DNA of 64,000 bases, taken from Sporopachydermia quercuum. Taxonomy: Eukaryota > Ascomycota > Sporopachydermiomycetes > Sporopachydermiales > Sporopachydermiaceae. This document shows positions 1-64,000 of this stretch, piece after piece (positions within the stretch are counted from its first letter, which is position 1; each line of letters opens with the position of its first letter). Position numbers and translations under genes: made by a program. The notes beneath the pieces were generated by a model. The model saw only the letters and a program-made list of their open reading frames with translations, did no database searches and was not told the origin of the DNA. Location of the stretch: the NCBI GenBank assembly GCA_001599295.1, contig BCGN01000009.1, positions 1 through 64,000 on the forward strand, given 5' to 3'.

Positions 1-37
1 CTACCTCCCAACTACCTCCCAACTACCTCCCAACTAC
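1..37. repeat. 11-bp tandem repeat, possible telomere edge
   Basis: Three perfect copies of CTACCTCCCAA fill positions 1-33, followed by a partial CTAC. On the other strand the unit reads TTGGGAGGTAG, G-rich and pointing out of the window, which is the orientation of a left-end telomere. Only about 3.4 copies are visible, so an ordinary minisatellite is equally possible. Confidence 0.6.
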
Positions 38-723
38 TCATATTGTGATTGCTCGATTGTACTGATCCTACATGTAAACAAAAACTGAGATTGGGTTTAC
101 AATAGCTGTTTTCCCAGCAAAGCGGAAGGATAAGAACGTAGATTGATAAAAAGTCACTATGATGTTGGAACAGATGTAAGTTCAGACATTACCGATCAGA
201 TAAATAATACTAAAAATATTCCAAAAAATCTTCATGCCAAACTACCTTGCACCGTAAGTATCATTTCAGGAAATAAAAGTTCTATACGAATACCACAAGA
301 TGATACATTCTCCATCAGGTTTGGACTTTAGCTGAACCCTGAATAAATAGGAATAAATAAAAATAGGCTTATACATCGAATTTACAAGTCGTGTGAGTCT
401 TCAGTAAAATACGGAATACAAGCGGAATATGAGCGCAGATACGAGCCTAAAAATGAACCCGCAGGATCTACGCTCTGATATNGGATGTCCGTTAAGTCTA
501 CCGGACGGAAAGTATCCCAATAGCGCACCAGTGACCTCACTAAACTAATGACCCAAAGTGCAACTGCTCTTGGGGTTTCCAGCAAGTCTCAAGCTTTATA
601 AACTGACTGCAGGTATGCAAATTCTATAAGCTTTTGAGCTTAAAGTCAAATTTTAACTCGCTGGTAATCCCAATCGTTTCTAAAGGTGAGTTGATCCTCA
701 AGTTGAACATTGGATTACTATAG
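38..723. other. Non-coding stretch upstream of the glycosyltransferase
   Basis: No convincing gene is seen. Short open frames have no ATG start or no recognisable composition. A TATA-like TTTATAAA lies near 595-602, about 125 bp before the ATG at 724, and is a plausible core promoter for that gene. Confidence 0.5.
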
Positions 724-2310
724 ATGTTGAAATCTAGACTATTTATTATAAGCTCCCTCCTGATAGGGCTTGTGATCGCTCTCAACGTTGCTTTTTTCGT
801 ATATGGTGCTGATATCAAAAGCTTTGGATCATGGCCTNCAAGAGTTGTAGAGGAGTACAGGGGAAAGGAGGATCCATTGAGCGATCTGCGTGAACAATTG
901 AATCAAATCCTCAAAGATCAGGAAGATGTTAAGCAGACGTTGAAATNTACAGTTGGTGCTCAGAAGGAAGAGTTGANTTTGATCAAACAGTCGTTAACAC
1001 AGTTGTTGGAAAACAGCGANAAGAATGTGCAATCAGAGAGCAATAGTAATGGAGACAGTGGAAANAACGATACCAAGTCAGAGAATGAAGAAATAGGTAC
1101 TGAAAAAGAATCATTGACCAGTCCAGTGTATAATCGTACTCTTGGATTTACTAAAATCTTCGCTGCAGAATTAGCTCATCGCTATGATCGTTTGACTGTC
1201 TTGGACATGCAAGCAAATGTGTTAGGTTTTGATTATGAGTTATTTCCCGGTATTCTAAGTGATGATATTGCCAAGTTCGATCGTAAAGGTATTATTCCTT
1301 CATCNGCTGACGAAGAAATAGAATTACCTGTCGTCGGCTGCTATATGGTTCATTTGAATATTTTGAGAGAAATTGTGAAGAATGGCTATCAAACTACTTT
1401 GATCTTAGAAGGTGATGCAGTATTTGATGCTAACTTGAAGCCAGTTCTTGAGACAGCTTCTAAAAGTCTAGTTGAGTTAACAAAAAAACAACCTATTCTT
1501 GCACCGTTCAGAGAGCCAGCAAATGACGATCCATATGGATCTGANAACTGGGATTTATTCTATCTTGGTGCTTGCTGGGATTGGGATACTTTCAAGAGTG
1601 AAAGCATTTCCTGGGATGATCCTACTAGTAATGGCGGTGGTTGGTTCAAGCTTGACGAAGGTAGAAGAATGGTTGTTCGTAGTGGTGGACCTTTATGTAC
1701 TGCTGGATATGTTTTGTCTCTACAAGGAGCTAAAAGGCTCTTGTTGAGACTATCAACTGATATGAATGATCACATTGACCAAATAATCCGACAGGAAACA
1801 TATGGAGGTCGTTTAAGATCTTACTCAATGAACCCTCAAATTGCTGGCTCGTGGAAGTACTACGATGAATTGAAAATTGCTGCTCTAGATTCCAATATCT
1901 TCGATCTTGATGCTAATGTTGCTTCTGNTGGAAAAGACGAGCATTTAAAGAGTGTATGGAGAAAGGCTAGAGATAACTTCGATATATGGAAAGTTAGACA
2001 TCCTTTGAATTCATTCAAACGAAGCTCTTTGGATTTGGTAAGAGAAAGCTTTTATCCTGAATTATTTGGTAAANACGTGGATGATGTCTATAAGCAAGAT
2101 ATCAGTAAGAGAATTGAATTTGCTAGAGTCAACTCGTTGATCGAAGTTTTGGAGTCAAAGATTAAGACGAAAGAAGGCAAGTTAGGTGGAGCTAAAAGAA
2201 AGCTAGGAAAGTTGAAAGAAGAGAAACAACAACGCTTACAGGAAGTAGAGGAGTTTCAAAAACAGGCTGCNAAAACAAATAATGAGAACAAAGATGAGGA
2301 CCATAATTAG
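724..2310 (+). CDS. Glycosyltransferase family 25 protein, type II membrane
   Basis: A 528-residue protein. Residues about 6-26 form one hydrophobic segment after a short basic N-terminus, as in a Golgi or ER signal anchor. A charged, coil-like stem (about 60-110) follows. The catalytic part (about 125-400) resembles GT25 (LPS-type) glycosyltransferases: an N-terminal strand with a HRYDR-like loop, the acidic ILEGDAVF motif in the place of the family EDD motif, and a later SGGPLCTAGY segment. A Lys/Glu-rich coiled coil ends the protein (about 465-525). GT25 enzymes transfer sugars from nucleotide sugars to glycans; the acceptor here is unknown. Ten ambiguous bases lie inside the gene, unusually dense for the window. 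The first ATG of the frame is taken as start. It stands outside the GTGGGG-marked cluster. Confidence 0.8.
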   Translation: MLKSRLFIISSLLIGLVIALNVAFFVYGADIKSFGSWPXRVVEEYRGKEDPLSDLREQLNQILKDQEDVKQTLKXTVGAQKEELXLIKQSLTQLLENSXKNVQSESNSNGDSGXNDTKSENEEIGTEKESLTSPVYNRTLGFTKIFAAELAHRYDRLTVLDMQANVLGFDYELFPGILSDDIAKFDRKGIIPSXADEEIELPVVGCYMVHLNILREIVKNGYQTTLILEGDAVFDANLKPVLETASKSLVELTKKQPILAPFREPANDDPYGSXNWDLFYLGACWDWDTFKSESISWDDPTSNGGGWFKLDEGRRMVVRSGGPLCTAGYVLSLQGAKRLLLRLSTDMNDHIDQIIRQETYGGRLRSYSMNPQIAGSWKYYDELKIAALDSNIFDLDANVASXGKDEHLKSVWRKARDNFDIWKVRHPLNSFKRSSLDLVRESFYPELFGKXVDDVYKQDISKRIEFARVNSLIEVLESKIKTKEGKLGGAKRKLGKLKEEKQQRLQEVEEFQKQAXKTNNENKDEDHN

Positions 2311-2490
2311 ATAGTGGTGTTCGTTTAGTAGAGNGGAGAAGCTAATGGCATATTTGAACTGGATATACTAATAAACTAGAAAACGAATAAAAGAGGCCGT
2401 TCTAAATGAAATATTGATAGTAATAGGTTATTAATGGTGTTGAATAAAAGGACCTTTTGTTAGACTAAATAACTTGTAGGATCTGGAGAA

Positions 2491-2504
2491 ACTGTCATGA
2501 CAGT
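2491..2504. promoter_or_regulatory. 14-bp perfect palindrome ACTGTCATGACAGT
   Basis: A perfect two-fold symmetric site of the kind bound by protein dimers. Its core TGTCATGACA recurs at 2866-2875 in the same intergenic region. Confidence 0.35.
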
Positions 2505-2865
2505 ATTTTGTTTCAATAGCTTAGCTACTAGCTGAGGAAATATCTCTGTTAGGTGTTGATATCATTGTTTCAAATAGTTAGTGGATTAGCAGGAGAAAAC
2601 AAGTGACAGGACAAAATAAAAGCGAAATTGGTTAAATTTGAATCTGTTGATAGTTGAATAAGGATTATAATAAAAATGTTTGGTTCATTTGACTGATAAT
2701 TGGAAAGCCAATTTATTACTCGTACTAAGAAACCTGTAAACATGATATTCTTCTATCAAGGACAATGCATTACCTGCATTCTAGAGCGCTAAATATAAGA
2801 TTATGATACTACTACTATGAATCACGGCATTTCTGTATGAGATGAACTGATTATCCACTAGTATC

Positions 2866-2875
2866 TGTCATGACA
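2866..2875. promoter_or_regulatory. Second TGTCATGACA palindrome
   Basis: Exact repeat of the 10-bp core seen at 2493-2502, about 155 bp upstream of the ATG at 3021. The binding factor is unknown. Confidence 0.35.
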
Positions 2876-2939
2876 ATGATTTTCATGGATTATCACCTCA
2901 CTAGAATTCATAGTTTTAAAGCTAGTTCGTATCATCACT

Positions 2940-2973
2940 CCCACTACAATGATTACCCACTACAATGATTACC
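2940..2973. repeat. 16-bp direct tandem duplication
   Basis: The unit CCCACTACAATGATTA occurs twice head to tail (2940-2955 and 2956-2971), then starts a third time. It lies 50-80 bp before the ATG of the relic gene, so it may be a doubled upstream element. Confidence 0.55.
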
Positions 2974-3020
2974 AGATTTAGAAAAAGTATATAAAGATAA
3001 AGGACTCATATTTATTAACT

Positions 3021-3900
3021 ATGAAGGTCAATAAGTTTTCTTCCATGTTCATGTTATTTCTAGCGTTATGTTTCTTGATAGATAAAGTCGGAGAGTAGGG
3101 ACTGATAGATGTAATCAATCACAACATGCATTGGCCTTCAATTACTGCTAGTACTTGCTATTCTGTGTTCAATGGGTATTATCTTATTTGCTCTAAACCT
3201 GATGACGGTATTATGACCTAATGTTCCCCACTTAGGTTCTTTGACCCGGTAAATTGAACGTAAAATAAGTGACGAACCGATCTCAGAGAAATTGGACAAA
3301 ACTATTGTGATAAGACATTGCAAACGCTACCTATACTTCTTTAGAAGTTCTGCAACTATCTCCTGCATTAACTGAAGTTTTAGCTAACGATACTAAATAG
3401 TTGAATGATACTATGCTGGCAAGCCCCGAAATCTATACCAATTATGAAGGCATTATGATTTCTCGCACCGAGAGGTAATTCAAGCTAAAATGGCTTTGTC
3501 TTTGTCATTAGTAGTTATATCTCAAGTATTCCTTTGACTGGTGTACTATCCAGTTTATGGAAAAATCTAATAAGTCGGTAGATATTTTCCTACTAATATT
3601 GGAATACAGCTTAGAGGATGTTTAATGCTGCCTGCACAGTTTAAAGAGCAGTGGGTTGCTCCTGCAGAAGTTGGGTTCTTTGAAGTTCATTATATTCCAC
3701 CAAGAATTGTCAGNACTACGATTTTCTGTTACTAGGTTATTAATATCTTATTCTGCTGTATTCCTGATAGTTCTTTTGTGGGAAATGCTATCTAACCAAA
3801 TGATGGAGCTCGTCAGATATATTTTTATATTGGCAATGGAACAGGAATTCTTTCACACATCAGTGAATACTAACTATATATTAACTGGTAGGTGAAACAA
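3021..3900 (+). pseudogene. Decayed gene for a probable secreted protein, family unknown
   Basis: An ATG at 3021 opens a short frame that reads like a signal peptide (basic start, then FMLFLALCFL) and stops at 3096 after 25 codons. Protein-like stretches continue in shifting frames to about 3890, for example SLEVLQLSPALTEVLAND near 3350 and DGARQIYFYIGNGTGILSH near 3810, broken by several stops and at least two frame changes. A TATA-like box and a duplicated element precede the start. I cannot assign a family. The call rests on gene-like composition only and could be wrong. Confidence 0.35.
3226..3231 (-). promoter_or_regulatory. GTGGGG site inside the relic
   Basis: CCCCAC on the + strand. 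It is the leftmost intergenic match to the word shared by the cluster promoters. It lies in decayed coding DNA, so it may be chance. Confidence 0.2.
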
Positions 3901-4530
3901 TTAAGATTTCTAAAAGAATAGATTCTAAACTTTATTTGGAAAGACAGTAAGCTTTAAGGTTTCAACCAACTTTTACTAGACAAATGTTGCGCACTTATAA
4001 AGAAAGGAAATCACTAACACATAAATCTTCGTCAATAAATTAAAATAAAACTCAGAAACGAGACGTTGATTTGAATGACTTTTACTAACCAATATTTATA
4101 TCAAGGGTGATCGTATAATGTAGCTGCTTGAATAAATCTTGATAATGTCTAAGAGAAGCCCTACATACAAAATGTGGGGTAAAGCTAAACACCATAACTT
4201 AAAGTTTAACCGAATGTTTTAAAAGGCCTTCAAACTTTATTTGAACTGTGATTCTCATATTCTTCGTTCCGCTTGTTTCAACCAATCTCCAATTACTTTT
4301 TACTCAACGATACATCAAATACCTTCTTTCTAGGGCCATATATTCTCCTTCACTACACTACTACATGAGTCAAGTTGAGTAGTTCAACTTTTTACCTCTT
4401 GGCTTAGAAGATTACCAAAACAATACTAAATACTCTTCAACCTATTCTTCAGTTGCTTTAGAAATAAGTACTGTGTCATCCTAGTTTGAACTACTTTCAC
4501 ATCTACAGTGTTATTATCAAAATAATCAAA
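3901..4530 (+). promoter_or_regulatory. Upstream region of the finger-less transcription factor
   Basis: AT-rich DNA with no gene. It holds one exact GTGGGGTAAA site at 4174. I searched it for a missing exon with a CX2C...HX3H zinc finger and saw none. Confidence 0.5.
4174..4179 (+). promoter_or_regulatory. GTGGGG site (cluster regulator, predicted)
   Basis: Context AATGTGGGGTAAAG, about 350 bp before the ATG at 4531. Matches the zinc-finger prediction for the protein at 9826-12636. Confidence 0.55.
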
Positions 4531-6744
4531 ATGTACATACACTTACATGATAGCAGTCCATCATCTGATTTAAACTACTACTCTTCACCTAACAGTTGCT
4601 TTTCAAACGATACTCATCCAAAAACTAGTTTCGAAGACCACCGTTTTTCGGATATCGACATAGCTCCTCCAAGGCTCCAAACTAATGATAATTTGAGAGT
4701 GTATTCTATTGAAGACTTTGATAGTAACCTATCGTTTGATTTTAATATGATGCCATTAATGAATATAGACAGTTACTCAAGTGGGGCGTTAAATACTACT
4801 GCTGCAACTCTAAGTTATGAAAGATCAAATTCAAGTAATTCGCTGTCTCCTCTGTCTGAATCTTCAGTTAGACATATGCTTGAACTGAAGACAATTTCCA
4901 ATAGTGATAAGTCGAATATTAAGAATGGACAAGCTTCTTTTGACTCGAACATGTCTCAAATGACTCCTCAGTCGTTTCCTCAAGATGAACTGATGAAATG
5001 CTTATCATATCAGTTAGAACAAATAGATTCCTTACTTGATCTAAACAGGCTGAAGACTATACCGTTTGCAAGATATTTAGTGGCCTATTTTTCTGGCTCT
5101 GTCAATAAACATTTACCGATTATCCATTTCATGCAGCTAGAACAATTTTACAATGATATAAAGAAGAATTGTGAGAATATGAATGAATTGGAACAGGAAA
5201 CATCTATTGGTGTTGCAGAAAACTTATCAAATGTCAACATGTTGTTAAATTTTTCGCTTATACTAATTTTGAGTGCTTTTGGGTGCCTATATAATCTTGA
5301 GCATGCAAGGTCGCTGTTATTGAGAAACTCTTGCTGCAATCTCATTACAGTTCTAGAAGATAGTTTATCAAGTAACCCTGATAGCTCCAACCTTCCATAT
5401 TATCAAGCAAAGTTGTTTTTATTGATTTTTGACTCATTCTCGGACGATTTATCGTTGGTCGAATCATGTTTAGACAACGAGTCAGATTATAACAGAATTA
5501 CTGATTCGATAGAACGGCTACATTTTCAAAGATGTGATACTAATGGTTGGTTAGATTGGATTACTGAGGAATCCTATCATAGACTTTTTTGGGGTTACAT
5601 TATTCAGATGTCTTGTCTGAATATGTCATACAATCGTTTATCTCTATCGTCTGCAGGAAGCCTGAGTTATCCAATGCCCGAAGATGATGAACTATGGAAT
5701 GCACAGAATGAAGAAACTTGGAGAAGTTATATGGAAAAAGAGGATAATAGTAGTTTAATTGCTTCAGAATCAGTTATTTGTCCAGTATTGTTTGCACTTT
5801 TACCTGCCCCATCACTTACTAATAATTCGAACAGGAATTTGCAAACAACCTCGCTAAAGTCTAACTTGTCCAAAACAGAAAATGTGTCATCGCTATCAGC
5901 ATATATTCTATCCCATGCGATTATGGCTCACATTTCTTCAATTTCAAGGTTTTACTCCTGGGGTCATATTTCAACCGTTCAGTCAACAGAATTTGAATCT
6001 CTATCAAAAGTTTTTCTCGAACAGGTAGAAATGATCTTCTCGCGCTGTCCAAGCTCTTTATCGTCGTCATCAAATAGTATTCAACATTTGAGCCAAGATA
6101 TTAGCCCTTTATCAAGCGCATGCATTGTTTTGATTATATCGCGAGTCCAGCTATATTCATTTTCACCCTTGAAGTCTATACTTGCTGAAGAGGTGTCTAC
6201 TGAATACGCCAGTATTATTAACAATTCGCTTAAGTACAATATTCAATTGAATATTGAAACATTGAATGAATGCTTTGATTTCTTGTTTAGCCCTGTGAAA
6301 ACAATGGGACTTGAGATGATAAAAGCTTTTGGATCCATTCATTTCAGTCCTGAACGTGTTATTGCTATTTTTCATACAGGTTTTTATTTATCATACTGGA
6401 TACATAAATTTGAACTTGAAATTGATATCGTGAAAAATGAAGTTCTTCAGGAGCAAAGAGAATTGTTTGATAAGGTAATTGAGAGTTTGAAACAGTTCGA
6501 TCATAAAGAGAATGAGTACAAGCAAATCAAAACTAAAGGAATAGAAGGCCCAATTAATATAAATAGAAGAAGCGTAGCTAGTAACATTTTGTGTATTTAT
6601 TGCGATATACTGGATGGTTGCATATGGGGAATAAGTAAAAGGATTATAGATGTTTTCAAGGTATTACAGGAAAGGTATAGAGAAATTAAGAACGAGGAAA
6701 TATGCAAAAGAGTCGAACATATCAATCAACAAGAGGTTCAGTGA
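4531..6744 (+). CDS. Fungal transcription-factor-like protein lacking a DNA-binding domain
   Basis: The first ATG gives 737 residues. The N-terminal 150 residues are Ser/Asn-rich and acidic, like an activation region. The rest (about 170-650) aligns by eye with the middle homology region (Fungal_trans type) of the zinc-finger protein at 9826-12636. Shared landmarks in the same order include FARYL versus LARYL, then HLPIIH versus HLPMLH, ESYHRLFW versus ESFKRLYW, and LWNAQNEETWRSYM versus IWNTKDKHEWKRLI. No CX2C or Zn2Cys6 motif is present, and none is visible upstream. It is probably a paralog that lost its fingers, acting as a co-regulator or a competitor within the cluster. An unseen distant 5' exon remains possible. 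Confidence 0.8.
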   Translation: MYIHLHDSSPSSDLNYYSSPNSCFSNDTHPKTSFEDHRFSDIDIAPPRLQTNDNLRVYSIEDFDSNLSFDFNMMPLMNIDSYSSGALNTTAATLSYERSNSSNSLSPLSESSVRHMLELKTISNSDKSNIKNGQASFDSNMSQMTPQSFPQDELMKCLSYQLEQIDSLLDLNRLKTIPFARYLVAYFSGSVNKHLPIIHFMQLEQFYNDIKKNCENMNELEQETSIGVAENLSNVNMLLNFSLILILSAFGCLYNLEHARSLLLRNSCCNLITVLEDSLSSNPDSSNLPYYQAKLFLLIFDSFSDDLSLVESCLDNESDYNRITDSIERLHFQRCDTNGWLDWITEESYHRLFWGYIIQMSCLNMSYNRLSLSSAGSLSYPMPEDDELWNAQNEETWRSYMEKEDNSSLIASESVICPVLFALLPAPSLTNNSNRNLQTTSLKSNLSKTENVSSLSAYILSHAIMAHISSISRFYSWGHISTVQSTEFESLSKVFLEQVEMIFSRCPSSLSSSSNSIQHLSQDISPLSSACIVLIISRVQLYSFSPLKSILAEEVSTEYASIINNSLKYNIQLNIETLNECFDFLFSPVKTMGLEMIKAFGSIHFSPERVIAIFHTGFYLSYWIHKFELEIDIVKNEVLQEQRELFDKVIESLKQFDHKENEYKQIKTKGIEGPININRRSVASNILCIYCDILDGCIWGISKRIIDVFKVLQERYREIKNEEICKRVEHINQQEVQ

Positions 6745-7276
6745 AACCTGACAATCAATTTTTAAACGTTCTACTTTCAAACATCAATGTAGATTGATTC
6801 TGAGTAGAATAATTTAATCGTTGAATTATTTTAGTTTGATGAATTCATAAACTTTCTTATATAAATATTTAATGCCACACAAAGTTAAAGTTAGATTAGC
6901 AAAGATTAGTTTAAAGCTTACCTCAAAGCTTAACCTTAAAGGTTTATTTTTTTGTAGTTCTCCCACATATTGCCTATTTCGAGTATAATGGGGTACTTAT
7001 TATCGGTGGAACAAACTACTTTCCAATTAAGAGATCCTATTTCTTTATAGTCAAAAGGAAGAAGAAAAAAAAGTCATATAAATGCTGATAAGTCAATGAT
7101 CTTTGACAGTACTTCCAATAATGGTTTATAACTTTATAGCTCGTTAACTAACAATATTATTAGGAAAAACAAAAATAAAAGGTTATACACACCTTTTTCT
7201 GGTATTTGCAGCTTTCAATATTTACTGCATTAAGAATAACATTTTGAGATTCACTATATCTTCAGCTATTGNTACA
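6745..7276 (+). promoter_or_regulatory. Promoter region of the NmrA-like gene
   Basis: No gene. It contains ATGGGGTAC at 6988-6996, a one-base variant of the cluster word, about 285 bp before the ATG at 7277, and several AAAGTT and AACCTTAA words. Confidence 0.45.
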
Positions 7277-8203
7277 ATGAGAATTGGTGTTACAGGATCA
7301 ACAGGTTTCACTGGAACTCATATCATCGTTGAGCTACTCTCCAGGAACTATCAAGTAATAGGCTATAGTCGCAGTCCTAGTAAAATTGGAACTCATAGCA
7401 GCTTTGAACCTTTCCCTATTGATTTCTACACTGTAACCATTGGAGAGCTTGCCAAAGCATTTGAGAAAATTGACATCATCATTGATTGTTTTGGACCCCA
7501 TTCTAGCGGTGTTGAAGGTGTTATTTACGAGCCATACATTGAAGTATCAAGAAAACTTCTTTTGGCTGCTAAGATCGCCGGCATCAAATACTACATAAAA
7601 ATAGGTGGTTCTGGATCATTATATTCACCGGAAAAGAAGTTTACTTACGCAGTTGATGATGAACAGTTTTGGGAAGCGTATAGAAGAGGAATGGGAGATG
7701 ACGAAGCATATGTAGTCCAACTAGAAGAACGATTAGGTTACATTGGNTCTTATTTCAGAAACTACCGTAATGCTAGACTGAAAATCAAGAACAACCAAGA
7801 TTTGGATGAGAGTGATAGAAAGGCTATTGATATAATTGAAGGGGTTCATTATAAGAAGGATCCTGCTTATGCATTTATATGTGCTTGCAGAACAACATTT
7901 ATGTTCTTCCTTGATAATAAAAGTTTTGAATGGACGTTTGTCAGCCCCAGTACTTTGTACAGAAGTGGTTTGCCCAGCAATAGTGAAATCAAAACAACTA
8001 TAGACTTTCTTCCTGTTAGACAGGGGACGTCAGTTTTTGGTAACCCTATGGAGGGGAATTTATATGGTATAACAGCACCTGATTTGGCCAAGGCTATTGT
8101 TGATGAAATGGAACAAAAGAAAATGAAATGGAAGCATTGGTCTGCATATACTGAAGAGATGCCAGAAGAGCCATATAAGAGCTGCCTCACTATTTCCAAT
8201 TAG
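7277..8203 (+). CDS. NmrA-like / atypical short-chain NAD(P)-binding protein
   Basis: A 308-residue protein that begins directly with a Rossmann fold: beta strand, then GSTGFTGTH (residues about 7-15), the glycine-rich loop of NmrA and extended SDR-like proteins. A basic SRSP after the second strand suggests NADP preference. A DCFGPHSSGVEG segment and a KIGGSGSL strand follow. The classical YxxxK is not obvious, so it may be an oxidoreductase with other chemistry or a redox sensor. The frame is open a little upstream without ATG and with one ambiguous base; the ATG at 7277 fits the fold best. It is codirectional with the finger-less factor before it and the dehydrogenase after it. Confidence 0.75.
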   Translation: MRIGVTGSTGFTGTHIIVELLSRNYQVIGYSRSPSKIGTHSSFEPFPIDFYTVTIGELAKAFEKIDIIIDCFGPHSSGVEGVIYEPYIEVSRKLLLAAKIAGIKYYIKIGGSGSLYSPEKKFTYAVDDEQFWEAYRRGMGDDEAYVVQLEERLGYIXSYFRNYRNARLKIKNNQDLDESDRKAIDIIEGVHYKKDPAYAFICACRTTFMFFLDNKSFEWTFVSPSTLYRSGLPSNSEIKTTIDFLPVRQGTSVFGNPMEGNLYGITAPDLAKAIVDEMEQKKMKWKHWSAYTEEMPEEPYKSCLTISN

Positions 8204-8822
8204 CATAACAAAATTTCATAATGAATGAGTGTATAGATAAAAGAATCTATGTAAAATAAACATTGTTGGAAGTTTTAAGTTATAATTCGTTATTTTCGTG
8301 TTATTGTAATGGCAATCCCTCCAACCGAAAGCTGCCTTGAAATATGTCAAACGCTGCAGCCTAANTGCATGGCCAGANTTCTTTCTAGCGACACCAGATA
8401 TTACTAGTAAATCTTGTCTTTGATAAATCTACTCCATGTATACCTTTTTGCGGTAAGAATAATAATTTATATACAGGAAGCTGTTTAGGATATAGTCAAA
8501 TAGAGTTAAAGTTGCATAAATTAAGTGTGGGGCATTAAATTTACATTCCTTAATCGGATGCTGCTGGGGATGTCAATAATGATTTTATTGTATCCAAAAC
8601 GTCAAACTCAGCATATAAATCTTCCGTTTATTCTATCAAATATTTTGTTTTCTCTCCATCTACCTTCAAATTGTTATAAATCAGCTCTATTATCTACTTT
8701 ACTTTTATTGTGTTTTATCCAAGATTTGGCTGGTATCCTTATTTCCTATTGGATTCTATTCTATGAAGCTTCTGGGANTCACTGGTTCTAATAATACCTN
8801 AAATTTCTTATGGATCTCGACG
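8204..8822 (+). promoter_or_regulatory. Intergenic promoter region before the dehydrogenase
   Basis: No gene. It holds an exact GTGGGG at 8527 and CTGGGGA near 8574. Four ambiguous bases fall here. Confidence 0.45.
8527..8532 (+). promoter_or_regulatory. GTGGGG site (cluster regulator, predicted)
   Basis: Context AGTGTGGGGCATTA, about 290 bp before the ATG at 8823. Confidence 0.5.
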
Positions 8823-9779
8823 ATGGAACCAACTATAGATGATTCGAAAATAGGATTCATTGGCCTTGGTGTCATGGGATATCAAATGGCCAAAAACATT
8901 GCAAAGAAAAAGCCAAATTCTCATTTATTTATTTTCGATATTAACACTTATGCTAGTCACAAATTTAAAGATGAATTACCTGATAACCTAATCACCATCT
9001 GCTCTTCATGTCGAGAAGTAGCAGAAAACACTAAATTATTATTTTCTATTGTTCCTGAAGGTTCCCATGTTAAACAAGTTTATCTTGAACCAATTACTGG
9101 AATTTCTAGTGCAAAGAATATTTCAAATATTAACAGATTATTCATCGACTGCTCAACTATTGATCCTGCTACTTCAATTGATGTGGCTAACAAAATAAAA
9201 AGTATTTCAAATAACAGGGCTTGCTTTTACGATGCCCCCGTATCTGGTGGTGAAATTGGAGCAGCCAATGGTACTCTGACCATAATGGCTGGTATCGATG
9301 AGAATGATTCAAGGGCAAAATATGTTAAATCACTATTATTGCTAGTTGGCAAGAACATATACTTATGTGGCAAACAAGGTAATGGCTTGTCAGCTAAACT
9401 ATGCAATAACTATACTTCTTCCATCATAACCGTGGCAACATCTGAAGGACTCAACATGGCTATCAGACTTGGAATTGATAAGAAACTTGCGTCTGAAATT
9501 TTCTCAAGAAGTACTGCTGGAAGCTGCATCAATGATAAATTTAATCCTGTCCCAGGAATAGATCCCAAAAGTCCTTCAAGTAATGGCTATAATGGAGGAT
9601 TTAAAATTGAACTAATGAGAAAAGATCTCAAGCTAGCACTCGAAAGTGGAAATGAAGTTAATGCAAGTAATGAACTTGGGAAATTTGTTTTCAGTTTTTA
9701 TGATAAAGCTGCAGATTTGAAGGAGTACCGTGGTCTTGATTACCGAGTTATTTATAAATACATAGGAGGTGTAGAGTAA
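8823..9779 (+). CDS. 3-hydroxyisobutyrate dehydrogenase-family oxidoreductase
   Basis: A 318-residue beta-hydroxyacid dehydrogenase. The N-terminus has the NAD-binding GFIGLGVMGYQMA (about 11-23). DAPVSGGEIGAANGTL is the family substrate-binding signature, and GNGLSAKLCNNY carries the catalytic lysine. The C-terminal helical domain is complete, ending in RGLDYRVIY. The family oxidises 3-hydroxyisobutyrate, tartronate semialdehyde and similar short hydroxyacids, classically in mitochondria; no clear targeting peptide is seen from this start. An in-frame ATG at 8763 would add 20 residues, but it passes through two ambiguous bases, one of which could be a stop, so 8823 is preferred. In the cluster it could finish a side-chain fragment of the degraded substrate (inference). 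It converges on the zinc-finger factor with a 46-bp gap. Confidence 0.9.
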   Translation: MEPTIDDSKIGFIGLGVMGYQMAKNIAKKKPNSHLFIFDINTYASHKFKDELPDNLITICSSCREVAENTKLLFSIVPEGSHVKQVYLEPITGISSAKNISNINRLFIDCSTIDPATSIDVANKIKSISNNRACFYDAPVSGGEIGAANGTLTIMAGIDENDSRAKYVKSLLLLVGKNIYLCGKQGNGLSAKLCNNYTSSIITVATSEGLNMAIRLGIDKKLASEIFSRSTAGSCINDKFNPVPGIDPKSPSSNGYNGGFKIELMRKDLKLALESGNEVNASNELGKFVFSFYDKAADLKEYRGLDYRVIYKYIGGVE

Positions 9780-9825
9780 TCATCAAGTACCGAGTCAATC
9801 TATCTAAATATATAACAAGAGTAGG

Positions 9826-12636
9826 CTATATACAACTAATATTAGAACTTTTTTCATTTCTGCATCTCTCCCCTATAAGCCTGAATATCTTGGCCATAGT
9901 AACGGTTATTCCCCAAACCCACGTATGATCTAACATATTCGCCCAAAGTTCAACCAAAGTCCCAGCTAACGAAAAATTACCATCTTGCAGTAATTCATCT
10001 ACTTTCCTTTTATCATTGTAGTTAAAGTTAATTACATCAGCTTCACATAGTAATTTCATACACTCAAAAATAACTTCATTCTCAAGATTAGTAAATGAGC
10101 GAAACTTGATTGATAGCTCTGCAATGTGGATGTATCTTGATAATAGTAAGATTGGTTCCCAACCATTCAATGCATGATCCACAGACCAATTAATTGCTGC
10201 AAATCTTCTGATTAACATATGCCCTGCTCTAACCGGAATCTGTAAAGCATCTAACGAGATAAACAAGACTCTTCTTATTAAATTACCTTTAACAAACAAT
10301 GTTGCTGAAAAGTAATCGTTCAAAACTCTCTCAATATTATTGTCGAATTCTGCATTACTACATGCCAGAATAGATTTCATAGTATAAGATATTTGGAACA
10401 GTTTCACTTGTAATGATCTAGATATTGAAATACTATTGAATAGAATCGGATGCTTATCACAAGAAGTTAAGGCATTGCCAATCGGGATTTTTGAGTATAA
10501 TATTGAGTCAGTTCTTCTGAAAGTTCTTTCAGCTTGTTTGAAGGAGCACTCAACAAGAAATTCAAATTCTTGAGATACATTTGCTGCGCCAATGAATTTA
10601 GATTCACAGCACCATCTATAAGATTGAGATACTGAAGTAATATGATGTTTAACACAGCAAAACAATATATACGTAGCAAACTGGGGTAAACTTTCAAAAT
10701 CTGGTTCAGCACCTATTTCAAATGTAACATAGCCCATTAATTGTTTGAAAGAAGCTGGTAAAATGTCATCATCATCTATCAATCTTTTCCATTCATGCTT
10801 ATCCTTTGTATTCCAAATCCCTTCACATTCAGGTAAATCTAAAGGAATAGCAACCAAATCTAAATGAACATCCACATTATAGATATATGAAATATTAGAC
10901 ATATTGATAAGAATACACCAGTACAGTCTTTTGAAGGATTCAGTTATGATCCACTTTTTAAATGACGTGCTATCTCTTTTTGAATATCTTCTACAAATTA
11001 TTTTACTTGTTTTGTTGAAAAATGACTGTAGACTTTTTGCTCGATGTATATTCTCTGGATGTCCACTCCAGCAATCCAACATCCAACATAAATATCTACT
11101 TTGAATAAGTGACAAGGTAAAACTATTAACTTCAAGCTTTTTTTCCTTTTCTAGTTCATCAGTCATCTTGAGAACACATGCCTGTAGACTATTTGATTTG
11201 TCTTTCTCAAGACAATAAAGTGCACCCATTGCAGACATGGCTAAAATAAGTAGACAGTCACCAACTGATTGAATTTCGGTTCCCGCTTGTTCTTCATTTT
11301 GTTTTGCTGAGAAATCAAAATTGAAGAAACTTTCATGTAGCATTGGCAAGTGAATTATAAAAGATGAATAACAAACATTCAAATATCTTGCTAATGGACA
11401 AATTTTAAGTGCCTTGATTTCAGGTATAAACTGTGGAAACCTTTTGGTCAATATATTGAAACATATGTCTTGTTTCTTGTGTGAGAACTGGATATTGCTA
11501 GATTTGCTCATAGGTATGAACAATTCAGAATTGATGAACAGTGCTGGGGCACTTGAATTGGAACTGACATGAGACTTTGAGTTCGAAGAAAGAGTTGATG
11601 TTGATTTTCTGAAAATAAGTGTGAATGGTTGTTCTTGATATTGAAATTTGCACCTTGGTGGTAGCATCAGTTTAGGATTATAAAGAAAATTTGATATGCT
11701 TATGGCAAATGGCGATTGAAATGTATTCCCAGGTGACGTACAAGACAATGCAAAGTTGTTTAGTCCATACAATTCAAATGAAGTATCAATAGTGTCATCA
11801 GAGTCAGAGGAACTAGTTGAAAATGGGAATTCATTGTTCTGATTGGGGTTTGACGGAAATGATAAATCTTTGAAAGTATATGAATTATATGAAGAAGTAT
11901 TTGAGTCTATTGAAGAATCAGATGCCGTTGATGAAGATAAAGAAAGGGCAGTGGAGGAGATGAGCGAATTGACAGACTCTTCAATGGTATCCAATTTTGG
12001 AGAACTCTCAGGCTTCCATAAGACTAAGTCCATATTATCAGATGGTTCAGTTGTGATAGTAGAATTATCATCATTACTGTTGATAACTGAAGCACTAGCG
12101 GAGTTGTATGAAGGTGAAGTTGAAGTTCTATTATCAGTATAATTGTTATCTCGATTCAAATTATCAGCAGTAGATAGCCCTTCTATTTCCTTTACTTCAG
12201 CAGTTCTTTCAATAGCAATATCTGTTGCTATTTTTTTACTACTTCTGGCCGTCGTTTCACTATTTGAAATAGCTAACGATTCTTCAAACTGTGCCTTATA
12301 CCTCATTTGAATATTGACACCAATACAGCACCTTTTATGTCTAACAACAACATCTTTTCTACTGAAATTTGCTCCACACTTATCACATTTGAAAGGCCTT
12401 TCCGAAGTATGAATTCTGGTATGTCTTGTGAGATGTTCAACTCGTTTAAAAGTTATCCCACATATGTCGCATATATGTTGTTTTGGTTTTCTACCTCTTT
12501 TCCTTTTCTCCAATCCTTCTATCATTCCCGTGTTATCGCTTCTATTTCTATTCAAACTAGAAGAGTGTTTATTCTTGCTTATGTACAACCTGAATGTTGA
12601 TTGCATGGAGTATTGCTCTTCATGTGATTGAACCAT
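9826..12636 (-). CDS. C2H2 zinc-finger transcription factor with fungal middle homology region; probable cluster regulator
   Basis: A 936-residue protein. A basic KRKRGRKPK (about 44-52) precedes two fingers. Finger 1 uses C56, C59, H72 and H76. Finger 2 uses C84, C87, H100 and C104, so it is C2HC. Helix residues at -1/3/6 are R65/H68/R71 in finger 1 and R93/V96/R99 in finger 2. By the standard recognition code (known from Zif268 and Msn2/Adr1) they read GGG and GTG, giving the site GTGGGG. Ser/Thr/Asn-rich linkers follow (about 125-340), then a Fungal_trans-like region (about 400-760) shared with the protein at 4531-6744. The arrangement matches Adr1/Klf1-type fungal regulators. It sits inside the cluster, divergent from the CMD-like gene. 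Its predicted word fills the cluster promoters but is absent from its own upstream DNA. Confidence 0.9.
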   Translation of the reverse strand: MVQSHEEQYSMQSTFRLYISKNKHSSSLNRNRSDNTGMIEGLEKRKRGRKPKQHICDICGITFKRVEHLTRHTRIHTSERPFKCDKCGANFSRKDVVVRHKRCCIGVNIQMRYKAQFEESLAISNSETTARSSKKIATDIAIERTAEVKEIEGLSTADNLNRDNNYTDNRTSTSPSYNSASASVINSNDDNSTITTEPSDNMDLVLWKPESSPKLDTIEESVNSLISSTALSLSSSTASDSSIDSNTSSYNSYTFKDLSFPSNPNQNNEFPFSTSSSDSDDTIDTSFELYGLNNFALSCTSPGNTFQSPFAISISNFLYNPKLMLPPRCKFQYQEQPFTLIFRKSTSTLSSNSKSHVSSNSSAPALFINSELFIPMSKSSNIQFSHKKQDICFNILTKRFPQFIPEIKALKICPLARYLNVCYSSFIIHLPMLHESFFNFDFSAKQNEEQAGTEIQSVGDCLLILAMSAMGALYCLEKDKSNSLQACVLKMTDELEKEKKLEVNSFTLSLIQSRYLCWMLDCWSGHPENIHRAKSLQSFFNKTSKIICRRYSKRDSTSFKKWIITESFKRLYWCILINMSNISYIYNVDVHLDLVAIPLDLPECEGIWNTKDKHEWKRLIDDDDILPASFKQLMGYVTFEIGAEPDFESLPQFATYILFCCVKHHITSVSQSYRWCCESKFIGAANVSQEFEFLVECSFKQAERTFRRTDSILYSKIPIGNALTSCDKHPILFNSISISRSLQVKLFQISYTMKSILACSNAEFDNNIERVLNDYFSATLFVKGNLIRRVLFISLDALQIPVRAGHMLIRRFAAINWSVDHALNGWEPILLLSRYIHIAELSIKFRSFTNLENEVIFECMKLLCEADVINFNYNDKRKVDELLQDGNFSLAGTLVELWANMLDHTWVWGITVTMAKIFRLIGERCRNEKSSNISCI

Positions 12637-13321
12637 TGTAGTTTAGGAGATATTCGTAGCTGTGAGTATTATAAAGTAAGTAACCCAGTTTTACACTGTG
12701 CAAAGAATGAAGTACTTTGAATGTCGTCAAGAATGGTACTTCAGATGATTACATTCATCTAATATAGTAAGACAACAAATCAAAAATTCATTGCTAGTTA
12801 AGCAGAAGTATTTTGTTCGTGTAGCAATTTACAAAAGTTCTTATTTCGAACTTTTCTTTCGAACTTTTGTTAATGACAGCAGTTGACTAACAATCCATTT
12901 TCTATTATTGAAAAACTGTACATTCATTCTCTCCACACAATACAGGGTGTAGTTAGGGTTCAACTTAAAGTTGGAGTGGATAATGAAACGTTATATTTAA
13001 CGTTTTGAAAACACTCAAACGGGAAAACAGGTTCTCCATCGTACATATACTTAAACTTTAAATTACCCTGGGAGTAATGCGAAGACCTTTTGATAGTCAG
13101 TCAAATCAAATATCATGGAAATATTAGAATGCAACCAAGAACATATAAAGTAACTTATTTGTCGTGACAGATATTGAATCTACGTTGATTTTCTTTTTTC
13201 CTTGTTGTTTAAGTACTTTGGCTTGGATTAGACGTTTGACAACTTACGACGACACTATTGGATTGGTTACTCGGCAGCTTAATCTGCTTGTACTTCGTAA
13301 CAATTATCTTGCAAATAAAAC
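12637..13321. promoter_or_regulatory. Divergent promoter between the zinc-finger factor and the CMD-like gene
   Basis: No gene. It has several AACTTTAA and TTAAAGTT words and a doubled TTTCGAACTTTT near 12845. No GTGGGG or TGGGGTA is present, unlike most other cluster promoters. Confidence 0.45.
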
Positions 13322-13750
13322 ATGTCTACAGAAGAAACGTTGAAAGAAGCTCACACAAGGTTGTTTGAAGCAGGGCTTAAGACAAGATATTCTGTCGTAG
13401 GAAAAGAATATGTTGATAGGGCTCTCGAAAATGGGTCATCAAAGTTTTCGAGGCCAATGCAAGAATTAGTGACAGAAGTGTGCTGGGAATCAATTTGGAA
13501 TAGACCAGGGCTTTCAAAGAAACAAAGATCTTTACAAAATGTTGCTATGTTATGCGCTCTGAATAGAAATGCCGAACTGGCTGCTCATACTCGTGGAGCA
13601 ATTGTCAATGGGGCTACACCGGAGGAAATTAGCGAGACAATTCTACAAGCATCAATATATTGTGGTATGCCTGCTGGTATTGCAGGTTTTAAAGTAGCCG
13701 AACAGGTCTTAAGAAAAATGAAAGAAGAAGGTTATAATATAGAAATCTAA
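13322..13750 (+). CDS. Carboxymuconolactone decarboxylase-family protein
   Basis: A 142-residue protein whose whole length matches the CMD/AhpD-like fold in its 4-carboxymuconolactone decarboxylase (PcaC) branch. Landmarks are the N-terminal GLKTRYSVVGKEYVDRAL, the central ELVTEVCWESIWNRPGLS, then RSLQNVAMLCALNR, and AAHTRGAIVNGATPEEI with the conserved His. ILQASIYCGMPAGIAGF ends the domain. There is no CxxC peroxidase motif of AhpD type. PcaC decarboxylates a gamma-lactone in the protocatechuate route, but no ring-cleaving dioxygenase is near, so the substrate here is probably a different lactone or ring-fission product (inference). It is divergent from the zinc-finger factor. Confidence 0.9.
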   Translation: MSTEETLKEAHTRLFEAGLKTRYSVVGKEYVDRALENGSSKFSRPMQELVTEVCWESIWNRPGLSKKQRSLQNVAMLCALNRNAELAAHTRGAIVNGATPEEISETILQASIYCGMPAGIAGFKVAEQVLRKMKEEGYNIEI

Positions 13751-14423
13751 GTAGTAACTCTTATATTTTAATTGATACATTTTATATCGATTCTTACTTC
13801 GTTAATGACATCAAATCTATTGAGGCATTTTCACATGTCATATGCTTAGTTTGCTACTTTTACTTGTATACCCATTGTGCACATATTCAATTTTTCTTTG
13901 TTAATCAAATTTTATATCAAGCAGAGAGCTAGGTGATTTTTTGTTTAAACTTAATTTTCAAAATATACGCAATTGGTGATTTACAATATAGCAAGTTTGC
14001 CGAAAAATTCCCATTAAGGGATGTGGGGTCTTTTTTACCTTATGATTTGCTTCTCTTTTCTGTTTGATATAAAGCGACTACTTTAAAAGGAAGTTGAATT
14101 TTTACCCCATACCTCGTTTAATTTAGTATAACTATAGCGAAACCTTAAGTGTTTTCATGTTATCTCTTCTGATAGCACATTCTTAATGAACCCATAGTAT
14201 AGTATAGTGTTCAGAAAGTGGTTGATTCAATAATGGTTATTGGTTATAAAGACCTTTGAAAGTCCTTAACTTTTTGAGTTTTTTTAACTACTATTGACTG
14301 AAATTATGAATCAAAAAAGTAAATTATTAGTCTCATAAGAATCTTGATGAACTACCAAAATCAAGTTCTGTCAAACACTGAGAGGATACTTGCAGCCCAC
14401 TAGGGGTCTTCACTATCAACAAT
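13751..14423 (+). promoter_or_regulatory. Promoter region of the first P450 gene
   Basis: No gene. It contains an exact GTGGGGTC at 14023 and the reverse-strand variant ATGGGGTAAA at 14105-14110, 80 bp apart, both 310-400 bp before the ATG at 14424. Confidence 0.5.
14023..14028 (+). promoter_or_regulatory. GTGGGG site (cluster regulator, predicted)
   Basis: Context GGATGTGGGGTCTT, about 395 bp before the P450 ATG. The left flank GGATGTGGGGT is also found on the reverse strand at 19304. Confidence 0.55.
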
Positions 14424-16025
14424 ATGTCCACAGATATTAAGGAGTTTGCTCCTTATTCTCATTTGATTGCATCAGGCTTTTTGGTACTCCTAATATGCCT
14501 GTTTTTCGTGGTTAGTAACAAGAAATCTAAAAGAAGATTTTTACCTCCTGGTCCGAAAGGTATTCCGATACTGGGTAATATGCTCGATTTGGCTGACTCA
14601 GATCAAGTAAGATATAAAGTCATTAAATGGACAGAAGAATATGGGGAAATCTTTTATACAAGAATTGGACTTACCGACTATGTCTGGCTTTCTTCACCAA
14701 AAGTTGTAAAAGAATTAATGGACAAAAAATCATCAATTTATTCCTCGCGAGCTGAATTACCATTTGCTCAAGATATTGCTAGTGGAGGTAAGAGACAGTT
14801 ATTCATGCAATATGGACAAGATTGGAGGAATGTCAGAAAAGTTTCCCATAATTTGCTCAATTTGAAAACAGCTATTAGATATGAACCTGTTCAAGACTTT
14901 GAATCTAAACAAGTAGTCTATGAGCTCTTGAAGTTCCCTGACAAGTTTTATCAAACAAATCGTCGATACAGTGCGAGTGTCATTATGTACATTGCATACG
15001 GTGTTAGGTTCGATAGTATTGATGATCCGGTGATGAAAGAAATTTATGAAGTACTTGATAACTTAACAGAAATGACAGCGCCTGGTGCCCATGCAGTTGA
15101 TAGCTTCCCTCAATTGAAATGGCTTCCAGAGTGGCTACTGGGTAATTGGAAATCTAAAGCCAAGCAGCATTTTGACCATGACTCAAAGATTTACAAAAAA
15201 CTATACATGGAAATGAAAGAAAAAATCAAAAAAGGAACAGCTAAAGAATGTTTTGTCAAGTCGTTTATTGAGAATAACACAATTGGTCAAGGCATTGATG
15301 ATCTGCTTGGCTCATACACCTGTGGAGGATTACTAGAAGCTGGCAGCGAAACAACAAGTTCTACCATCAATAATTTCATTTTAGCCATGACATTAAACCC
15401 AGAAGTCGTTAAAAAGGCTCAAAAAGAATTGGATGAGGTGGTAGGAACTGACCGTCTGCCTTCATGGGAAGACGAAAGTCAATTACCTTATATTAGAGCG
15501 ATCATCAGAGAAACTTTGCGATGGAGGCCTGTGAACAAATTCGGTATGACGCATGCTACTTCTCAAGAAGATTGGTACAATGGGTACTACATTCCTAAAG
15601 GTGCTGTTGTTGTGCTTAATTGGTGGGCCATTCACATGAACCCTAAACAGTGGGCCAATCCCTGGGAATTCATTCCAGATAGATACTTGAATCATACTGA
15701 TACATCAGCTGAGTCTATAAATGCTTCTGATCCTTACAAACGAGATCATTTCGCGTATGGCGCAGGTAGAAGAGTATGTCCTGGGGTACACCTTGCAGAA
15801 AAATCATTGTTTATCAATGTTGCAAGAACTTTGTGGGGATTCAATATAACCAAAAAATTAGATTCAAATGGAAAAGTAATTGAGCCTGATTTAGCCACTA
15901 TTAGAGGATTTCTAACTCAACCAGTTGAATTTGAGTGTAGTATTGAAGTTAGGTCTCCTAAGCACGAAGAGGTCATAATAAACGAATACAATTTGTCTAG
16001 GAAAGAGGGAATCAACTATTATTGA
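14424..16025 (+). CDS. Cytochrome P450 monooxygenase (microsomal, first of two paralogs)
   Basis: A 533-residue class II P450. It has one N-terminal membrane anchor (about 13-33), a basic KKSKRR and the hinge PPGPKGIPILGN. The I-helix oxygen-activation motif is AGSETT (306-311). The K-helix ExxR is E363 to R366. The heme loop is FAYGAGRRVCPG with Cys452 as the iron ligand. It resembles fungal P450s that oxidise small aromatic or methylated rings (CYP64, CYP504, CYP619-like by eye), but I cannot fix the family. It is clearly paralogous to the P450 at 22908: both have a SSIYSSR or SAIYSSR segment followed by QDIASGG or QDIVSGG, and a WEDE..LPYI segment. Partner reductase is not in the window. 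Confidence 0.95.
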   Translation: MSTDIKEFAPYSHLIASGFLVLLICLFFVVSNKKSKRRFLPPGPKGIPILGNMLDLADSDQVRYKVIKWTEEYGEIFYTRIGLTDYVWLSSPKVVKELMDKKSSIYSSRAELPFAQDIASGGKRQLFMQYGQDWRNVRKVSHNLLNLKTAIRYEPVQDFESKQVVYELLKFPDKFYQTNRRYSASVIMYIAYGVRFDSIDDPVMKEIYEVLDNLTEMTAPGAHAVDSFPQLKWLPEWLLGNWKSKAKQHFDHDSKIYKKLYMEMKEKIKKGTAKECFVKSFIENNTIGQGIDDLLGSYTCGGLLEAGSETTSSTINNFILAMTLNPEVVKKAQKELDEVVGTDRLPSWEDESQLPYIRAIIRETLRWRPVNKFGMTHATSQEDWYNGYYIPKGAVVVLNWWAIHMNPKQWANPWEFIPDRYLNHTDTSAESINASDPYKRDHFAYGAGRRVCPGVHLAEKSLFINVARTLWGFNITKKLDSNGKVIEPDLATIRGFLTQPVEFECSIEVRSPKHEEVIINEYNLSRKEGINYY

Positions 16026-16476
16026 ATAGTTAAGAGTTTCCTTCCTGTTGAATAAGTAAACTGCAAATTCAGTAACTGTTCTTTATTGATATAGTCCTAA
16101 AATTAGATAATTCCTAGTTAGAAATAAAGTTGAAACGAAAATAAAGTTAAACCTGTGAACAAATATTCATTCTTATTATTATTTTAGTTCTGGAAATTGA
16201 AGTTAAATTGAGATTAATGTTGAACTTTAAATAGTTGTTCCAGTTATGGAAAGTTATGGGGTAAGATTGAAAATCCCATCTGAACTGAATCCGCTTTCCT
16301 AGAATTTTTTCAGAAAAAACAATATTTAAATACTTAACTCTAGCATTTAAATTTCATGATGACTGTCTGGTTAATTTCTCAATATTCAATAGCTACCAAT
16401 ATCATGATACTTGCTCTTTGATCCCCTTCATAATAAGCAGCAGGAAGCTTCAATAGAGTTACATTCAACAATAAGA
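16026..16476 (+). promoter_or_regulatory. Promoter region of the alpha/beta hydrolase
   Basis: No gene. ATGGGGTAAGA at 16256-16266 is a variant of the cluster word, about 215 bp before the ATG at 16477. Confidence 0.45.
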
Positions 16477-17394
16477 ATGCTTTCCAATCTTCGGGTTCAA
16501 AATGATGACTGGTATATACAGCAGAAAAACGGTCAAACAACTCATTTCAAAATTCATCCATCTCTAAAACTTGATCAAATTGATAAACTCAACTCAAATG
16601 GTAAAGCGACCATTTTGATTCAACATGGGTTTTGTCGTTCGCTAGAGTTCTGGTCTGACTGGATTCCTTATCTTCAAGACAAATATAATGTGATCACAAG
16701 AGACTTAAGAGGTCATGGTTTATCATCGTTTCCCAAAAGAGAAAATGGTTGGAACTGCATTAAAGGCGTCTATAAAGATTATAATTATAATGAAGAAACC
16801 ATCATAACGGAAATCATTGAATTATTAAATTCGTTGAACCTCCCAACCATTCACTATATAGGTGAATCAACAAGTGGAATGATTGGTTTATCTCTTGCTG
16901 CAAATTATCCTGATAGAATATCATCTTTAACTTTATGTGCCTCGCCAACATTTCTGCCACTAAATGCTCTTAAAATGTTCTCCCTGGATCAGGACTCATT
17001 TTCTGAAGCGGTGATTGCCTATGGTTCAGAAGGTTGGGCCAAAAGACTTTCTGGTTTACCAGGAACAATGCCATCTTCTTTGGGAGATAAATTTCTACAG
17101 TGGTATATCAAACAAGTTGGCGTAAGCAAGCCAGAAGGCTTAGCTGGGTATGCTGAATTCTTATCAAATTTTGACGCAAGGGGGTACATAGAGCATGTAA
17201 AATGTCAAACGTTGATACTAGCTCCAACCAATAGTAAAGCTGTTCCAATTGAAAGCTCTTTGGAATTAAGTGAAGCCTTGCGCAACTCGAAGGTAACTTT
17301 GATTCAAGTGGAAGCTCCTGGACACGAAATTTATTTAGAAAACAGAGATATGTGCATCATGGCGGTGAAAGAATTTTTGAAAGATACAAATTGA
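16477..17394 (+). CDS. Alpha/beta hydrolase, enol-lactonase or esterase type
   Basis: A 305-residue protein. The oxyanion HG is in LIQHGFCRSLEFW (about 48-59). RDLRGHGLSS follows the second strand. The nucleophile elbow IGESTSG gives Ser131. The catalytic His lies in APGHEIYLE near 283, and the acid is probably in the preceding strand. The fold and motif spacing resemble 3-oxoadipate enol-lactonase (PcaD) and related C-C or ester hydrolases. The frame is open 66 bp further upstream but without ATG, so 16477 is chosen. With the CMD-like protein and the lactonase-like protein it suggests handling of a lactone or ring-opened intermediate (inference). It ends 230 bp from the 3' end of the convergent flavin monooxygenase. 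Confidence 0.85.
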   Translation: MLSNLRVQNDDWYIQQKNGQTTHFKIHPSLKLDQIDKLNSNGKATILIQHGFCRSLEFWSDWIPYLQDKYNVITRDLRGHGLSSFPKRENGWNCIKGVYKDYNYNEETIITEIIELLNSLNLPTIHYIGESTSGMIGLSLAANYPDRISSLTLCASPTFLPLNALKMFSLDQDSFSEAVIAYGSEGWAKRLSGLPGTMPSSLGDKFLQWYIKQVGVSKPEGLAGYAEFLSNFDARGYIEHVKCQTLILAPTNSKAVPIESSLELSEALRNSKVTLIQVEAPGHEIYLENRDMCIMAVKEFLKDTN

Positions 17395-17623
17395 GAAGTT
17401 AAATAGTGGAGTTAATAATATAATACATTTGCTAAAATTTTTTGTTTATGGGGGAAATATGCTCAGCAAGGATCCTAGTCTTGCTGATTGATCTGTTGAA
17501 GCTAGTTTAAATAAAGAAATTTCAACAGTGATGATTTATCTAATATAATTCAAACATAGCATAGAAATTCTTTCATTATAGACTATTCAAACTCCCCAAT
17601 CAACTCCTCAGTTGTATTCGGCC

Positions 17624-18969
17624 TTATTCAATATCTTCCATTACTTCGTTCATCATTTTAGCAATATTTAAATGGCTATTGGGATCGTTTTTCAACATAT
17701 CAAAAAACTCATTTCTTTGCTTCGAAGAGATTTCATCATCACTATGAAGTCTCAATTTATTTTCGATGCTTTGAACGTTGGTGTAATTTACAAATGCATT
17801 TCTTCTTACTGTTGCATATTTTTCCAAAAGCTCATCGGCGTCTTCAACTTTATTGCTGAATATCTTTATCAAGCAAGTACCAAGGGCGGCAGAGTCCAAG
17901 AGACCTGTCGTTAACCCTAATCCACCAATAGGATTGTTAGACTAAAAATGTTAGCAATAAGCAACTAAAGTTTCAATGAATTCCACAAAGTAAACAAAAA
18001 ACTTACATGTGCAGCATCACCACATAATATGACTCTATCTTTCTTCCACTCTTTGGCACATCGTTGATGAGCCCAGTAAGGGGAGCAAGATAACAACTCA
18101 TACTCCAAGGGTCTTGGTCCAGGGAGAAACATTTCATACTTTTCTTCAACACTATTAGGTATATCTTTTTCCGGAGTATCTGCAGGAACTCCATAGGCAA
18201 CTCTCCATATATTTTCCTTTTTAGGTCCGGTTCTAGATATTACTGCCCAATGATCATTATCAACTATCATATTTGCAGGACCAAAGCCTCCAAACTTTTC
18301 AAAGTCGTATCTGACATTTGTTGCAACAAATCTAAAGTCACTCCAAGTGAATCCTTCGTATGGAATCATTAGAGCATGTCTTACTCCAGAACCTGCACCG
18401 TCAGCAGCAATCAAATAATCACAAGAGTAGAATGTTTCACCATTGGCTCCAATTGTTAATAATTCGGCTTTCTTATTATCTTCAGTTTTAGAAGTAACAC
18501 CAACAACTCTTTCGCCAAAGCGTAGCTCAAAATTTGGATACTTTCTGGCGTGTTCAAGGATTAGAGCAGCAAGTTCTGGTTGTCCGAGATGAATACCGGC
18601 AAAAGGATATTTAACTTGACCTTTGGGAACTAAAGATAAATTCATTCGGGCCAGCTCTACGTCTCCCTTTGCAAAAGGAGTCCTAAACGATACCCCAGTT
18701 CTGTTTGTTTCACCTCTGGTAATCAAATCTTCAGTTATACCAACTTTATCAAACTCATTCAAAACGATAGGCATATACATGATCGCCCTTGGTGATTGGG
18801 CGATTTCTTTTTCAGCTTCAACTACAAGAACTTGTATTCCTTGCTGAACAAGCTTCAAAGCAAGAAATAAACCACTAGGTCCAGCACCAGCTATGATTAT
18901 TTGTCTTGAATCCCTTCTGATGGGTTGATTGTCAGGTATTCTTGGTTTGGTATTAGCAAGAGTAGGCAT
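17624..18969 (-). CDS. Class A FAD-dependent monooxygenase (aromatic hydroxylase type), one intron
   Basis: Two exons, complement(17624..17941, 18007..18969), give 426 residues. The 65-bp intron 17942-18006 has a GTAAGT donor, TGCTAAC branch point and TAG acceptor, and it keeps the frame at a codon boundary. The protein has the N-terminal FAD site GAGPSG (28-33), the DG motif in AADGAG (190-191) and the GD motif CGDAAH (316-321). Splicing joins GDAAH to the expected SNNPIGGLGLTTGLLD. This is the PF01494 family (p-hydroxybenzoate and phenol hydroxylases, salicylate hydroxylase and fungal relatives), which inserts oxygen into activated aromatic rings or performs related oxidations with NAD(P)H. 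At 426 residues it lacks the C-terminal thioredoxin-like domain of the phenol hydroxylases. Four sites of the GTGGGG/CTGGGG type lie upstream. Confidence 0.92.
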
Positions 18970-19225
18970 GTTAAATAAGGTTAACGATTTAAGTATGGTA
19001 GATTTGGTAGATTTTTCGTCTAAGGAGCTGATGTTTTGCAGGTTCTAGTGTATTTTCTCAACTACACAACTCCATTGAGTTTTGAAAAGCAAATTGACAA
19101 ATATGCGATACTTATGGCTTATTTATAAGGAATGTTGCTAGCCCTTGTCATTTTCTGAGGAATCTATGTTCTGCTTGTGCGAAGAACAAAATCTAGGGAA
19201 TTTAAGATTCCAAAGCTTATGTAAT

Positions 19226-19231
19226 GTGGGG
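19226..19231 (+). promoter_or_regulatory. GTGGGG site (cluster regulator, predicted)
   Basis: Context TAATGTGGGGCAAC, about 260 bp upstream of the flavin monooxygenase start. Confidence 0.55.
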
Positions 19232-19303
19232 CAACGTAAAATTGAAGGTTTAATCTTAATTCCACAACAAATTTTAGAGTTGGATATTAAACTCTAATTA
19301 GTA

Positions 19304-19309
19304 CCCCAC
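19304..19309 (-). promoter_or_regulatory. GTGGGG site (cluster regulator, predicted)
   Basis: Reverse-strand context GGATGTGGGGTACT. It lies 78 bp from the site at 19226 in opposite orientation. Confidence 0.6.
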
Positions 19310-19669
19310 ATCCTGAAAAGGAAAGGTTTCTGAAAGAAAGCTGTCAAACAGTAATCTGGGGTAAAGGTAGTTGAATCAGACAGATAAGACTTAATCTTAC
19401 CCCAGGTTATTTGTGATAAAATTGAGTGATGATATTTGATTTACTAAATCTTATGTCTTGTTTTTGTAATTGTCAAACAATTAAAGTTCGAAGTTGTATT
19501 AAAGTTTCAAGGAAATGTAAGAAGAAAAAAAAATGTGAGTAGGAGCAAAATTTATCTTTTGGTCCAAGGTCTAATCTAAACATTTGATGGCATAACTCTA
19601 TTATATAATTAGAACTACTGTGCAAGTATCAGCAAAAGTTAATACTCTATATACTTTGGAAAACAATTT

Positions 19670-20563
19670 TCAGTCTTTTGATGTCAAAAATTCTAAATGA
19701 AAAGGTGCTCTAGCTGCTAAGGCTTTGGCTCCTAAATCAAACAACTTGCTTTGTTCTTCGCCCATCCATTGAGGTTGCAACTTTCTCAATGGAGCCTCTA
19801 AATCAGTCATTGTATTGGGAGTAATAAATATTCCTTTACCGTGTAATTCTGTATCAACAATAGTCTGGACTAAAGCTTCAGCAACCATCTCGGGGGTATT
19901 TATTGGCAAATCACCCCATGCTTCTGTAGTCTCATCACTAAGTGTGGTTTTGGTCATCCAAGGAACAATATTGTTAACTCTAATACCATACAATACTCTG
20001 GATACTTGACTTAAAGTACGAATAAATCCAGTTGCACCATGTTTTGCTGCTGCGTATCTGTATATTGGAAAAGCTGGATGATAAGCTGCAGCAGATGTAG
20101 TAAAATTAATACTTTTGTTCTCTTGATTTTCTTCTATTTTTGACTCTTTATTCAAGTAATGAACAGCAAGTTTAGCTGTATTCATCAAGCCTTTGAGATT
20201 GACGTCTAGGAGCTTATAGTTGGGTTCCACATAATCCCCATTCTCGTCTTTTATCTCATCCAAAAAGTCAATATTCTTTTCGGGTAATCCAGCATTGATC
20301 AAAACATGGTGTATAATGTTCTCAGCAAACGCAGTCTTAAATGCAGCAGATAAAGAAGCCCAGTTTGAAACATCAGTTTGGATAAACTGTTCTTTTGGCA
20401 AAGGGGACTGATTAGAAGATAAATCAAGGTTAACGACAATACCCTTGTTTGCAGTGATAATTTTTGCTGCTTCTCTACCAATCCCCGAGCTTGCACCAGT
20501 AATGAGTACCACTTGATCCTTTAGCTTAGGAAGCAAATTTTTCTTCCAAGCAATATTAGCCAT
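19670..20563 (-). CDS. Short-chain dehydrogenase/reductase (first of a divergent pair)
   Basis: A 297-residue classical SDR. The cofactor loop is TGASSGIG (22-29), NAG is at 90-92, the catalytic Ser is near 157, and Tyr170/Lys174 form YAAAK. The Asp at the end of the second strand (NLDLSS) suggests NAD rather than NADP. The C-terminal PWMTKT...WGDLP...HGKG pattern is shared with the SDR at 21389, so the two are paralogs arranged head to head. Classical SDRs of this kind oxidise secondary or benzylic alcohols; here it may oxidise a product of the neighbouring P450s (inference). A TATATATA box lies about 120 bp before the start. Confidence 0.92.
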   Translation of the reverse strand: MANIAWKKNLLPKLKDQVVLITGASSGIGREAAKIITANKGIVVNLDLSSNQSPLPKEQFIQTDVSNWASLSAAFKTAFAENIIHHVLINAGLPEKNIDFLDEIKDENGDYVEPNYKLLDVNLKGLMNTAKLAVHYLNKESKIEENQENKSINFTTSAAAYHPAFPIYRYAAAKHGATGFIRTLSQVSRVLYGIRVNNIVPWMTKTTLSDETTEAWGDLPINTPEMVAEALVQTIVDTELHGKGIFITPNTMTDLEAPLRKLQPQWMGEEQSKLFDLGAKALAARAPFHLEFLTSKD

Positions 20564-20739
20564 TTCGAAATTGTTATAAAGATCTGTTTCTATCTAGTAG
20601 ATTCAAAACCAAGAATGATCTATTATTTGATGAATTCAAATTTGTAGTAATGTAAATAATGATTGTAAGAAAAGCAAACTGAGGTATATATATCAAAGAA
20701 ATAGAAAACAAAAATGGATTCCCCATGTTCAAATCATTT

Positions 20740-20745
20740 GTGGGG
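20740..20745 (+). promoter_or_regulatory. GTGGGG site (cluster regulator, predicted)
   Basis: Context ATTTGTGGGGAGAA, about 180 bp upstream of the left SDR start. Confidence 0.5.
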
Positions 20746-20900
20746 AGAAGTGAAGACTATTAAGTTTTATTTTCCATGGTATCACTTAGAGTTTGAAGAA
20801 ATCCAACTAGTTCCAACCTTGTCTAATATTCACAGTTTCTGCGGCCTATAAGCTAAACTGCTAAGTGTTGAGTGAGCATCAATTATGAAGCCTCAAAGCC

Positions 20901-20936
20901 AAAAAAAAATAAAATAAAATAAAATAAAATAAAAAA
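20901..20936. repeat. A-rich (TAAAA)n microsatellite
   Basis: Five TAAAA-type units flanked by pure A runs in the divergent SDR promoter. Such tracts often exclude nucleosomes in yeast promoters. Confidence 0.75.
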
Positions 20937-21388
20937 TTAAGCACCGCTTAAGTAATCACTTCTATTTACTTCCTTATTTTACTTTATCTAGTAATACTGC
21001 TTTAATCAACTAGTCGTCGAATAAAGACCTCATAAGTAATAGAAAATTTTCTTTTTAAGTTAAACATTTAACTCTCCAAAAAGCAATGTGGAGAACACTT
21101 TATTTTACTATTTCTTTTAGGTTCAACAGCATTCAGCTTCAAGCAAATAATTACTATTTATCTTCACAAAGGACGATCTATTTGGAGACAATTAAACAAA
21201 AATAAAAAGGCAAGTAGGTGGAGCCTTTAAAAAGATTATAAAACTACTCTTTGATCCTATTGATGAGAAACGTCTCGGGTTCCAACAATGTATCTCTATT
21301 TCCTCCACTAATAAAATGTATCACCCCATTTATAAAACTACTTCACTTACTATTTAAAATACAATTTGTGGTTTAAATATTCCAAGCA

Positions 21389-22350
21389 ATGACAACTTAC
21401 ACTATTTCTGATAATGAGTTTACAGCTCTCCAAAATAAAAATGTTGTAATTACAGGAGGAGCTGATGGAATTGGAAAAGCCACTGTTGAACTGGCTGTTA
21501 GTATGTTACTTCAAGTTTTGAGTCACAGAATACTTTATGTTTGAATTTTCACCTAACAATTGTGTTAATAGCCTACGGTGCCAATGTCGTATTTATTGAT
21601 ATCAATAGGAAGAAGGGTGAACTTTTCACCAAAGAGCTTGAAAATCTCAAGAATGAGCATAAAGGAAAGTTTTTGTTTCTTCAGTGCGATGTTTCTTCGT
21701 GGGATGATTTAGAAAAGGCATTTAAGCAAAGTGCACAGTTCTTGTCCACTATTGATACAGTAATCGCTAATGCTGGTGTTGGAGAAATAGGAGATTTATT
21801 TGATTTCGGTGATGAAACAAGCAAATCTGAGGGTATTTCTGCTCCAAACATTTCAACTATCAATATCAACCTTTTGTCACAAGTGTATGCAGTTCGCCTT
21901 GCTGCCTATTATTTTGAAAAGTTCAATATTAAAGGCAATATTGTTCTTACTGGTTCAATTGCCAGTATGATTGAAACACCACCATTACATCTCTATTGTG
22001 CTTCCAAGGCAGGATCTCTGGGATTAACAAGATCAATAAGAAATGAATCTGAAAAACGTAACTTTACTATCAATTCAGTTTTGCCTTGGATGACCAGGAC
22101 AAGCATGGTGCCAGAAGCTTTAGACAAGCTTTGGGGAGACCTACCAGCCAATGAACCAGTTGATATTTCTAAGGCATTGTTATTATCAACTGCAAGAAAA
22201 GGAGTCAATGGCAAAGGATTTTTAGTTGTTGGAGGTGAAATTATTGATATTGAAGAAGGATTGGATAAGAGTAGGCCTCACTGGATGACCTCTAAGGTTG
22301 CAGCTGCATTACATAAAGGACAGGTTTTGATGGGGATCGAAAAAGATTGA
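21389..22350 (+). CDS. Short-chain dehydrogenase/reductase (second of a divergent pair), one intron
   Basis: Exons 21389..21500 and 21572..22350 give 296 residues. The 71-bp intron has a GTATGT donor, a CTAAC branch and a TAG acceptor. The first exon supplies the cofactor loop TGGADGIG (22-29), which the downstream frame alone lacks; joining gives VTYGANVVFIDIN. NAG follows, and the active site is Ser in LTGSIAS with YCASK (Tyr179, Lys183). The C-terminus carries PWMTRT...WGDLP...NGKG as in the SDR at 19670. An Asp-ending second strand suggests NAD. A CCCCAT site is only 60 bp before the ATG. Confidence 0.92.
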
Positions 22351-22907
22351 TGTAATTCTATTTTTTTGTTACATAGTTTCAATAAAAGACCTGATTGATT
22401 TCGAGTTTTATGCTGTTAATCTTTTTTCTTGATATGTGGAATTTATAGCAACATACCCCACTCAGCATAGTATAGTAATTTGGTTGCATACAGTATAAGC
22501 TTTTATGTCAATCTAAAATATGTTCTCTTAGCTTGCAACTTTAAATTCCGAAAAAGAATGTCAAAGAATATGCTTTCCAAATCCATAATAAAATCTTAAA
22601 GTGTTCTGCTAAACGCCAACTTAGCTTTTAACTTCAAATTTAGTTCAATGGCATTGAAAGTTTATTTAAACAACCAGCTCAGTGGAGAACATATTTATTG
22701 AAATACTTCCAAAATGGTAGGAACTTTTATGTGGATTTTCGAGCTGCTAACTTGAATGACATTATTAATATAAATATTTAGAATATTCTACATTCTTCTT
22801 GTAAATATATTTTATACGAATTCAACTAATCACAGATTATCTGTTTCTCATTATTAATCCTACAATACTATCAGCACCGCTTCAGTCATCGAATAAATCT
22901 CATTAAA
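22351..22907 (+). promoter_or_regulatory. Promoter region of the second P450 gene
   Basis: No gene. One exact site of the cluster word (reverse strand) at 22456, plus TTTAAATT and AACTTCAAA words. Confidence 0.45.
22456..22461 (-). promoter_or_regulatory. GTGGGG site (cluster regulator, predicted)
   Basis: Reverse-strand context TGAGTGGGGTATGT, about 450 bp before the P450 ATG. Confidence 0.5.
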
Positions 22908-24425
22908 ATGCTCAATTTCTATGCGTTTTTTGCAGTAATAGTAGTTTTACTACTAAAAACAGTTTTGGACAGGTATAATTTCAACAAGAAGTATAATTTA
23001 CCCCCAAGAGTACCAGGAATTCCAATATTTGGTAATACATTTCAATTACCTCCTACTCAACAAGGTCCACATTGCAGAGAGCTGGCTAAGAAGTATGGTG
23101 AAATGTTTACCATTAAACTAGGTCAGCAAACTTGGGTTTTTCTCAACAGTTCGAGAGTTGTTAAGGCTTTATTAGAAAAGCGATCGGCAATATATTCCAG
23201 TAGACCTTCTTTCCCAATGACTCAAGATATAGTTTCAGGAGGCGGCAGAATTGTTCTCATGGAATATAATGAAAAATGGAAACAATTGAGAAAAATAATG
23301 CACGGAATTTTGAATAACAAACAATCAGATATATTCAAACCATTTCAAGATTTAGAATCAAAAGCGTTACTGCTCAATTACTTACAGAATCCTGAAAAAT
23401 GGTATCTCCATAATGGTCAATATTCTAATTCTGTTATCATGAGTGTAGTCTTTGGTATAAGAGTGAATCCAGAAAACAAGGACACAGCTCAACTATTTGA
23501 AACTATTGAAGAATTCTTAGAACTTCAGCAACCAGGAGCAACACTAGTTGATGGATTTCCTGTATTGGCTAAACTACCAAATTTCCTTCAATGGTGGAGA
23601 CCAAAGGGTAAACGAATTCATGATAAAACAGTGAAGGTTTATCAAAGACAATTCGACTTGCTAGAAGAAAGAGTTAAAAACAAAACTCAAAAACCCTGCT
23701 TCATTACTCAGTTCTTGCAAGAGGAAAAGAAATATTCCTTTGATTATAACCAAAAGTTATTCTTGGCTGGAACATTGATGGAAGCAGGTTCTGATACCAC
23801 TAAAGTAACCTTAGGCCAAATGATAGCTGGTGCGGCCACTAGTACTGACTGGATAGTCAAAGCAAGGAAAGAATTAGATATGGTTTGTGGATCACATGGG
23901 GAAAGATTACCCGGATGGGAAGATGAACATAAGTTGCCTTATATCAAAGCTGTGGTTAAGGAAGCATTCAGATGGAGACCAAATATTGCAGAGATTGGAG
24001 CTCCTACAATGTTGACAAAAGATGATAAGTTTGAAGGATACTCATTTCCTGCTGGAACAGTTTTTACTTGGAACGCCTGGGCAATTGCTTTGGATGAAGC
24101 AGAGTACGAACAACCGGAGAGATTTTGGCCAGATAGATTTTTGAATGAAGATCTTGATAATCCTTTAAAAGGACACTGGGCTTTTGGACCTGGTAGGAGA
24201 GTCTGTGTTGGATATAACGTTGGTCAGCAGAATGTGTTTATAAGCGCAGCCAGATTATTATACTGTTTTGATTTTATTGAAGATAAGAAGGAACCTGTAG
24301 ATACTATGTCCATTCCTCAGATAACTAAAGGAAGAGCTCCTTTCAAAGTTATAATCAAATCAAGAGGTCCAGAGTTTGAAAATCTGATTAGAAGCGAATG
24401 TGGTGACACATTGAATTTTTCTTAG
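22908..24425 (+). CDS. Cytochrome P450 monooxygenase (microsomal, second of two paralogs)
   Basis: A 505-residue class II P450 with an N-terminal anchor (about 3-20) and hinge PPRVPGIPIFGN. The I-helix is AGSDTT (293-298), ExxR is E352 to R355, and the heme loop is FGPGRRVCVG with Cys433. It shares many blocks with the P450 at 14424 but is diverged, so the duplication is old and the two probably act on successive or different positions (inference). It is codirectional with the SDR before and the transporter after it. It has no intron. Confidence 0.95.
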   Translation: MLNFYAFFAVIVVLLLKTVLDRYNFNKKYNLPPRVPGIPIFGNTFQLPPTQQGPHCRELAKKYGEMFTIKLGQQTWVFLNSSRVVKALLEKRSAIYSSRPSFPMTQDIVSGGGRIVLMEYNEKWKQLRKIMHGILNNKQSDIFKPFQDLESKALLLNYLQNPEKWYLHNGQYSNSVIMSVVFGIRVNPENKDTAQLFETIEEFLELQQPGATLVDGFPVLAKLPNFLQWWRPKGKRIHDKTVKVYQRQFDLLEERVKNKTQKPCFITQFLQEEKKYSFDYNQKLFLAGTLMEAGSDTTKVTLGQMIAGAATSTDWIVKARKELDMVCGSHGERLPGWEDEHKLPYIKAVVKEAFRWRPNIAEIGAPTMLTKDDKFEGYSFPAGTVFTWNAWAIALDEAEYEQPERFWPDRFLNEDLDNPLKGHWAFGPGRRVCVGYNVGQQNVFISAARLLYCFDFIEDKKEPVDTMSIPQITKGRAPFKVIIKSRGPEFENLIRSECGDTLNFS

Positions 24426-25335
24426 AATAAATTAAATACTATAGTTCTATATTATGAATATAAGATTCTGATACAAAAACGAAGAAAATTAAAATAAGAC
24501 GAAAAAGAATAATAAATTGTAGCCATTGAATTTCTAAAACTATCTATTAGTTGCTTTTAGAAATATTCATTACAGCTCTATAGATTCATCGAATAGTAAC
24601 GACTAGGTCTAATGCTTATCCTATTATAGATATGCGTTAGTGGTTGATCGGAATTCTTCCCCGAAAAGTAAACTTGTCAGTTAACAGTCATCAATTATGA
24701 ACAAGACAAACTTGAGCTTCCTTGTGGGGTTTCACTGATAATTGGTTTTTCTGCTCAAAAATAGGCATTGATATTAGTTGTACTGTTCGTCAAAACTATC
24801 GTAGTATCTCATCTGTTTATTCAACCCACCTTAAGAAAACTAATTTAAAGTTGAAACAACCTTTTAAAGTTTCTGGGGTAAAACGTTAATTATTATACTT
24901 TGAGTTTAACTCTGCTAATATTGTTTCAATGCACGATGGAGAAACTTTAAATTTACTTGAAACTTGAAACTGTGATTACCCCGGTTATTAGGGATTTTAT
25001 TCAGATTTCTTACAAATTTCTACAGTTTTGTTGACTCCATCATCATACCAATAAAGTAATAGATTTAGAAATTGACATATCAAAACCAGGGTAGAGATCT
25101 GTTTTACTCTAAATGAAAGTATGATTCATCAGTGTTTCCTTCAAGTTGTATAAATACCACTTCATAAGCTCTTGTTTGATACGTTTCGATTTACAACTTC
25201 ATAATCATTAGTACTACCTGGCTATGCAGTAAGAAATATCTTTTACTTCAAATTACAGAGTTTTTATAATTGAACAACATAAGCTGGTCTTATATAATAC
25301 TATTCACAATCAACGGTTTCTTTAATTGTTGCAAC
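24426..25335 (+). promoter_or_regulatory. Promoter region of the MFS transporter
   Basis: No gene. It has GTGGGG at 24724, CTGGGGTAAA at 24873, CCCCGG at 24979, and a TATAAATA box at 25149-25156, about 185 bp before the ATG. Confidence 0.5.
24724..24729 (+). promoter_or_regulatory. GTGGGG site (cluster regulator, predicted)
   Basis: Context CCTTGTGGGGTTTC, about 610 bp before the transporter ATG and 300 bp after the P450 stop. Confidence 0.5.
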
Positions 25336-27149
25336 ATGGGACTCGGTATTAAAGAACCCAAAACTTCTGGTCATACTCCAGGCACTACGTTCCTCGATGA
25401 AGATAATAGCAAAGAGTTATCGGAAGACCTAAAACAAACGTTGAAAACTGATCCAAAGAATCCAAATATTATCTTGGTACCTCAACCTACTGATGATGTT
25501 AACGATCCTTTAAATTGGCCAAAATGGAGAAAAAATGTCTGTTTTGGTGCTCTTTGTTTTGGTACTGCAGTGGTATGTGCCGTTGGTCCAATGTTATCAT
25601 CTGCCCTAGTCTCGCTTTCGGTTGAATTTGATGTTGGAATGTCGTCAATTGCGCAACTGAATTCACTTCCAATTTTAACGAACGCTCCTTCTATTTGGTT
25701 AGGAGCAGCAGTTATGCCATTCTACGGTAAAAGACCTGTTTGCTTGTTATCTTTATTAGTCGTTGCTGTTACTTCTATCTGGTGTGCTAAAGCACAATCT
25801 TATAATAGTTTGTTAGCTGGTAGAGCAGTAATGGGTCTTGGAGTTGGACCGTAAGTTACAAGAGCCGTAATTATAGAATCATTATGTTCCTGAGGTTGTA
25901 TGTTCTACTAACTAGATCATTAATAGATTAGAAGGTATTGTTACTGGAACAATTGCTGATTTATACTTTGTTCATGAAAGGGGATTTTATACTGCTGTAT
26001 GGGTATTCTGTCAGCTATTCCCCACAAATTTGTCACCAGGTATGATTAGCATATTGATTGATTTCTATTCATTTATTCGACTATACTAACCTAATTTTTT
26101 TAGTTATCTGTTCATTCATTATTGAAAATCTAGGCTGGAGATGGGCATTCTGGGTATTATTGATAGTTTCATCGGTTTCATTCTTACTATGTCTTCTTCT
26201 AAGTCCTGAAACGCACTACTACAGATATAATGAAATAGACGATGTTGATGCAACTACAGAAGGTACTAAGCATGCAGACAAGATCAATAATAATTCTGCT
26301 GAAACTTCTATTAAACCATCTGTTAATATGGTTGAGTGTATATCTCAATCGCCATCAACAGAAGATGTAGCATCTCAGATTATTAGCCCTGACTCCTACA
26401 CTTACACTCAGAGATTAAAGCTTTGGAGAAGACAAAAGACTGATAATATTTCTTTCTGGATGTCACTTGCAAGACCCGCAATTTTACTATGCTATCCAAC
26501 AATTGGACTCGCATTCTTTGGTTTTGCTATGGCTGTTAACTGGGCTGTTGTTTATTCATTAACTGCTGCACAAGTATTTACTGCACCACCTTACAACTTT
26601 ACAGTTATTCAGACTGGTTTGGTTTATATTTCACCGTGTGTTTGGGTTTTAATTGTTGCTCCAATTGCTGGTCCTTTGAGTGATTGGATTGCCAAAACTT
26701 TTTCCAAGAAGAATAAGGGTATATATGAACCTGAATTCAGATTGGTGATCGTTGTATTTTTACTGATATTTGGAGTCTTTTCATTTACAGGTTTTGGATT
26801 AAGTGTTACAGCTAAAAACCATTGGTTTGGTCCAGTTTTCTTCTTCGGTATGGTTAGTGGAGCTTCAGTATTTGGTAACACTGGTTATATTGCTTATGTT
26901 GTAGATGCTCATAAGACGGTAGCTGGAGAAGCGATGGTTACATTCACTGCATTCAAATCATTCTTAATTTATGGATTTTCTTGGTTTATTAACGATTGGG
27001 TAACTAACCAAGGTGTTAAGAATACCTTTGGTACATTAGCAGGTTTAAATACAGCAATCTGTTTATTGTCTGTTCCTGCTTATATTTTTGGCAAGAGACT
27101 TAGAAAATGGATTAGTGGCTGTTGGTTGGATAAATTCCAGTCACAGTAA
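25336..27149 (+). CDS. Major facilitator superfamily drug/metabolite transporter, two introns
   Basis: Exons 25336..25850, 25927..26039 and 26104..27149 give 557 residues. Intron 1 (76 bp) has GTAAGT and TACTAAC; intron 2 (64 bp) has GTATGA and TACTAAC. Splicing restores GLGVGPLEGIVTGTIADLY and the continuous helix PVICSFIIENLGWRWAFW. The cytosolic N-terminus ends in DPLNWPKWRKN, a hallmark of the fungal DHA1/Hol1-like branch, followed by about 12 membrane segments with a Ser/Thr-rich central loop (about 245-310). It probably exports a toxic intermediate or imports the cluster substrate (inference). The start is the ATG of MGLGI; the frame is open upstream without ATG. Confidence 0.9.
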
Positions 27150-27511
27150 TTAGCTTTGTCTGGATTAGATATTAATGATTAATTGTGACGCTGGTTTGTT
27201 ATGAATTTAAAAACTCAAGTAGTATGAATTGCTTTATTTTAATAAAGATTTTTAAAAGGGCCCTTGGATCGTAATGTTGGTGGCTATTCAAATAATACTG
27301 TAATATCAAAAGAAAAAAGTACAATTAATATAATACCCAGCACCAACAACCCATCTATTACTCTTAGAATAATAAAACAAATTAATATAATGCCACTCAT
27401 AGGTCTATTGAAACTGGTAACAGGAATATATTATAGCTACTTCATTATTGATTTGCTTACATTTTTCAATCATTCGTTTTGAAACAATTAATATTTATTA
27501 CTTACTCATAG
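27150..27511. other. Convergent intergenic spacer
   Basis: Short AT-rich gap between the 3' ends of the transporter and the lactonase-like gene. A 72-codon frame here has no ATG start and no recognisable features. I see nothing else. Confidence 0.5.
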
Positions 27512-28480
27512 TTATATAATGCAACCAGGAAAGAATTTATCCTTGTTTTTGCTTGCCCATGCATAGTCATGAGCTAAGATAACCTCAACTTCACAGTCAA
27601 ATATACCCTTCGAACTCAAAAGGCGTATCATCTCCACAGTATGCTCTGCTAGCTGTTTATCCTGATGAATACATACCAGGTAGCCTTTGCCGTCTAACCA
27701 GGTAGAAAATTCTGTGTCTCCTCTAAGCAAAGAAACATTATGGCACGCATCTCCTGCTAAATATAAATATTTGCTATCTGATACTCTTACTAGTAAATTT
27801 ATATGACCAATGATATGACCTGGGCTGTCGACGACTAGAATTGATCTGTCGTTGAACAAATCTATATACGATAGGTCATAAATCTTACCAGAATTGATAT
27901 CATTTAATTTCAATGTGGTCCATGGTTTATTATCCTCTAATTTACCATATTGAGTTAAAAGTAAATTTTGATTCCCTTTAGATATCAATTGCCTAGTTAT
28001 TTCAGTCATGGGGAGCTCTATTGTCCTATCACTAGGTAAAGTGTTAGAATCGAAATGTGATGCTGAATGATAAGGAAGACCCTGTTGAAGTAGTTGATAA
28101 GAACCAGGCCCTACAATAAATTTTGACTCTTTAAAATCACTGGGAGTTCCAATATGATCATAATGGAGGTGACTAAGGAAAACGTATTTAATATCATTGG
28201 TAGAAATGCCACCTTTCTGGAGTGAATCTTTCACATCTGGGGTTGTAATTATAGGTCTTCTAGTTTCTATATGAGCACTGAGTTCAGGGATATAATCTGA
28301 TAACTCCCTTTTTAAACCAAGATCAAATATGATATTGCCATTTGTGGGATGTTGTACAAGGAAACTTAGCGATGGACATAAGATTTTTATTGATTTATCA
28401 GTTTGAGCAGCAGAGAACATCCATTCTGGTAGTGATAGATAGCCTGCTTCAAGAGCCGAAACTTTCACAATTTCATGCAT
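27512..28480 (-). CDS. Metallo-beta-lactamase-fold hydrolase, lactonase-like
   Basis: A 322-residue protein with the zinc motif HxHxDH in LSHLHYDHIG (His104, His106, Asp108, His109). A later His lies in DSPGHIIGH, and an Asp in YLYLAGDACHN bridges the two metals in this fold. A final His is in VILAHDYAW. The spacing matches N-acyl-homoserine lactonase-like and glyoxalase II-like enzymes, which open lactones or thioesters. In this setting a lactonase of a pathway intermediate is plausible (inference). It is the last gene of the cluster; an ATGGGGTAA site lies 210 bp upstream at 28690, and no further sites are seen to the right. Confidence 0.9.
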   Translation of the reverse strand: MHEIVKVSALEAGYLSLPEWMFSAAQTDKSIKILCPSLSFLVQHPTNGNIIFDLGLKRELSDYIPELSAHIETRRPIITTPDVKDSLQKGGISTNDIKYVFLSHLHYDHIGTPSDFKESKFIVGPGSYQLLQQGLPYHSASHFDSNTLPSDRTIELPMTEITRQLISKGNQNLLLTQYGKLEDNKPWTTLKLNDINSGKIYDLSYIDLFNDRSILVVDSPGHIIGHINLLVRVSDSKYLYLAGDACHNVSLLRGDTEFSTWLDGKGYLVCIHQDKQLAEHTVEMIRLLSSKGIFDCEVEVILAHDYAWASKNKDKFFPGCII

Positions 28481-31400
28481 TTTGAGTAAATTATTTATTT
28501 AATACAATTCACTCAAAGATCTTTATTTCTAGGTCAAAATCTTTTTTACTCAAATAAATATTCTGATAATTCGAATAATCAAAAGTATGCTTGAGGTTGT
28601 ATTTAAATGGTCAATTAAGTTAAGGTTAAGTTTTGAGTAATTAGCTTGATTATACATATACTTATTTCCCTTTCCTATTTAGGAAATAAATGGGGTAATA
28701 AATAAAGAGTGTGGAGAAGGATGAGCACCCATAATTAATATTTGCCATCTCTTTGACTACTTCTAGGAATTTCGTGAAATGTCTCAATGTGGAATTCAAT
28801 ACTAATGTCGTAGTGAGCCACACCAAACAGAACGATGACTAGTTCTTGCTATAAACATAATTATTTCTTCCTATGCTTTACTATTTCCCATGATATCGAG
28901 AGATGGAAAGCAAATGCAAAGTGAGTATCGTTTCTTTCTTCCACTTTTTTTGGGTATCTGAATTTCATAAATAGAACCAAGACCATTGGTATCAGGAAAC
29001 AGAAAGGATTGTGGTTCACTGCCGTTACGTAGTTACTTTAATTTCAACAAAATTCGGTCGAGTATATGTGCAACCGGCCAAAATTTTTAATAAATTGTCA
29101 ATGCATGCGTGCTGCTGCCAATTACTACCTAATTATTATTATTAGGTGTTCTTTGTAAGGCAGCAATAAATGACACCAGTCAATCCTCTGCATATCAACT
29201 TAATCGATGAAAGAATTAGTGTTGAATTAGAACAATATGATGATATTGGAAACTAATTAAATGTTACATTCTTAATTAGTTGGCTTCACTTTCCTGTATT
29301 AATAAAAAAAGAAAAAAAAAAACATAAAAAAATTTCATATATTATATTTATACATACAAATTTATACATACAATACAATACAGCAGATGTGAGTTGCTAA
29401 CTAATTCCAACGCGCTTTACTGCCAATATTTAACAATAGAAAGCTCTTGGTGTCGAAAATCCAATTCTTCCATATTACATCCGTCAGCTTTTGTTTCATT
29501 ATCAGGGCAATGACTAATCAACTAATCAACCAATTTCCTGATCTTATCGTATCAAGTAAAGTATCAAGTCACATATGTTAAATGTTAGTTTACTTCATAT
29601 CGTGTGTGAACCTGCACATTTTTGTAATTCTCACGATAAAACCAGGGCTCAAAATCCGGTTGGGATTTCTTGGCCAAATAATCTAAACAAAAAAACTTGT
29701 TGATTTCCAAGAACCATATTATTTTTCTATTTATGGTAGCTTTAAACAAAGGAATGAAAGCTCTTCATCACAATTTTTGTTACAATTCTTTTTCTTGTTT
29801 CTATGTATCTAACACCTTCCTAATTAGGATGTTCTGAGGTGATGACAGTAGTTTCAATGTATTAAGGCTGTTGAATCTCTTGCCGCAATAGGAAATATCT
29901 CAGATCCTTCATTTTTCCAAAAACGACCCTTGATCCTCTCAAAATTATGTAGGATTTCTTTCATTCGTCTACTTTCTCATAAAAGATACAATGAAAGGAA
30001 GCACTGTATATTTAGATGTTTGATGTAGGTGCTGGAACGAACAGGATGTCCAGTAAGTATCTTTAAGTTCGCTTCTATTATCTGGAATGGGAGTAAAGTC
30101 ATCTCTGTTCTTTTTTTTATTTATTTATCTATGTCAAGACTGACCTCCCTAAACCACAAACAAAGGCTACTATAAGCTTATTTGTCACTTAGTGTATTAT
30201 AAAAAGCTGGATAGCTTTGGAATAATATAATAGTCAGTTGATATTCTTTTAATACTCATAAATAATTATAACTAAGTTTTAAGGTTTATGTATAATTATG
30301 CAAGTGAAATATAAAGAAGGAAAGGTCCAGATTGAATCCTGATTTTCTTCAACATATGAATCAAACAATACTCTAAGTTAAATATCATTGACCAATATAT
30401 GTAAATCTTTACTATTACTAATTTGAATAAAAAATAAATGTGGTTATGTGCTTAAAAAGTAATCTAGATTGTTGTTACTCTGAAGTAGTCTATACTCTTT
30501 AAAGATTTGTGAACTTCCTGGCTTGCAAGAACTATTCATATAAATATAATGTAAGATTTACCGGAGACAAAGACGATCACCAGATATAACAGTTCAGTTA
30601 TTGCAACACATGAAAATTCAATAGTTCATTTTGCTTTCAATTAATTATACTTAAAAAAACGTTGTAAGTTTTGTGTAGAGAAATGACTTTGGTACGGGAA
30701 GCTACCAATTGTGAATCTCAACCCAGGTGATAACTTATTGATATATGTAATATTGTCGTGCAATAGATCTCGGTTTTCTCTTTGAAATTCCAAATAAATC
30801 GCTGGTAGTTCCTTACAAGCTGGATTTATCTACCCTTTGTTCATATTGATACAAAACTATAATATCGTCCTCAACAGATACTTGGATAAAATGATCATCG
30901 TCGTCATCGCGCTTGTTACCAATCACGAGTTCGAGTATTGGAGGAAAAGAAACTTCTTTAATCATTAGGAAGCCGATATAATGCAGGCCTTCAAAATTAA
31001 ATCGGAACTGCCTACTTGAGCATTAGCTTGAATCAAATAATTGTTAGAATAAATGGTAGAAAAGAGAGAAAAAATTAGACTATTTCTTTAAAATACATTA
31101 TAAGCTTCAAGCTAGCAGTGTCAATGTGAGTATTACTAATTTTAATTTTTCTATTTTGTATTCACAAGGTACTAAACAAATTTATTGAAACAACTGAAGT
31201 AAAAGTCTTTCTTTAACTAACTTATCAACTATCATCTCCATTTCCTTGTCAACATTATTAAATCAAAACAGGACAGTATGAGTCAAAGATATACAATCTC
31301 TTAGAATTACAGAAACAAAAACCCTTTACAAAACATAAATGAGGTTCAACTTCAAATATGCGCAAATTGATTACGAGAAGCTTTGATTCGTCTCCAAAGA

Positions 31401-32534
31401 ATAAGAATTATCTAATCATACTTATATGCGAACTTTGTTCCACTAACGTTCTTTGATTGGGGATAAGATAAGTAAAACACTCATTAAATTGATTTTGAAA
31501 GTTTTACCACCGTTTTACATATTTAGTCTACTTTCAGATATAGATTCACTGAAGTATTGTTTTATTCTTTCTTAACGCCGTCGAAACAATTGATTGTTTA
31601 TAGCTATTCTAATCTTCAAAGCAATTAAACGTCAATCGCCGATAACTACCCAACAAGGACAAGTATGTTAATTGGTCCAAAGATAGACTCTGAGAAGAAA
31701 AGTTATTTTTGTTTGGTTCCATTGTATGGTTTATGCTCAATGATGTCTTTTTTCGATACTAGCTTTGGAAATCGTCTGAATTGAAAACTGGATAATGTTA
31801 AGCTAAACTCACTTTGATCAAAAGCCAACAAGTCAGTTTAAGAAAATAGATAAAATAAGAATTAAGAAGTTTTACATTATTTTAATGTGGTGAACGTATA
31901 AGAACCAACAATGCCTGCTTTTGAATAATGATTACATGAAGTTTGTAGCACTTGCTTACTTGCTAATGTCAGTTTTTCAAGTACAATAAGGTTTACTGAT
32001 CAAGTTTTGCCGGTAAAAGACTAAACGTTAACCTTATTTAATTTCGGTACCTGAATCATTTTGACATTTGTTACAGCTTTCTATTGTACGATCCTTCTTC
32101 TGACTAACATCTAACTAACATTGAAGAGTAAGATTTGAGATAAGAGCAATAAACAAAGATTTGAGATTTATTGAGTTTTTTGTTGTTTTCTTGTTATGTA
32201 GTCAACTCTTTCCGATTTTTGACATAGCACTGACTACATGGTCTCAATACCCATAAAAATTGATAGTTCGTAGTGAACAAAAGAAAGAAGAAAGAGCTTG
32301 AAATGGTTTCTTCCAAATTACCAAGGATTAAGCTAAACAAGTTGAAGCACGTAGAACACACTTTATAATTTGATTTTTAGTCGAAACAGAAAATATGAAA
32401 AAGGGTACCACAACTCAAATGTAGTATGCAGAGTATAGTAGAAATGTATGGGAACCGTTTGGAAATTCATAAACTTTCTGCAATCGGCTACTCTTGCTAC
32501 AATATCTACAATATATAATAATTAAGTAAGCATT
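28481..32534. other. Long gene-poor AT-rich stretch
   Basis: About 4 kb without a credible gene. The left edge is the promoter of the lactonase-like gene (ATGGGGTAA at 28690). Further right are T-rich and A-rich runs, short direct repeats such as TATACATACAAATT near 29350, and no open frame above 60 codons. Confidence 0.5.
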
Positions 32535-33330
32535 GTAAATCTCACTGTTGTAAAAGGTGAAGGATCACCATGGACAATCAAAACATTTCTTGCAATAGAA
32601 AAATTGCCGGCCAGAGTTTTATTAAGGTATTTATGACAGGGTAAACTATTGTGAATCTCAATCTTCTTAATTATAGGAAATATTTGAAAAAGATTTTGAA
32701 GTGACATAACAAATGTTTTTGAGCATTTTATGTTCCCTGTGTTGAAATAGTCCAGATAACAACTTTGAAGAAAATGTATGTAGCTTCTGATTTCTTTCAG
32801 AATCAGCTTTCAGTTTTCGTTAGTATAGCTCTTACTTGTGCTGTCAAGGTTTATGATAGAGATAACCATCCCGAGATAATCATGCCCAGTCAAAATTTAT
32901 AGTTTAACAAGGAATATGATCATGAACATAGATAGCATCAACTCAAATTTCCTGGAAAATACAGTTTCAAGTTAGATGGTACCAAGGTAATCAGAGACGG
33001 TACTCCAGTTGCTTCAACTTCCAACAGATCATTTTCTATTTGAATTGAACTTCTAAACATAGTTTGATTGATAATGCATAAGAAGTAATTGACAGAAAGA
33101 GTATAGCAATTTTTTCTAATGTAATAGAGTTTTAAGTATCTCAAAACATCGTTCAGCTACAGATAAAGTATGTTAATCTAAAGAACCATGATGCCAAGTA
33201 ATGAGCATGCGTTATTTTCTGCCAGTGGTAAGTATTCAACAGATATAGACTCAAAGGTACAATTTGACGAGTTGAATATTACTTGGTTAAGTATCTTTTG
33301 CATTGAATTCCTATGATTAGTAAATGAGGT
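32535..33330 (+). pseudogene. Probable relic of an unidentified gene
   Basis: Gene-like peptide pieces run along the + strand. One is KGEGSPWTIKTFLAIEKLPA near 32550. Next comes a continuous frame from 32723 to 33043 interrupted only by two TAG codons (32900 and 32933), including FKLDGTKVIRDGTPVAST near 32960-33015. A third piece near 33210 reads SASGKYSTDIDSKVQFDEL. The family is not recognised. Overlapping minus-strand frames of about 60 codons exist, so strand and reality are uncertain. Confidence 0.3.
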
Positions 33331-35625
33331 TGATGAGCAATTCTCATTTAAAGAATCTTTCAGGTTCATTGAATGGGAATAAACGTATTGATGTCATAAA
33401 CTTGAATTGCCCGATTAATTTCCTTATATAGTAATTTATTATTTCAAGGTATAGCGATGGGCATCATATCGAAGCATATATGGTCCATTTATTTTTGAAG
33501 AAATATATATCATCCACGTTTTAGCTATATTTTTTTAATGAGTCAGATCAACCACACTAAGTTGACAGCTTTATACATTAACAAAGGCAGCAATCCTTAT
33601 TCAAGGCTTTGAAATAGCTGTGATAATTCAAACTATTCGCCAAAGTTCGAGTAAACTCTACTGAGAAAAAGGATAAGTAAACCATTTCATGTTATCACAT
33701 TGTGAAAGCTACACTGTTCGTGCTTAAAGAATATGGTATGTTCATAGGTTTCGATAAATTATTTTCTTGTTATTAGTTTAGTACTCCAACCTCAACCAAG
33801 TATTCAAGCTTGTCAGTATGAACATCTCCAAGTTTTCAATTTATTATAATCATTGGTAAACCCCGACGTAAAACTTCCGAAACAAGAAGGAATGAAAGCA
33901 AGGTTCATGCATAAACTCCAATATTAGGTTAAAGTTAAGCAGTTCTGTTATCAAGATTCAATATCAAAACTTTATTCACAAACAAAATCAAAAGACAATA
34001 CTGCGGCAGATGTAGTTCTGATAACATTAAATTCTCGGGTCTACTACAGATTCAAATTGATGCCTATCTATTCTATTCTATATTTGACGATAAAGAAATA
34101 AGTTCCTTTCAAACTGCTTTTTGAAAAGTGGCAACGATAGCGGTGATCAATACTCTATCACTACATAGTAATTTCCTCCATCTTACTGAGAGCAATTTTA
34201 CACGGTCAGTTAGTGGAATAATAAGAAATAACGGTTTTCAAGCTAAAATGGTCAAATTGATCTAATAAAGTCTTGTTTGAATTCTAGGGTCTTGGCGTAT
34301 AGAACTATCAAGCTTAAGAAACTTGTAGTTTCATTTTGTGCTATGAATTGAGGTAGAGCGAAATAAGTATGTGGATCAAAGCTTTAGATGCTCCACTCTT
34401 TGTGTAAGTAAAACTATAACAAAACTGCTGTAGTTATGTTTTCACTGGGTAAGTCATGGTCTGGTACAGCCGTATAATCTATAGGTCTAAGAATACATAC
34501 ATGTTCCGAAATTTTGATTGAGGTAAAAAACAGATTAAATTATTCAGCCTCTCCTCGTACTAATTCTATAAAAAACTTAGTACTTACTATAATGTCATAA
34601 AGGGAAACGAATGTATCATTTCTTGATCATGATAAGCGCTACAGTTTTTAACTCCAATGAATGTTTATCAAAACAAATAATCAAACACCTGTTGAAAGGA
34701 AAGAGTTACTCTGTGGAATATCAACTACTAATGTTAACACGAGTAGTAAGATTAGTTTCAAGATAACACTGTGATACTGTATATCTACCTATCTTATACC
34801 TTGTAATGATTATCAATCATTATACGCGAGATTTTAATAATTATATAAGGAAAAATCAGTAGCCATTTCATAATTGGCAGTATAACTTAGAGATCATCAT
34901 CTACTTGATCCTTGGTAGAAATGAAAACTGGTAATGTCTATGAAATATAGCAAACAAGATGGAAAAGGGATCATAGACGCTGATTCACTGTATTCCATTA
35001 CTAGACATATTCTTAAGTCAAATTTATGCTTACGGAGCTTTTAGCGAAATAACTGTATGCTTTTCACTAGATACAAGGATCGTGTTGATGTTGTTAGTAG
35101 GAATACATTACGCCTTTCCAGCAAGAAAATACCGATAAGATCAGAACAAGTAAGTTTTGCTATCTAGCTTTGGTGTTCGAACCTTAAATCTGGCTGTTAC
35201 GAAATTGGGTAGTTTTGATATGGAAAATCCCAAAATGTAATTAAAGTTAAACTTAGTTTCTTTAAAATTGGGTTTTCAATTCATGAAAAATAGACTTTTC
35301 TTCTCATCTTATCAAACAGATGAGCAACTTCTATTATCACGAACTGTTTAAATACAAGATGTTTGGTCATAAAAATGAGCAGGATAGTTGGTAAAAGATT
35401 TAGACTTGTGCAACTGACAACCAGTCCGAACTAAAGTAAAACAGTATATATACATATCAAGTCACTCGTGTTTAACAGTAGAGTAGTAGAGTGGTTCTCA
35501 CATTGGCATTATCTCTTAAACAGCCCAGCTCGGTAACGAAAGCTCGACTTACCAATTCAATAGTTGCTCAACTATTTTTTCAATAAATTAAGACCAATTA
35601 ACGACAGTTTTCATCAGTTTTCATT
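33331..35625 (+). other. Long upstream region of the permease gene
   Basis: No gene seen in 2.3 kb. A TATATATA box at 35445-35452 is about 175 bp before the permease ATG, and one GATAAG near 35136 could be a nitrogen-regulation GATA site. Confidence 0.45.
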
Positions 35626-37200
35626 ATGTCACCGGAAGAAAAAGATGGCCACACAATCACAGTGGCCACAGACATTGAAATGTCTTCGGCTAGTAGTATT
35701 AAGGAGACTGAATTAGAGGAGCTAGATTTACATAAGGGAATGAAAGTTCAATTCAGTACCCTGTCATTGATTGGTCTTGGATTTGCCATTGCGGCATCAT
35801 GGGCTGGCTACTCTTCTTCCGTTCAAACATCTTTTCTTTACGGTGGAACAGCAGGTGTTATTTACACTTTTCCTATTGCTTCGTTCTTTATGGCTCTGAT
35901 ATCCTGCGGTATGGCCGAATTGTGTTCGGCATATCCTTCCACTGGGGGTCAATACCATTGGGTTTTCATGCTTTCTCCAGAAAAATATAAGATTTATTTT
36001 TCTTATTTAAGTGGTTGGACTTGTACTCTTTCTTGGTGGTTTGTTGGATGCTCAGTTTGTCAGATTCTTGCAAATTACATTTTATTTATGGCATCCTTGA
36101 ACAATCCAGACTTTGTACAAGAAACTTACCAGGTGTGGTTGATATATGTAGCCGTGTTTTGGGTTTCGGCTGGTGCTAATATTCTTCTCTCCAAGTGGTT
36201 AAGTCAAATGAATACTTTCTTTATGTTCGTTTCACTCTTTTCCATGATTATTACCTTTTGTACCATTCTTGGTACTCATAAGGCTGGTTTCCGGGATGCC
36301 AGATGGGTTTGGGCTACATATACAAATTCCACTGGCTGGCCATCGAACGGACTTACCTTTGTTCTAGCTGTTGGTAATGCCATTTTTTCTTTGCTTGGAG
36401 CTGATGGGGCTTCACATTTGGTTGATGAAGTGGATAATCCAGCCAAGATTATTCCAAAAGCTATTGTTATTCCTAGTGTCATTGGTTTTGTTACTGCTTG
36501 GCCATTCTGTATTGCATTTGTTTATATTATCAAAGATCTTGATTCAGTTCTAGCGGCTAGTTTTGCCATTGTTGAAATCTATTATGAAGCTACGGCAAGT
36601 GTCCCATTAACTACATTCTTAGTTTTCCTTAGTTATTTTGTCATGACCGGATGTCTTACCTGCAGTATGGAAGCTTCATCTAGAACTGCTTGGACACTTG
36701 CCTGTGATGGTGGAATGCCATTCAGAAAATTCTTTTCCAAAGTCGATCCTCATTTCAAGATTCCAGTAAATGTTATCTATTTACAAGGTGCCTTCGTCAG
36801 TCTCTATGGATTGATTATGCTTGGATCAGATGTTGCTTTTGTAGCAGCTACTTCAACCTTATCTCTTTTCCTTGTGTTTTCGTACATCTTCCCACAGATA
36901 ATCCTCTTATGCAGAGGCAGAAGTATCTTACCTGAACGGAGATTTGATTTAGGAAAATGGGGATATCCAATTAACATCCTCAGTGTCGCCTTTGGTTTAT
37001 TATACGTCGTCATGTTCTGCTTTCCATCATACAAAGACATCACCCCTCAAAACATGAATTGGGTGTCAGTTTGCGTTGTTGGACTTCTTTTGATCGTGTT
37101 GATACTCTGGTTCGGAGGCCTTAAGAAGACTTATGAAGGTCCTGGTGTTGATATTAAGAAGATGGATGCACTTAGAAGGTATGCATTGACTCACGATTGA
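35626..37200 (+). CDS. Amino acid/choline/GABA-type permease (APC superfamily, ACT family)
   Basis: A 524-residue protein with about 12 membrane segments after a 45-residue acidic cytosolic N-terminus. The first helix region is FSTLSLIGLGFAIAASWAGY; the second carries GGTAGVIYTFPIASFFMALI, followed by the AELCSAYPSTGGQYHW segment. HLVDEVDNPAKIIPKAI follows TM7. These are hallmarks of the fungal Uga4/Hnm1/Bio5 family, which takes up GABA, choline, polyamines or vitamin precursors at the plasma membrane or vacuole. The exact substrate cannot be told. It is isolated between two gene-poor stretches and carries no cluster word upstream, so it is probably independent of the cluster. Confidence 0.92.
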   Translation: MSPEEKDGHTITVATDIEMSSASSIKETELEELDLHKGMKVQFSTLSLIGLGFAIAASWAGYSSSVQTSFLYGGTAGVIYTFPIASFFMALISCGMAELCSAYPSTGGQYHWVFMLSPEKYKIYFSYLSGWTCTLSWWFVGCSVCQILANYILFMASLNNPDFVQETYQVWLIYVAVFWVSAGANILLSKWLSQMNTFFMFVSLFSMIITFCTILGTHKAGFRDARWVWATYTNSTGWPSNGLTFVLAVGNAIFSLLGADGASHLVDEVDNPAKIIPKAIVIPSVIGFVTAWPFCIAFVYIIKDLDSVLAASFAIVEIYYEATASVPLTTFLVFLSYFVMTGCLTCSMEASSRTAWTLACDGGMPFRKFFSKVDPHFKIPVNVIYLQGAFVSLYGLIMLGSDVAFVAATSTLSLFLVFSYIFPQIILLCRGRSILPERRFDLGKWGYPINILSVAFGLLYVVMFCFPSYKDITPQNMNWVSVCVVGLLLIVLILWFGGLKKTYEGPGVDIKKMDALRRYALTHD

Positions 37201-37479
37201 GGAGCTGAAAACCCCAAAAAACTTTTCTCTTGAGTTATTTCTTTTGTAGATCTTTATTTACTTAGTTTTCTAATAGAGGTTCTGGTAACTGTCTAAAAGC
37301 ACTAGAACATTGTAATATGTAACATTGGGAATCAAATACCTAAAGTTGAGCCATCGGAAGGAAATTGAAATTCTTTTTTTATTCATTGGAATACTCTCTA
37401 CGCATCCCAAAAGTAAATTTAGAACTCAGTTCTCATTGAATTATAATGGTTGAACTTGAAATCACTAATCTATAGACAA
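37201..37479. other. Spacer downstream of the permease
   Basis: AT-rich, no gene. It probably holds the permease terminator and polyadenylation region. Confidence 0.4.
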
Positions 37480-38460
37480 AAATTGGAATTGAAATTCAAT
37501 TTTTGGTTCATTGACTGAAATCAAAACACTAGGGAATGGTCTTGTAGATGCTACTTCTTTCGCCATCCTTAACCTTAACATTATAAAAATGTACACCAAA
37601 AATAGTAACAACCCATTTTGTCGATTTGGCATATGCTTTACCATCATCCACAATCTTGGCGATTAAAGAATTTACTCCATTTGATCTGATTTCAATATTA
37701 TATGAAGTAGATCCAATCTTGATGGATTGGGAACAAAGTCTTCAATAACATCGCCTTTCTTGAAGGTTTTACTATTAATATTGACATTGGCAATAAAATT
37801 ATTGTCCCATTCAGAATCAGTAGTCTTATCATTTTCATCAGTGACAATGCAGTGGTTGGTCTTGACATCAAAGGTAATGAACTTTTTAACATCTGTGCAA
37901 ACTTCTTCACCAAGTACCATGGGACTCTATATGTACCAGATCCGTGTGTAATCTTGAATGAGATGACAATAAGCCAAATGCCAACCAACGCTCATAAACG
38001 GAACCATCAGGTTTAACTTCAAATCCACCAATTCATGACACCAAAAACCGAATCCTGACAATGTCTCNAATAAACCATCTCTTAAAGACTTAGCCAATAC
38101 TTCAAATGTTGATTCGCAGTCTCCTTCCCAATGAACAGGGAATTGTTGTGAAGAAACTGTGGCAGACTTAGCAAACAAACATGTTGATTGTGCATCAAAC
38201 ACTACCTTGTTGTAAAGATAAGGGTAGTAGTTATGTAATCGTTTAGGATCTTCTCCTGAATAGAAAACAATATTATCGCTGCAGGAATTCCTCGCCAAAT
38301 CAGTCTTGAAGCAATCTACGCCATAAGAAATCAGCTTCGCCAAGTAAGATTACCTTCCATTTACACGTTTTAGGATTAGCAAAATCAACAACGCCCCATA
38401 CCACACCAGCTTATCTAAATAATCTCCTGAAGTAGACTCGTAGCTGTCGTTGCTGAACTT
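37480..38460 (-). pseudogene. Relic of a GH31 alpha-xylosidase/alpha-glucosidase gene
   Basis: Reading the minus strand, GVVDFANPKTCKW (near 38390) is followed after a frame change by YGVDCFKTDLA (near 38320), the GH31 nucleophile block. Then come YLYNKVVFDA, ARSATV-like AKSATVSSQQFPVHWEGD, SGFGFW (near 38070), and in another frame THGSGTYRVPW (near 37940). These match the catalytic core of YicI-type GH31 enzymes in order. After that point about 200 expected residues seem missing, and the remaining DNA to 37480 encodes an unassigned beta-rich stretch. The nucleophile Asp is still encoded, but the gene has at least two frameshifts and lacks the N-terminal half, so it is dead. Confidence 0.8.
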
Positions 38461-39629
38461 ACTTTTGCTGGTCAATAATTTGATACTACTCTTTTAACCA
38501 TCAATTTTAGCACTAGAATTACCACAACTGTCATGATCCATACTATTTATGGAAGAGTTGAATAACCAACCTTCTCACCAACAGCTTTATGATCATTTTG
38601 CCTCGAGTTATTGAAGAAGAACAAGGTATCAATTTATTATCAAAGTTAGCGTCTGTATTTGTTTCCAAGGTGACATCATAAGTTTCTTCAATGAGATGAA
38701 CTGATACTTGCTTTTATTTTGACTTTATTTTTTATTATTATTCTTGTCAGTACCGACACTATTTTCTATATCAGGAGACGATAGTGATGAGTATATGTTT
38801 TCTGAAACTGCTCTATATATTCCTGATGATATCTTAAATTATTTTCAACAAATGTTTTAAGTCTATCAAATAACTCCACCAGAAAGCCATCCGGGCGTTC
38901 CTACTCATCCTGAGGATTTGCTCTTTATTGAGTAAAGCACTGTTGAACATAATACGCATCATTTTGAATACTTTAATAATGCACATTCCAAGGGAAAGAA
39001 ATTCTTTAGCAGTAACAATTACGTCGGGGTTTGAATCACTGTCTAAATCTGGATGGTCAAATTTACCAGCCTCCTTTTCAATATTCATCTTTCATTTTCA
39101 GCAGAAATGTAACCCCTTAGCAGCGTAATATTGGAATTGACAATTTCCAGTATCTTGTCAATTAGATCAAAGCCATCGATTTAAAGCAATCAACGCTAAA
39201 TTTCGAGACAGCATTGAAAAAGCATTGAGTATCACCTTTGGATACTTGAATGAAAAATAATATGAGGTACTTGTTCAGATAGTCTTAGAAGCACTATCCA
39301 GCTTATAGTTTGTTGAAGGAATTGTGGTTTTCACTATACTAGTTACTAGTTGTGCAAGCCAAACTCATTATATCTATATCAGCCATTCGTTTTGTATGAA
39401 TAGTGAGACTATTAACAGATGCTAAATACCATACTAGTGAACGTAAGCAATGATTAGTAACGAATATATCAACCTTCTGAGAAGAGGACAGTTTACTAGA
39501 CAAAAACAATTGACTACAGAATCTCGATTGGATTTGAACTATCTAATCTTTGTTCTCATTAGAAGTGAAAAAAGGATATTTTGACCGAGATCAAGTATAA
39601 ATATGAGTGCGAAGGTACCTTCTAAAATT
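38461..39629. other. Degenerate DNA between two relics
   Basis: No intact gene. Minus-strand peptide pieces such as EETYDVTLETNTDANFDN (near 38670) and KFDHPDLDSDSNPDVIVTAK (near 39050) look protein-like and may be the decayed C-terminal part of the regulator to the right, but I cannot place them. Confidence 0.3.
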
Positions 39630-41150
39630 TCCTATAGTTGAGAGACCTGAATATTCAGATAATTCAAATGCAGTAGTGTATCCTGTTCCATCTTAATATC
39701 TTTTTTCTTTTTCTTTCTTTCTTTCTTTCTTTCTTTCAATGTGTTCACACCGACGTTATAATTCATTGAAGGGCTTACTTGTGCCCAAGAATCAAAAAAA
39801 GATTTGACTGGTATTGAAAATACAATAACCAGTTTCAAGAATCTTTTTAATAATTCGGGAAAATCATCATTCTTTAAATCTAAGGGAAGGAACATGTATA
39901 GTTTGTAATATTGCTGGTAGTTCATTTTTTAAGCAAATATACCTTTCTAAGATAAATATCATACAACATCTTCTTACAAAATACTCAGGCAGGTGTCATA
40001 AGAGTCGTTGAACACGAAGAAGAAGATCCATTATGTGAGTCTGAATTACTAGTCCCAGATTTGATCCCTGAAGTTGAGGATTCATTTCTTGCGTTCAAGT
40101 CTGCACCGCTGCCTATGTCAATAACAGATTCAAAAACACTGTTCGTGTTCATATCTTTACTCGAATTCCTAGCATCATTCCTCGTATTTGGACCATTACT
40201 ACTACCTGCAACTGTGACAACAGCCCAGTTTCATAGCTGCTCTATGTAATTCTCTTCTACTTAATACGAACAAGGGATTTATAGAGATTGCCTCTCGAGC
40301 ATGAAGTACAGCTTTCTTCAAACGTCCTTCCAGGTTAATATAGTAACCTCCTAGAATTAAGCAGTTAGCAAGCTTATTAACATCATTTACATAATAAACC
40401 TTACCCAATTCTATTTCTTCTGAGGCTCTTATTTTCATTATCTCTTAAATATACAAACCGCATCATTTCAAATTCTCTACTTGAAAATTAGAAAAGTCTG
40501 TATTACTTTGTAAGCTTTTTGGGTGAGAAGATATTGAAGTAGAAATGGCACAACCAAGCCCAATTTCTATATTTGTTAGTGCTTGATTTGCTTCTTGTAA
40601 GTTTTCAAACGCATGTTTTAGTCCATTGATGGGACCACCGGCAACTAGTGGGAATATCTAGTAGGATACCTTTTGATACACTGATGGGTTGAGTAATGAA
40701 TGATTGATAGGGATTAAGTGCGGGATGACTCTCAATTCAGAGATAATGAGGCAGGAACCTGGGGAGGTGTTGTAGAGCCCATAGGGAGAACCTTAGTGGA
40801 TCCTGTATCAGAATTTGATCTTTGAGGATGAAAAGAATACTGCTCTGCTGTCAAAATCCACTTGATATACCACAATGTGCTTGAAAATTGAGTCCCCCGT
40901 ACTAACTCCGGCGTTAGATATTCGACACTCTACACCAGTACCAGAGATAGTAGCATTTGAAGCAGATTCTGTCTTAACCGCTGATTTTTCAACCCTCTTA
41001 ACCATCTAAAGTTCCTTTACGAATACCCTTTGCACCAGCTTTCTTCAGTTTCTATATACAGAGAGCAATCAAGATCATGATCAGTACAATATTTACAAGG
41101 TCGTTTTTCCTGACATATTGTTATACTCAATGCGGATACATCACAAGCCG
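39630..41150 (-). pseudogene. Relic of a Zn2Cys6 transcription factor
   Basis: The minus strand at 41148-41060 encodes ACDVSALSITICQEKRPCKY then CTDHDLDC. This is the fungal binuclear cluster pattern CX2CX6CX5CX2CX6C with the second Cys changed to Ser. Downstream pieces fit a regulator body: a Ser/Thr-rich linker (41005-40808), CLILGGYYINLEGRLKKA with HAREAISI (near 40330) like the REAI helix of maltose/amylase-type activators, and FLPLDLKNDDFPELLKRFLK (near 39890). Stops and frame changes separate the pieces. Its place beside a GH31 relic suggests a lost alpha-glucoside or xyloside utilisation locus (inference). Confidence 0.55.
39701..39738. repeat. (TTTC)n microsatellite
   Basis: T-rich start followed by about seven uninterrupted TTTC units, inside the regulator relic. 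Confidence 0.85.
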
Positions 41151-44100
41151 GTGTATCTTTGGTTTGGTGAAAATTTGATGAAGTGGAGTATTCCGCTAAT
41201 TCTTAGATGTTATCTAGCTATTCATGTTGTAGATAAGTAAACATGTAATGAGAATATGCCTTGAACGGTGGTTCTGTTATGGTATATGTAGTAAGTGCAA
41301 TTATTGTAGAGTGCTATGTGATTGAGAACACCGACAGTGCTAAGAATTTATTGAAACTAATGGTCACAGTATTTGAAACACTAAATATGAAATACGACCC
41401 ATCCTATCCATTCCATTCGAATATAATCGACAATTATAACGATAACTTACGGTATGTGAAAGTTGAAATCATACTTCATTCATAAGATCTGGAGTGCTAT
41501 GATATTTCCTGAGCAGTTTCTGTAAGATGAATAAAAATATGTATAGAACAAATAATTACAACAACAACAACAAAAATAGAGCACCCAGAATGAAACACCA
41601 TTGTTTTGATTTTTTAACCTACATAGCAGTTTATCTAGCAGTTTGATCAAATATTTCAAATCGTCATGACAAACTACCTGCCCAGGAGAATTACAGTGGA
41701 AGGGATACTCTAAAAAAAAGGGGAAAGTTCTTGGAAATTTGACCAATTGTTCTGGGAGAATACAGTCCATTGATATGAACTGGGTTATCTAATACTAGAA
41801 TTATTTTATGCGGGTATTTGTCATGCAGTATTGATGCAGGTACATTTATTTTTGATTATCTCTATCATACTCATAGGAAACAAAGTTATTAGAGCTTCCT
41901 GTAAATTACTCTCAAATTATCCTCAACACAGCTTTTATTCTTTCATAATACTATTAATTTCATAAGTCAGCGTTCCCAGAGGTTCTTGATACTTAGATTC
42001 AAATGTAATCATGTTTGCACGTAATATGCAGAAAGGCATTCGAACCTTATTGCTCGCAGGAGGTTGAAAGGAGGTGCTGCATGCTTTTACATATTAGCAT
42101 TAATTAAGCATATAAAGGCCTAGAGAAATCACTACCGAAAATAGCTTTGAATACTGCCATTGGATTAGGGATAAAATATTGAGGAAAGCAACGCAGTTAT
42201 GAGTTAGATGTATAGCAACAGTTTATAACTTGAAGGAAACACATAAATCTCAACTGCTCTCCTAATTAGTATTCACATGTTGCGAAATGTTGAAACGCAG
42301 TTACCAGTATTATTGCAAGGTTTGAAAAATATGTAGACTGATTTCTCTAACCAGTATTAGCTTATACAATATCTTCTCGTTTAATCTGTTACCACTGCTC
42401 TTTTCTTGTTCTCAATATATCCAAATGCTCATCTTTTATCTTATCTTTCTTTAATTCACCTTCCTGTTCTTTCATCTGTCAGAAGTCTGTACATATATTA
42501 TGCATCTGCCCCAAGTCATCATTGAACATCTCGTAAATTACTTACTCTGTTTAGAGTAAGACGAAACATTTACTTCACATTGATACATACACATGATCAA
42601 CAGACTCAGTGATGTGTTTTGCAAAGCCTGAGACATTTTGCTTTCTTTATAGTTTCACCAAACGTGGTCTGAGCCCTTGCATAATCCCTTGTATATTATC
42701 CTTATACATTGCTAATGGGATTCGAAATGCTTAACGTTATAATTAAGTTTCTATTGTGATTTATGTGATTTACAATATAACTAACTATTGAAAGTTGGAT
42801 ATAACAGTAAAGTACCTATTTTTCATTCACAGGAGAGCATAATTTCATTGGTAATTTCACAACAAAAGGTCATTCAGACTTAGCGANAGGAAAACCAAAC
42901 TCCAGCCAGTTGCTTGAACATCAGATGTATGATAAGAGACAAGGTAGACAAAAGAAAATATCAACCTCATGACAAAAAAATAGGCACCCAATATAAGTTC
43001 GTTTGCGAGGCTCATACCCACTTAGAATAGTAACTTCTTTTGAATTTTGAACAACTTGTGAGGAACTTTTAATGTATTCAATAAAAATGTAAAAATCAAA
43101 GACTAAATAAATATTCCATCACTCATGGCATTCGGACCCCCGATTCAAATTTAATTAGGATTGAAATTATGTTTTGCAAAAAGTTTGTAGAAGNGTATTA
43201 ATAATTTTTGCAGTGTCATAAACATGGCACGGTCTCACTACACCTAAAAGTGATATATCCATATTTGACGAATCTTTCATACACCTTTTTGAAGTAGAAT
43301 AATGATCGTTAAATCCTTAAAAGAAATGAAAGCAGAGATGAGAATGTATAGGAAACAGTGGATTTATTTTCAGGGACCAAATACTAGAAACTTTCGACCA
43401 GTCAAATTAAGTTAAGCTTTCAAAAAATACTCTCAACCTTAAATAGTTAATAGCAAAAACGAATAAAGTTTAAACCTTATGATTTTATACGTTGCTAATA
43501 CGATTAACTATTTGATTTGATTGCAATCAAATATATTGAAAACACCTAACCGATTATTCATCGGCACNCACAAAATTTTAACGAAAAAAGACAATAAAAT
43601 GAATATTCTACTACTGGGGATAACTTCATTTCAGATAGTCTTAACTTTTGTACCTCTTATATATGAAATAATGGAGAGTATGTTGATTAGGTTAGCCTTA
43701 AAACAAATATTTTTGTATAAAAGTAGGGTAAGCCACGTTCTGATACAATTAAACTCGGATCTCCTGTTCTTATTATTGTTTCAGTGTCGAATTGGGAAAT
43801 GGAACAGGAGAGTGAGACTTATCGTTAATTCGATTTTATTTAGTCTATTCAATTGCCAGCTAAAATAATTACTCTTTCGTACGTTCAAAGCCCGTATTAA
43901 ACCTTATATTTTTCCCAGGTTTTTACGACCTATCTTCCAATACCTTCACTATAAAAGTGGAAACGTTGATCCAAATAATAATGAGAAGCTGAGTGTAATC
44001 AGATTCAAATTATGAAAATTAATCTCAGATTTTTTTCATTTTTCGTGGGAGTTGCATGAGTAAAACTCAGTTGAGGTATTAAAACGAGTGGTGGCTCTCC

Positions 44101-47100
44101 TTTCCTGAACTAATAAAGTTAGCTTTGTAATTTAAATTTCTTGTCTTTTAGACCAGAACTAGCTAAACTCCAAACTTTAACTACCACTGATACATGGAGT
44201 GAAATTACAAATAAAGTGTTTTATCCTATCAATATCGATCTTCCCATAATGTACAACGTGTTACTTCTATCTGTATTGCCATTTGTTATATACTATCTCC
44301 AAGAATCTTTCCNTTTACACTTACTTCCCAATTATTATTGTATCCAAATAAAGGGTTAAACAATTATCTGTGGGAACGAAATAATTATACTTACTATTCT
44401 ACCTGAGAAGATATTTCCTGTAATTTCTGTAATTTGGTGTACGGTTTAAGTCTCATAAAGTTCAATTTCAATGATAACTCTAAAATTATAGCTATTTTAC
44501 ATTTGAAATAAGGCAATCTGCGAAGAATTATTCTATGCATATTCTTGCATTTCTTGAGAAAGGTTATTTGTCTTATCGTTATCTTTTTTTTTTGGCTTTC
44601 CTTCTCTTCCCTATCTAATCTCATCTTGAGATCTCATCGATTATTCATGATAAGGAAACTCATTGGAAAACAGATAACACGTAGACTTCTTCTGCTTATT
44701 CTATCTGTATTACTTNAATCAAGAAGAGAAAGCATAACGTATGATTAATCCTTATAATATTACATCTTTTGTCCATTGAAGAAGCTGTAAAACCAGGAAA
44801 TCCAATGACGGTTCCTATGAACGGCAGTTCCCAAAGGAAGAGTAAAAAGAAAATTAAAGTATTGAAACGAGGACCCTTCAAATAAATTCTGATTCTTCCC
44901 CAAAGCTTCAAATAGCTTATTTAACGAGTGAATAGAAGTTTCGCCCAACTACCAAATCTGTGGTCTACCAAATGTCTTCCCAAGACGAATAAGAATCTAT
45001 CATTCATTTCGAGAAAAAAAATTAAAACAAGTGCAGATATTTGAACTATATGGAATTGTCTTAAGCAGTTCAGAGCATTGGTTCAAACAAACAATCTTCT
45101 TGGTATGCTGATATTCAATTCGGGCATTTAAGGAGTATACAATACAGTATAGCCATTTGGTTGTGAAACTACACGGAGATATAACTTTTCCATTCCCAGT
45201 CGTCTGACATTCAATCAAGCATACGATACTCATTCCAGCAAAATCAAGGATGTTTCCTTGATAATACTACATAGACTTTACTATAACTTCATTATATAAT
45301 AATCATCATGATTTTCAGTTGGGAGGTAGCTTTTCGGTTGTTATCAGACTATTATGTGGTGAGATAAAATAAGGTTTGATGTGTAATTACGTATATTTTT
45401 CAAAGATGAAATATTTCAGTTCGACCTAAAAGTTTAATTGAATCCTTTTCGGGAACCACTAAATACCTTGCTTAAAATTCTGGAAAAATTAACACTTTCA
45501 TCTAATGAAACAACTCATCGGAAGAAATGATCGTAATTGATCAAGAGTATTCAATTACGTTAAATCAAAGTAGCAATTTATTGAATTGAACATAGTGGAT
45601 GATCATGATCATGAAGAGCTTTAGAAGCACGAATATCTGCTTTCTTTGTGTTTCTTAATTACTTTCTTGCTTTCTTGGACAGACGAATCTCACGTTAATA
45701 AAGCCGCTCGACAGATGTCAAGAATGAACAAATCGGGATGAGATTAGATGGTATCTAAATCTCTAATTGGTAACTAGTAGAGTCTCAGTTTTATTCATAA
45801 CCATTTAGCTGTATTTCAACAAGTTAGGAAGAGTCCTTCAGTGGCACACANTCAGTAGTTCTCCTTCTATCAGTCAAACTCCAGAGACCCCGATGTTAAC
45901 TTCAATTGAGTTATCGAAACACAACGCTCAAAGACTTCATCATAAAACGAGCTTAGTATTCTATTCCTGGATGAAATCTTTCATAGTGATTTGTTCTTGA
46001 TCACTTTCTTTTTCTTCTAGCATTCTTTATGGTATGGTAAGTAAGAAGTAAGAACAGCCTATCAGCTTTCCAATAAAGTTATTGAAAATAACAAAGTTCC
46101 TTCACTCACATAGCAGTCCATCAATCACACATATAGTTTGAAATCTTAATACTTTGCTTTTACATCAATTTAGACCATTGCATTTGAAAACAGCTCCAAA
46201 GAGAGAATTTTTATCTACTTTTGTTCGAATAAACCCATTACAGTAATTAATAATATAATAGACTTGAAAACTTATGGTTTCATATCACTATGCTTCTCTA
46301 ATAAAACTAATCTTAACCTTAGTTTTGTAAATACTGTTTAAAGTTGATACCAAAATTCTAACTTTGATTCCTTTCTCACCCAAGCATACATTCGCTATCG
46401 CTTTTGGAATGGATCCCAAACTCAATTAACGTTGATTTCATGTCTTGAAAAAATGGATGGTTGATAATTATCAACCATTCATTATATTAAGGAAAGAACA
46501 ATTGGAGTAAAGGATCCTAATTGTTCAAGNAGCAGATTCAAAGCCAAGGAATTAAACACGAGCTTTAATAACAAATTAACACTAAGTGATCTTGATTTTA
46601 GTGATAACCAGAGTGTTTGAATAATCTCTGTTTCTAAGACGATTTTGGATATCGACGAAAGAAAACGAAACTCTAAAATGCAATCAACTACCACAATATC
46701 TGACCTATGATCTCATCAGCTATGGTTACATTTTCAAATCAGCATAACTTTTCCGAGCTAATCTTTTCATTCTTCAATTACATTAGCCTCTCAAACTAAA
46801 TACCACATCTTCTATTTTCCATTCATCAACTATATCGTATCTCAGGTGTGACTGTGGGTTTTAGGAGATGTCCCATTATTCTAAAAATATCGAAGGTTCT
46901 TCGATACTTATACTAATACACTAAGAACTTGGCATTTTAATACTTAAGATTTGATCCGAAACTCGTACCATGAGAAGTAATCAGAAAGTAGTTCGGTTAG
47001 ATAATGTCGTTAACGATGTAAGAGTTCACACTTGGAAACCCGTAAATAGAGAAAGATAACCTTCATAACTATACTAGTTATAGAAACAAGATCACATATA

Positions 47101-47837
47101 ATACAATACTACAATTACAGCAAATTCAAAATCATTACTTCGCAGATTTGATAGCATACGATGATTTCTTCTATGAACATAACAGTTGAAATACAAATTA
47201 ACCGTCCATCAAGCGGCTTATTCGTAATCGATAAACCAAACCATGTCAATGAATGAATGTGGGAAACAAGTAACCATCAATCTTCTATTTTGATTATCTT
47301 TTTTTGTCTTTATGCGCTGTTTATCAGTATTCCGTTTAAGCTTTCATCTAAATGGCTAAATCATTACTATTAGCGATTTCACCTAATCCTGAAACTTTGA
47401 ACTTAACCTTATTTAGTCTCAGTTTCATACACTAAAAATTAAACCATTACGTACATTTCACGTAACCTTCTTTCTATAAACTAGTTCTTATTCCCTCTTA
47501 CTCCCTTCAAATATCCTTCTAATCCCACCTATATATCTTTCTTTATAATTTATTTATTGTTATTCAACTAGCTAATTCCTGTGAAAGCATTCATTATCAA
47601 TGGTTTATTAGCAATCAATTGCCCGTTCAACGTAAAATCCATTAAAAGCTTAACTCAATACGCTATAACTTCGTTATCCTTTTAACCTCATTCTCACAAC
47701 TCAATTGATGAATAGTTATCATTCTCGGCTTATCAGCTTGAGTTATATCAATTGTATCAATTAATTTGTGGTTGAGCAGAATATCAGAACATCCACAGAA
47801 TCTGAACAAATCATAAATTAAATCTTTAAGCCACACC
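41151..47837. other. 6.7-kb gene-poor stretch upstream of the conserved unknown protein
   Basis: No credible gene is seen. Scattered open frames of 60-115 codons (for example 43521-43868) are hydrophobic, low in complexity and unrecognised. The stretch holds a long palindrome at 46452-46483, several AACCTTA words (for example near 43440, 46315 and 47405) and pyrimidine-rich DNA just before 47838. Part may be an unusually long promoter for the gene at 47838 and part decayed coding DNA. Confidence 0.45.
46452..46483. repeat. Near-perfect 32-bp inverted repeat
   Basis: The centre ATGGTTGATAATTATCAACC, with its closing AT, is a perfect 22-bp palindrome (46457-46478). The arms extend to 16 bp each with a single mismatch. 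It could be a dimer-binding site or a cruciform; no poly-T follows to suggest a terminator. Confidence 0.6.
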
Positions 47838-49061
47838 ATGAATGCAGATTTACTACAGGATTTCCTTTTAGAGGGCTACTCAGATCCATGCGAACAAACA
47901 TTTTTGGAACCTTCACTACTACTCAATCCTCCTCAACCTGAAGGGAAACAATTTCAGCAAAATGACTTTGAGTACGATAAAAACAATACTGATAATCCAA
48001 NTCAGTTATTAGCATTGGATTCATTACAATTTTCTGGTCATCAGTCAGATTTCTTACATACAAACGAAGATGTTGACTTCATATTTAATGAAAGTAATAA
48101 TAACTTCTTACTACAGCATAATTCTCAACCACACATGAGCTATCAATATGAAACAGAGTACGTTAACTCTGTTACAAGATTGGATTCTGGCACGGATTCT
48201 GTCACGGGCTCTAGTTCAGGTCCTGGCACAGAATTTGATTATTCTCCTGCAGAATCTTGTGATAGCTTTTCAACTATTTCGACCATATCTCCTTCATATG
48301 AGTATTTCCAGCAGTCTTCTGGTAACTCTACAAACTCAATTACTACACCTGTAACTTCGGAAATGGACTTATTATCTTCTTTGCCAGAAGTTGATGATAG
48401 TATCTTGAACATTCCCCATCAAAATCATCAGAGCCATCCAGAGCCTGCAAATACAATTCCTCAGTTATCGCCAATTATTCCTCAGCCAGTCCTTCAGAAC
48501 CTTCCAATATCTACATCTACATCAGCGTCTACAGCCGCCACTGCNCATTATTCTACGTCCACGTCATCGTCCACAGCAACATCTACTACTACACCGAAAA
48601 GGAAACAATCAGACTCGCGCATATCGTTACCAACGTTGTATAAGCTAATGCATCTTGATCATGATCCTGTTGAGGCTAGACATAGAGAACAAAAGATTCT
48701 TTCAATTTTGAGATCTCTTGGCTTCAGATTAGGCGAGAAAGCCTGGATTAGAGATACTACACAGGAGCAACGAACAGCCATCATTGATGAAATACATCGT
48801 TTGACTTACCCTGAATTCAAATACGATAAAAGCATAATCGAAATCGTCATAAGACGAGGAAGCTATTATTTGATGCAGGGCAGATTGAGAAGAGAACGCA
48901 GAGGCCGTGCCAGGGCTGAAGCGTTAGCGGAGAAAGTCANGGCTGAAGCGGAAGCTGCTGCACGGGCTACTGATAGGGGAAGTTCACATAGTGAAAGTGG
49001 CATTCATAACGGTGTTGTTGATATACCAGAAGCTGATAGTAGCAATGAGGAAAGCTATTAA
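47838..49061 (+). CDS. Uncharacterised protein with a conserved-looking C-terminal domain, possibly DNA-binding
   Basis: A 407-residue protein I do not recognise. Residues 1-250 are Ser/Thr/Gln/Asn-rich and acidic with no fold visible, like an activation region. A basic KRKQ (about 253) starts a dense, ordered segment (about 255-365) with landmarks SLPTLYKLM, ILSILRSLGFRLGEKAWIRD, IIDEIHRLTYPEF and IIEIVIRRGSYYLMQGRLRR. It ends in a basic, then Ala/Glu-rich helix. The layout (disordered acidic N-terminus, basic compact C-terminus) and the very long upstream region suggest a nuclear regulator, but that is inference. Three ambiguous bases lie within the gene. The ATG at 47838 is the first in frame. 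Confidence 0.8.
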   Translation: MNADLLQDFLLEGYSDPCEQTFLEPSLLLNPPQPEGKQFQQNDFEYDKNNTDNPXQLLALDSLQFSGHQSDFLHTNEDVDFIFNESNNNFLLQHNSQPHMSYQYETEYVNSVTRLDSGTDSVTGSSSGPGTEFDYSPAESCDSFSTISTISPSYEYFQQSSGNSTNSITTPVTSEMDLLSSLPEVDDSILNIPHQNHQSHPEPANTIPQLSPIIPQPVLQNLPISTSTSASTAATXHYSTSTSSSTATSTTTPKRKQSDSRISLPTLYKLMHLDHDPVEARHREQKILSILRSLGFRLGEKAWIRDTTQEQRTAIIDEIHRLTYPEFKYDKSIIEIVIRRGSYYLMQGRLRRERRGRARAEALAEKVXAEAEAAARATDRGSSHSESGIHNGVVDIPEADSSNEESY

Positions 49062-49672
49062 GTAATCTGTGAGAATATAAAAGATTGAATCGATAACTAA
49101 TATTTTATACGCAATACGTGAGTTGATTTTGTGATTTTTTATTACTTCTTCCTTATTATTTTTAATATTTCTTTAATCTTATTGTTATTACGAGTATATT
49201 TTTCTTTGAGACTTTTCTTTTGAGTGTATTTTAATAGTTTATGGTTGGTTTAGTTAGCAATAGGTGTATAATTATTTTTCTATGCGTTTTTTCTTTATCA
49301 TTTCTTTGTCGTTTTGTTTATTCATACTTTGATTTAACAGATTTTTGTATTCATCATATTTTGGTATAGTAGAATTACGAAATGTAAGATTGATGAAACA
49401 CATCATCTGCTAACCCTAAACTTATACCGACCTGAAATTTGATTGTCAAGAATGAAATGTGAGATAATTACTGAGAACGTATTTAATAGAAATTCTTAAT
49501 TGCCCTTAGGAAAGCACATTTAATACAGATTTTTGATTGTCTTTCATATTCGTACATTTCATACCCTTCCCTGCTAGAATGAACCTTGTTAGATAATTGT
49601 ACCAAGTATCAGTAAAAAACGTGCTCATAACTTATTACACATTGTCTATATATTGCCTAAAAATTTAAGTTA
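49062..49672. other. Convergent spacer
   Basis: T-rich DNA between the 3' ends of the unknown gene and BUD3. No gene; T-rich runs near 49130-49330 are compatible with 3'-end formation. Confidence 0.45.
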
Positions 49673-52600
49673 CTAAATACCTGATATATCATAATGATCA
49701 AAATAACTAGTAATTCCTTTAGAATCAGTTATTCGCAATTCACTGGTTTTCCTACTGAGACCTCCTTCAGAAGTATCATAAGGCAGTGAATGTGATGATG
49801 GGTTGTGTAGAGCTGGAAGGGGAGCTTTGTGTTGCCAGCTAATTTCTGTTTGAGGATCTAGTGGAGAAAATAAAGTTTCTGTGGCAGAACTTTTTTCTTC
49901 TGTGCCAGGAACCACAGAATTAACCTTAAATCCTGTTTGAGGTTGGAACTCCTTCACAGAAGGAATATTCTTTGCTGGAGCTGTTGAAGATTTCGTCGAT
50001 ATTTTAAAGCTTTTCAAGAATTCTGTACCAGAATTTGTGCCAGAATTTGTGCCAGAATGCAATTTCGGTCGAGTTTCTGTTCCAGAATTCCCATTTCCTG
50101 TACTAAGTCGACTTTTTTCTACAGCAGAAATTTCACCTCTGGTTTCACCTTCTGTACCAATTTTTGTTCCTGTATCGTACATATTATCATCAACTTCTTC
50201 TTCTTCTTCTTCTTTGTTCAAGAAATCAACTAAAAACGAAAAGCTCTCGTCACAGTCTTTAAAAAACATAGAAGATTCACTTCTTTTGATAGAATTTTCT
50301 GTGAAATTAAAGCTCCCGTTGGAATTTACTCTTCTNAGATATTCCAATGCCAAATCGATTTCTGACGGAGAATAGTAAAGCATTGTTTCTTCCGGTTTCA
50401 TAGATAATATTGACTTAATATCATCAATTGTCATCGTACGGTTTATACCAGCTGTCGATGGTTTTTTCTTGATGTCTGAGGAGTGATTGGAAGCATTTGA
50501 TAGATTTGCAGCATCAATTCCATCAAAAGTTCCAAATGTAATTGAAGGCCAATTCTTAGTATCATTGAAACTATCAAAGGATTTATTGCTATCAGTAAGT
50601 CGATTCCTATCCTTTTTAACAGGAGTCGATGTTTTAATGGCTGGGTCGTTTATAAGAATCATTGAATCGTTCATTGAATTAGTTTTGAACAATGATAGCT
50701 TCCGATAAGTATTTTCATAATCTCGAAACACGGAATAAGCGGAAGCACTAGAATGATCTGAACGGATCGAATTAGCGGATTGTTTAGAATTCGTTCGGGA
50801 AACTGCGGAACGAGTGGAATTTCCGGAGATAGTAGTGACCGGTACTTTATCACCCGAGAGAATGTCCGGTTTTAAACTGAGATAAGATTGAGAATCGGAA
50901 GAATCATTACCTAGTATCAATACATTGGGGTCAACTTCGGAAGCAATATCGGATGATAAAACATAGTTGCTGTTAATGGTATTTCTGTTGAGGACACCAA
51001 TTTCGTTACCGAAATCCTTGATACTTTCCGTTTCTTTCCGATCGGGAAATTTGAACCTCCGAACTTTATCGTTTTCGCCTAAATGTTCCCCAAATTGAGT
51101 TCTGCTATAATCTCCGGTATCCACTATCGATATAGTTGTCTTTCTATTGAAATCATTGATACCCGAGATCTTCTTAGATTCACCTTTCAATGCTTTCCGT
51201 AATTTGACAGACTTAGCAGCCGACTCCGATATAAATTCGGTGTCCGGAACAGAAGGAACCGACTCCATAGTTCGGAAACTATCATTTCTAGTTGGGGATA
51301 GGGTGAAACTCTTAGCTGGAGATTGATGTCTAGAATTAGAACCTCTAGTCGGGCTCGGGACACGAGAATATTCGAACATTTCAATCGCAATTGTCTGGCG
51401 AGAATTTCCAGAGGGAGGCAACTCAAATCTCTTAGAGTATTTACCTGATGTATTACTTTTGATTCTGTAAGCTTTAGGAGCTCCGACATTATCATAATTC
51501 ATCTCCGAGTAACTTTTCTCGGGACTTCTAGGTGTTTCAGGTGTTTTCGGCGTTCTTGGAGTCTTTGGACTTCTTGCACCGTTCGGAGTTCTTGATATTG
51601 AGATCGGAGATATAGTTCGGACGTTATCAACAAGAACTCCTTCAGCATACGATGAATAAGGATGAGATGAATGTTTCGTCACAGGAGACAACTGAGGTGA
51701 CTTTTTCCGAGGTGAAACTAATTTCGGCGGTGACACTAATTGCGTAGGTGATTTCCTTGATGAGTGTAATTTCGGACTTAATGTCGGAAGAGGCAGATTT
51801 GGAATCTCCGATGGTTTCATATAAATAGGTTTCTTCGATGATTTAGGTGTTGCAGCTATAGATTTAATTGACCGAGTAGAACGAGTAGGAGAAGGAGGAG
51901 TAATTTGCTCATGTTCTGATAACCTAGTAATATTTCTAATAGAATTACTATTAGATTTCATTTCAGCGGCTTCCTGGTTCTTTACTCTACGGCCACTATC
52001 ATTTTCACTATTGATTATTCCTAAACCTTCCATATCATCCATTGCGTCTTCATTTTCGGTCGCTAGAGATTCCCGATGAACCACCTCTTCTTTAGCCGAA
52101 TTATCGGCTATTTCTGACCCGACGTTTTTCTCTAATTCAGCTTCCGAAACTGTTTTCAAGCCTTTTATCACAGTTTGTTCAGCAAACTGCTCTGAAGCAG
52201 TGCTGCCTCTATCGACCTTTTTATTAGTCCTACCTTTGATTTGATGATCTTTGTTTTCCCTGTTGAACAGCACTTGTAGGATACTTCGTTTCTTCTTCAC
52301 TTTCTTATTTTTCTTATCTTTACTAATTATATTCTTATTTTTTAACTCATTACTAGCACTCGTGTCAATATTCTCTTTGTCAATTGACTTCCTGTGTCNC
52401 GTTTTGGTATTAAGACCTGAATGCCAGGATTTACCACTTTGCGAATTTTTCATACCACTGTTTCTCGCATTGTCCCCTCCCCTACGGTTGATACTAACGG
52501 CTGTACTAACAGCTTCTGCATTAGCATTTCCCTCCCCAGAGCGTATAACTTCTCTGCACAAAAATTCACTAACAGTACCATTCACTCTGGCTACAACTCC

Positions 52601-55042
52601 TGTCATAGCTCTATTACTACTACTTAGATAAACAGAATACAGTACTGATATCTCAGAAATAAGAAAATCAGCCAACTCTTGAATATTCACGTTCATTGTA
52701 GTATAATCATCAAGTATACTTAATCCTTCAACTACTACAATGCCATCATTTCCATAAGGCTCAGAAAATCTTACTGAGAAAGCAGCGAATAAATCGTTGC
52801 TCGAAAGTGTTTCTTTCGACAATGGCATATTAAGGAAGATGGCTATTGGTGATCTCTTGGTTTCCTGTTTATATAATGATAATTCATGAGCCACTGAATA
52901 AACGTTTAATCCTTTTGAATATTTATAAAATAAATGAAAAGGCTGAGATTTTGAAAGAATTTTGCTTTTAACAGTTGAATCAACGAACGTATTCGCGGTG
53001 GTGGAACTGTCAGGGAACTCGTAAATAAGAATATTTACTGAGGTTGAAGGAACAGCAAGGTCAGGAATAGCATTAGTATGCTGGGAAGTATAACCAGCAG
53101 TAGTTGATGATGATGGCCCATTTTCTGCTGATTGTAAACCATTTCCAGATATGAACAAGTATAAATATTTACCATTGTCAAATGTTGATGGATGAATGTC
53201 TTGAATATCTGCCCAGCCTACCACCTGCAGTTTAGGCATACCATCAAGAGGAACTTCATTAACCAATGAATGCATCAGCATATCCGCAATTGAAGGAGAA
53301 TGTATTGAATTGTCGGCTNTTTTCTTATTACTGTCTTCCTTATCCTCTGTCCTTAAAATTAATAAATGATCGTTAAATAGAACCAATAGATCCTCCTGGA
53401 GGGGGGAAGGGTTGAAATCTCCCTTTGGGATCACGTGACCTGGTGCAGAATCTCCACTACCGAGACCTGGAGAACCATTTGGGAATAGAACAGGCTTAGC
53501 ACTAGAAATCAAAATAACTCTACGTGAATTCCAACCAAATTGTAATTGATGAGGCCACTGTTCTGCTAATTCCGTCAAAATCTTTCCCGACGGTGTGAAA
53601 ACGCGTCTATGATATGGTCGTAGCGTCTTTTCCTTACCAAATGTATCAATTGTCTGAATAGCTGTTTGAAAGTACATGTCTACCTGTGGTTTTTGTTCAG
53701 AATTCCATTTTTTCTGCTCAAGCAATCTCACCAGGATCATTTTCAGTCTTGCTAAGTTCAGTCCCCCGTGTAATAATGCTTCAATTTTCATTTGAGTGTA
53801 CCCTGCTGGAATATCGTTAGGAATCATTTGACCATATTCCGTAAGGAAATCCTTCAATAAAGGTTTGAAGTGCTTAGTAGCAGCTTCATGACGTACACAA
53901 GCTTTATAAAAGTAAGGAATTGTTGAACCACTAGCTTTCATTATTTCAAAACTTCCATAAGGAAAAGCTGCTTGCAAGCTTACCAATAATATTTGATTAA
54001 TACGGGCAACTTCGTCAATAGTTGGCGGGAATATTGAATTAAGCTCACCCATTGTTAATCCTTCAATATCTTTGTTTAAAACGTGAGCTCTTAAGGGAAT
54101 AAGATATTCCTGTTGGAATCGCACCAAATTCTCAGTATAAGACTTCTGAATACTTAACAATTCATTGCAGATTGATTGAACAACTGTTTCTTCTTTCAAT
54201 AATAAGCTCTTCTCGGGAGGTGAACTGAAAGGCGGCTTGTACACTTTCTCAGTTGATTCAGGGCAATATTCAGCCAATGGATCAAATAATTGTTCTAACT
54301 GATCACCCATTGCTAGTACAATTCGATTGTTGTTGGTTATTTTATCAGCAGAGTTCTCATAAACAATATCAACAAATGTATGATTGGCAAGTTTGAACTG
54401 CAATAAGCCCAATTGACTCATTAGCTTAATTGCGATTTGTTTAGTCTTACTGTTCAGTTTCTTCATTGAACTTGCTAATGCTCCAGCGTTAGTTTCATCC
54501 CAGTCCAGCAAATGAGGTTGAGTTCTTCGTGCGTTCTGTAGTAGATATAATCGCATGTTTGGTGATAGATTCGCGTATGTTCTTAAACATGTAATAGCAA
54601 TTGCTTTACGCGTTTCATCATTGCTATACTTACTTGCTAAGTTCTCACAAGCATAGTAATATCTTGACTTCTTGCTAACAGTCATATAATTAAATTCTGA
54701 CAGTCCATGCATGGAAACCAAAGAAGTGAAATATTTCCCTGTACGGGCATCCCTTTTAATTGATACTAAAATTTTTCCGTAGAAAGGGTCATCATAAATG
54801 AATAACTGAGAATGTGATAATAATGAAAGCCATTTTTTAACTGTTCTTCTTCTAACAACATCAAAATCTCCAACTATAGCATTTGACACATCAGTGGCAA
54901 TAATATAACTGTCATCATTGTCATTTAAGGCGTCTTCATTCAGTGATTTTTCTTCTTCATCTTGTAAATGCTGATCAACTTTTGGTATATCAGCTAGATG
55001 AACGCTGTGGAAACTAGTAATAGTAGATCTCCTTTTGGCCAT
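49673..55042 (-). CDS. BUD3: Bud3, bud-site selection protein and Cdc42 guanine nucleotide exchange factor
   Basis: A 1,789-residue protein in one exon, somewhat longer than the roughly 1,640 of S. cerevisiae Bud3. The N-terminal region (about 70-270) ends in LAMGDQLEQLFDPLAEYCPE, close to the matching Bud3 segment. The DH-like exchange domain (about 285-480) contains AICNELL-like SICNELLSIQKSY, FPPTIDEVARIN and STIPYFYKACVRHEAATK. RVFTPSGKILTELAEQWPHQ (about 490-515) leads into a PH-like region. The C-terminal two thirds are disordered: Ser/Pro-rich with repeated SPKTP/TPKTP and GTNSGT units near the end. In yeast Bud3 marks the axial landmark at the septin ring with Bud4 and activates Cdc42 in G1. 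It sits divergent from DCC1 and near BNI1, a Cdc42 effector. Confidence 0.95.
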   Translation of the reverse strand: MAKRRSTITSFHSVHLADIPKVDQHLQDEEEKSLNEDALNDNDDSYIIATDVSNAIVGDFDVVRRRTVKKWLSLLSHSQLFIYDDPFYGKILVSIKRDARTGKYFTSLVSMHGLSEFNYMTVSKKSRYYYACENLASKYSNDETRKAIAITCLRTYANLSPNMRLYLLQNARRTQPHLLDWDETNAGALASSMKKLNSKTKQIAIKLMSQLGLLQFKLANHTFVDIVYENSADKITNNNRIVLAMGDQLEQLFDPLAEYCPESTEKVYKPPFSSPPEKSLLLKEETVVQSICNELLSIQKSYTENLVRFQQEYLIPLRAHVLNKDIEGLTMGELNSIFPPTIDEVARINQILLVSLQAAFPYGSFEIMKASGSTIPYFYKACVRHEAATKHFKPLLKDFLTEYGQMIPNDIPAGYTQMKIEALLHGGLNLARLKMILVRLLEQKKWNSEQKPQVDMYFQTAIQTIDTFGKEKTLRPYHRRVFTPSGKILTELAEQWPHQLQFGWNSRRVILISSAKPVLFPNGSPGLGSGDSAPGHVIPKGDFNPSPLQEDLLVLFNDHLLILRTEDKEDSNKKXADNSIHSPSIADMLMHSLVNEVPLDGMPKLQVVGWADIQDIHPSTFDNGKYLYLFISGNGLQSAENGPSSSTTAGYTSQHTNAIPDLAVPSTSVNILIYEFPDSSTTANTFVDSTVKSKILSKSQPFHLFYKYSKGLNVYSVAHELSLYKQETKRSPIAIFLNMPLSKETLSSNDLFAAFSVRFSEPYGNDGIVVVEGLSILDDYTTMNVNIQELADFLISEISVLYSVYLSSSNRAMTGVVARVNGTVSEFLCREVIRSGEGNANAEAVSTAVSINRRGGDNARNSGMKNSQSGKSWHSGLNTKTXHRKSIDKENIDTSASNELKNKNIISKDKKNKKVKKKRSILQVLFNRENKDHQIKGRTNKKVDRGSTASEQFAEQTVIKGLKTVSEAELEKNVGSEIADNSAKEEVVHRESLATENEDAMDDMEGLGIINSENDSGRRVKNQEAAEMKSNSNSIRNITRLSEHEQITPPSPTRSTRSIKSIAATPKSSKKPIYMKPSEIPNLPLPTLSPKLHSSRKSPTQLVSPPKLVSPRKKSPQLSPVTKHSSHPYSSYAEGVLVDNVRTISPISISRTPNGARSPKTPRTPKTPETPRSPEKSYSEMNYDNVGAPKAYRIKSNTSGKYSKRFELPPSGNSRQTIAIEMFEYSRVPSPTRGSNSRHQSPAKSFTLSPTRNDSFRTMESVPSVPDTEFISESAAKSVKLRKALKGESKKISGINDFNRKTTISIVDTGDYSRTQFGEHLGENDKVRRFKFPDRKETESIKDFGNEIGVLNRNTINSNYVLSSDIASEVDPNVLILGNDSSDSQSYLSLKPDILSGDKVPVTTISGNSTRSAVSRTNSKQSANSIRSDHSSASAYSVFRDYENTYRKLSLFKTNSMNDSMILINDPAIKTSTPVKKDRNRLTDSNKSFDSFNDTKNWPSITFGTFDGIDAANLSNASNHSSDIKKKPSTAGINRTMTIDDIKSILSMKPEETMLYYSPSEIDLALEYXRRVNSNGSFNFTENSIKRSESSMFFKDCDESFSFLVDFLNKEEEEEEVDDNMYDTGTKIGTEGETRGEISAVEKSRLSTGNGNSGTETRPKLHSGTNSGTNSGTEFLKSFKISTKSSTAPAKNIPSVKEFQPQTGFKVNSVVPGTEEKSSATETLFSPLDPQTEISWQHKAPLPALHNPSSHSLPYDTSEGGLSRKTSELRITDSKGITSYFDHYDISGI

Positions 55043-55659
55043 TCTTCATTAGAATTAGAAGCAAAAGAACTTGTAGTCAAACAATGGATCAATGTCAAAC
55101 AAGATATTCTATGCAATAATGTAAGCAGAAAAGAAAAGACTTTAAGTGAACGACGGATAGTTGGAAATGATTAAACAGTATAAATCAGCTGTTGTACTAG
55201 TTATGTCGACTATTGTTTGATCCACAGTATATTGTTTTTCTTCAGAAAAAAGCAAACGTTCTGTTTAAAGAAAACGTATTTTTAACAAGTCCTGGTTAAT
55301 TTCTGTTTTCAATCAACAAGCTATTTTCTTGTTCCTCAAAAGCAATTGATAATGATGCAATGATTCAATTGCAAAATTCTATATAAGCAAAGTAACGCGT
55401 CTCAACCAGTACCAGTAGATAAACGAGCGAAAATACTAGTACTAAGTATATTATATTAGCTGTGGTAGTTGAGACAAATTCCCTTCATGAGCCAGGAAAG
55501 GCTTTTTGTTTATTAACTGAGATAGTTGACTGACAAATAATTACATTGTATAGTTAGTAGACAATAGAAGGATGAGGGAAAGGTTAGTCCTTAGGTAGAT
55601 TCCGATTATATTTGTTATTTTTCGTGTCTGTGGAGAGGAATTCAAAGTTTAAATTCTAT

Positions 55660-55667
55660 TCACGTGA
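55660..55667. promoter_or_regulatory. TCACGTGA site (Cbf1/Pho4-type E-box)
   Basis: Perfect 8-bp palindrome with a CACGTG core, bound by bHLH factors such as Cbf1 in yeasts. Repeated at 55728. Confidence 0.5.
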
Positions 55668-55727
55668 CTCGCGATTTCTGAACTATTGAATAATTGATTA
55701 TATAATAATATAATTTAACAACGAACA

Positions 55728-55735
55728 TCACGTGA
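55728..55735. promoter_or_regulatory. Second TCACGTGA site
   Basis: Identical to the site at 55660. The 60 bp between them are mostly A/T. Confidence 0.5.
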
Positions 55736-55942
55736 GCTATTCTTCTAAACGCCAATCTTGTGCTTGATCANATACAATTGATAAATTAATAGTTGGAATT
55801 ATCATCAATAATTCGTCTAATTTCGATACCATACTACAACAGTACTCTACATTTTTTTGTGAATAGTAGCCTTCAAAAATATAATGGTAGTTCCTTTGGC
55901 TTAAGGACTTTCAGTTATCAAATAGCCTATTCTTTCGCTGCT

Positions 55943-55950
55943 TTTCCCGC
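55943..55950 (+). promoter_or_regulatory. TTTCCCGC element next to the DCC1 start
   Basis: Matches the E2F/DP consensus TTTSSCGC and ends 15 bp before the ATG. DCC1 is an S-phase gene, so a G1/S element is plausible. Most yeasts use MCB (ACGCGT) instead. Confidence 0.35.
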
Positions 55951-55965
55951 CCACATATTACCATA

Positions 55966-57273
55966 ATGGACGTGTATCTAACCAAAAAACATCAACGGAA
56001 TTATAAACTACTGCAATTGAACTCCACACTAGAGAAAGCCATTGAAAACAATGAAAAGTAAGTGAAAATCTGCTCCTGTTATAATGTTGGTATTATTTCA
56101 TTGCTAACTTTCCTAGAATCCAGTTGAAAGCCTTTAATAACTTATCAGAAGTAGTGATTTGCACTGAAAATGAGAGCTTTCTACTTAAACAGGCTGACCA
56201 TTCAAATACAGTATTATTATTAGAGCCTGATGCAAAAAATTCTTTACAAAATGGATTTATAGCTGTTTCAAGTCAGAAAAACATCCTGGAGCTTGGAAAA
56301 TCAACCCCGAGAGTAGATTTCAGTGAGGTACCAGTATTCAAGGACAAAGACGAATTCAATAAACAAATCAACAACAGTAAGGATAAATTTGACTCCTTGA
56401 CTGAATTAGAGCGGAAAAATCCTTGCTGTGATAAAGAATTCAATAAAATATGGACAGACAATATAGGAACTGAGATTAATGGTGTCGCATGTGTATTAGA
56501 GGTTGACTACGCAGTTTCATTATTGACTAGTATTCTTACGGTCATATCAATACTCAATAAACCAATAGAAAGCGAATTTGATGTCAATGAGCTCTGTGAA
56601 GAAGTATATAAAAGAGATGATGAAATATTGAGAGAGGTCTTAATTGCTGTCATTAGGAAGTTTTTTGATAATGAGGACTCTGGTACGTATTATTGAGTCA
56701 GCAATACCATTTGTTCTGTCAGTGCAGTGTAATACTGCTACTGTTATTCTATTAGCAAATTTGCGAACTATTTACTGTTAGCCGTTTTCTACTAGTACAA
56801 GATTATTACTTATAATGTGTATTGTTCCTTCTTCCACCTCCGATACTAACACATTTTTAGACAAATCATCATCTTCTAAATATAAGCTAAACATTGAGAG
56901 ATCTCTTACAGCTTATGGAATATCGACATTGAAATCTCATTGTCAGAAAGTGAAACCGATAGGTGAGTTCTTACAACTATGGCTTACTTCTTTACCACCA
57001 ATCCTCAAGGACTATCCTTTAAGCGTTTCACTTCTGTCAGGTAATTACTCAAAGCCTATGACTGACAGGATTGTTTATTTTTCTCCCAAATCTCTACCGA
57101 TGGATGTTCATCAAAGGTTTAAACTACTGTTTAATTTGCAGTCCACATGGGAATTAGATGATATAAAACCATACATAGAAGATCTAGTTAAAGGGTCGAA
57201 GATAGAATCATTTGTAATGAAGTATGCCAGAAAGAAGGTAATAGGGAAGAAAGTAATTGTTACTGAAAGATGA
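55966..57273 (+). CDS. DCC1: Dcc1, sister chromatid cohesion subunit of the Ctf18 clamp loader, two introns
   Basis: Exons 55966..56057, 56117..56682 and 56861..57273 give 356 residues (S. cerevisiae Dcc1 is 380). Intron 1 (59 bp) has GTAAGT and TGCTAAC; intron 2 (178 bp) has GTACGT and TACTAAC. Frames join exactly. The N-terminal half contains VVICTENESFLLKQADHSNT with VLLLEP, the Dcc1 pattern of a strand, RxAxTSN-like turn and hydrophobic strand. The C-terminal winged-helix part contains IVYFSPKSLPMDVHQRFKLL, then FNLQSTWELDDIKPYIEDLV and FVMKYARK. Dcc1 with Ctf8 joins Ctf18-RFC, which loads PCNA and binds DNA polymerase epsilon in the nucleus. An in-frame ATG at 56815 lies inside intron 2 and is not a start. 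Confidence 0.88.
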
Positions 57274-59066
57274 GATAATGGAGAGGCGGTACGGTGTAGG
57301 AAAGAACTANAACAGTGCTACTATGGCTGAGGTTTAAGAGCCTATTCGATGCAACAAGTACTAATATGCTATAGATAAGGTGCTGCGCTGTTAACTATCA
57401 GAGCCAGTATACCAACATTCCTCAATTGTCTTATCGTATACTCACTAATATGTCCTCTTGATATCTTTGGGATATCTGCCTTATNCAGGCGATACGATAC
57501 AACAACAATTAATCAAACAAACAATCAGTCAAACAATCAGCAATCGATCACCACCGCACTTCAGCCTACATCCCCCAAGCAGAAACTGAAAGAGGAATTC
57601 AATGAATAAAACTTGAGGTCATTAAAATCCACAGTTATAACCTATTTCGTAAGTAATAATCCATTTATTCATCAAGTTAGGAGATTCGACTAGGTACAGT
57701 TAGCATCACTTTATTAGCAGTGCGAAATGTGGAGGCCTCCCAAGGGTAAATATATATTGAGACCTGATGTTAGCCAGAGAGGAGGAGAGAGAAGAAAAGA
57801 AATTGCGGATTTTTTATATAAGGAGCACCTGAAAAATGTGCTTATTATTCTTATTATTTGAATAGATTTGGTTTTTTAAAATGGCGAATCCTTCTAGTTT
57901 AGAACTCTTGGTTCACCTATCCTGATATCAAGTCCATAGTAAAGTTCTACTCACTGTTGAACATGAACATCACGTCTCCTTTCATTCTCATCCTTATCAC
58001 CATTTGCCCTGCGAGCTCCAAGAGACCCAGAGAGTTCATTCTTCAGTCTAGTATTTTCATTATCAAAAGATATAAAATCTATAAAATTTCCTTGACAAAC
58101 AACAATGCTTATTTTCTACCTCAAATATCCAATCCTAATACCGTTAAATCCTTCTTTTCTGCTATATCNTATCAATTCCAAACAATGTCTCCCGTATTTC
58201 CCACTACAGAGTGAGATGCGAGGCTAATTCTACAATAAACTCTCAATCCATTATCATTCCACTCATACGATACTATTTTGTCTAAATAATAATCCTAGTC
58301 CACACATCTGCAATAATCTTGAACCGAGAAACCAGATTTTCTTCTGAAAATGTTCAACCAGCTACCCGGTCTGTTTCCACCCTGTTTCCTCTTCATTTCC
58401 TAATTTTTACCCATTTTTTTTGCTCCTTTCTCCTGCATTCTCATCATTCCACCTTCCACAAGACAAAGAGTCCCCTGAACACCCCCACTATATTAATTAC
58501 TATCCACATCTCGTCTCTTCTTGTAGAGGTAAGTTACCCTCCTATGATATTTTTATTTACTTACCCGTCCGTCACAATTACCCAAACCAGACTCTCATCT
58601 TATACTACGCGTACAAAAAACCCCATAATAAATACCATCTGGAGGCCTATCGATACAATAACAGCACACTAAGTAATAGCTTGAACAGCTTAAAGAGACA
58701 TCGAATAGCAAGAAAAAGGGCATCAAACTGTAGAACTGAGCTGTANTAAGTTGTATGAGAGTGAGCAGTGGTAACACAGTGAAGATTGGTTGCAGGAAAC
58801 TGTGTTTTGTAGCGGGAATAGTTGTGTGGGATATTTAGTGTACTGTACTGTACTGTACTGTTCTGTTTTCAGTTGAATGAAAGGTGGAATGAGTGAATGA
58901 ACTGCGATTGAAGTTAATGGAAGAAAGGAACGAACGNNACGAACGGAAAGGACAGGATTAGAAGAAATTGAAAGAGTTCGGAGGTCTCGGAACGGAAAAA
59001 AGGCCATTGGAGTTGATCATCTCGGAACGATCCGGAACCAATTGGAACCGATTGGAATAATCCAGA
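57274..59066. other. Intergenic region upstream of the formin
   Basis: No credible gene. It contains a pyrimidine-rich tract on the + strand (about 58350-58520), which creates spurious frames of 85-117 codons with low-complexity content, and a TACTG microsatellite. From about 58930 the base composition already shifts to the CGGAA-rich pattern of the formin gene. Confidence 0.5.
58841..58865. repeat. (TACTG)n microsatellite
   Basis: Four perfect TACTG units and one TTCTG, about 200 bp before the formin ATG. Confidence 0.85.
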
Positions 59067-62000
59067 ATGAAGCGATTAGTCCACGGAGATCGGAAGCCGT
59101 CGATTGCTTCCGTGAATTCCAACGGATCAGAAGAATCGGATGCACATCCGGCAAGCAAAGGCACCTCGAGTGGTTTGCTTCGGAAGTTCAAATCGGGCAA
59201 GTCAGATCAATCAAGCAACTCTAATTCTACTGTTACGAGCGATAGAAGAGGCTCAAGCGCCACTTCCATTTACTCTTCTAGGAATCAAAGCCGCCACAGT
59301 TCTTATACTTCGGAGCAAACTGGATCCTCTGTTTCTGTACATCATATCTCACAATCTTTACAACCTACCATGTATCCCTACGCGCACCAGCACTCCTCAG
59401 TTAGTTTGACGGATGTGTCATCATCGGGTAGCTCATTAGACACTGTAGCGGAATCATTTACTATTGGAACCGGAACCTGCATAAACTCGACTTCGGCTTC
59501 GGGATCATTTCCTTCTCTGGACCCGTTAGCGGCAAGTCGTTCCGAATCAGGCATCCTAGCAGGATCCCAAAGCTCTCTCGAAAATAACAGTCAAATGCAT
59601 AGTTACAGTCTCAGCCAACATCATACCAAGCCACGCCACACTTTTAGCGGAAATATTTCTATTTCGGGACCAATACCCACCACTTCCTCAGCCATAGCTC
59701 CAGATTCGGTCTCAGTCTCAAACATGAAACGCCAGGGAATTCGTACAAACTCAGTTTACTCCATATCCTCAAACTCTATCTCCCGGAATAAAGACACGGC
59801 GGAATTTAATTTAGATATGCCAAAAGACCCCGCAGTGATTGACACATTATTTGCTGAACTAATGACCCGTCGGAACTTTAAAGCCCTACCGGAATCCGCC
59901 CGCACCGAAATGAAAAACTACCCTGTAGAGAAAAAGTGGATGCTGATCCATCAGGACGCTTTAGCCGAGTTTAAGAAGACTCAAAGAGGAAAATCTACCC
60001 GAAATGAGGACCAATTTTCCCCGCAATGGTATGTCCGAAAGCTAATGGACAATACAATCTCGGTAAAACAGCTTGGCAACCTCTGGGTGTCCCTTAGAAC
60101 AGAACCGGTCGGATGGGTCAAAGGTTTCATAGCCGCTCAAGGCCAAATTGCCCTATCAACGGTACTACAACAGCTAAACACTAAGACCGACCCGAGTCGA
60201 AAGACGGATGAGGTATTCTTAGAACGGGAGAATGCCCTAGTTCGATGCTTAAAAGCAGTGCTTAATATAACCGAAGGAGCCAACAATGCCCTGCAAACGG
60301 GATCTCAATGCCTACCGGCTATTGCCTCGACTTTACTCTCTGCTAGACTCCCTACTAGGAAAATGGCTACCGACGTGTTGATTTTTTTGGCTCATTGGGA
60401 AATCCAACAGGGCTATTTATTAGTATTAGACGCTCTTGACTCGCTACAAGCGGAGCCTTCACCGGCCCGGTTCCAGCACTGGCTTAAGGTTGTAGAACAT
60501 ACGTTAGACGGTCGGGGGAAATTTGGCTCATTGGTCGGAGCAAGCGAGGAACTTCGTGCCACGGGAGCCCTCGGAGAGAATCAACTTTTAGAGTACGGCT
60601 TGGCCACGCTGTTACTAGTGAATACGATAATAGACGGAGCGGAAGAGCTTCGGGTTCGGATGCAGCTCCGGGCTCAGTTCCGAACCTCGGGATTAACTCG
60701 GATAGTGGGCAAACTTTATTCTTTAGGCTACGATCTAATTGATGAGCAGATCCGAAGATACGACGAGGCGGCTGCCGAAGATACTGAAAAGTTTACCCTC
60801 GCTAACGGCTACGGATCGGGCAATAGCAACATTGGAGATCTTTCCAACCCAGTGCAAATAGCCGAGGCCCTGTGGGAGCGGACCCGTGGAACGGAAGCGG
60901 AAGCTCATTTGATGTCCACCTTACAACATTTATTATTAGCAAACCCGACCTCAGAGGCAGATCCAAGCCCGCTATTCCGCGTTATAGACGGAATGGTGTC
61001 TTCTGTGGCACTTGGCAAAGTGGCTGGCACTGGTGACGTGGCGCAGGGACTAAACGCCACAGTTCAACGTCTTCTAGACCGAATGCAGACCGATGATATG
61101 GCAAGAAGGGCAATTCTTGAGGCAAAAGAAATGGGGAAAATGCTGGAAGAAGTTCGGGCCGAGAAAGAACGGCTAGAGCGGCAAATGTCGCTTGGAGCGG
61201 ACGGCCTGGTGGCTAAATTACAAGGAGAAGTGGAAGAACAAAGCCGAATTCTCGTAAGAACTCGGCAAATGAATGAAGATTTGCAGGAGGAAATCGAACA
61301 GTTGAAAGTTGCCGCTCAAAAAGAGCGGCAAGAGACCGAAGTGGAGATGCGGGAACTTTATCTGATGGTTACGGAAGGAGCTCGGAAGGCGGAACTGAGC
61401 CGGAAGGCGAGTATTCATGGCAAAAACGCGGAAAATATTCGGTTTTCTCGGCTTGGAGACGGCGATATCGGGAACAATAGTAATTATAATAAGAGAAACA
61501 GCAGGCTCGGCGCCAATGCCGGAAATACTGGAAACTATGCTGGTTCAGATATTCGAAACTCTATGGATATCGATATTCTTCAAGGCGGAATTGTTGACCG
61601 AAAAGCTCTTGTTTCAAAGTTGGAAGCACAACTAGCTAAGGCAAAAGCGATTCGGAACGTAGATGGAGTGTATGAAGAGCCGAGTGCTCGACTTCGGGAA
61701 CTTCGGGATCAAATGGAATGCATAGAAATGCAAGCTCGGGAGCTGGAGCGGATGGATTTCAACGATGAGCATCAGAAACGCCGGAGACGACGAAAGAAGC
61801 AGTTGAAACTCGGAATGTCCCCCGCAAACCTTAACCCCACTTTGGAAGATGTAGCGCAGTTGGAAGAACTTAAAAAGAAGCTCCAGGCGTTGCAAATGGA
61901 TACAAGTGTGATACTGCAGAATTTAGAAAACGATAACGATGGAGATAACCGAAGTAACGGAATAGATGAGTATGGGGAAGAACTAATTGAGAAACGACGG

Positions 62001-64000
62001 GAAATGCTTCGGCAATTGAAGGAGATTCAGCATGAATATCCGGTATTATTTCCGGAAGAAAACGGAACCGATAGTGGAGAAGGGGAACTTGGAACCGATA
62101 GCGGTGATTACGGAGACGATCTGGAAGATTTCTCTGATATTGAAATTATCGAGGAAGAACCAGCTGGTTCGGATTTAGGAAATATAAGCGAAAATCCCTC
62201 CGACAAAACCCTCAAAGTAGGTAAAACGGGAAAGAATATTACTTCTGATTCCGATATTAATTCCGAAATCGATGAAAAGTTCTGTCGTGAGTTCATGGAA
62301 GTCCAGAAGCTACGGGAAAATATGCTCCAGCTATTGAACAGCCGATCAAGTATTGGAGGCAACGCCGACAGAGATAGTGGAATTGATATCGGATCGTCCT
62401 ATACCTCGGATCGGAATAGTGCGGAAGAAGAGCTACTAACTAAGCTGGAAGCTAAATATATCGGAACGAAACCAGCTGAACCGTCAAAAGCGAGAGTTGT
62501 AACTATCGGGAGAGTAAAGCCGGAACCAGTAGTCTATTCTTCTACCGGTGTGGCTCAGCCTCGAGAACAACCAGCTTTCTTATCGGAGTTAGTGGCTAAA
62601 GTTCCGTTGACGAATGCCACAACGAAATCGGAAAACATTCCATTGAGTTCCGGAAATGGTTTGCAGGCGGAATCCGGAAGCCGAACTTTAGATCCAAAAG
62701 CAGGACCCGAACCGGCTGAAAGCGGAAAGAGCAACTCTACCAATGCGACACCACCTGCGCCACCATTGCCAGATTTCATTAAAATTTCTGGCTCCAATGC
62801 CAGCTCTGCTACCCCTCCTCTCGCCCCNCCTCCCCTACCTCCACCAATGCCCGCCTTCTTATCATCCGCGTCAGAATTATCTACTACCCCTCTCCCACCA
62901 GCACCAGCACCAGCACCACCTCCTCCTCCTCCTCCTCCTGGTTTCCTTGACTCAAGCGGATCCGCTGTTACTGCATATGTCTCATCTTCTAATACCTCTA
63001 TCCTTCCTCCCCCTCCCCCACCTCCTTTGCCCCATCCTACCAAAACTATCCCTACAAGCGTAACCTTACCTCATACCCCTCCCCTACCAACAGACATGAA
63101 GCCTCGCCCAAAACGGAAGTTGAAGCAAATGCACTGGGAAAAACTAGAAACCGTGGAAAACACTTTCTGGTCCGAATTACCCGCGGAAGCTATATCTTCC
63201 GATTTGCTCCAAAAGGGAATATTTGCAGAGGTTGAGTCTATTTTCGCAGCAAGAGAGGCTAAGAAACTAACCGGAAAGAGTAAATCTGCCGAGTCTACCA
63301 AGGTCTCCTATCTTTCACGTGATTTGTCCCAGCAGTTCGGCATAAACCTGCATAGTTTTGCATCAGTTCCAGTGGAAAAGCTTATTATGCGGATATTAAG
63401 ATGCGATAAAACCGTTATCGGAAATGTTAATCTATTAGAGTTTTTCTCCAAGCCCGAATTATGCGAGTTGACTAATACAGTTGTGCGGAGCTTTGAACCT
63501 TATAGCACTGACTATCGGAATGGAGTCAGGATAGCTTCCGGTATAGGATATAACAAATTTAGAAACGAAGATAATGGAGAAGACAACAGAAACGAAGATC
63601 TGGCAAATACCGGAAATAGTGATGGTGAAAATGTCGGAGAATATAATACTGCTGACAACGGTAATTTTGGGAATAATAGCAGTATCAGCAATATTCTAAC
63701 CACGATTAACGGAAATAATGTGGTCTACCCCGCACATTCGGCTTCCTATTCAAGTTCTTCTACCGATAAAGACCCCGAAGAATTAGATCGTCCCGACAGA
63801 ATTTACCTGGAACTATGCTACAATTTAAACCATTACTGGAAATCCCGAATGAGAGCCCTTTTAATGATTTCAACATACGAAAAGGAATACTCGGAACTGG
63901 TATCAAAACTCCGGGCTATCGATTCCGCTGTTGACGACATCCGGAATTGCGAAAGCCTTAGAACTGTGTTTGATATCATTCTAGCTGTCGGTAATTATAT
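59067..64000 (+). CDS. BNI1: Formin of the Bni1 type (partial, runs off the window)
   Basis: An open frame from the ATG at 59067 (in-frame stop at 59058) to the window end, 1,644 codons and incomplete. Residues 1-250 are Ser/Asn-rich. The Rho-binding/FH3 region (about 250-680) includes VEKKWMLIHQD, LWVSLRTEPVGW, LPTRKMATDVL and VVEHTLDGRGKFGSLVGASE, near-identical in pattern to Bni1. Coiled coils follow (about 680-785, 845-1010), starting at MQTDDMARRAILEAKEM. The FH1 proline runs (about 1227-1338) bind profilin. FH2 starts at KRKLKQMHWEKLE (about 1350) and is cut at ILAVGNYI. Inside FH2, between FEPYSTDY and KDPEELDRPD, lie about 84 residues rich in Asn, Asp and Gly where Bni1 has about 14. 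Formins nucleate linear actin cables for polarised growth under Cdc42/Rho1. CGGAA is strikingly frequent along the gene. Confidence 0.93.
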   Translation, partial: MKRLVHGDRKPSIASVNSNGSEESDAHPASKGTSSGLLRKFKSGKSDQSSNSNSTVTSDRRGSSATSIYSSRNQSRHSSYTSEQTGSSVSVHHISQSLQPTMYPYAHQHSSVSLTDVSSSGSSLDTVAESFTIGTGTCINSTSASGSFPSLDPLAASRSESGILAGSQSSLENNSQMHSYSLSQHHTKPRHTFSGNISISGPIPTTSSAIAPDSVSVSNMKRQGIRTNSVYSISSNSISRNKDTAEFNLDMPKDPAVIDTLFAELMTRRNFKALPESARTEMKNYPVEKKWMLIHQDALAEFKKTQRGKSTRNEDQFSPQWYVRKLMDNTISVKQLGNLWVSLRTEPVGWVKGFIAAQGQIALSTVLQQLNTKTDPSRKTDEVFLERENALVRCLKAVLNITEGANNALQTGSQCLPAIASTLLSARLPTRKMATDVLIFLAHWEIQQGYLLVLDALDSLQAEPSPARFQHWLKVVEHTLDGRGKFGSLVGASEELRATGALGENQLLEYGLATLLLVNTIIDGAEELRVRMQLRAQFRTSGLTRIVGKLYSLGYDLIDEQIRRYDEAAAEDTEKFTLANGYGSGNSNIGDLSNPVQIAEALWERTRGTEAEAHLMSTLQHLLLANPTSEADPSPLFRVIDGMVSSVALGKVAGTGDVAQGLNATVQRLLDRMQTDDMARRAILEAKEMGKMLEEVRAEKERLERQMSLGADGLVAKLQGEVEEQSRILVRTRQMNEDLQEEIEQLKVAAQKERQETEVEMRELYLMVTEGARKAELSRKASIHGKNAENIRFSRLGDGDIGNNSNYNKRNSRLGANAGNTGNYAGSDIRNSMDIDILQGGIVDRKALVSKLEAQLAKAKAIRNVDGVYEEPSARLRELRDQMECIEMQARELERMDFNDEHQKRRRRRKKQLKLGMSPANLNPTLEDVAQLEELKKKLQALQMDTSVILQNLENDNDGDNRSNGIDEYGEELIEKRREMLRQLKEIQHEYPVLFPEENGTDSGEGELGTDSGDYGDDLEDFSDIEIIEEEPAGSDLGNISENPSDKTLKVGKTGKNITSDSDINSEIDEKFCREFMEVQKLRENMLQLLNSRSSIGGNADRDSGIDIGSSYTSDRNSAEEELLTKLEAKYIGTKPAEPSKARVVTIGRVKPEPVVYSSTGVAQPREQPAFLSELVAKVPLTNATTKSENIPLSSGNGLQAESGSRTLDPKAGPEPAESGKSNSTNATPPAPPLPDFIKISGSNASSATPPLAXPPLPPPMPAFLSSASELSTTPLPPAPAPAPPPPPPPPGFLDSSGSAVTAYVSSSNTSILPPPPPPPLPHPTKTIPTSVTLPHTPPLPTDMKPRPKRKLKQMHWEKLETVENTFWSELPAEAISSDLLQKGIFAEVESIFAAREAKKLTGKSKSAESTKVSYLSRDLSQQFGINLHSFASVPVEKLIMRILRCDKTVIGNVNLLEFFSKPELCELTNTVVRSFEPYSTDYRNGVRIASGIGYNKFRNEDNGEDNRNEDLANTGNSDGENVGEYNTADNGNFGNNSSISNILTTINGNNVVYPAHSASYSSSSTDKDPEELDRPDRIYLELCYNLNHYWKSRMRALLMISTYEKEYSELVSKLRAIDSAVDDIRNCESLRTVFDIILAVGNY

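Follow-up and report, generated by a model that had tools for sequence, protein, structure and literature searches.

Gene content of the locus

The window, by which we mean the whole stretch of 64 kb that was analysed, starts at the first base of contig C9 in a genome of 16.39 Mb (12 contigs), which we take to be that of a yeast. The enzymes, the factor and the named operators all lie within 4.0-29.0 kb of the window, and the genes read in this part are given below.

4531..6744, forward strand: finger-less sibling of the factor, 737 aa, recognised by sequence comparison with the factor body
7277..8203, forward strand: NAD(P)H-binding gene (NmrA-like by eye)
8823..9779, forward strand: 3-hydroxyisobutyrate-dehydrogenase-like (HIBDH-like) gene
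9826..12636, complementary strand: two-finger cluster factor, 936 aa, with fingers at residues 54-76 and 82-104 followed by a long body
13322..13750, forward strand: carboxymuconolactone-decarboxylase-like gene (CMD), whose promoter is common to CMD and the factor and is without TGGGG
14424..16025, forward strand: first cytochrome P450
16477..17394, forward strand: alpha/beta-hydrolase
17624..18969, complementary strand: FAD aromatic monooxygenase, one intron in our reading, closest solved relative PnpA
19670..20563, complementary strand: short-chain dehydrogenase 1
21389..22350, forward strand: short-chain dehydrogenase 2, one intron in our reading, family assigned by similarity to P0114 and by eye
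22908..24425, forward strand: second cytochrome P450
25336..27149, forward strand: MFS transporter, introns in our reading, the first exon alone scored against MFS_1 and below the family cut-off
27512..28480, complementary strand: metallo-beta-lactamase-fold hydrolase, lactonase-like

No RNA families were found in the window at gathering cut-offs, and there is no ORF of at least 150 aa in window 2311-4000, beside the GTGGGG at 3226(-). The Pfam matches of the scanned cluster proteins comprise P450s, one SDR, one PF01494 monooxygenase, CMD, the lactamase fold, the HIBDH type and alpha/beta-hydrolase, and the FAD monooxygenase matches PnpA, a solved structure, with an E of 1e-51. These Pfam and solved-structure matches point to a cluster that would oxidise an aromatic compound. 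The first P450 has 61-66% identity to its ten best database matches, all of them filamentous ascomycetes by name, and no budding yeast was recognised by name among the matches listed (best 120 of 888). In P0137 and P0152, two of these filamentous-fungus proteins or gene models, the related P450 is fused or mis-joined to an HIBDH that is 47% and 44% identical, respectively, to that of the cluster, so that P450 and HIBDH are neighbours in filamentous fungi too. P0114, likewise from a filamentous fungus, has the P450 joined to a short-chain dehydrogenase that is only 27-32% like the two short-chain dehydrogenases of the cluster. A horizontal transfer is plausible. With the P450 and the NAD(P)H-binding protein as queries, no copies of the cluster were found elsewhere in the genome, and the FAD monooxygenase has two paralogues in it (57-60%). 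A reading of CTG as serine was also considered and is unlikely from the alignment columns of the five CTG codons of the P450, of which three fall in mostly-leucine columns, the remaining two aligning with Y and with I/V.

Probable operator sites in the promoters

We curated 11 promoters, which together make up 7,005 bp, and took as a strong site either TGGGGTA or TGTGGGG. The probable operators are located as follows.

4173..4181, forward strand: TGTGGGGTA, promoter of the finger-less sibling
6988..6995, forward strand: ATGGGGTA, NAD(P)H-binding gene promoter
8526..8532, forward strand: TGTGGGG, HIBDH-like gene promoter
14022..14029, forward strand: TGTGGGGT, first P450 promoter
14103..14110, complementary strand: ATGGGGTA, first P450 promoter
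16256..16263, forward strand: ATGGGGTA, alpha/beta-hydrolase promoter
19225..19231, forward strand: TGTGGGG, FAD-monooxygenase promoter, site 1 of 4
19302..19310, complementary strand: TGTGGGGTA, FAD-monooxygenase promoter
19356..19363, forward strand: CTGGGGTA, FAD-monooxygenase promoter
19398..19405, complementary strand: CTGGGGTA, FAD-monooxygenase promoter
20739..20745, forward strand: TGTGGGG, divergent promoter between the two short-chain dehydrogenase genes
22454..22461, complementary strand: GTGGGGTA, second P450 promoter
24723..24730, forward strand: TGTGGGGT, MFS transporter promoter
24873..24880, forward strand: CTGGGGTA, MFS transporter promoter
28690..28697, forward strand: ATGGGGTA, metallo-beta-lactamase-fold (lactonase-like) gene promoter

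The distance to the start codon is 158-463 bp for 16 of the 18 promoter TGGGG sites. Of the other two, one in the MFS promoter is 612 bp away, and one, site 3 of the divergent promoter, is only about 65 bp away from short-chain dehydrogenase 2, whose start was read from the sequence. None of the three convergent gaps has a strong site, and one of them has two bare TGGGG. The intergenic GTGGGG that the earlier note had listed (4174, 8527, 14023, 19226, 19304(-), 20740, 22456(-), 24724 and 3226(-)) are all present, and so are its TGGGGTA (6988, 14105(-), 16256, 19356, 19400(-), 24873 and 28690), with an offset of at most 1-2 bases. A further GTGGGG that it placed at 58493(-) does exist, but its true position is 58483(-). 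GTGGGG also occurs within genes at 4781, 15833 and 26020(-), which were absent from that list, the last of these reading as MFS exon, as well as at 61835(-) and 63016(-), likewise unlisted and both inside the long open frame 59067-63998.

Enrichment against the genomic background

As background we used 20 stretches, each 10 kb long and beginning at a round coordinate of one of the contigs C1-C6, which gave 104 kb of intergenic DNA by a mechanical ORF mask, and all the enrichment tests rest on this one sample with its mechanical gene mask. Relative to the 20 stretches, the 11 curated promoters hold 10 TGGGGTA (0.60 expected), 7 TGTGGGG (0.34 expected) and 8 GTGGGG (1.0 expected), and VTGGGGTA, a word picked after the data were seen, occurs 10 times for an expected 0.40. 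It may be noted that these curated counts exclude the GTGGGG of the MFS exon, which the first mechanical count had included, as well as the two bare TGGGG of the convergent gap. A strong site is found in 10 of the 11 promoters (17 matches, overlapping ones counted separately), whereas 20,000 draws of random background pieces of matched lengths gave a mean of 0.8 regions and 1.0 hits and a maximum of 6 and 8. Among background intergenic segments of at least 200 bp, 9 of 125 carry a strong site. In the genome as a whole there are 1278 TGGGGTA and 2018 GTGGGG. All 13 TGGGGTA of the window lie within 4175-28697, where the genome rate predicts 1.91 (Poisson P about 1e-7), and GTGGGG occurs 11 times in this 24.5-kb span for an expected 3.0 (P 3e-4). 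The rest of the window has 0 TGGGGTA (3.1 expected) and 4 GTGGGG (4.9 expected), and neither word occurs in the 19.7 kb that the mechanical mask leaves as intergenic between 29 and 58 kb. The proposal that the words are enriched in 4-29 kb relative to other intergenic DNA holds on the 20 stretches and on the window at 29-58 kb.

Such counts could reflect a compositional or regional accident, more so as the word had been picked in the earlier note after viewing the region, and TGGGGTA is overdispersed in the genome (variance/mean of 2.45 over the intergenic counts of the 20 background stretches). Composition speaks against this, the GC fraction of the cluster intergenic DNA (0.306) being lower than that of the background (0.339) and AGGGG, CGGGG and GGGGC being without enrichment. 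An accident is also disfavoured by the segment resampling given above and by an unbiased ranking of heptamers, which compared the cluster intergenic DNA with the 20 stretches and the window at 29-58 kb and placed TGGGGTA first of 3,850 (P 3e-9) and TGTGGGG second (P 1e-8), before correction. When 3,328 words were ordered by the number of promoters carrying them, the top three were TGGGGTA, GTGGGGT and TGTGGGG, which overlap one another, and the finger-predicted hexamer GTGGGG is at rank 5 of 1,498 in the promoters.

The densest background stretch (L031, C1:1500001-1510000) has 5 TGGGGTA (4 of them intergenic) and 5 GTGGGG in 10 kb. Its 4 intergenic TGGGGTA fall in 5.9 kb, i.e. 0.68 per kb versus 1.43 per kb in the cluster promoters, and at this rate the 11 promoters would hold about 4.8. 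In block resampling of whole stretches the mean was 0.63 and the maximum 5 TGGGGTA per 7.0 kb, the observed 10 never being reached. Since TGGGGTA is unevenly spread in the genome, the Poisson P values are too small; the enrichment stands despite the clumping, but these P values overstate it. On account of the overdispersion we slightly lowered our confidence that the word is a real cis-element of the cluster, which nevertheless stays very high, and slightly raised the probability of an accident, which we still consider very small. L031 itself is possibly another target of the cluster factor or of a related factor. A second dense region (L047, C1 428.5-437.5 kb), picked as TGGGGTA-dense among the matches listed and holding three ORFs, has 5 TGGGGTA and 7 GTGGGG in 9 kb, several of them in open frames of at least 100 aa, and its TGGGG overall number 17 versus 11.7 by shuffles. 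The words had been put forward as marking the cluster, and this is true insofar as its promoters carry them far beyond chance while the convergent gaps are without a strong site; the words are, however, not confined to the cluster, as L031 and L047 demonstrate.

Form of the element

The consensus from the 18 curated promoter TGGGG sites is T(G/A/C)TGGGGTAA, in which the base 5′ of TGGGG is G, A or C and never T. The downstream TA is present in 10 of 21 mechanically defined cluster sites versus 9 of 83 background TGGGG sites (P 4e-4). Only one of the 12-mers common to more than one promoter contains the operator core; hence the sites did not arise by duplication of a single promoter. GTGGGG, originally proposed as the site, is enriched and fits the fingers but is only part of the element, for which TGGGGTA is the better word. 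No enrichment in the cluster promoters was seen for AGGGG (stress type), SCGGGG, GAGGGG, GCGGGG or TTGGRG, and GAGGGG and GCGGGG are absent from all 11.

These figures bear on whether the words are glucose-repression sites, bound as SYGGGG by a repressor of the Mig1/CreA type (candidates L016 and L018) that would shut the cluster in glucose. The Mig1 consensus SYGGGG, as given in Table 2 of PMC3897899, is indeed enriched in the promoters (13 versus 2.35 expected), a catabolic cluster is a plausible target of glucose repression, and accccac is among the motifs of glucose-only repressed yeast genes, beside the Mig1 and Adr1 motifs (PMC3429914). Yet the excess is nearly all STGGGG (12 of 13), the form SCGGGG of Mig1 occurring only once for an expected 0.54; ATGGGG, which is no Mig1 site, is also raised (7 versus 1.8 expected, with the first, less curated mask), and the enriched downstream TA is not called for by SYGGGG. 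Although SYGGGG overlaps GTGGGG and CTGGGG, the element differs from a Mig1/CreA site in that the C form is not enriched and A is tolerated at the first position, and we regard glucose repression as an unlikely explanation.

Fingers of the factor and other candidate readers

The recognition helices are RVEHLTR in finger 1 and RKDVVVR in finger 2, with the residues R/H/R and R/V/R that the earlier note had given. By the established recognition code, these helices would read GGG preceded by (G)TG, and they fit NTGGGG. Finger 2 has a cysteine as its final zinc ligand (H-x3-C) in the factor, in a protein encoded at C10:271944 and in the Limtongia protein described below, and not in the Adr1-like or Mig1-like proteins. 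The C10 protein has the helices RAEHLIR/RKDVLVR, nearly those of the factor. It may be mentioned that it is a fingers-only protein of 236 aa with an acidic tail (L010, C10:271944-272111), whose 3.2-kb locus has no other ATG-started frame of at least 60 aa. The genome also encodes two Adr1-like proteins (L011 and L014) with RLEHLKR/RRDLLLR, and a third similar to this pair with RSEHKLR/RRDLLLR. The fingers of L011 match solved ADR1 (2adr) with an E of 6e-22, multi-finger animal chains scoring higher. Two proteins (L016 and L018) with RLEHQTR/RSDELTR, from which the helices of the factor differ, we take from helix sequence to be Mig1-like, and one with RSDNLAQ in finger 2 is presumably Msn2-like on the same ground.

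Another two-finger activator, either the C10 protein or an Adr1-type protein (L011, L014), may then read the word. Their helices are nearly those of the factor, the match of L011 to ADR1 is in keeping with this, the word is present beyond the cluster, and public collections have GTGGGGT as the matrix for Adr1. Against an Adr1-type reader, TTGGRG is not enriched (5 versus 6.0 expected; TTGGGG 0 versus 1.6), and the simplest reader is the local factor. We give this alternative a low probability. The suggestion that the fingers predict the word is borne out in that the helices fit it, and goes too far in that the C10, Adr1-like and Mig1-like proteins are similar and the factor is not singled out. 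Because other proteins of the genome have similar fingers, the match is no proof of the factor as the reader; at the level of sequence it supports the cluster factor in this role.

Beyond the fingers, Pfam gave no PF04082 (Fungal_trans) match in the factor, even with matches as weak as E 10 admitted. Searching the protein database with the whole factor returned 75 matches, mostly animal zinc-finger proteins. We took just one of them for a full-length relative, namely P0010 of Limtongia smithiae, with 21% identity over 55%, which has two fingers and PF04082 (1.3e-12). P0064 of Mycena also has PF04082, but its match extends over 6% only. Residues 376-936 of the factor as query matched none of 5,067 candidates at E 0.001.

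Proposed regulation of the cluster

We consider it probable that the 936-aa two-finger protein reads the word as the pathway-specific activator of the catabolic cluster at 4-29 kb. The factor would bind T(G/A/C)TGGGGTAA, in which GGG would be contacted by finger 1 and NTG by finger 2, and the part that carries both fingers (roughly residues 48-110) is predicted to bind TGTGGGGTAA. It would turn on the genes for the oxidative enzymes and for the transporter, as well as the lactonase-like gene and the finger-less sibling. The sequence shows the words with their enrichment and placement, the helices and the homology of the sibling; binding, activation and induction, probably by an aromatic compound, are what we infer here. 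Since the promoter of the factor has no strong site and no TGGGG at all, the factor is probably not autoregulated through the word. A cluster-specific activator with its operator, as the earlier note had it, is favoured by enrichment, promoter placement and finger fit, while the lack of TGGGG in the factor's own promoter and the presence of the word outside the cluster count against it.

Comparison with known systems

As a rule, regulators dedicated to one pathway in fungi belong to the zinc-cluster (Zn2Cys6) type. HxnR of A. nidulans is called unusual for being C2H2 (PMC5746545). HxnR, which controls the nicotinate hxn clusters, has two N-terminal C2H2 fingers and a PF04082 body and is encoded inside the catabolic cluster it controls (PMC8478523, PMC5746545). 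Its predicted site GHGGGG is described for the promoters of all regulated genes but hxnN, and as of PMC8478523 its binding sites had no experimental determination. Clusters with hxnR are reported in 14 scattered Saccharomycotina species (PMC8478523, PMC5746545). Constitutive mutations of HxnR lie in or near the body and are read as marking the regions by which HxnR is kept closed as long as inducer is absent (PMC5746545); by analogy, the body of the present factor would sense the inducer.

Two N-terminal C2H2 fingers with a large body, and a gene within a catabolic cluster, are thus common to HxnR and the present factor. GHGGGG is also found in most cluster promoters here (8 versus 2.1 expected, all 8 being GTGGGG, in 7 of the 11 promoter regions), with TGGGGTA the stronger word. 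On the other hand, the proteins scanned, which include one of the two SDRs, gave no match to an old yellow enzyme, an enzyme of the xanthine-dehydrogenase type, an amidase or a deacetylase, the factor does not lie among hxn genes (hxnT, hxnV, hxnM and others) by these matches, the operator runs on to TA, a finger-less sibling is present, and the promoter of the factor lacks the site that is reported in that of hxnR. We therefore do not file the factor as HxnR, from which it is set apart by the content of its cluster. Klf1-type proteins (S. pombe Klf1, Aspergillus AN6733) have the architecture of HxnR, and the role given for Klf1 is in long-term quiescence and not in a gene cluster (PMC5746545); P0010, the best full-length match of our factor, likewise has two fingers and PF04082. 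Adr1/Mxr1 (alternative carbon use) resembles the factor in having two fingers, with R-1/H3/R6 in finger 1 and R-1/R6 in finger 2 (as in L011 and L014), and a T at the second position of its published site TTGGRG; it differs in that TTGGRG is not enriched here and in that a cysteine closes finger 2 in the cluster factor. Adr1/Mxr1 are not known as cluster regulators.

In the titles and abstract openings covered by a literature search, no description of this factor, cluster or operator was found. The description of activator and operator as previously unnamed was still too strong for the kind, HxnR having the same architecture and a predicted GHGGGG (PMC8478523). The general idea is already known; what is new is a different cluster, an extended operator and an operator-bearing finger-less sibling. 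A second, differently composed cluster with a C2H2 factor and a matching operator suggests a recurrent design, and the locus offers a sharp and cheap test of a finger-code prediction.

The finger-less sibling

What stands out most at this locus is the finger-less sibling with an operator. Its 26% identity to the factor body extends over 600 residues (E 4e-29), no zinc-finger pattern is found in it or in the 2 kb upstream, and a full operator lies in its promoter while that of the factor has none. Its predicted fold is helical with a mean pLDDT of 34 and is unusable. A search of the genome with the sibling found only itself, the factor and a finger-less body at C1:2381014. This second finger-less body (L026, C1:2380894-2381922; 618 aa) matches the sibling at E 2e-20 and the factor at E 4e-7. 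From this body and the fingers-only protein at C10:271944, the factor family may be split into exchangeable parts. A two-protein circuit can tentatively be imagined, though we find it rather doubtful, in which the sibling is made only with the cluster on and pairs with or titrates the activator via the common body, which would provide feedback or a means to sense the inducer. With such a sibling controlled by the operator, the locus gains a feedback circuit that can be tested.

A second promoter word

A second, AT-rich word, AACTTTAA/TTAAAGTT, is also present in the promoters, with 12 occurrences in the 11 regions versus 1.7 expected and a genome total of 1887. Two of these are in the factor/CMD promoter, the one without TGGGG, and the positions are 4199, 6885, 8506, 12965, 13054, 16223, 19481, 19499, 22537, 24845, 24864 and 24943.
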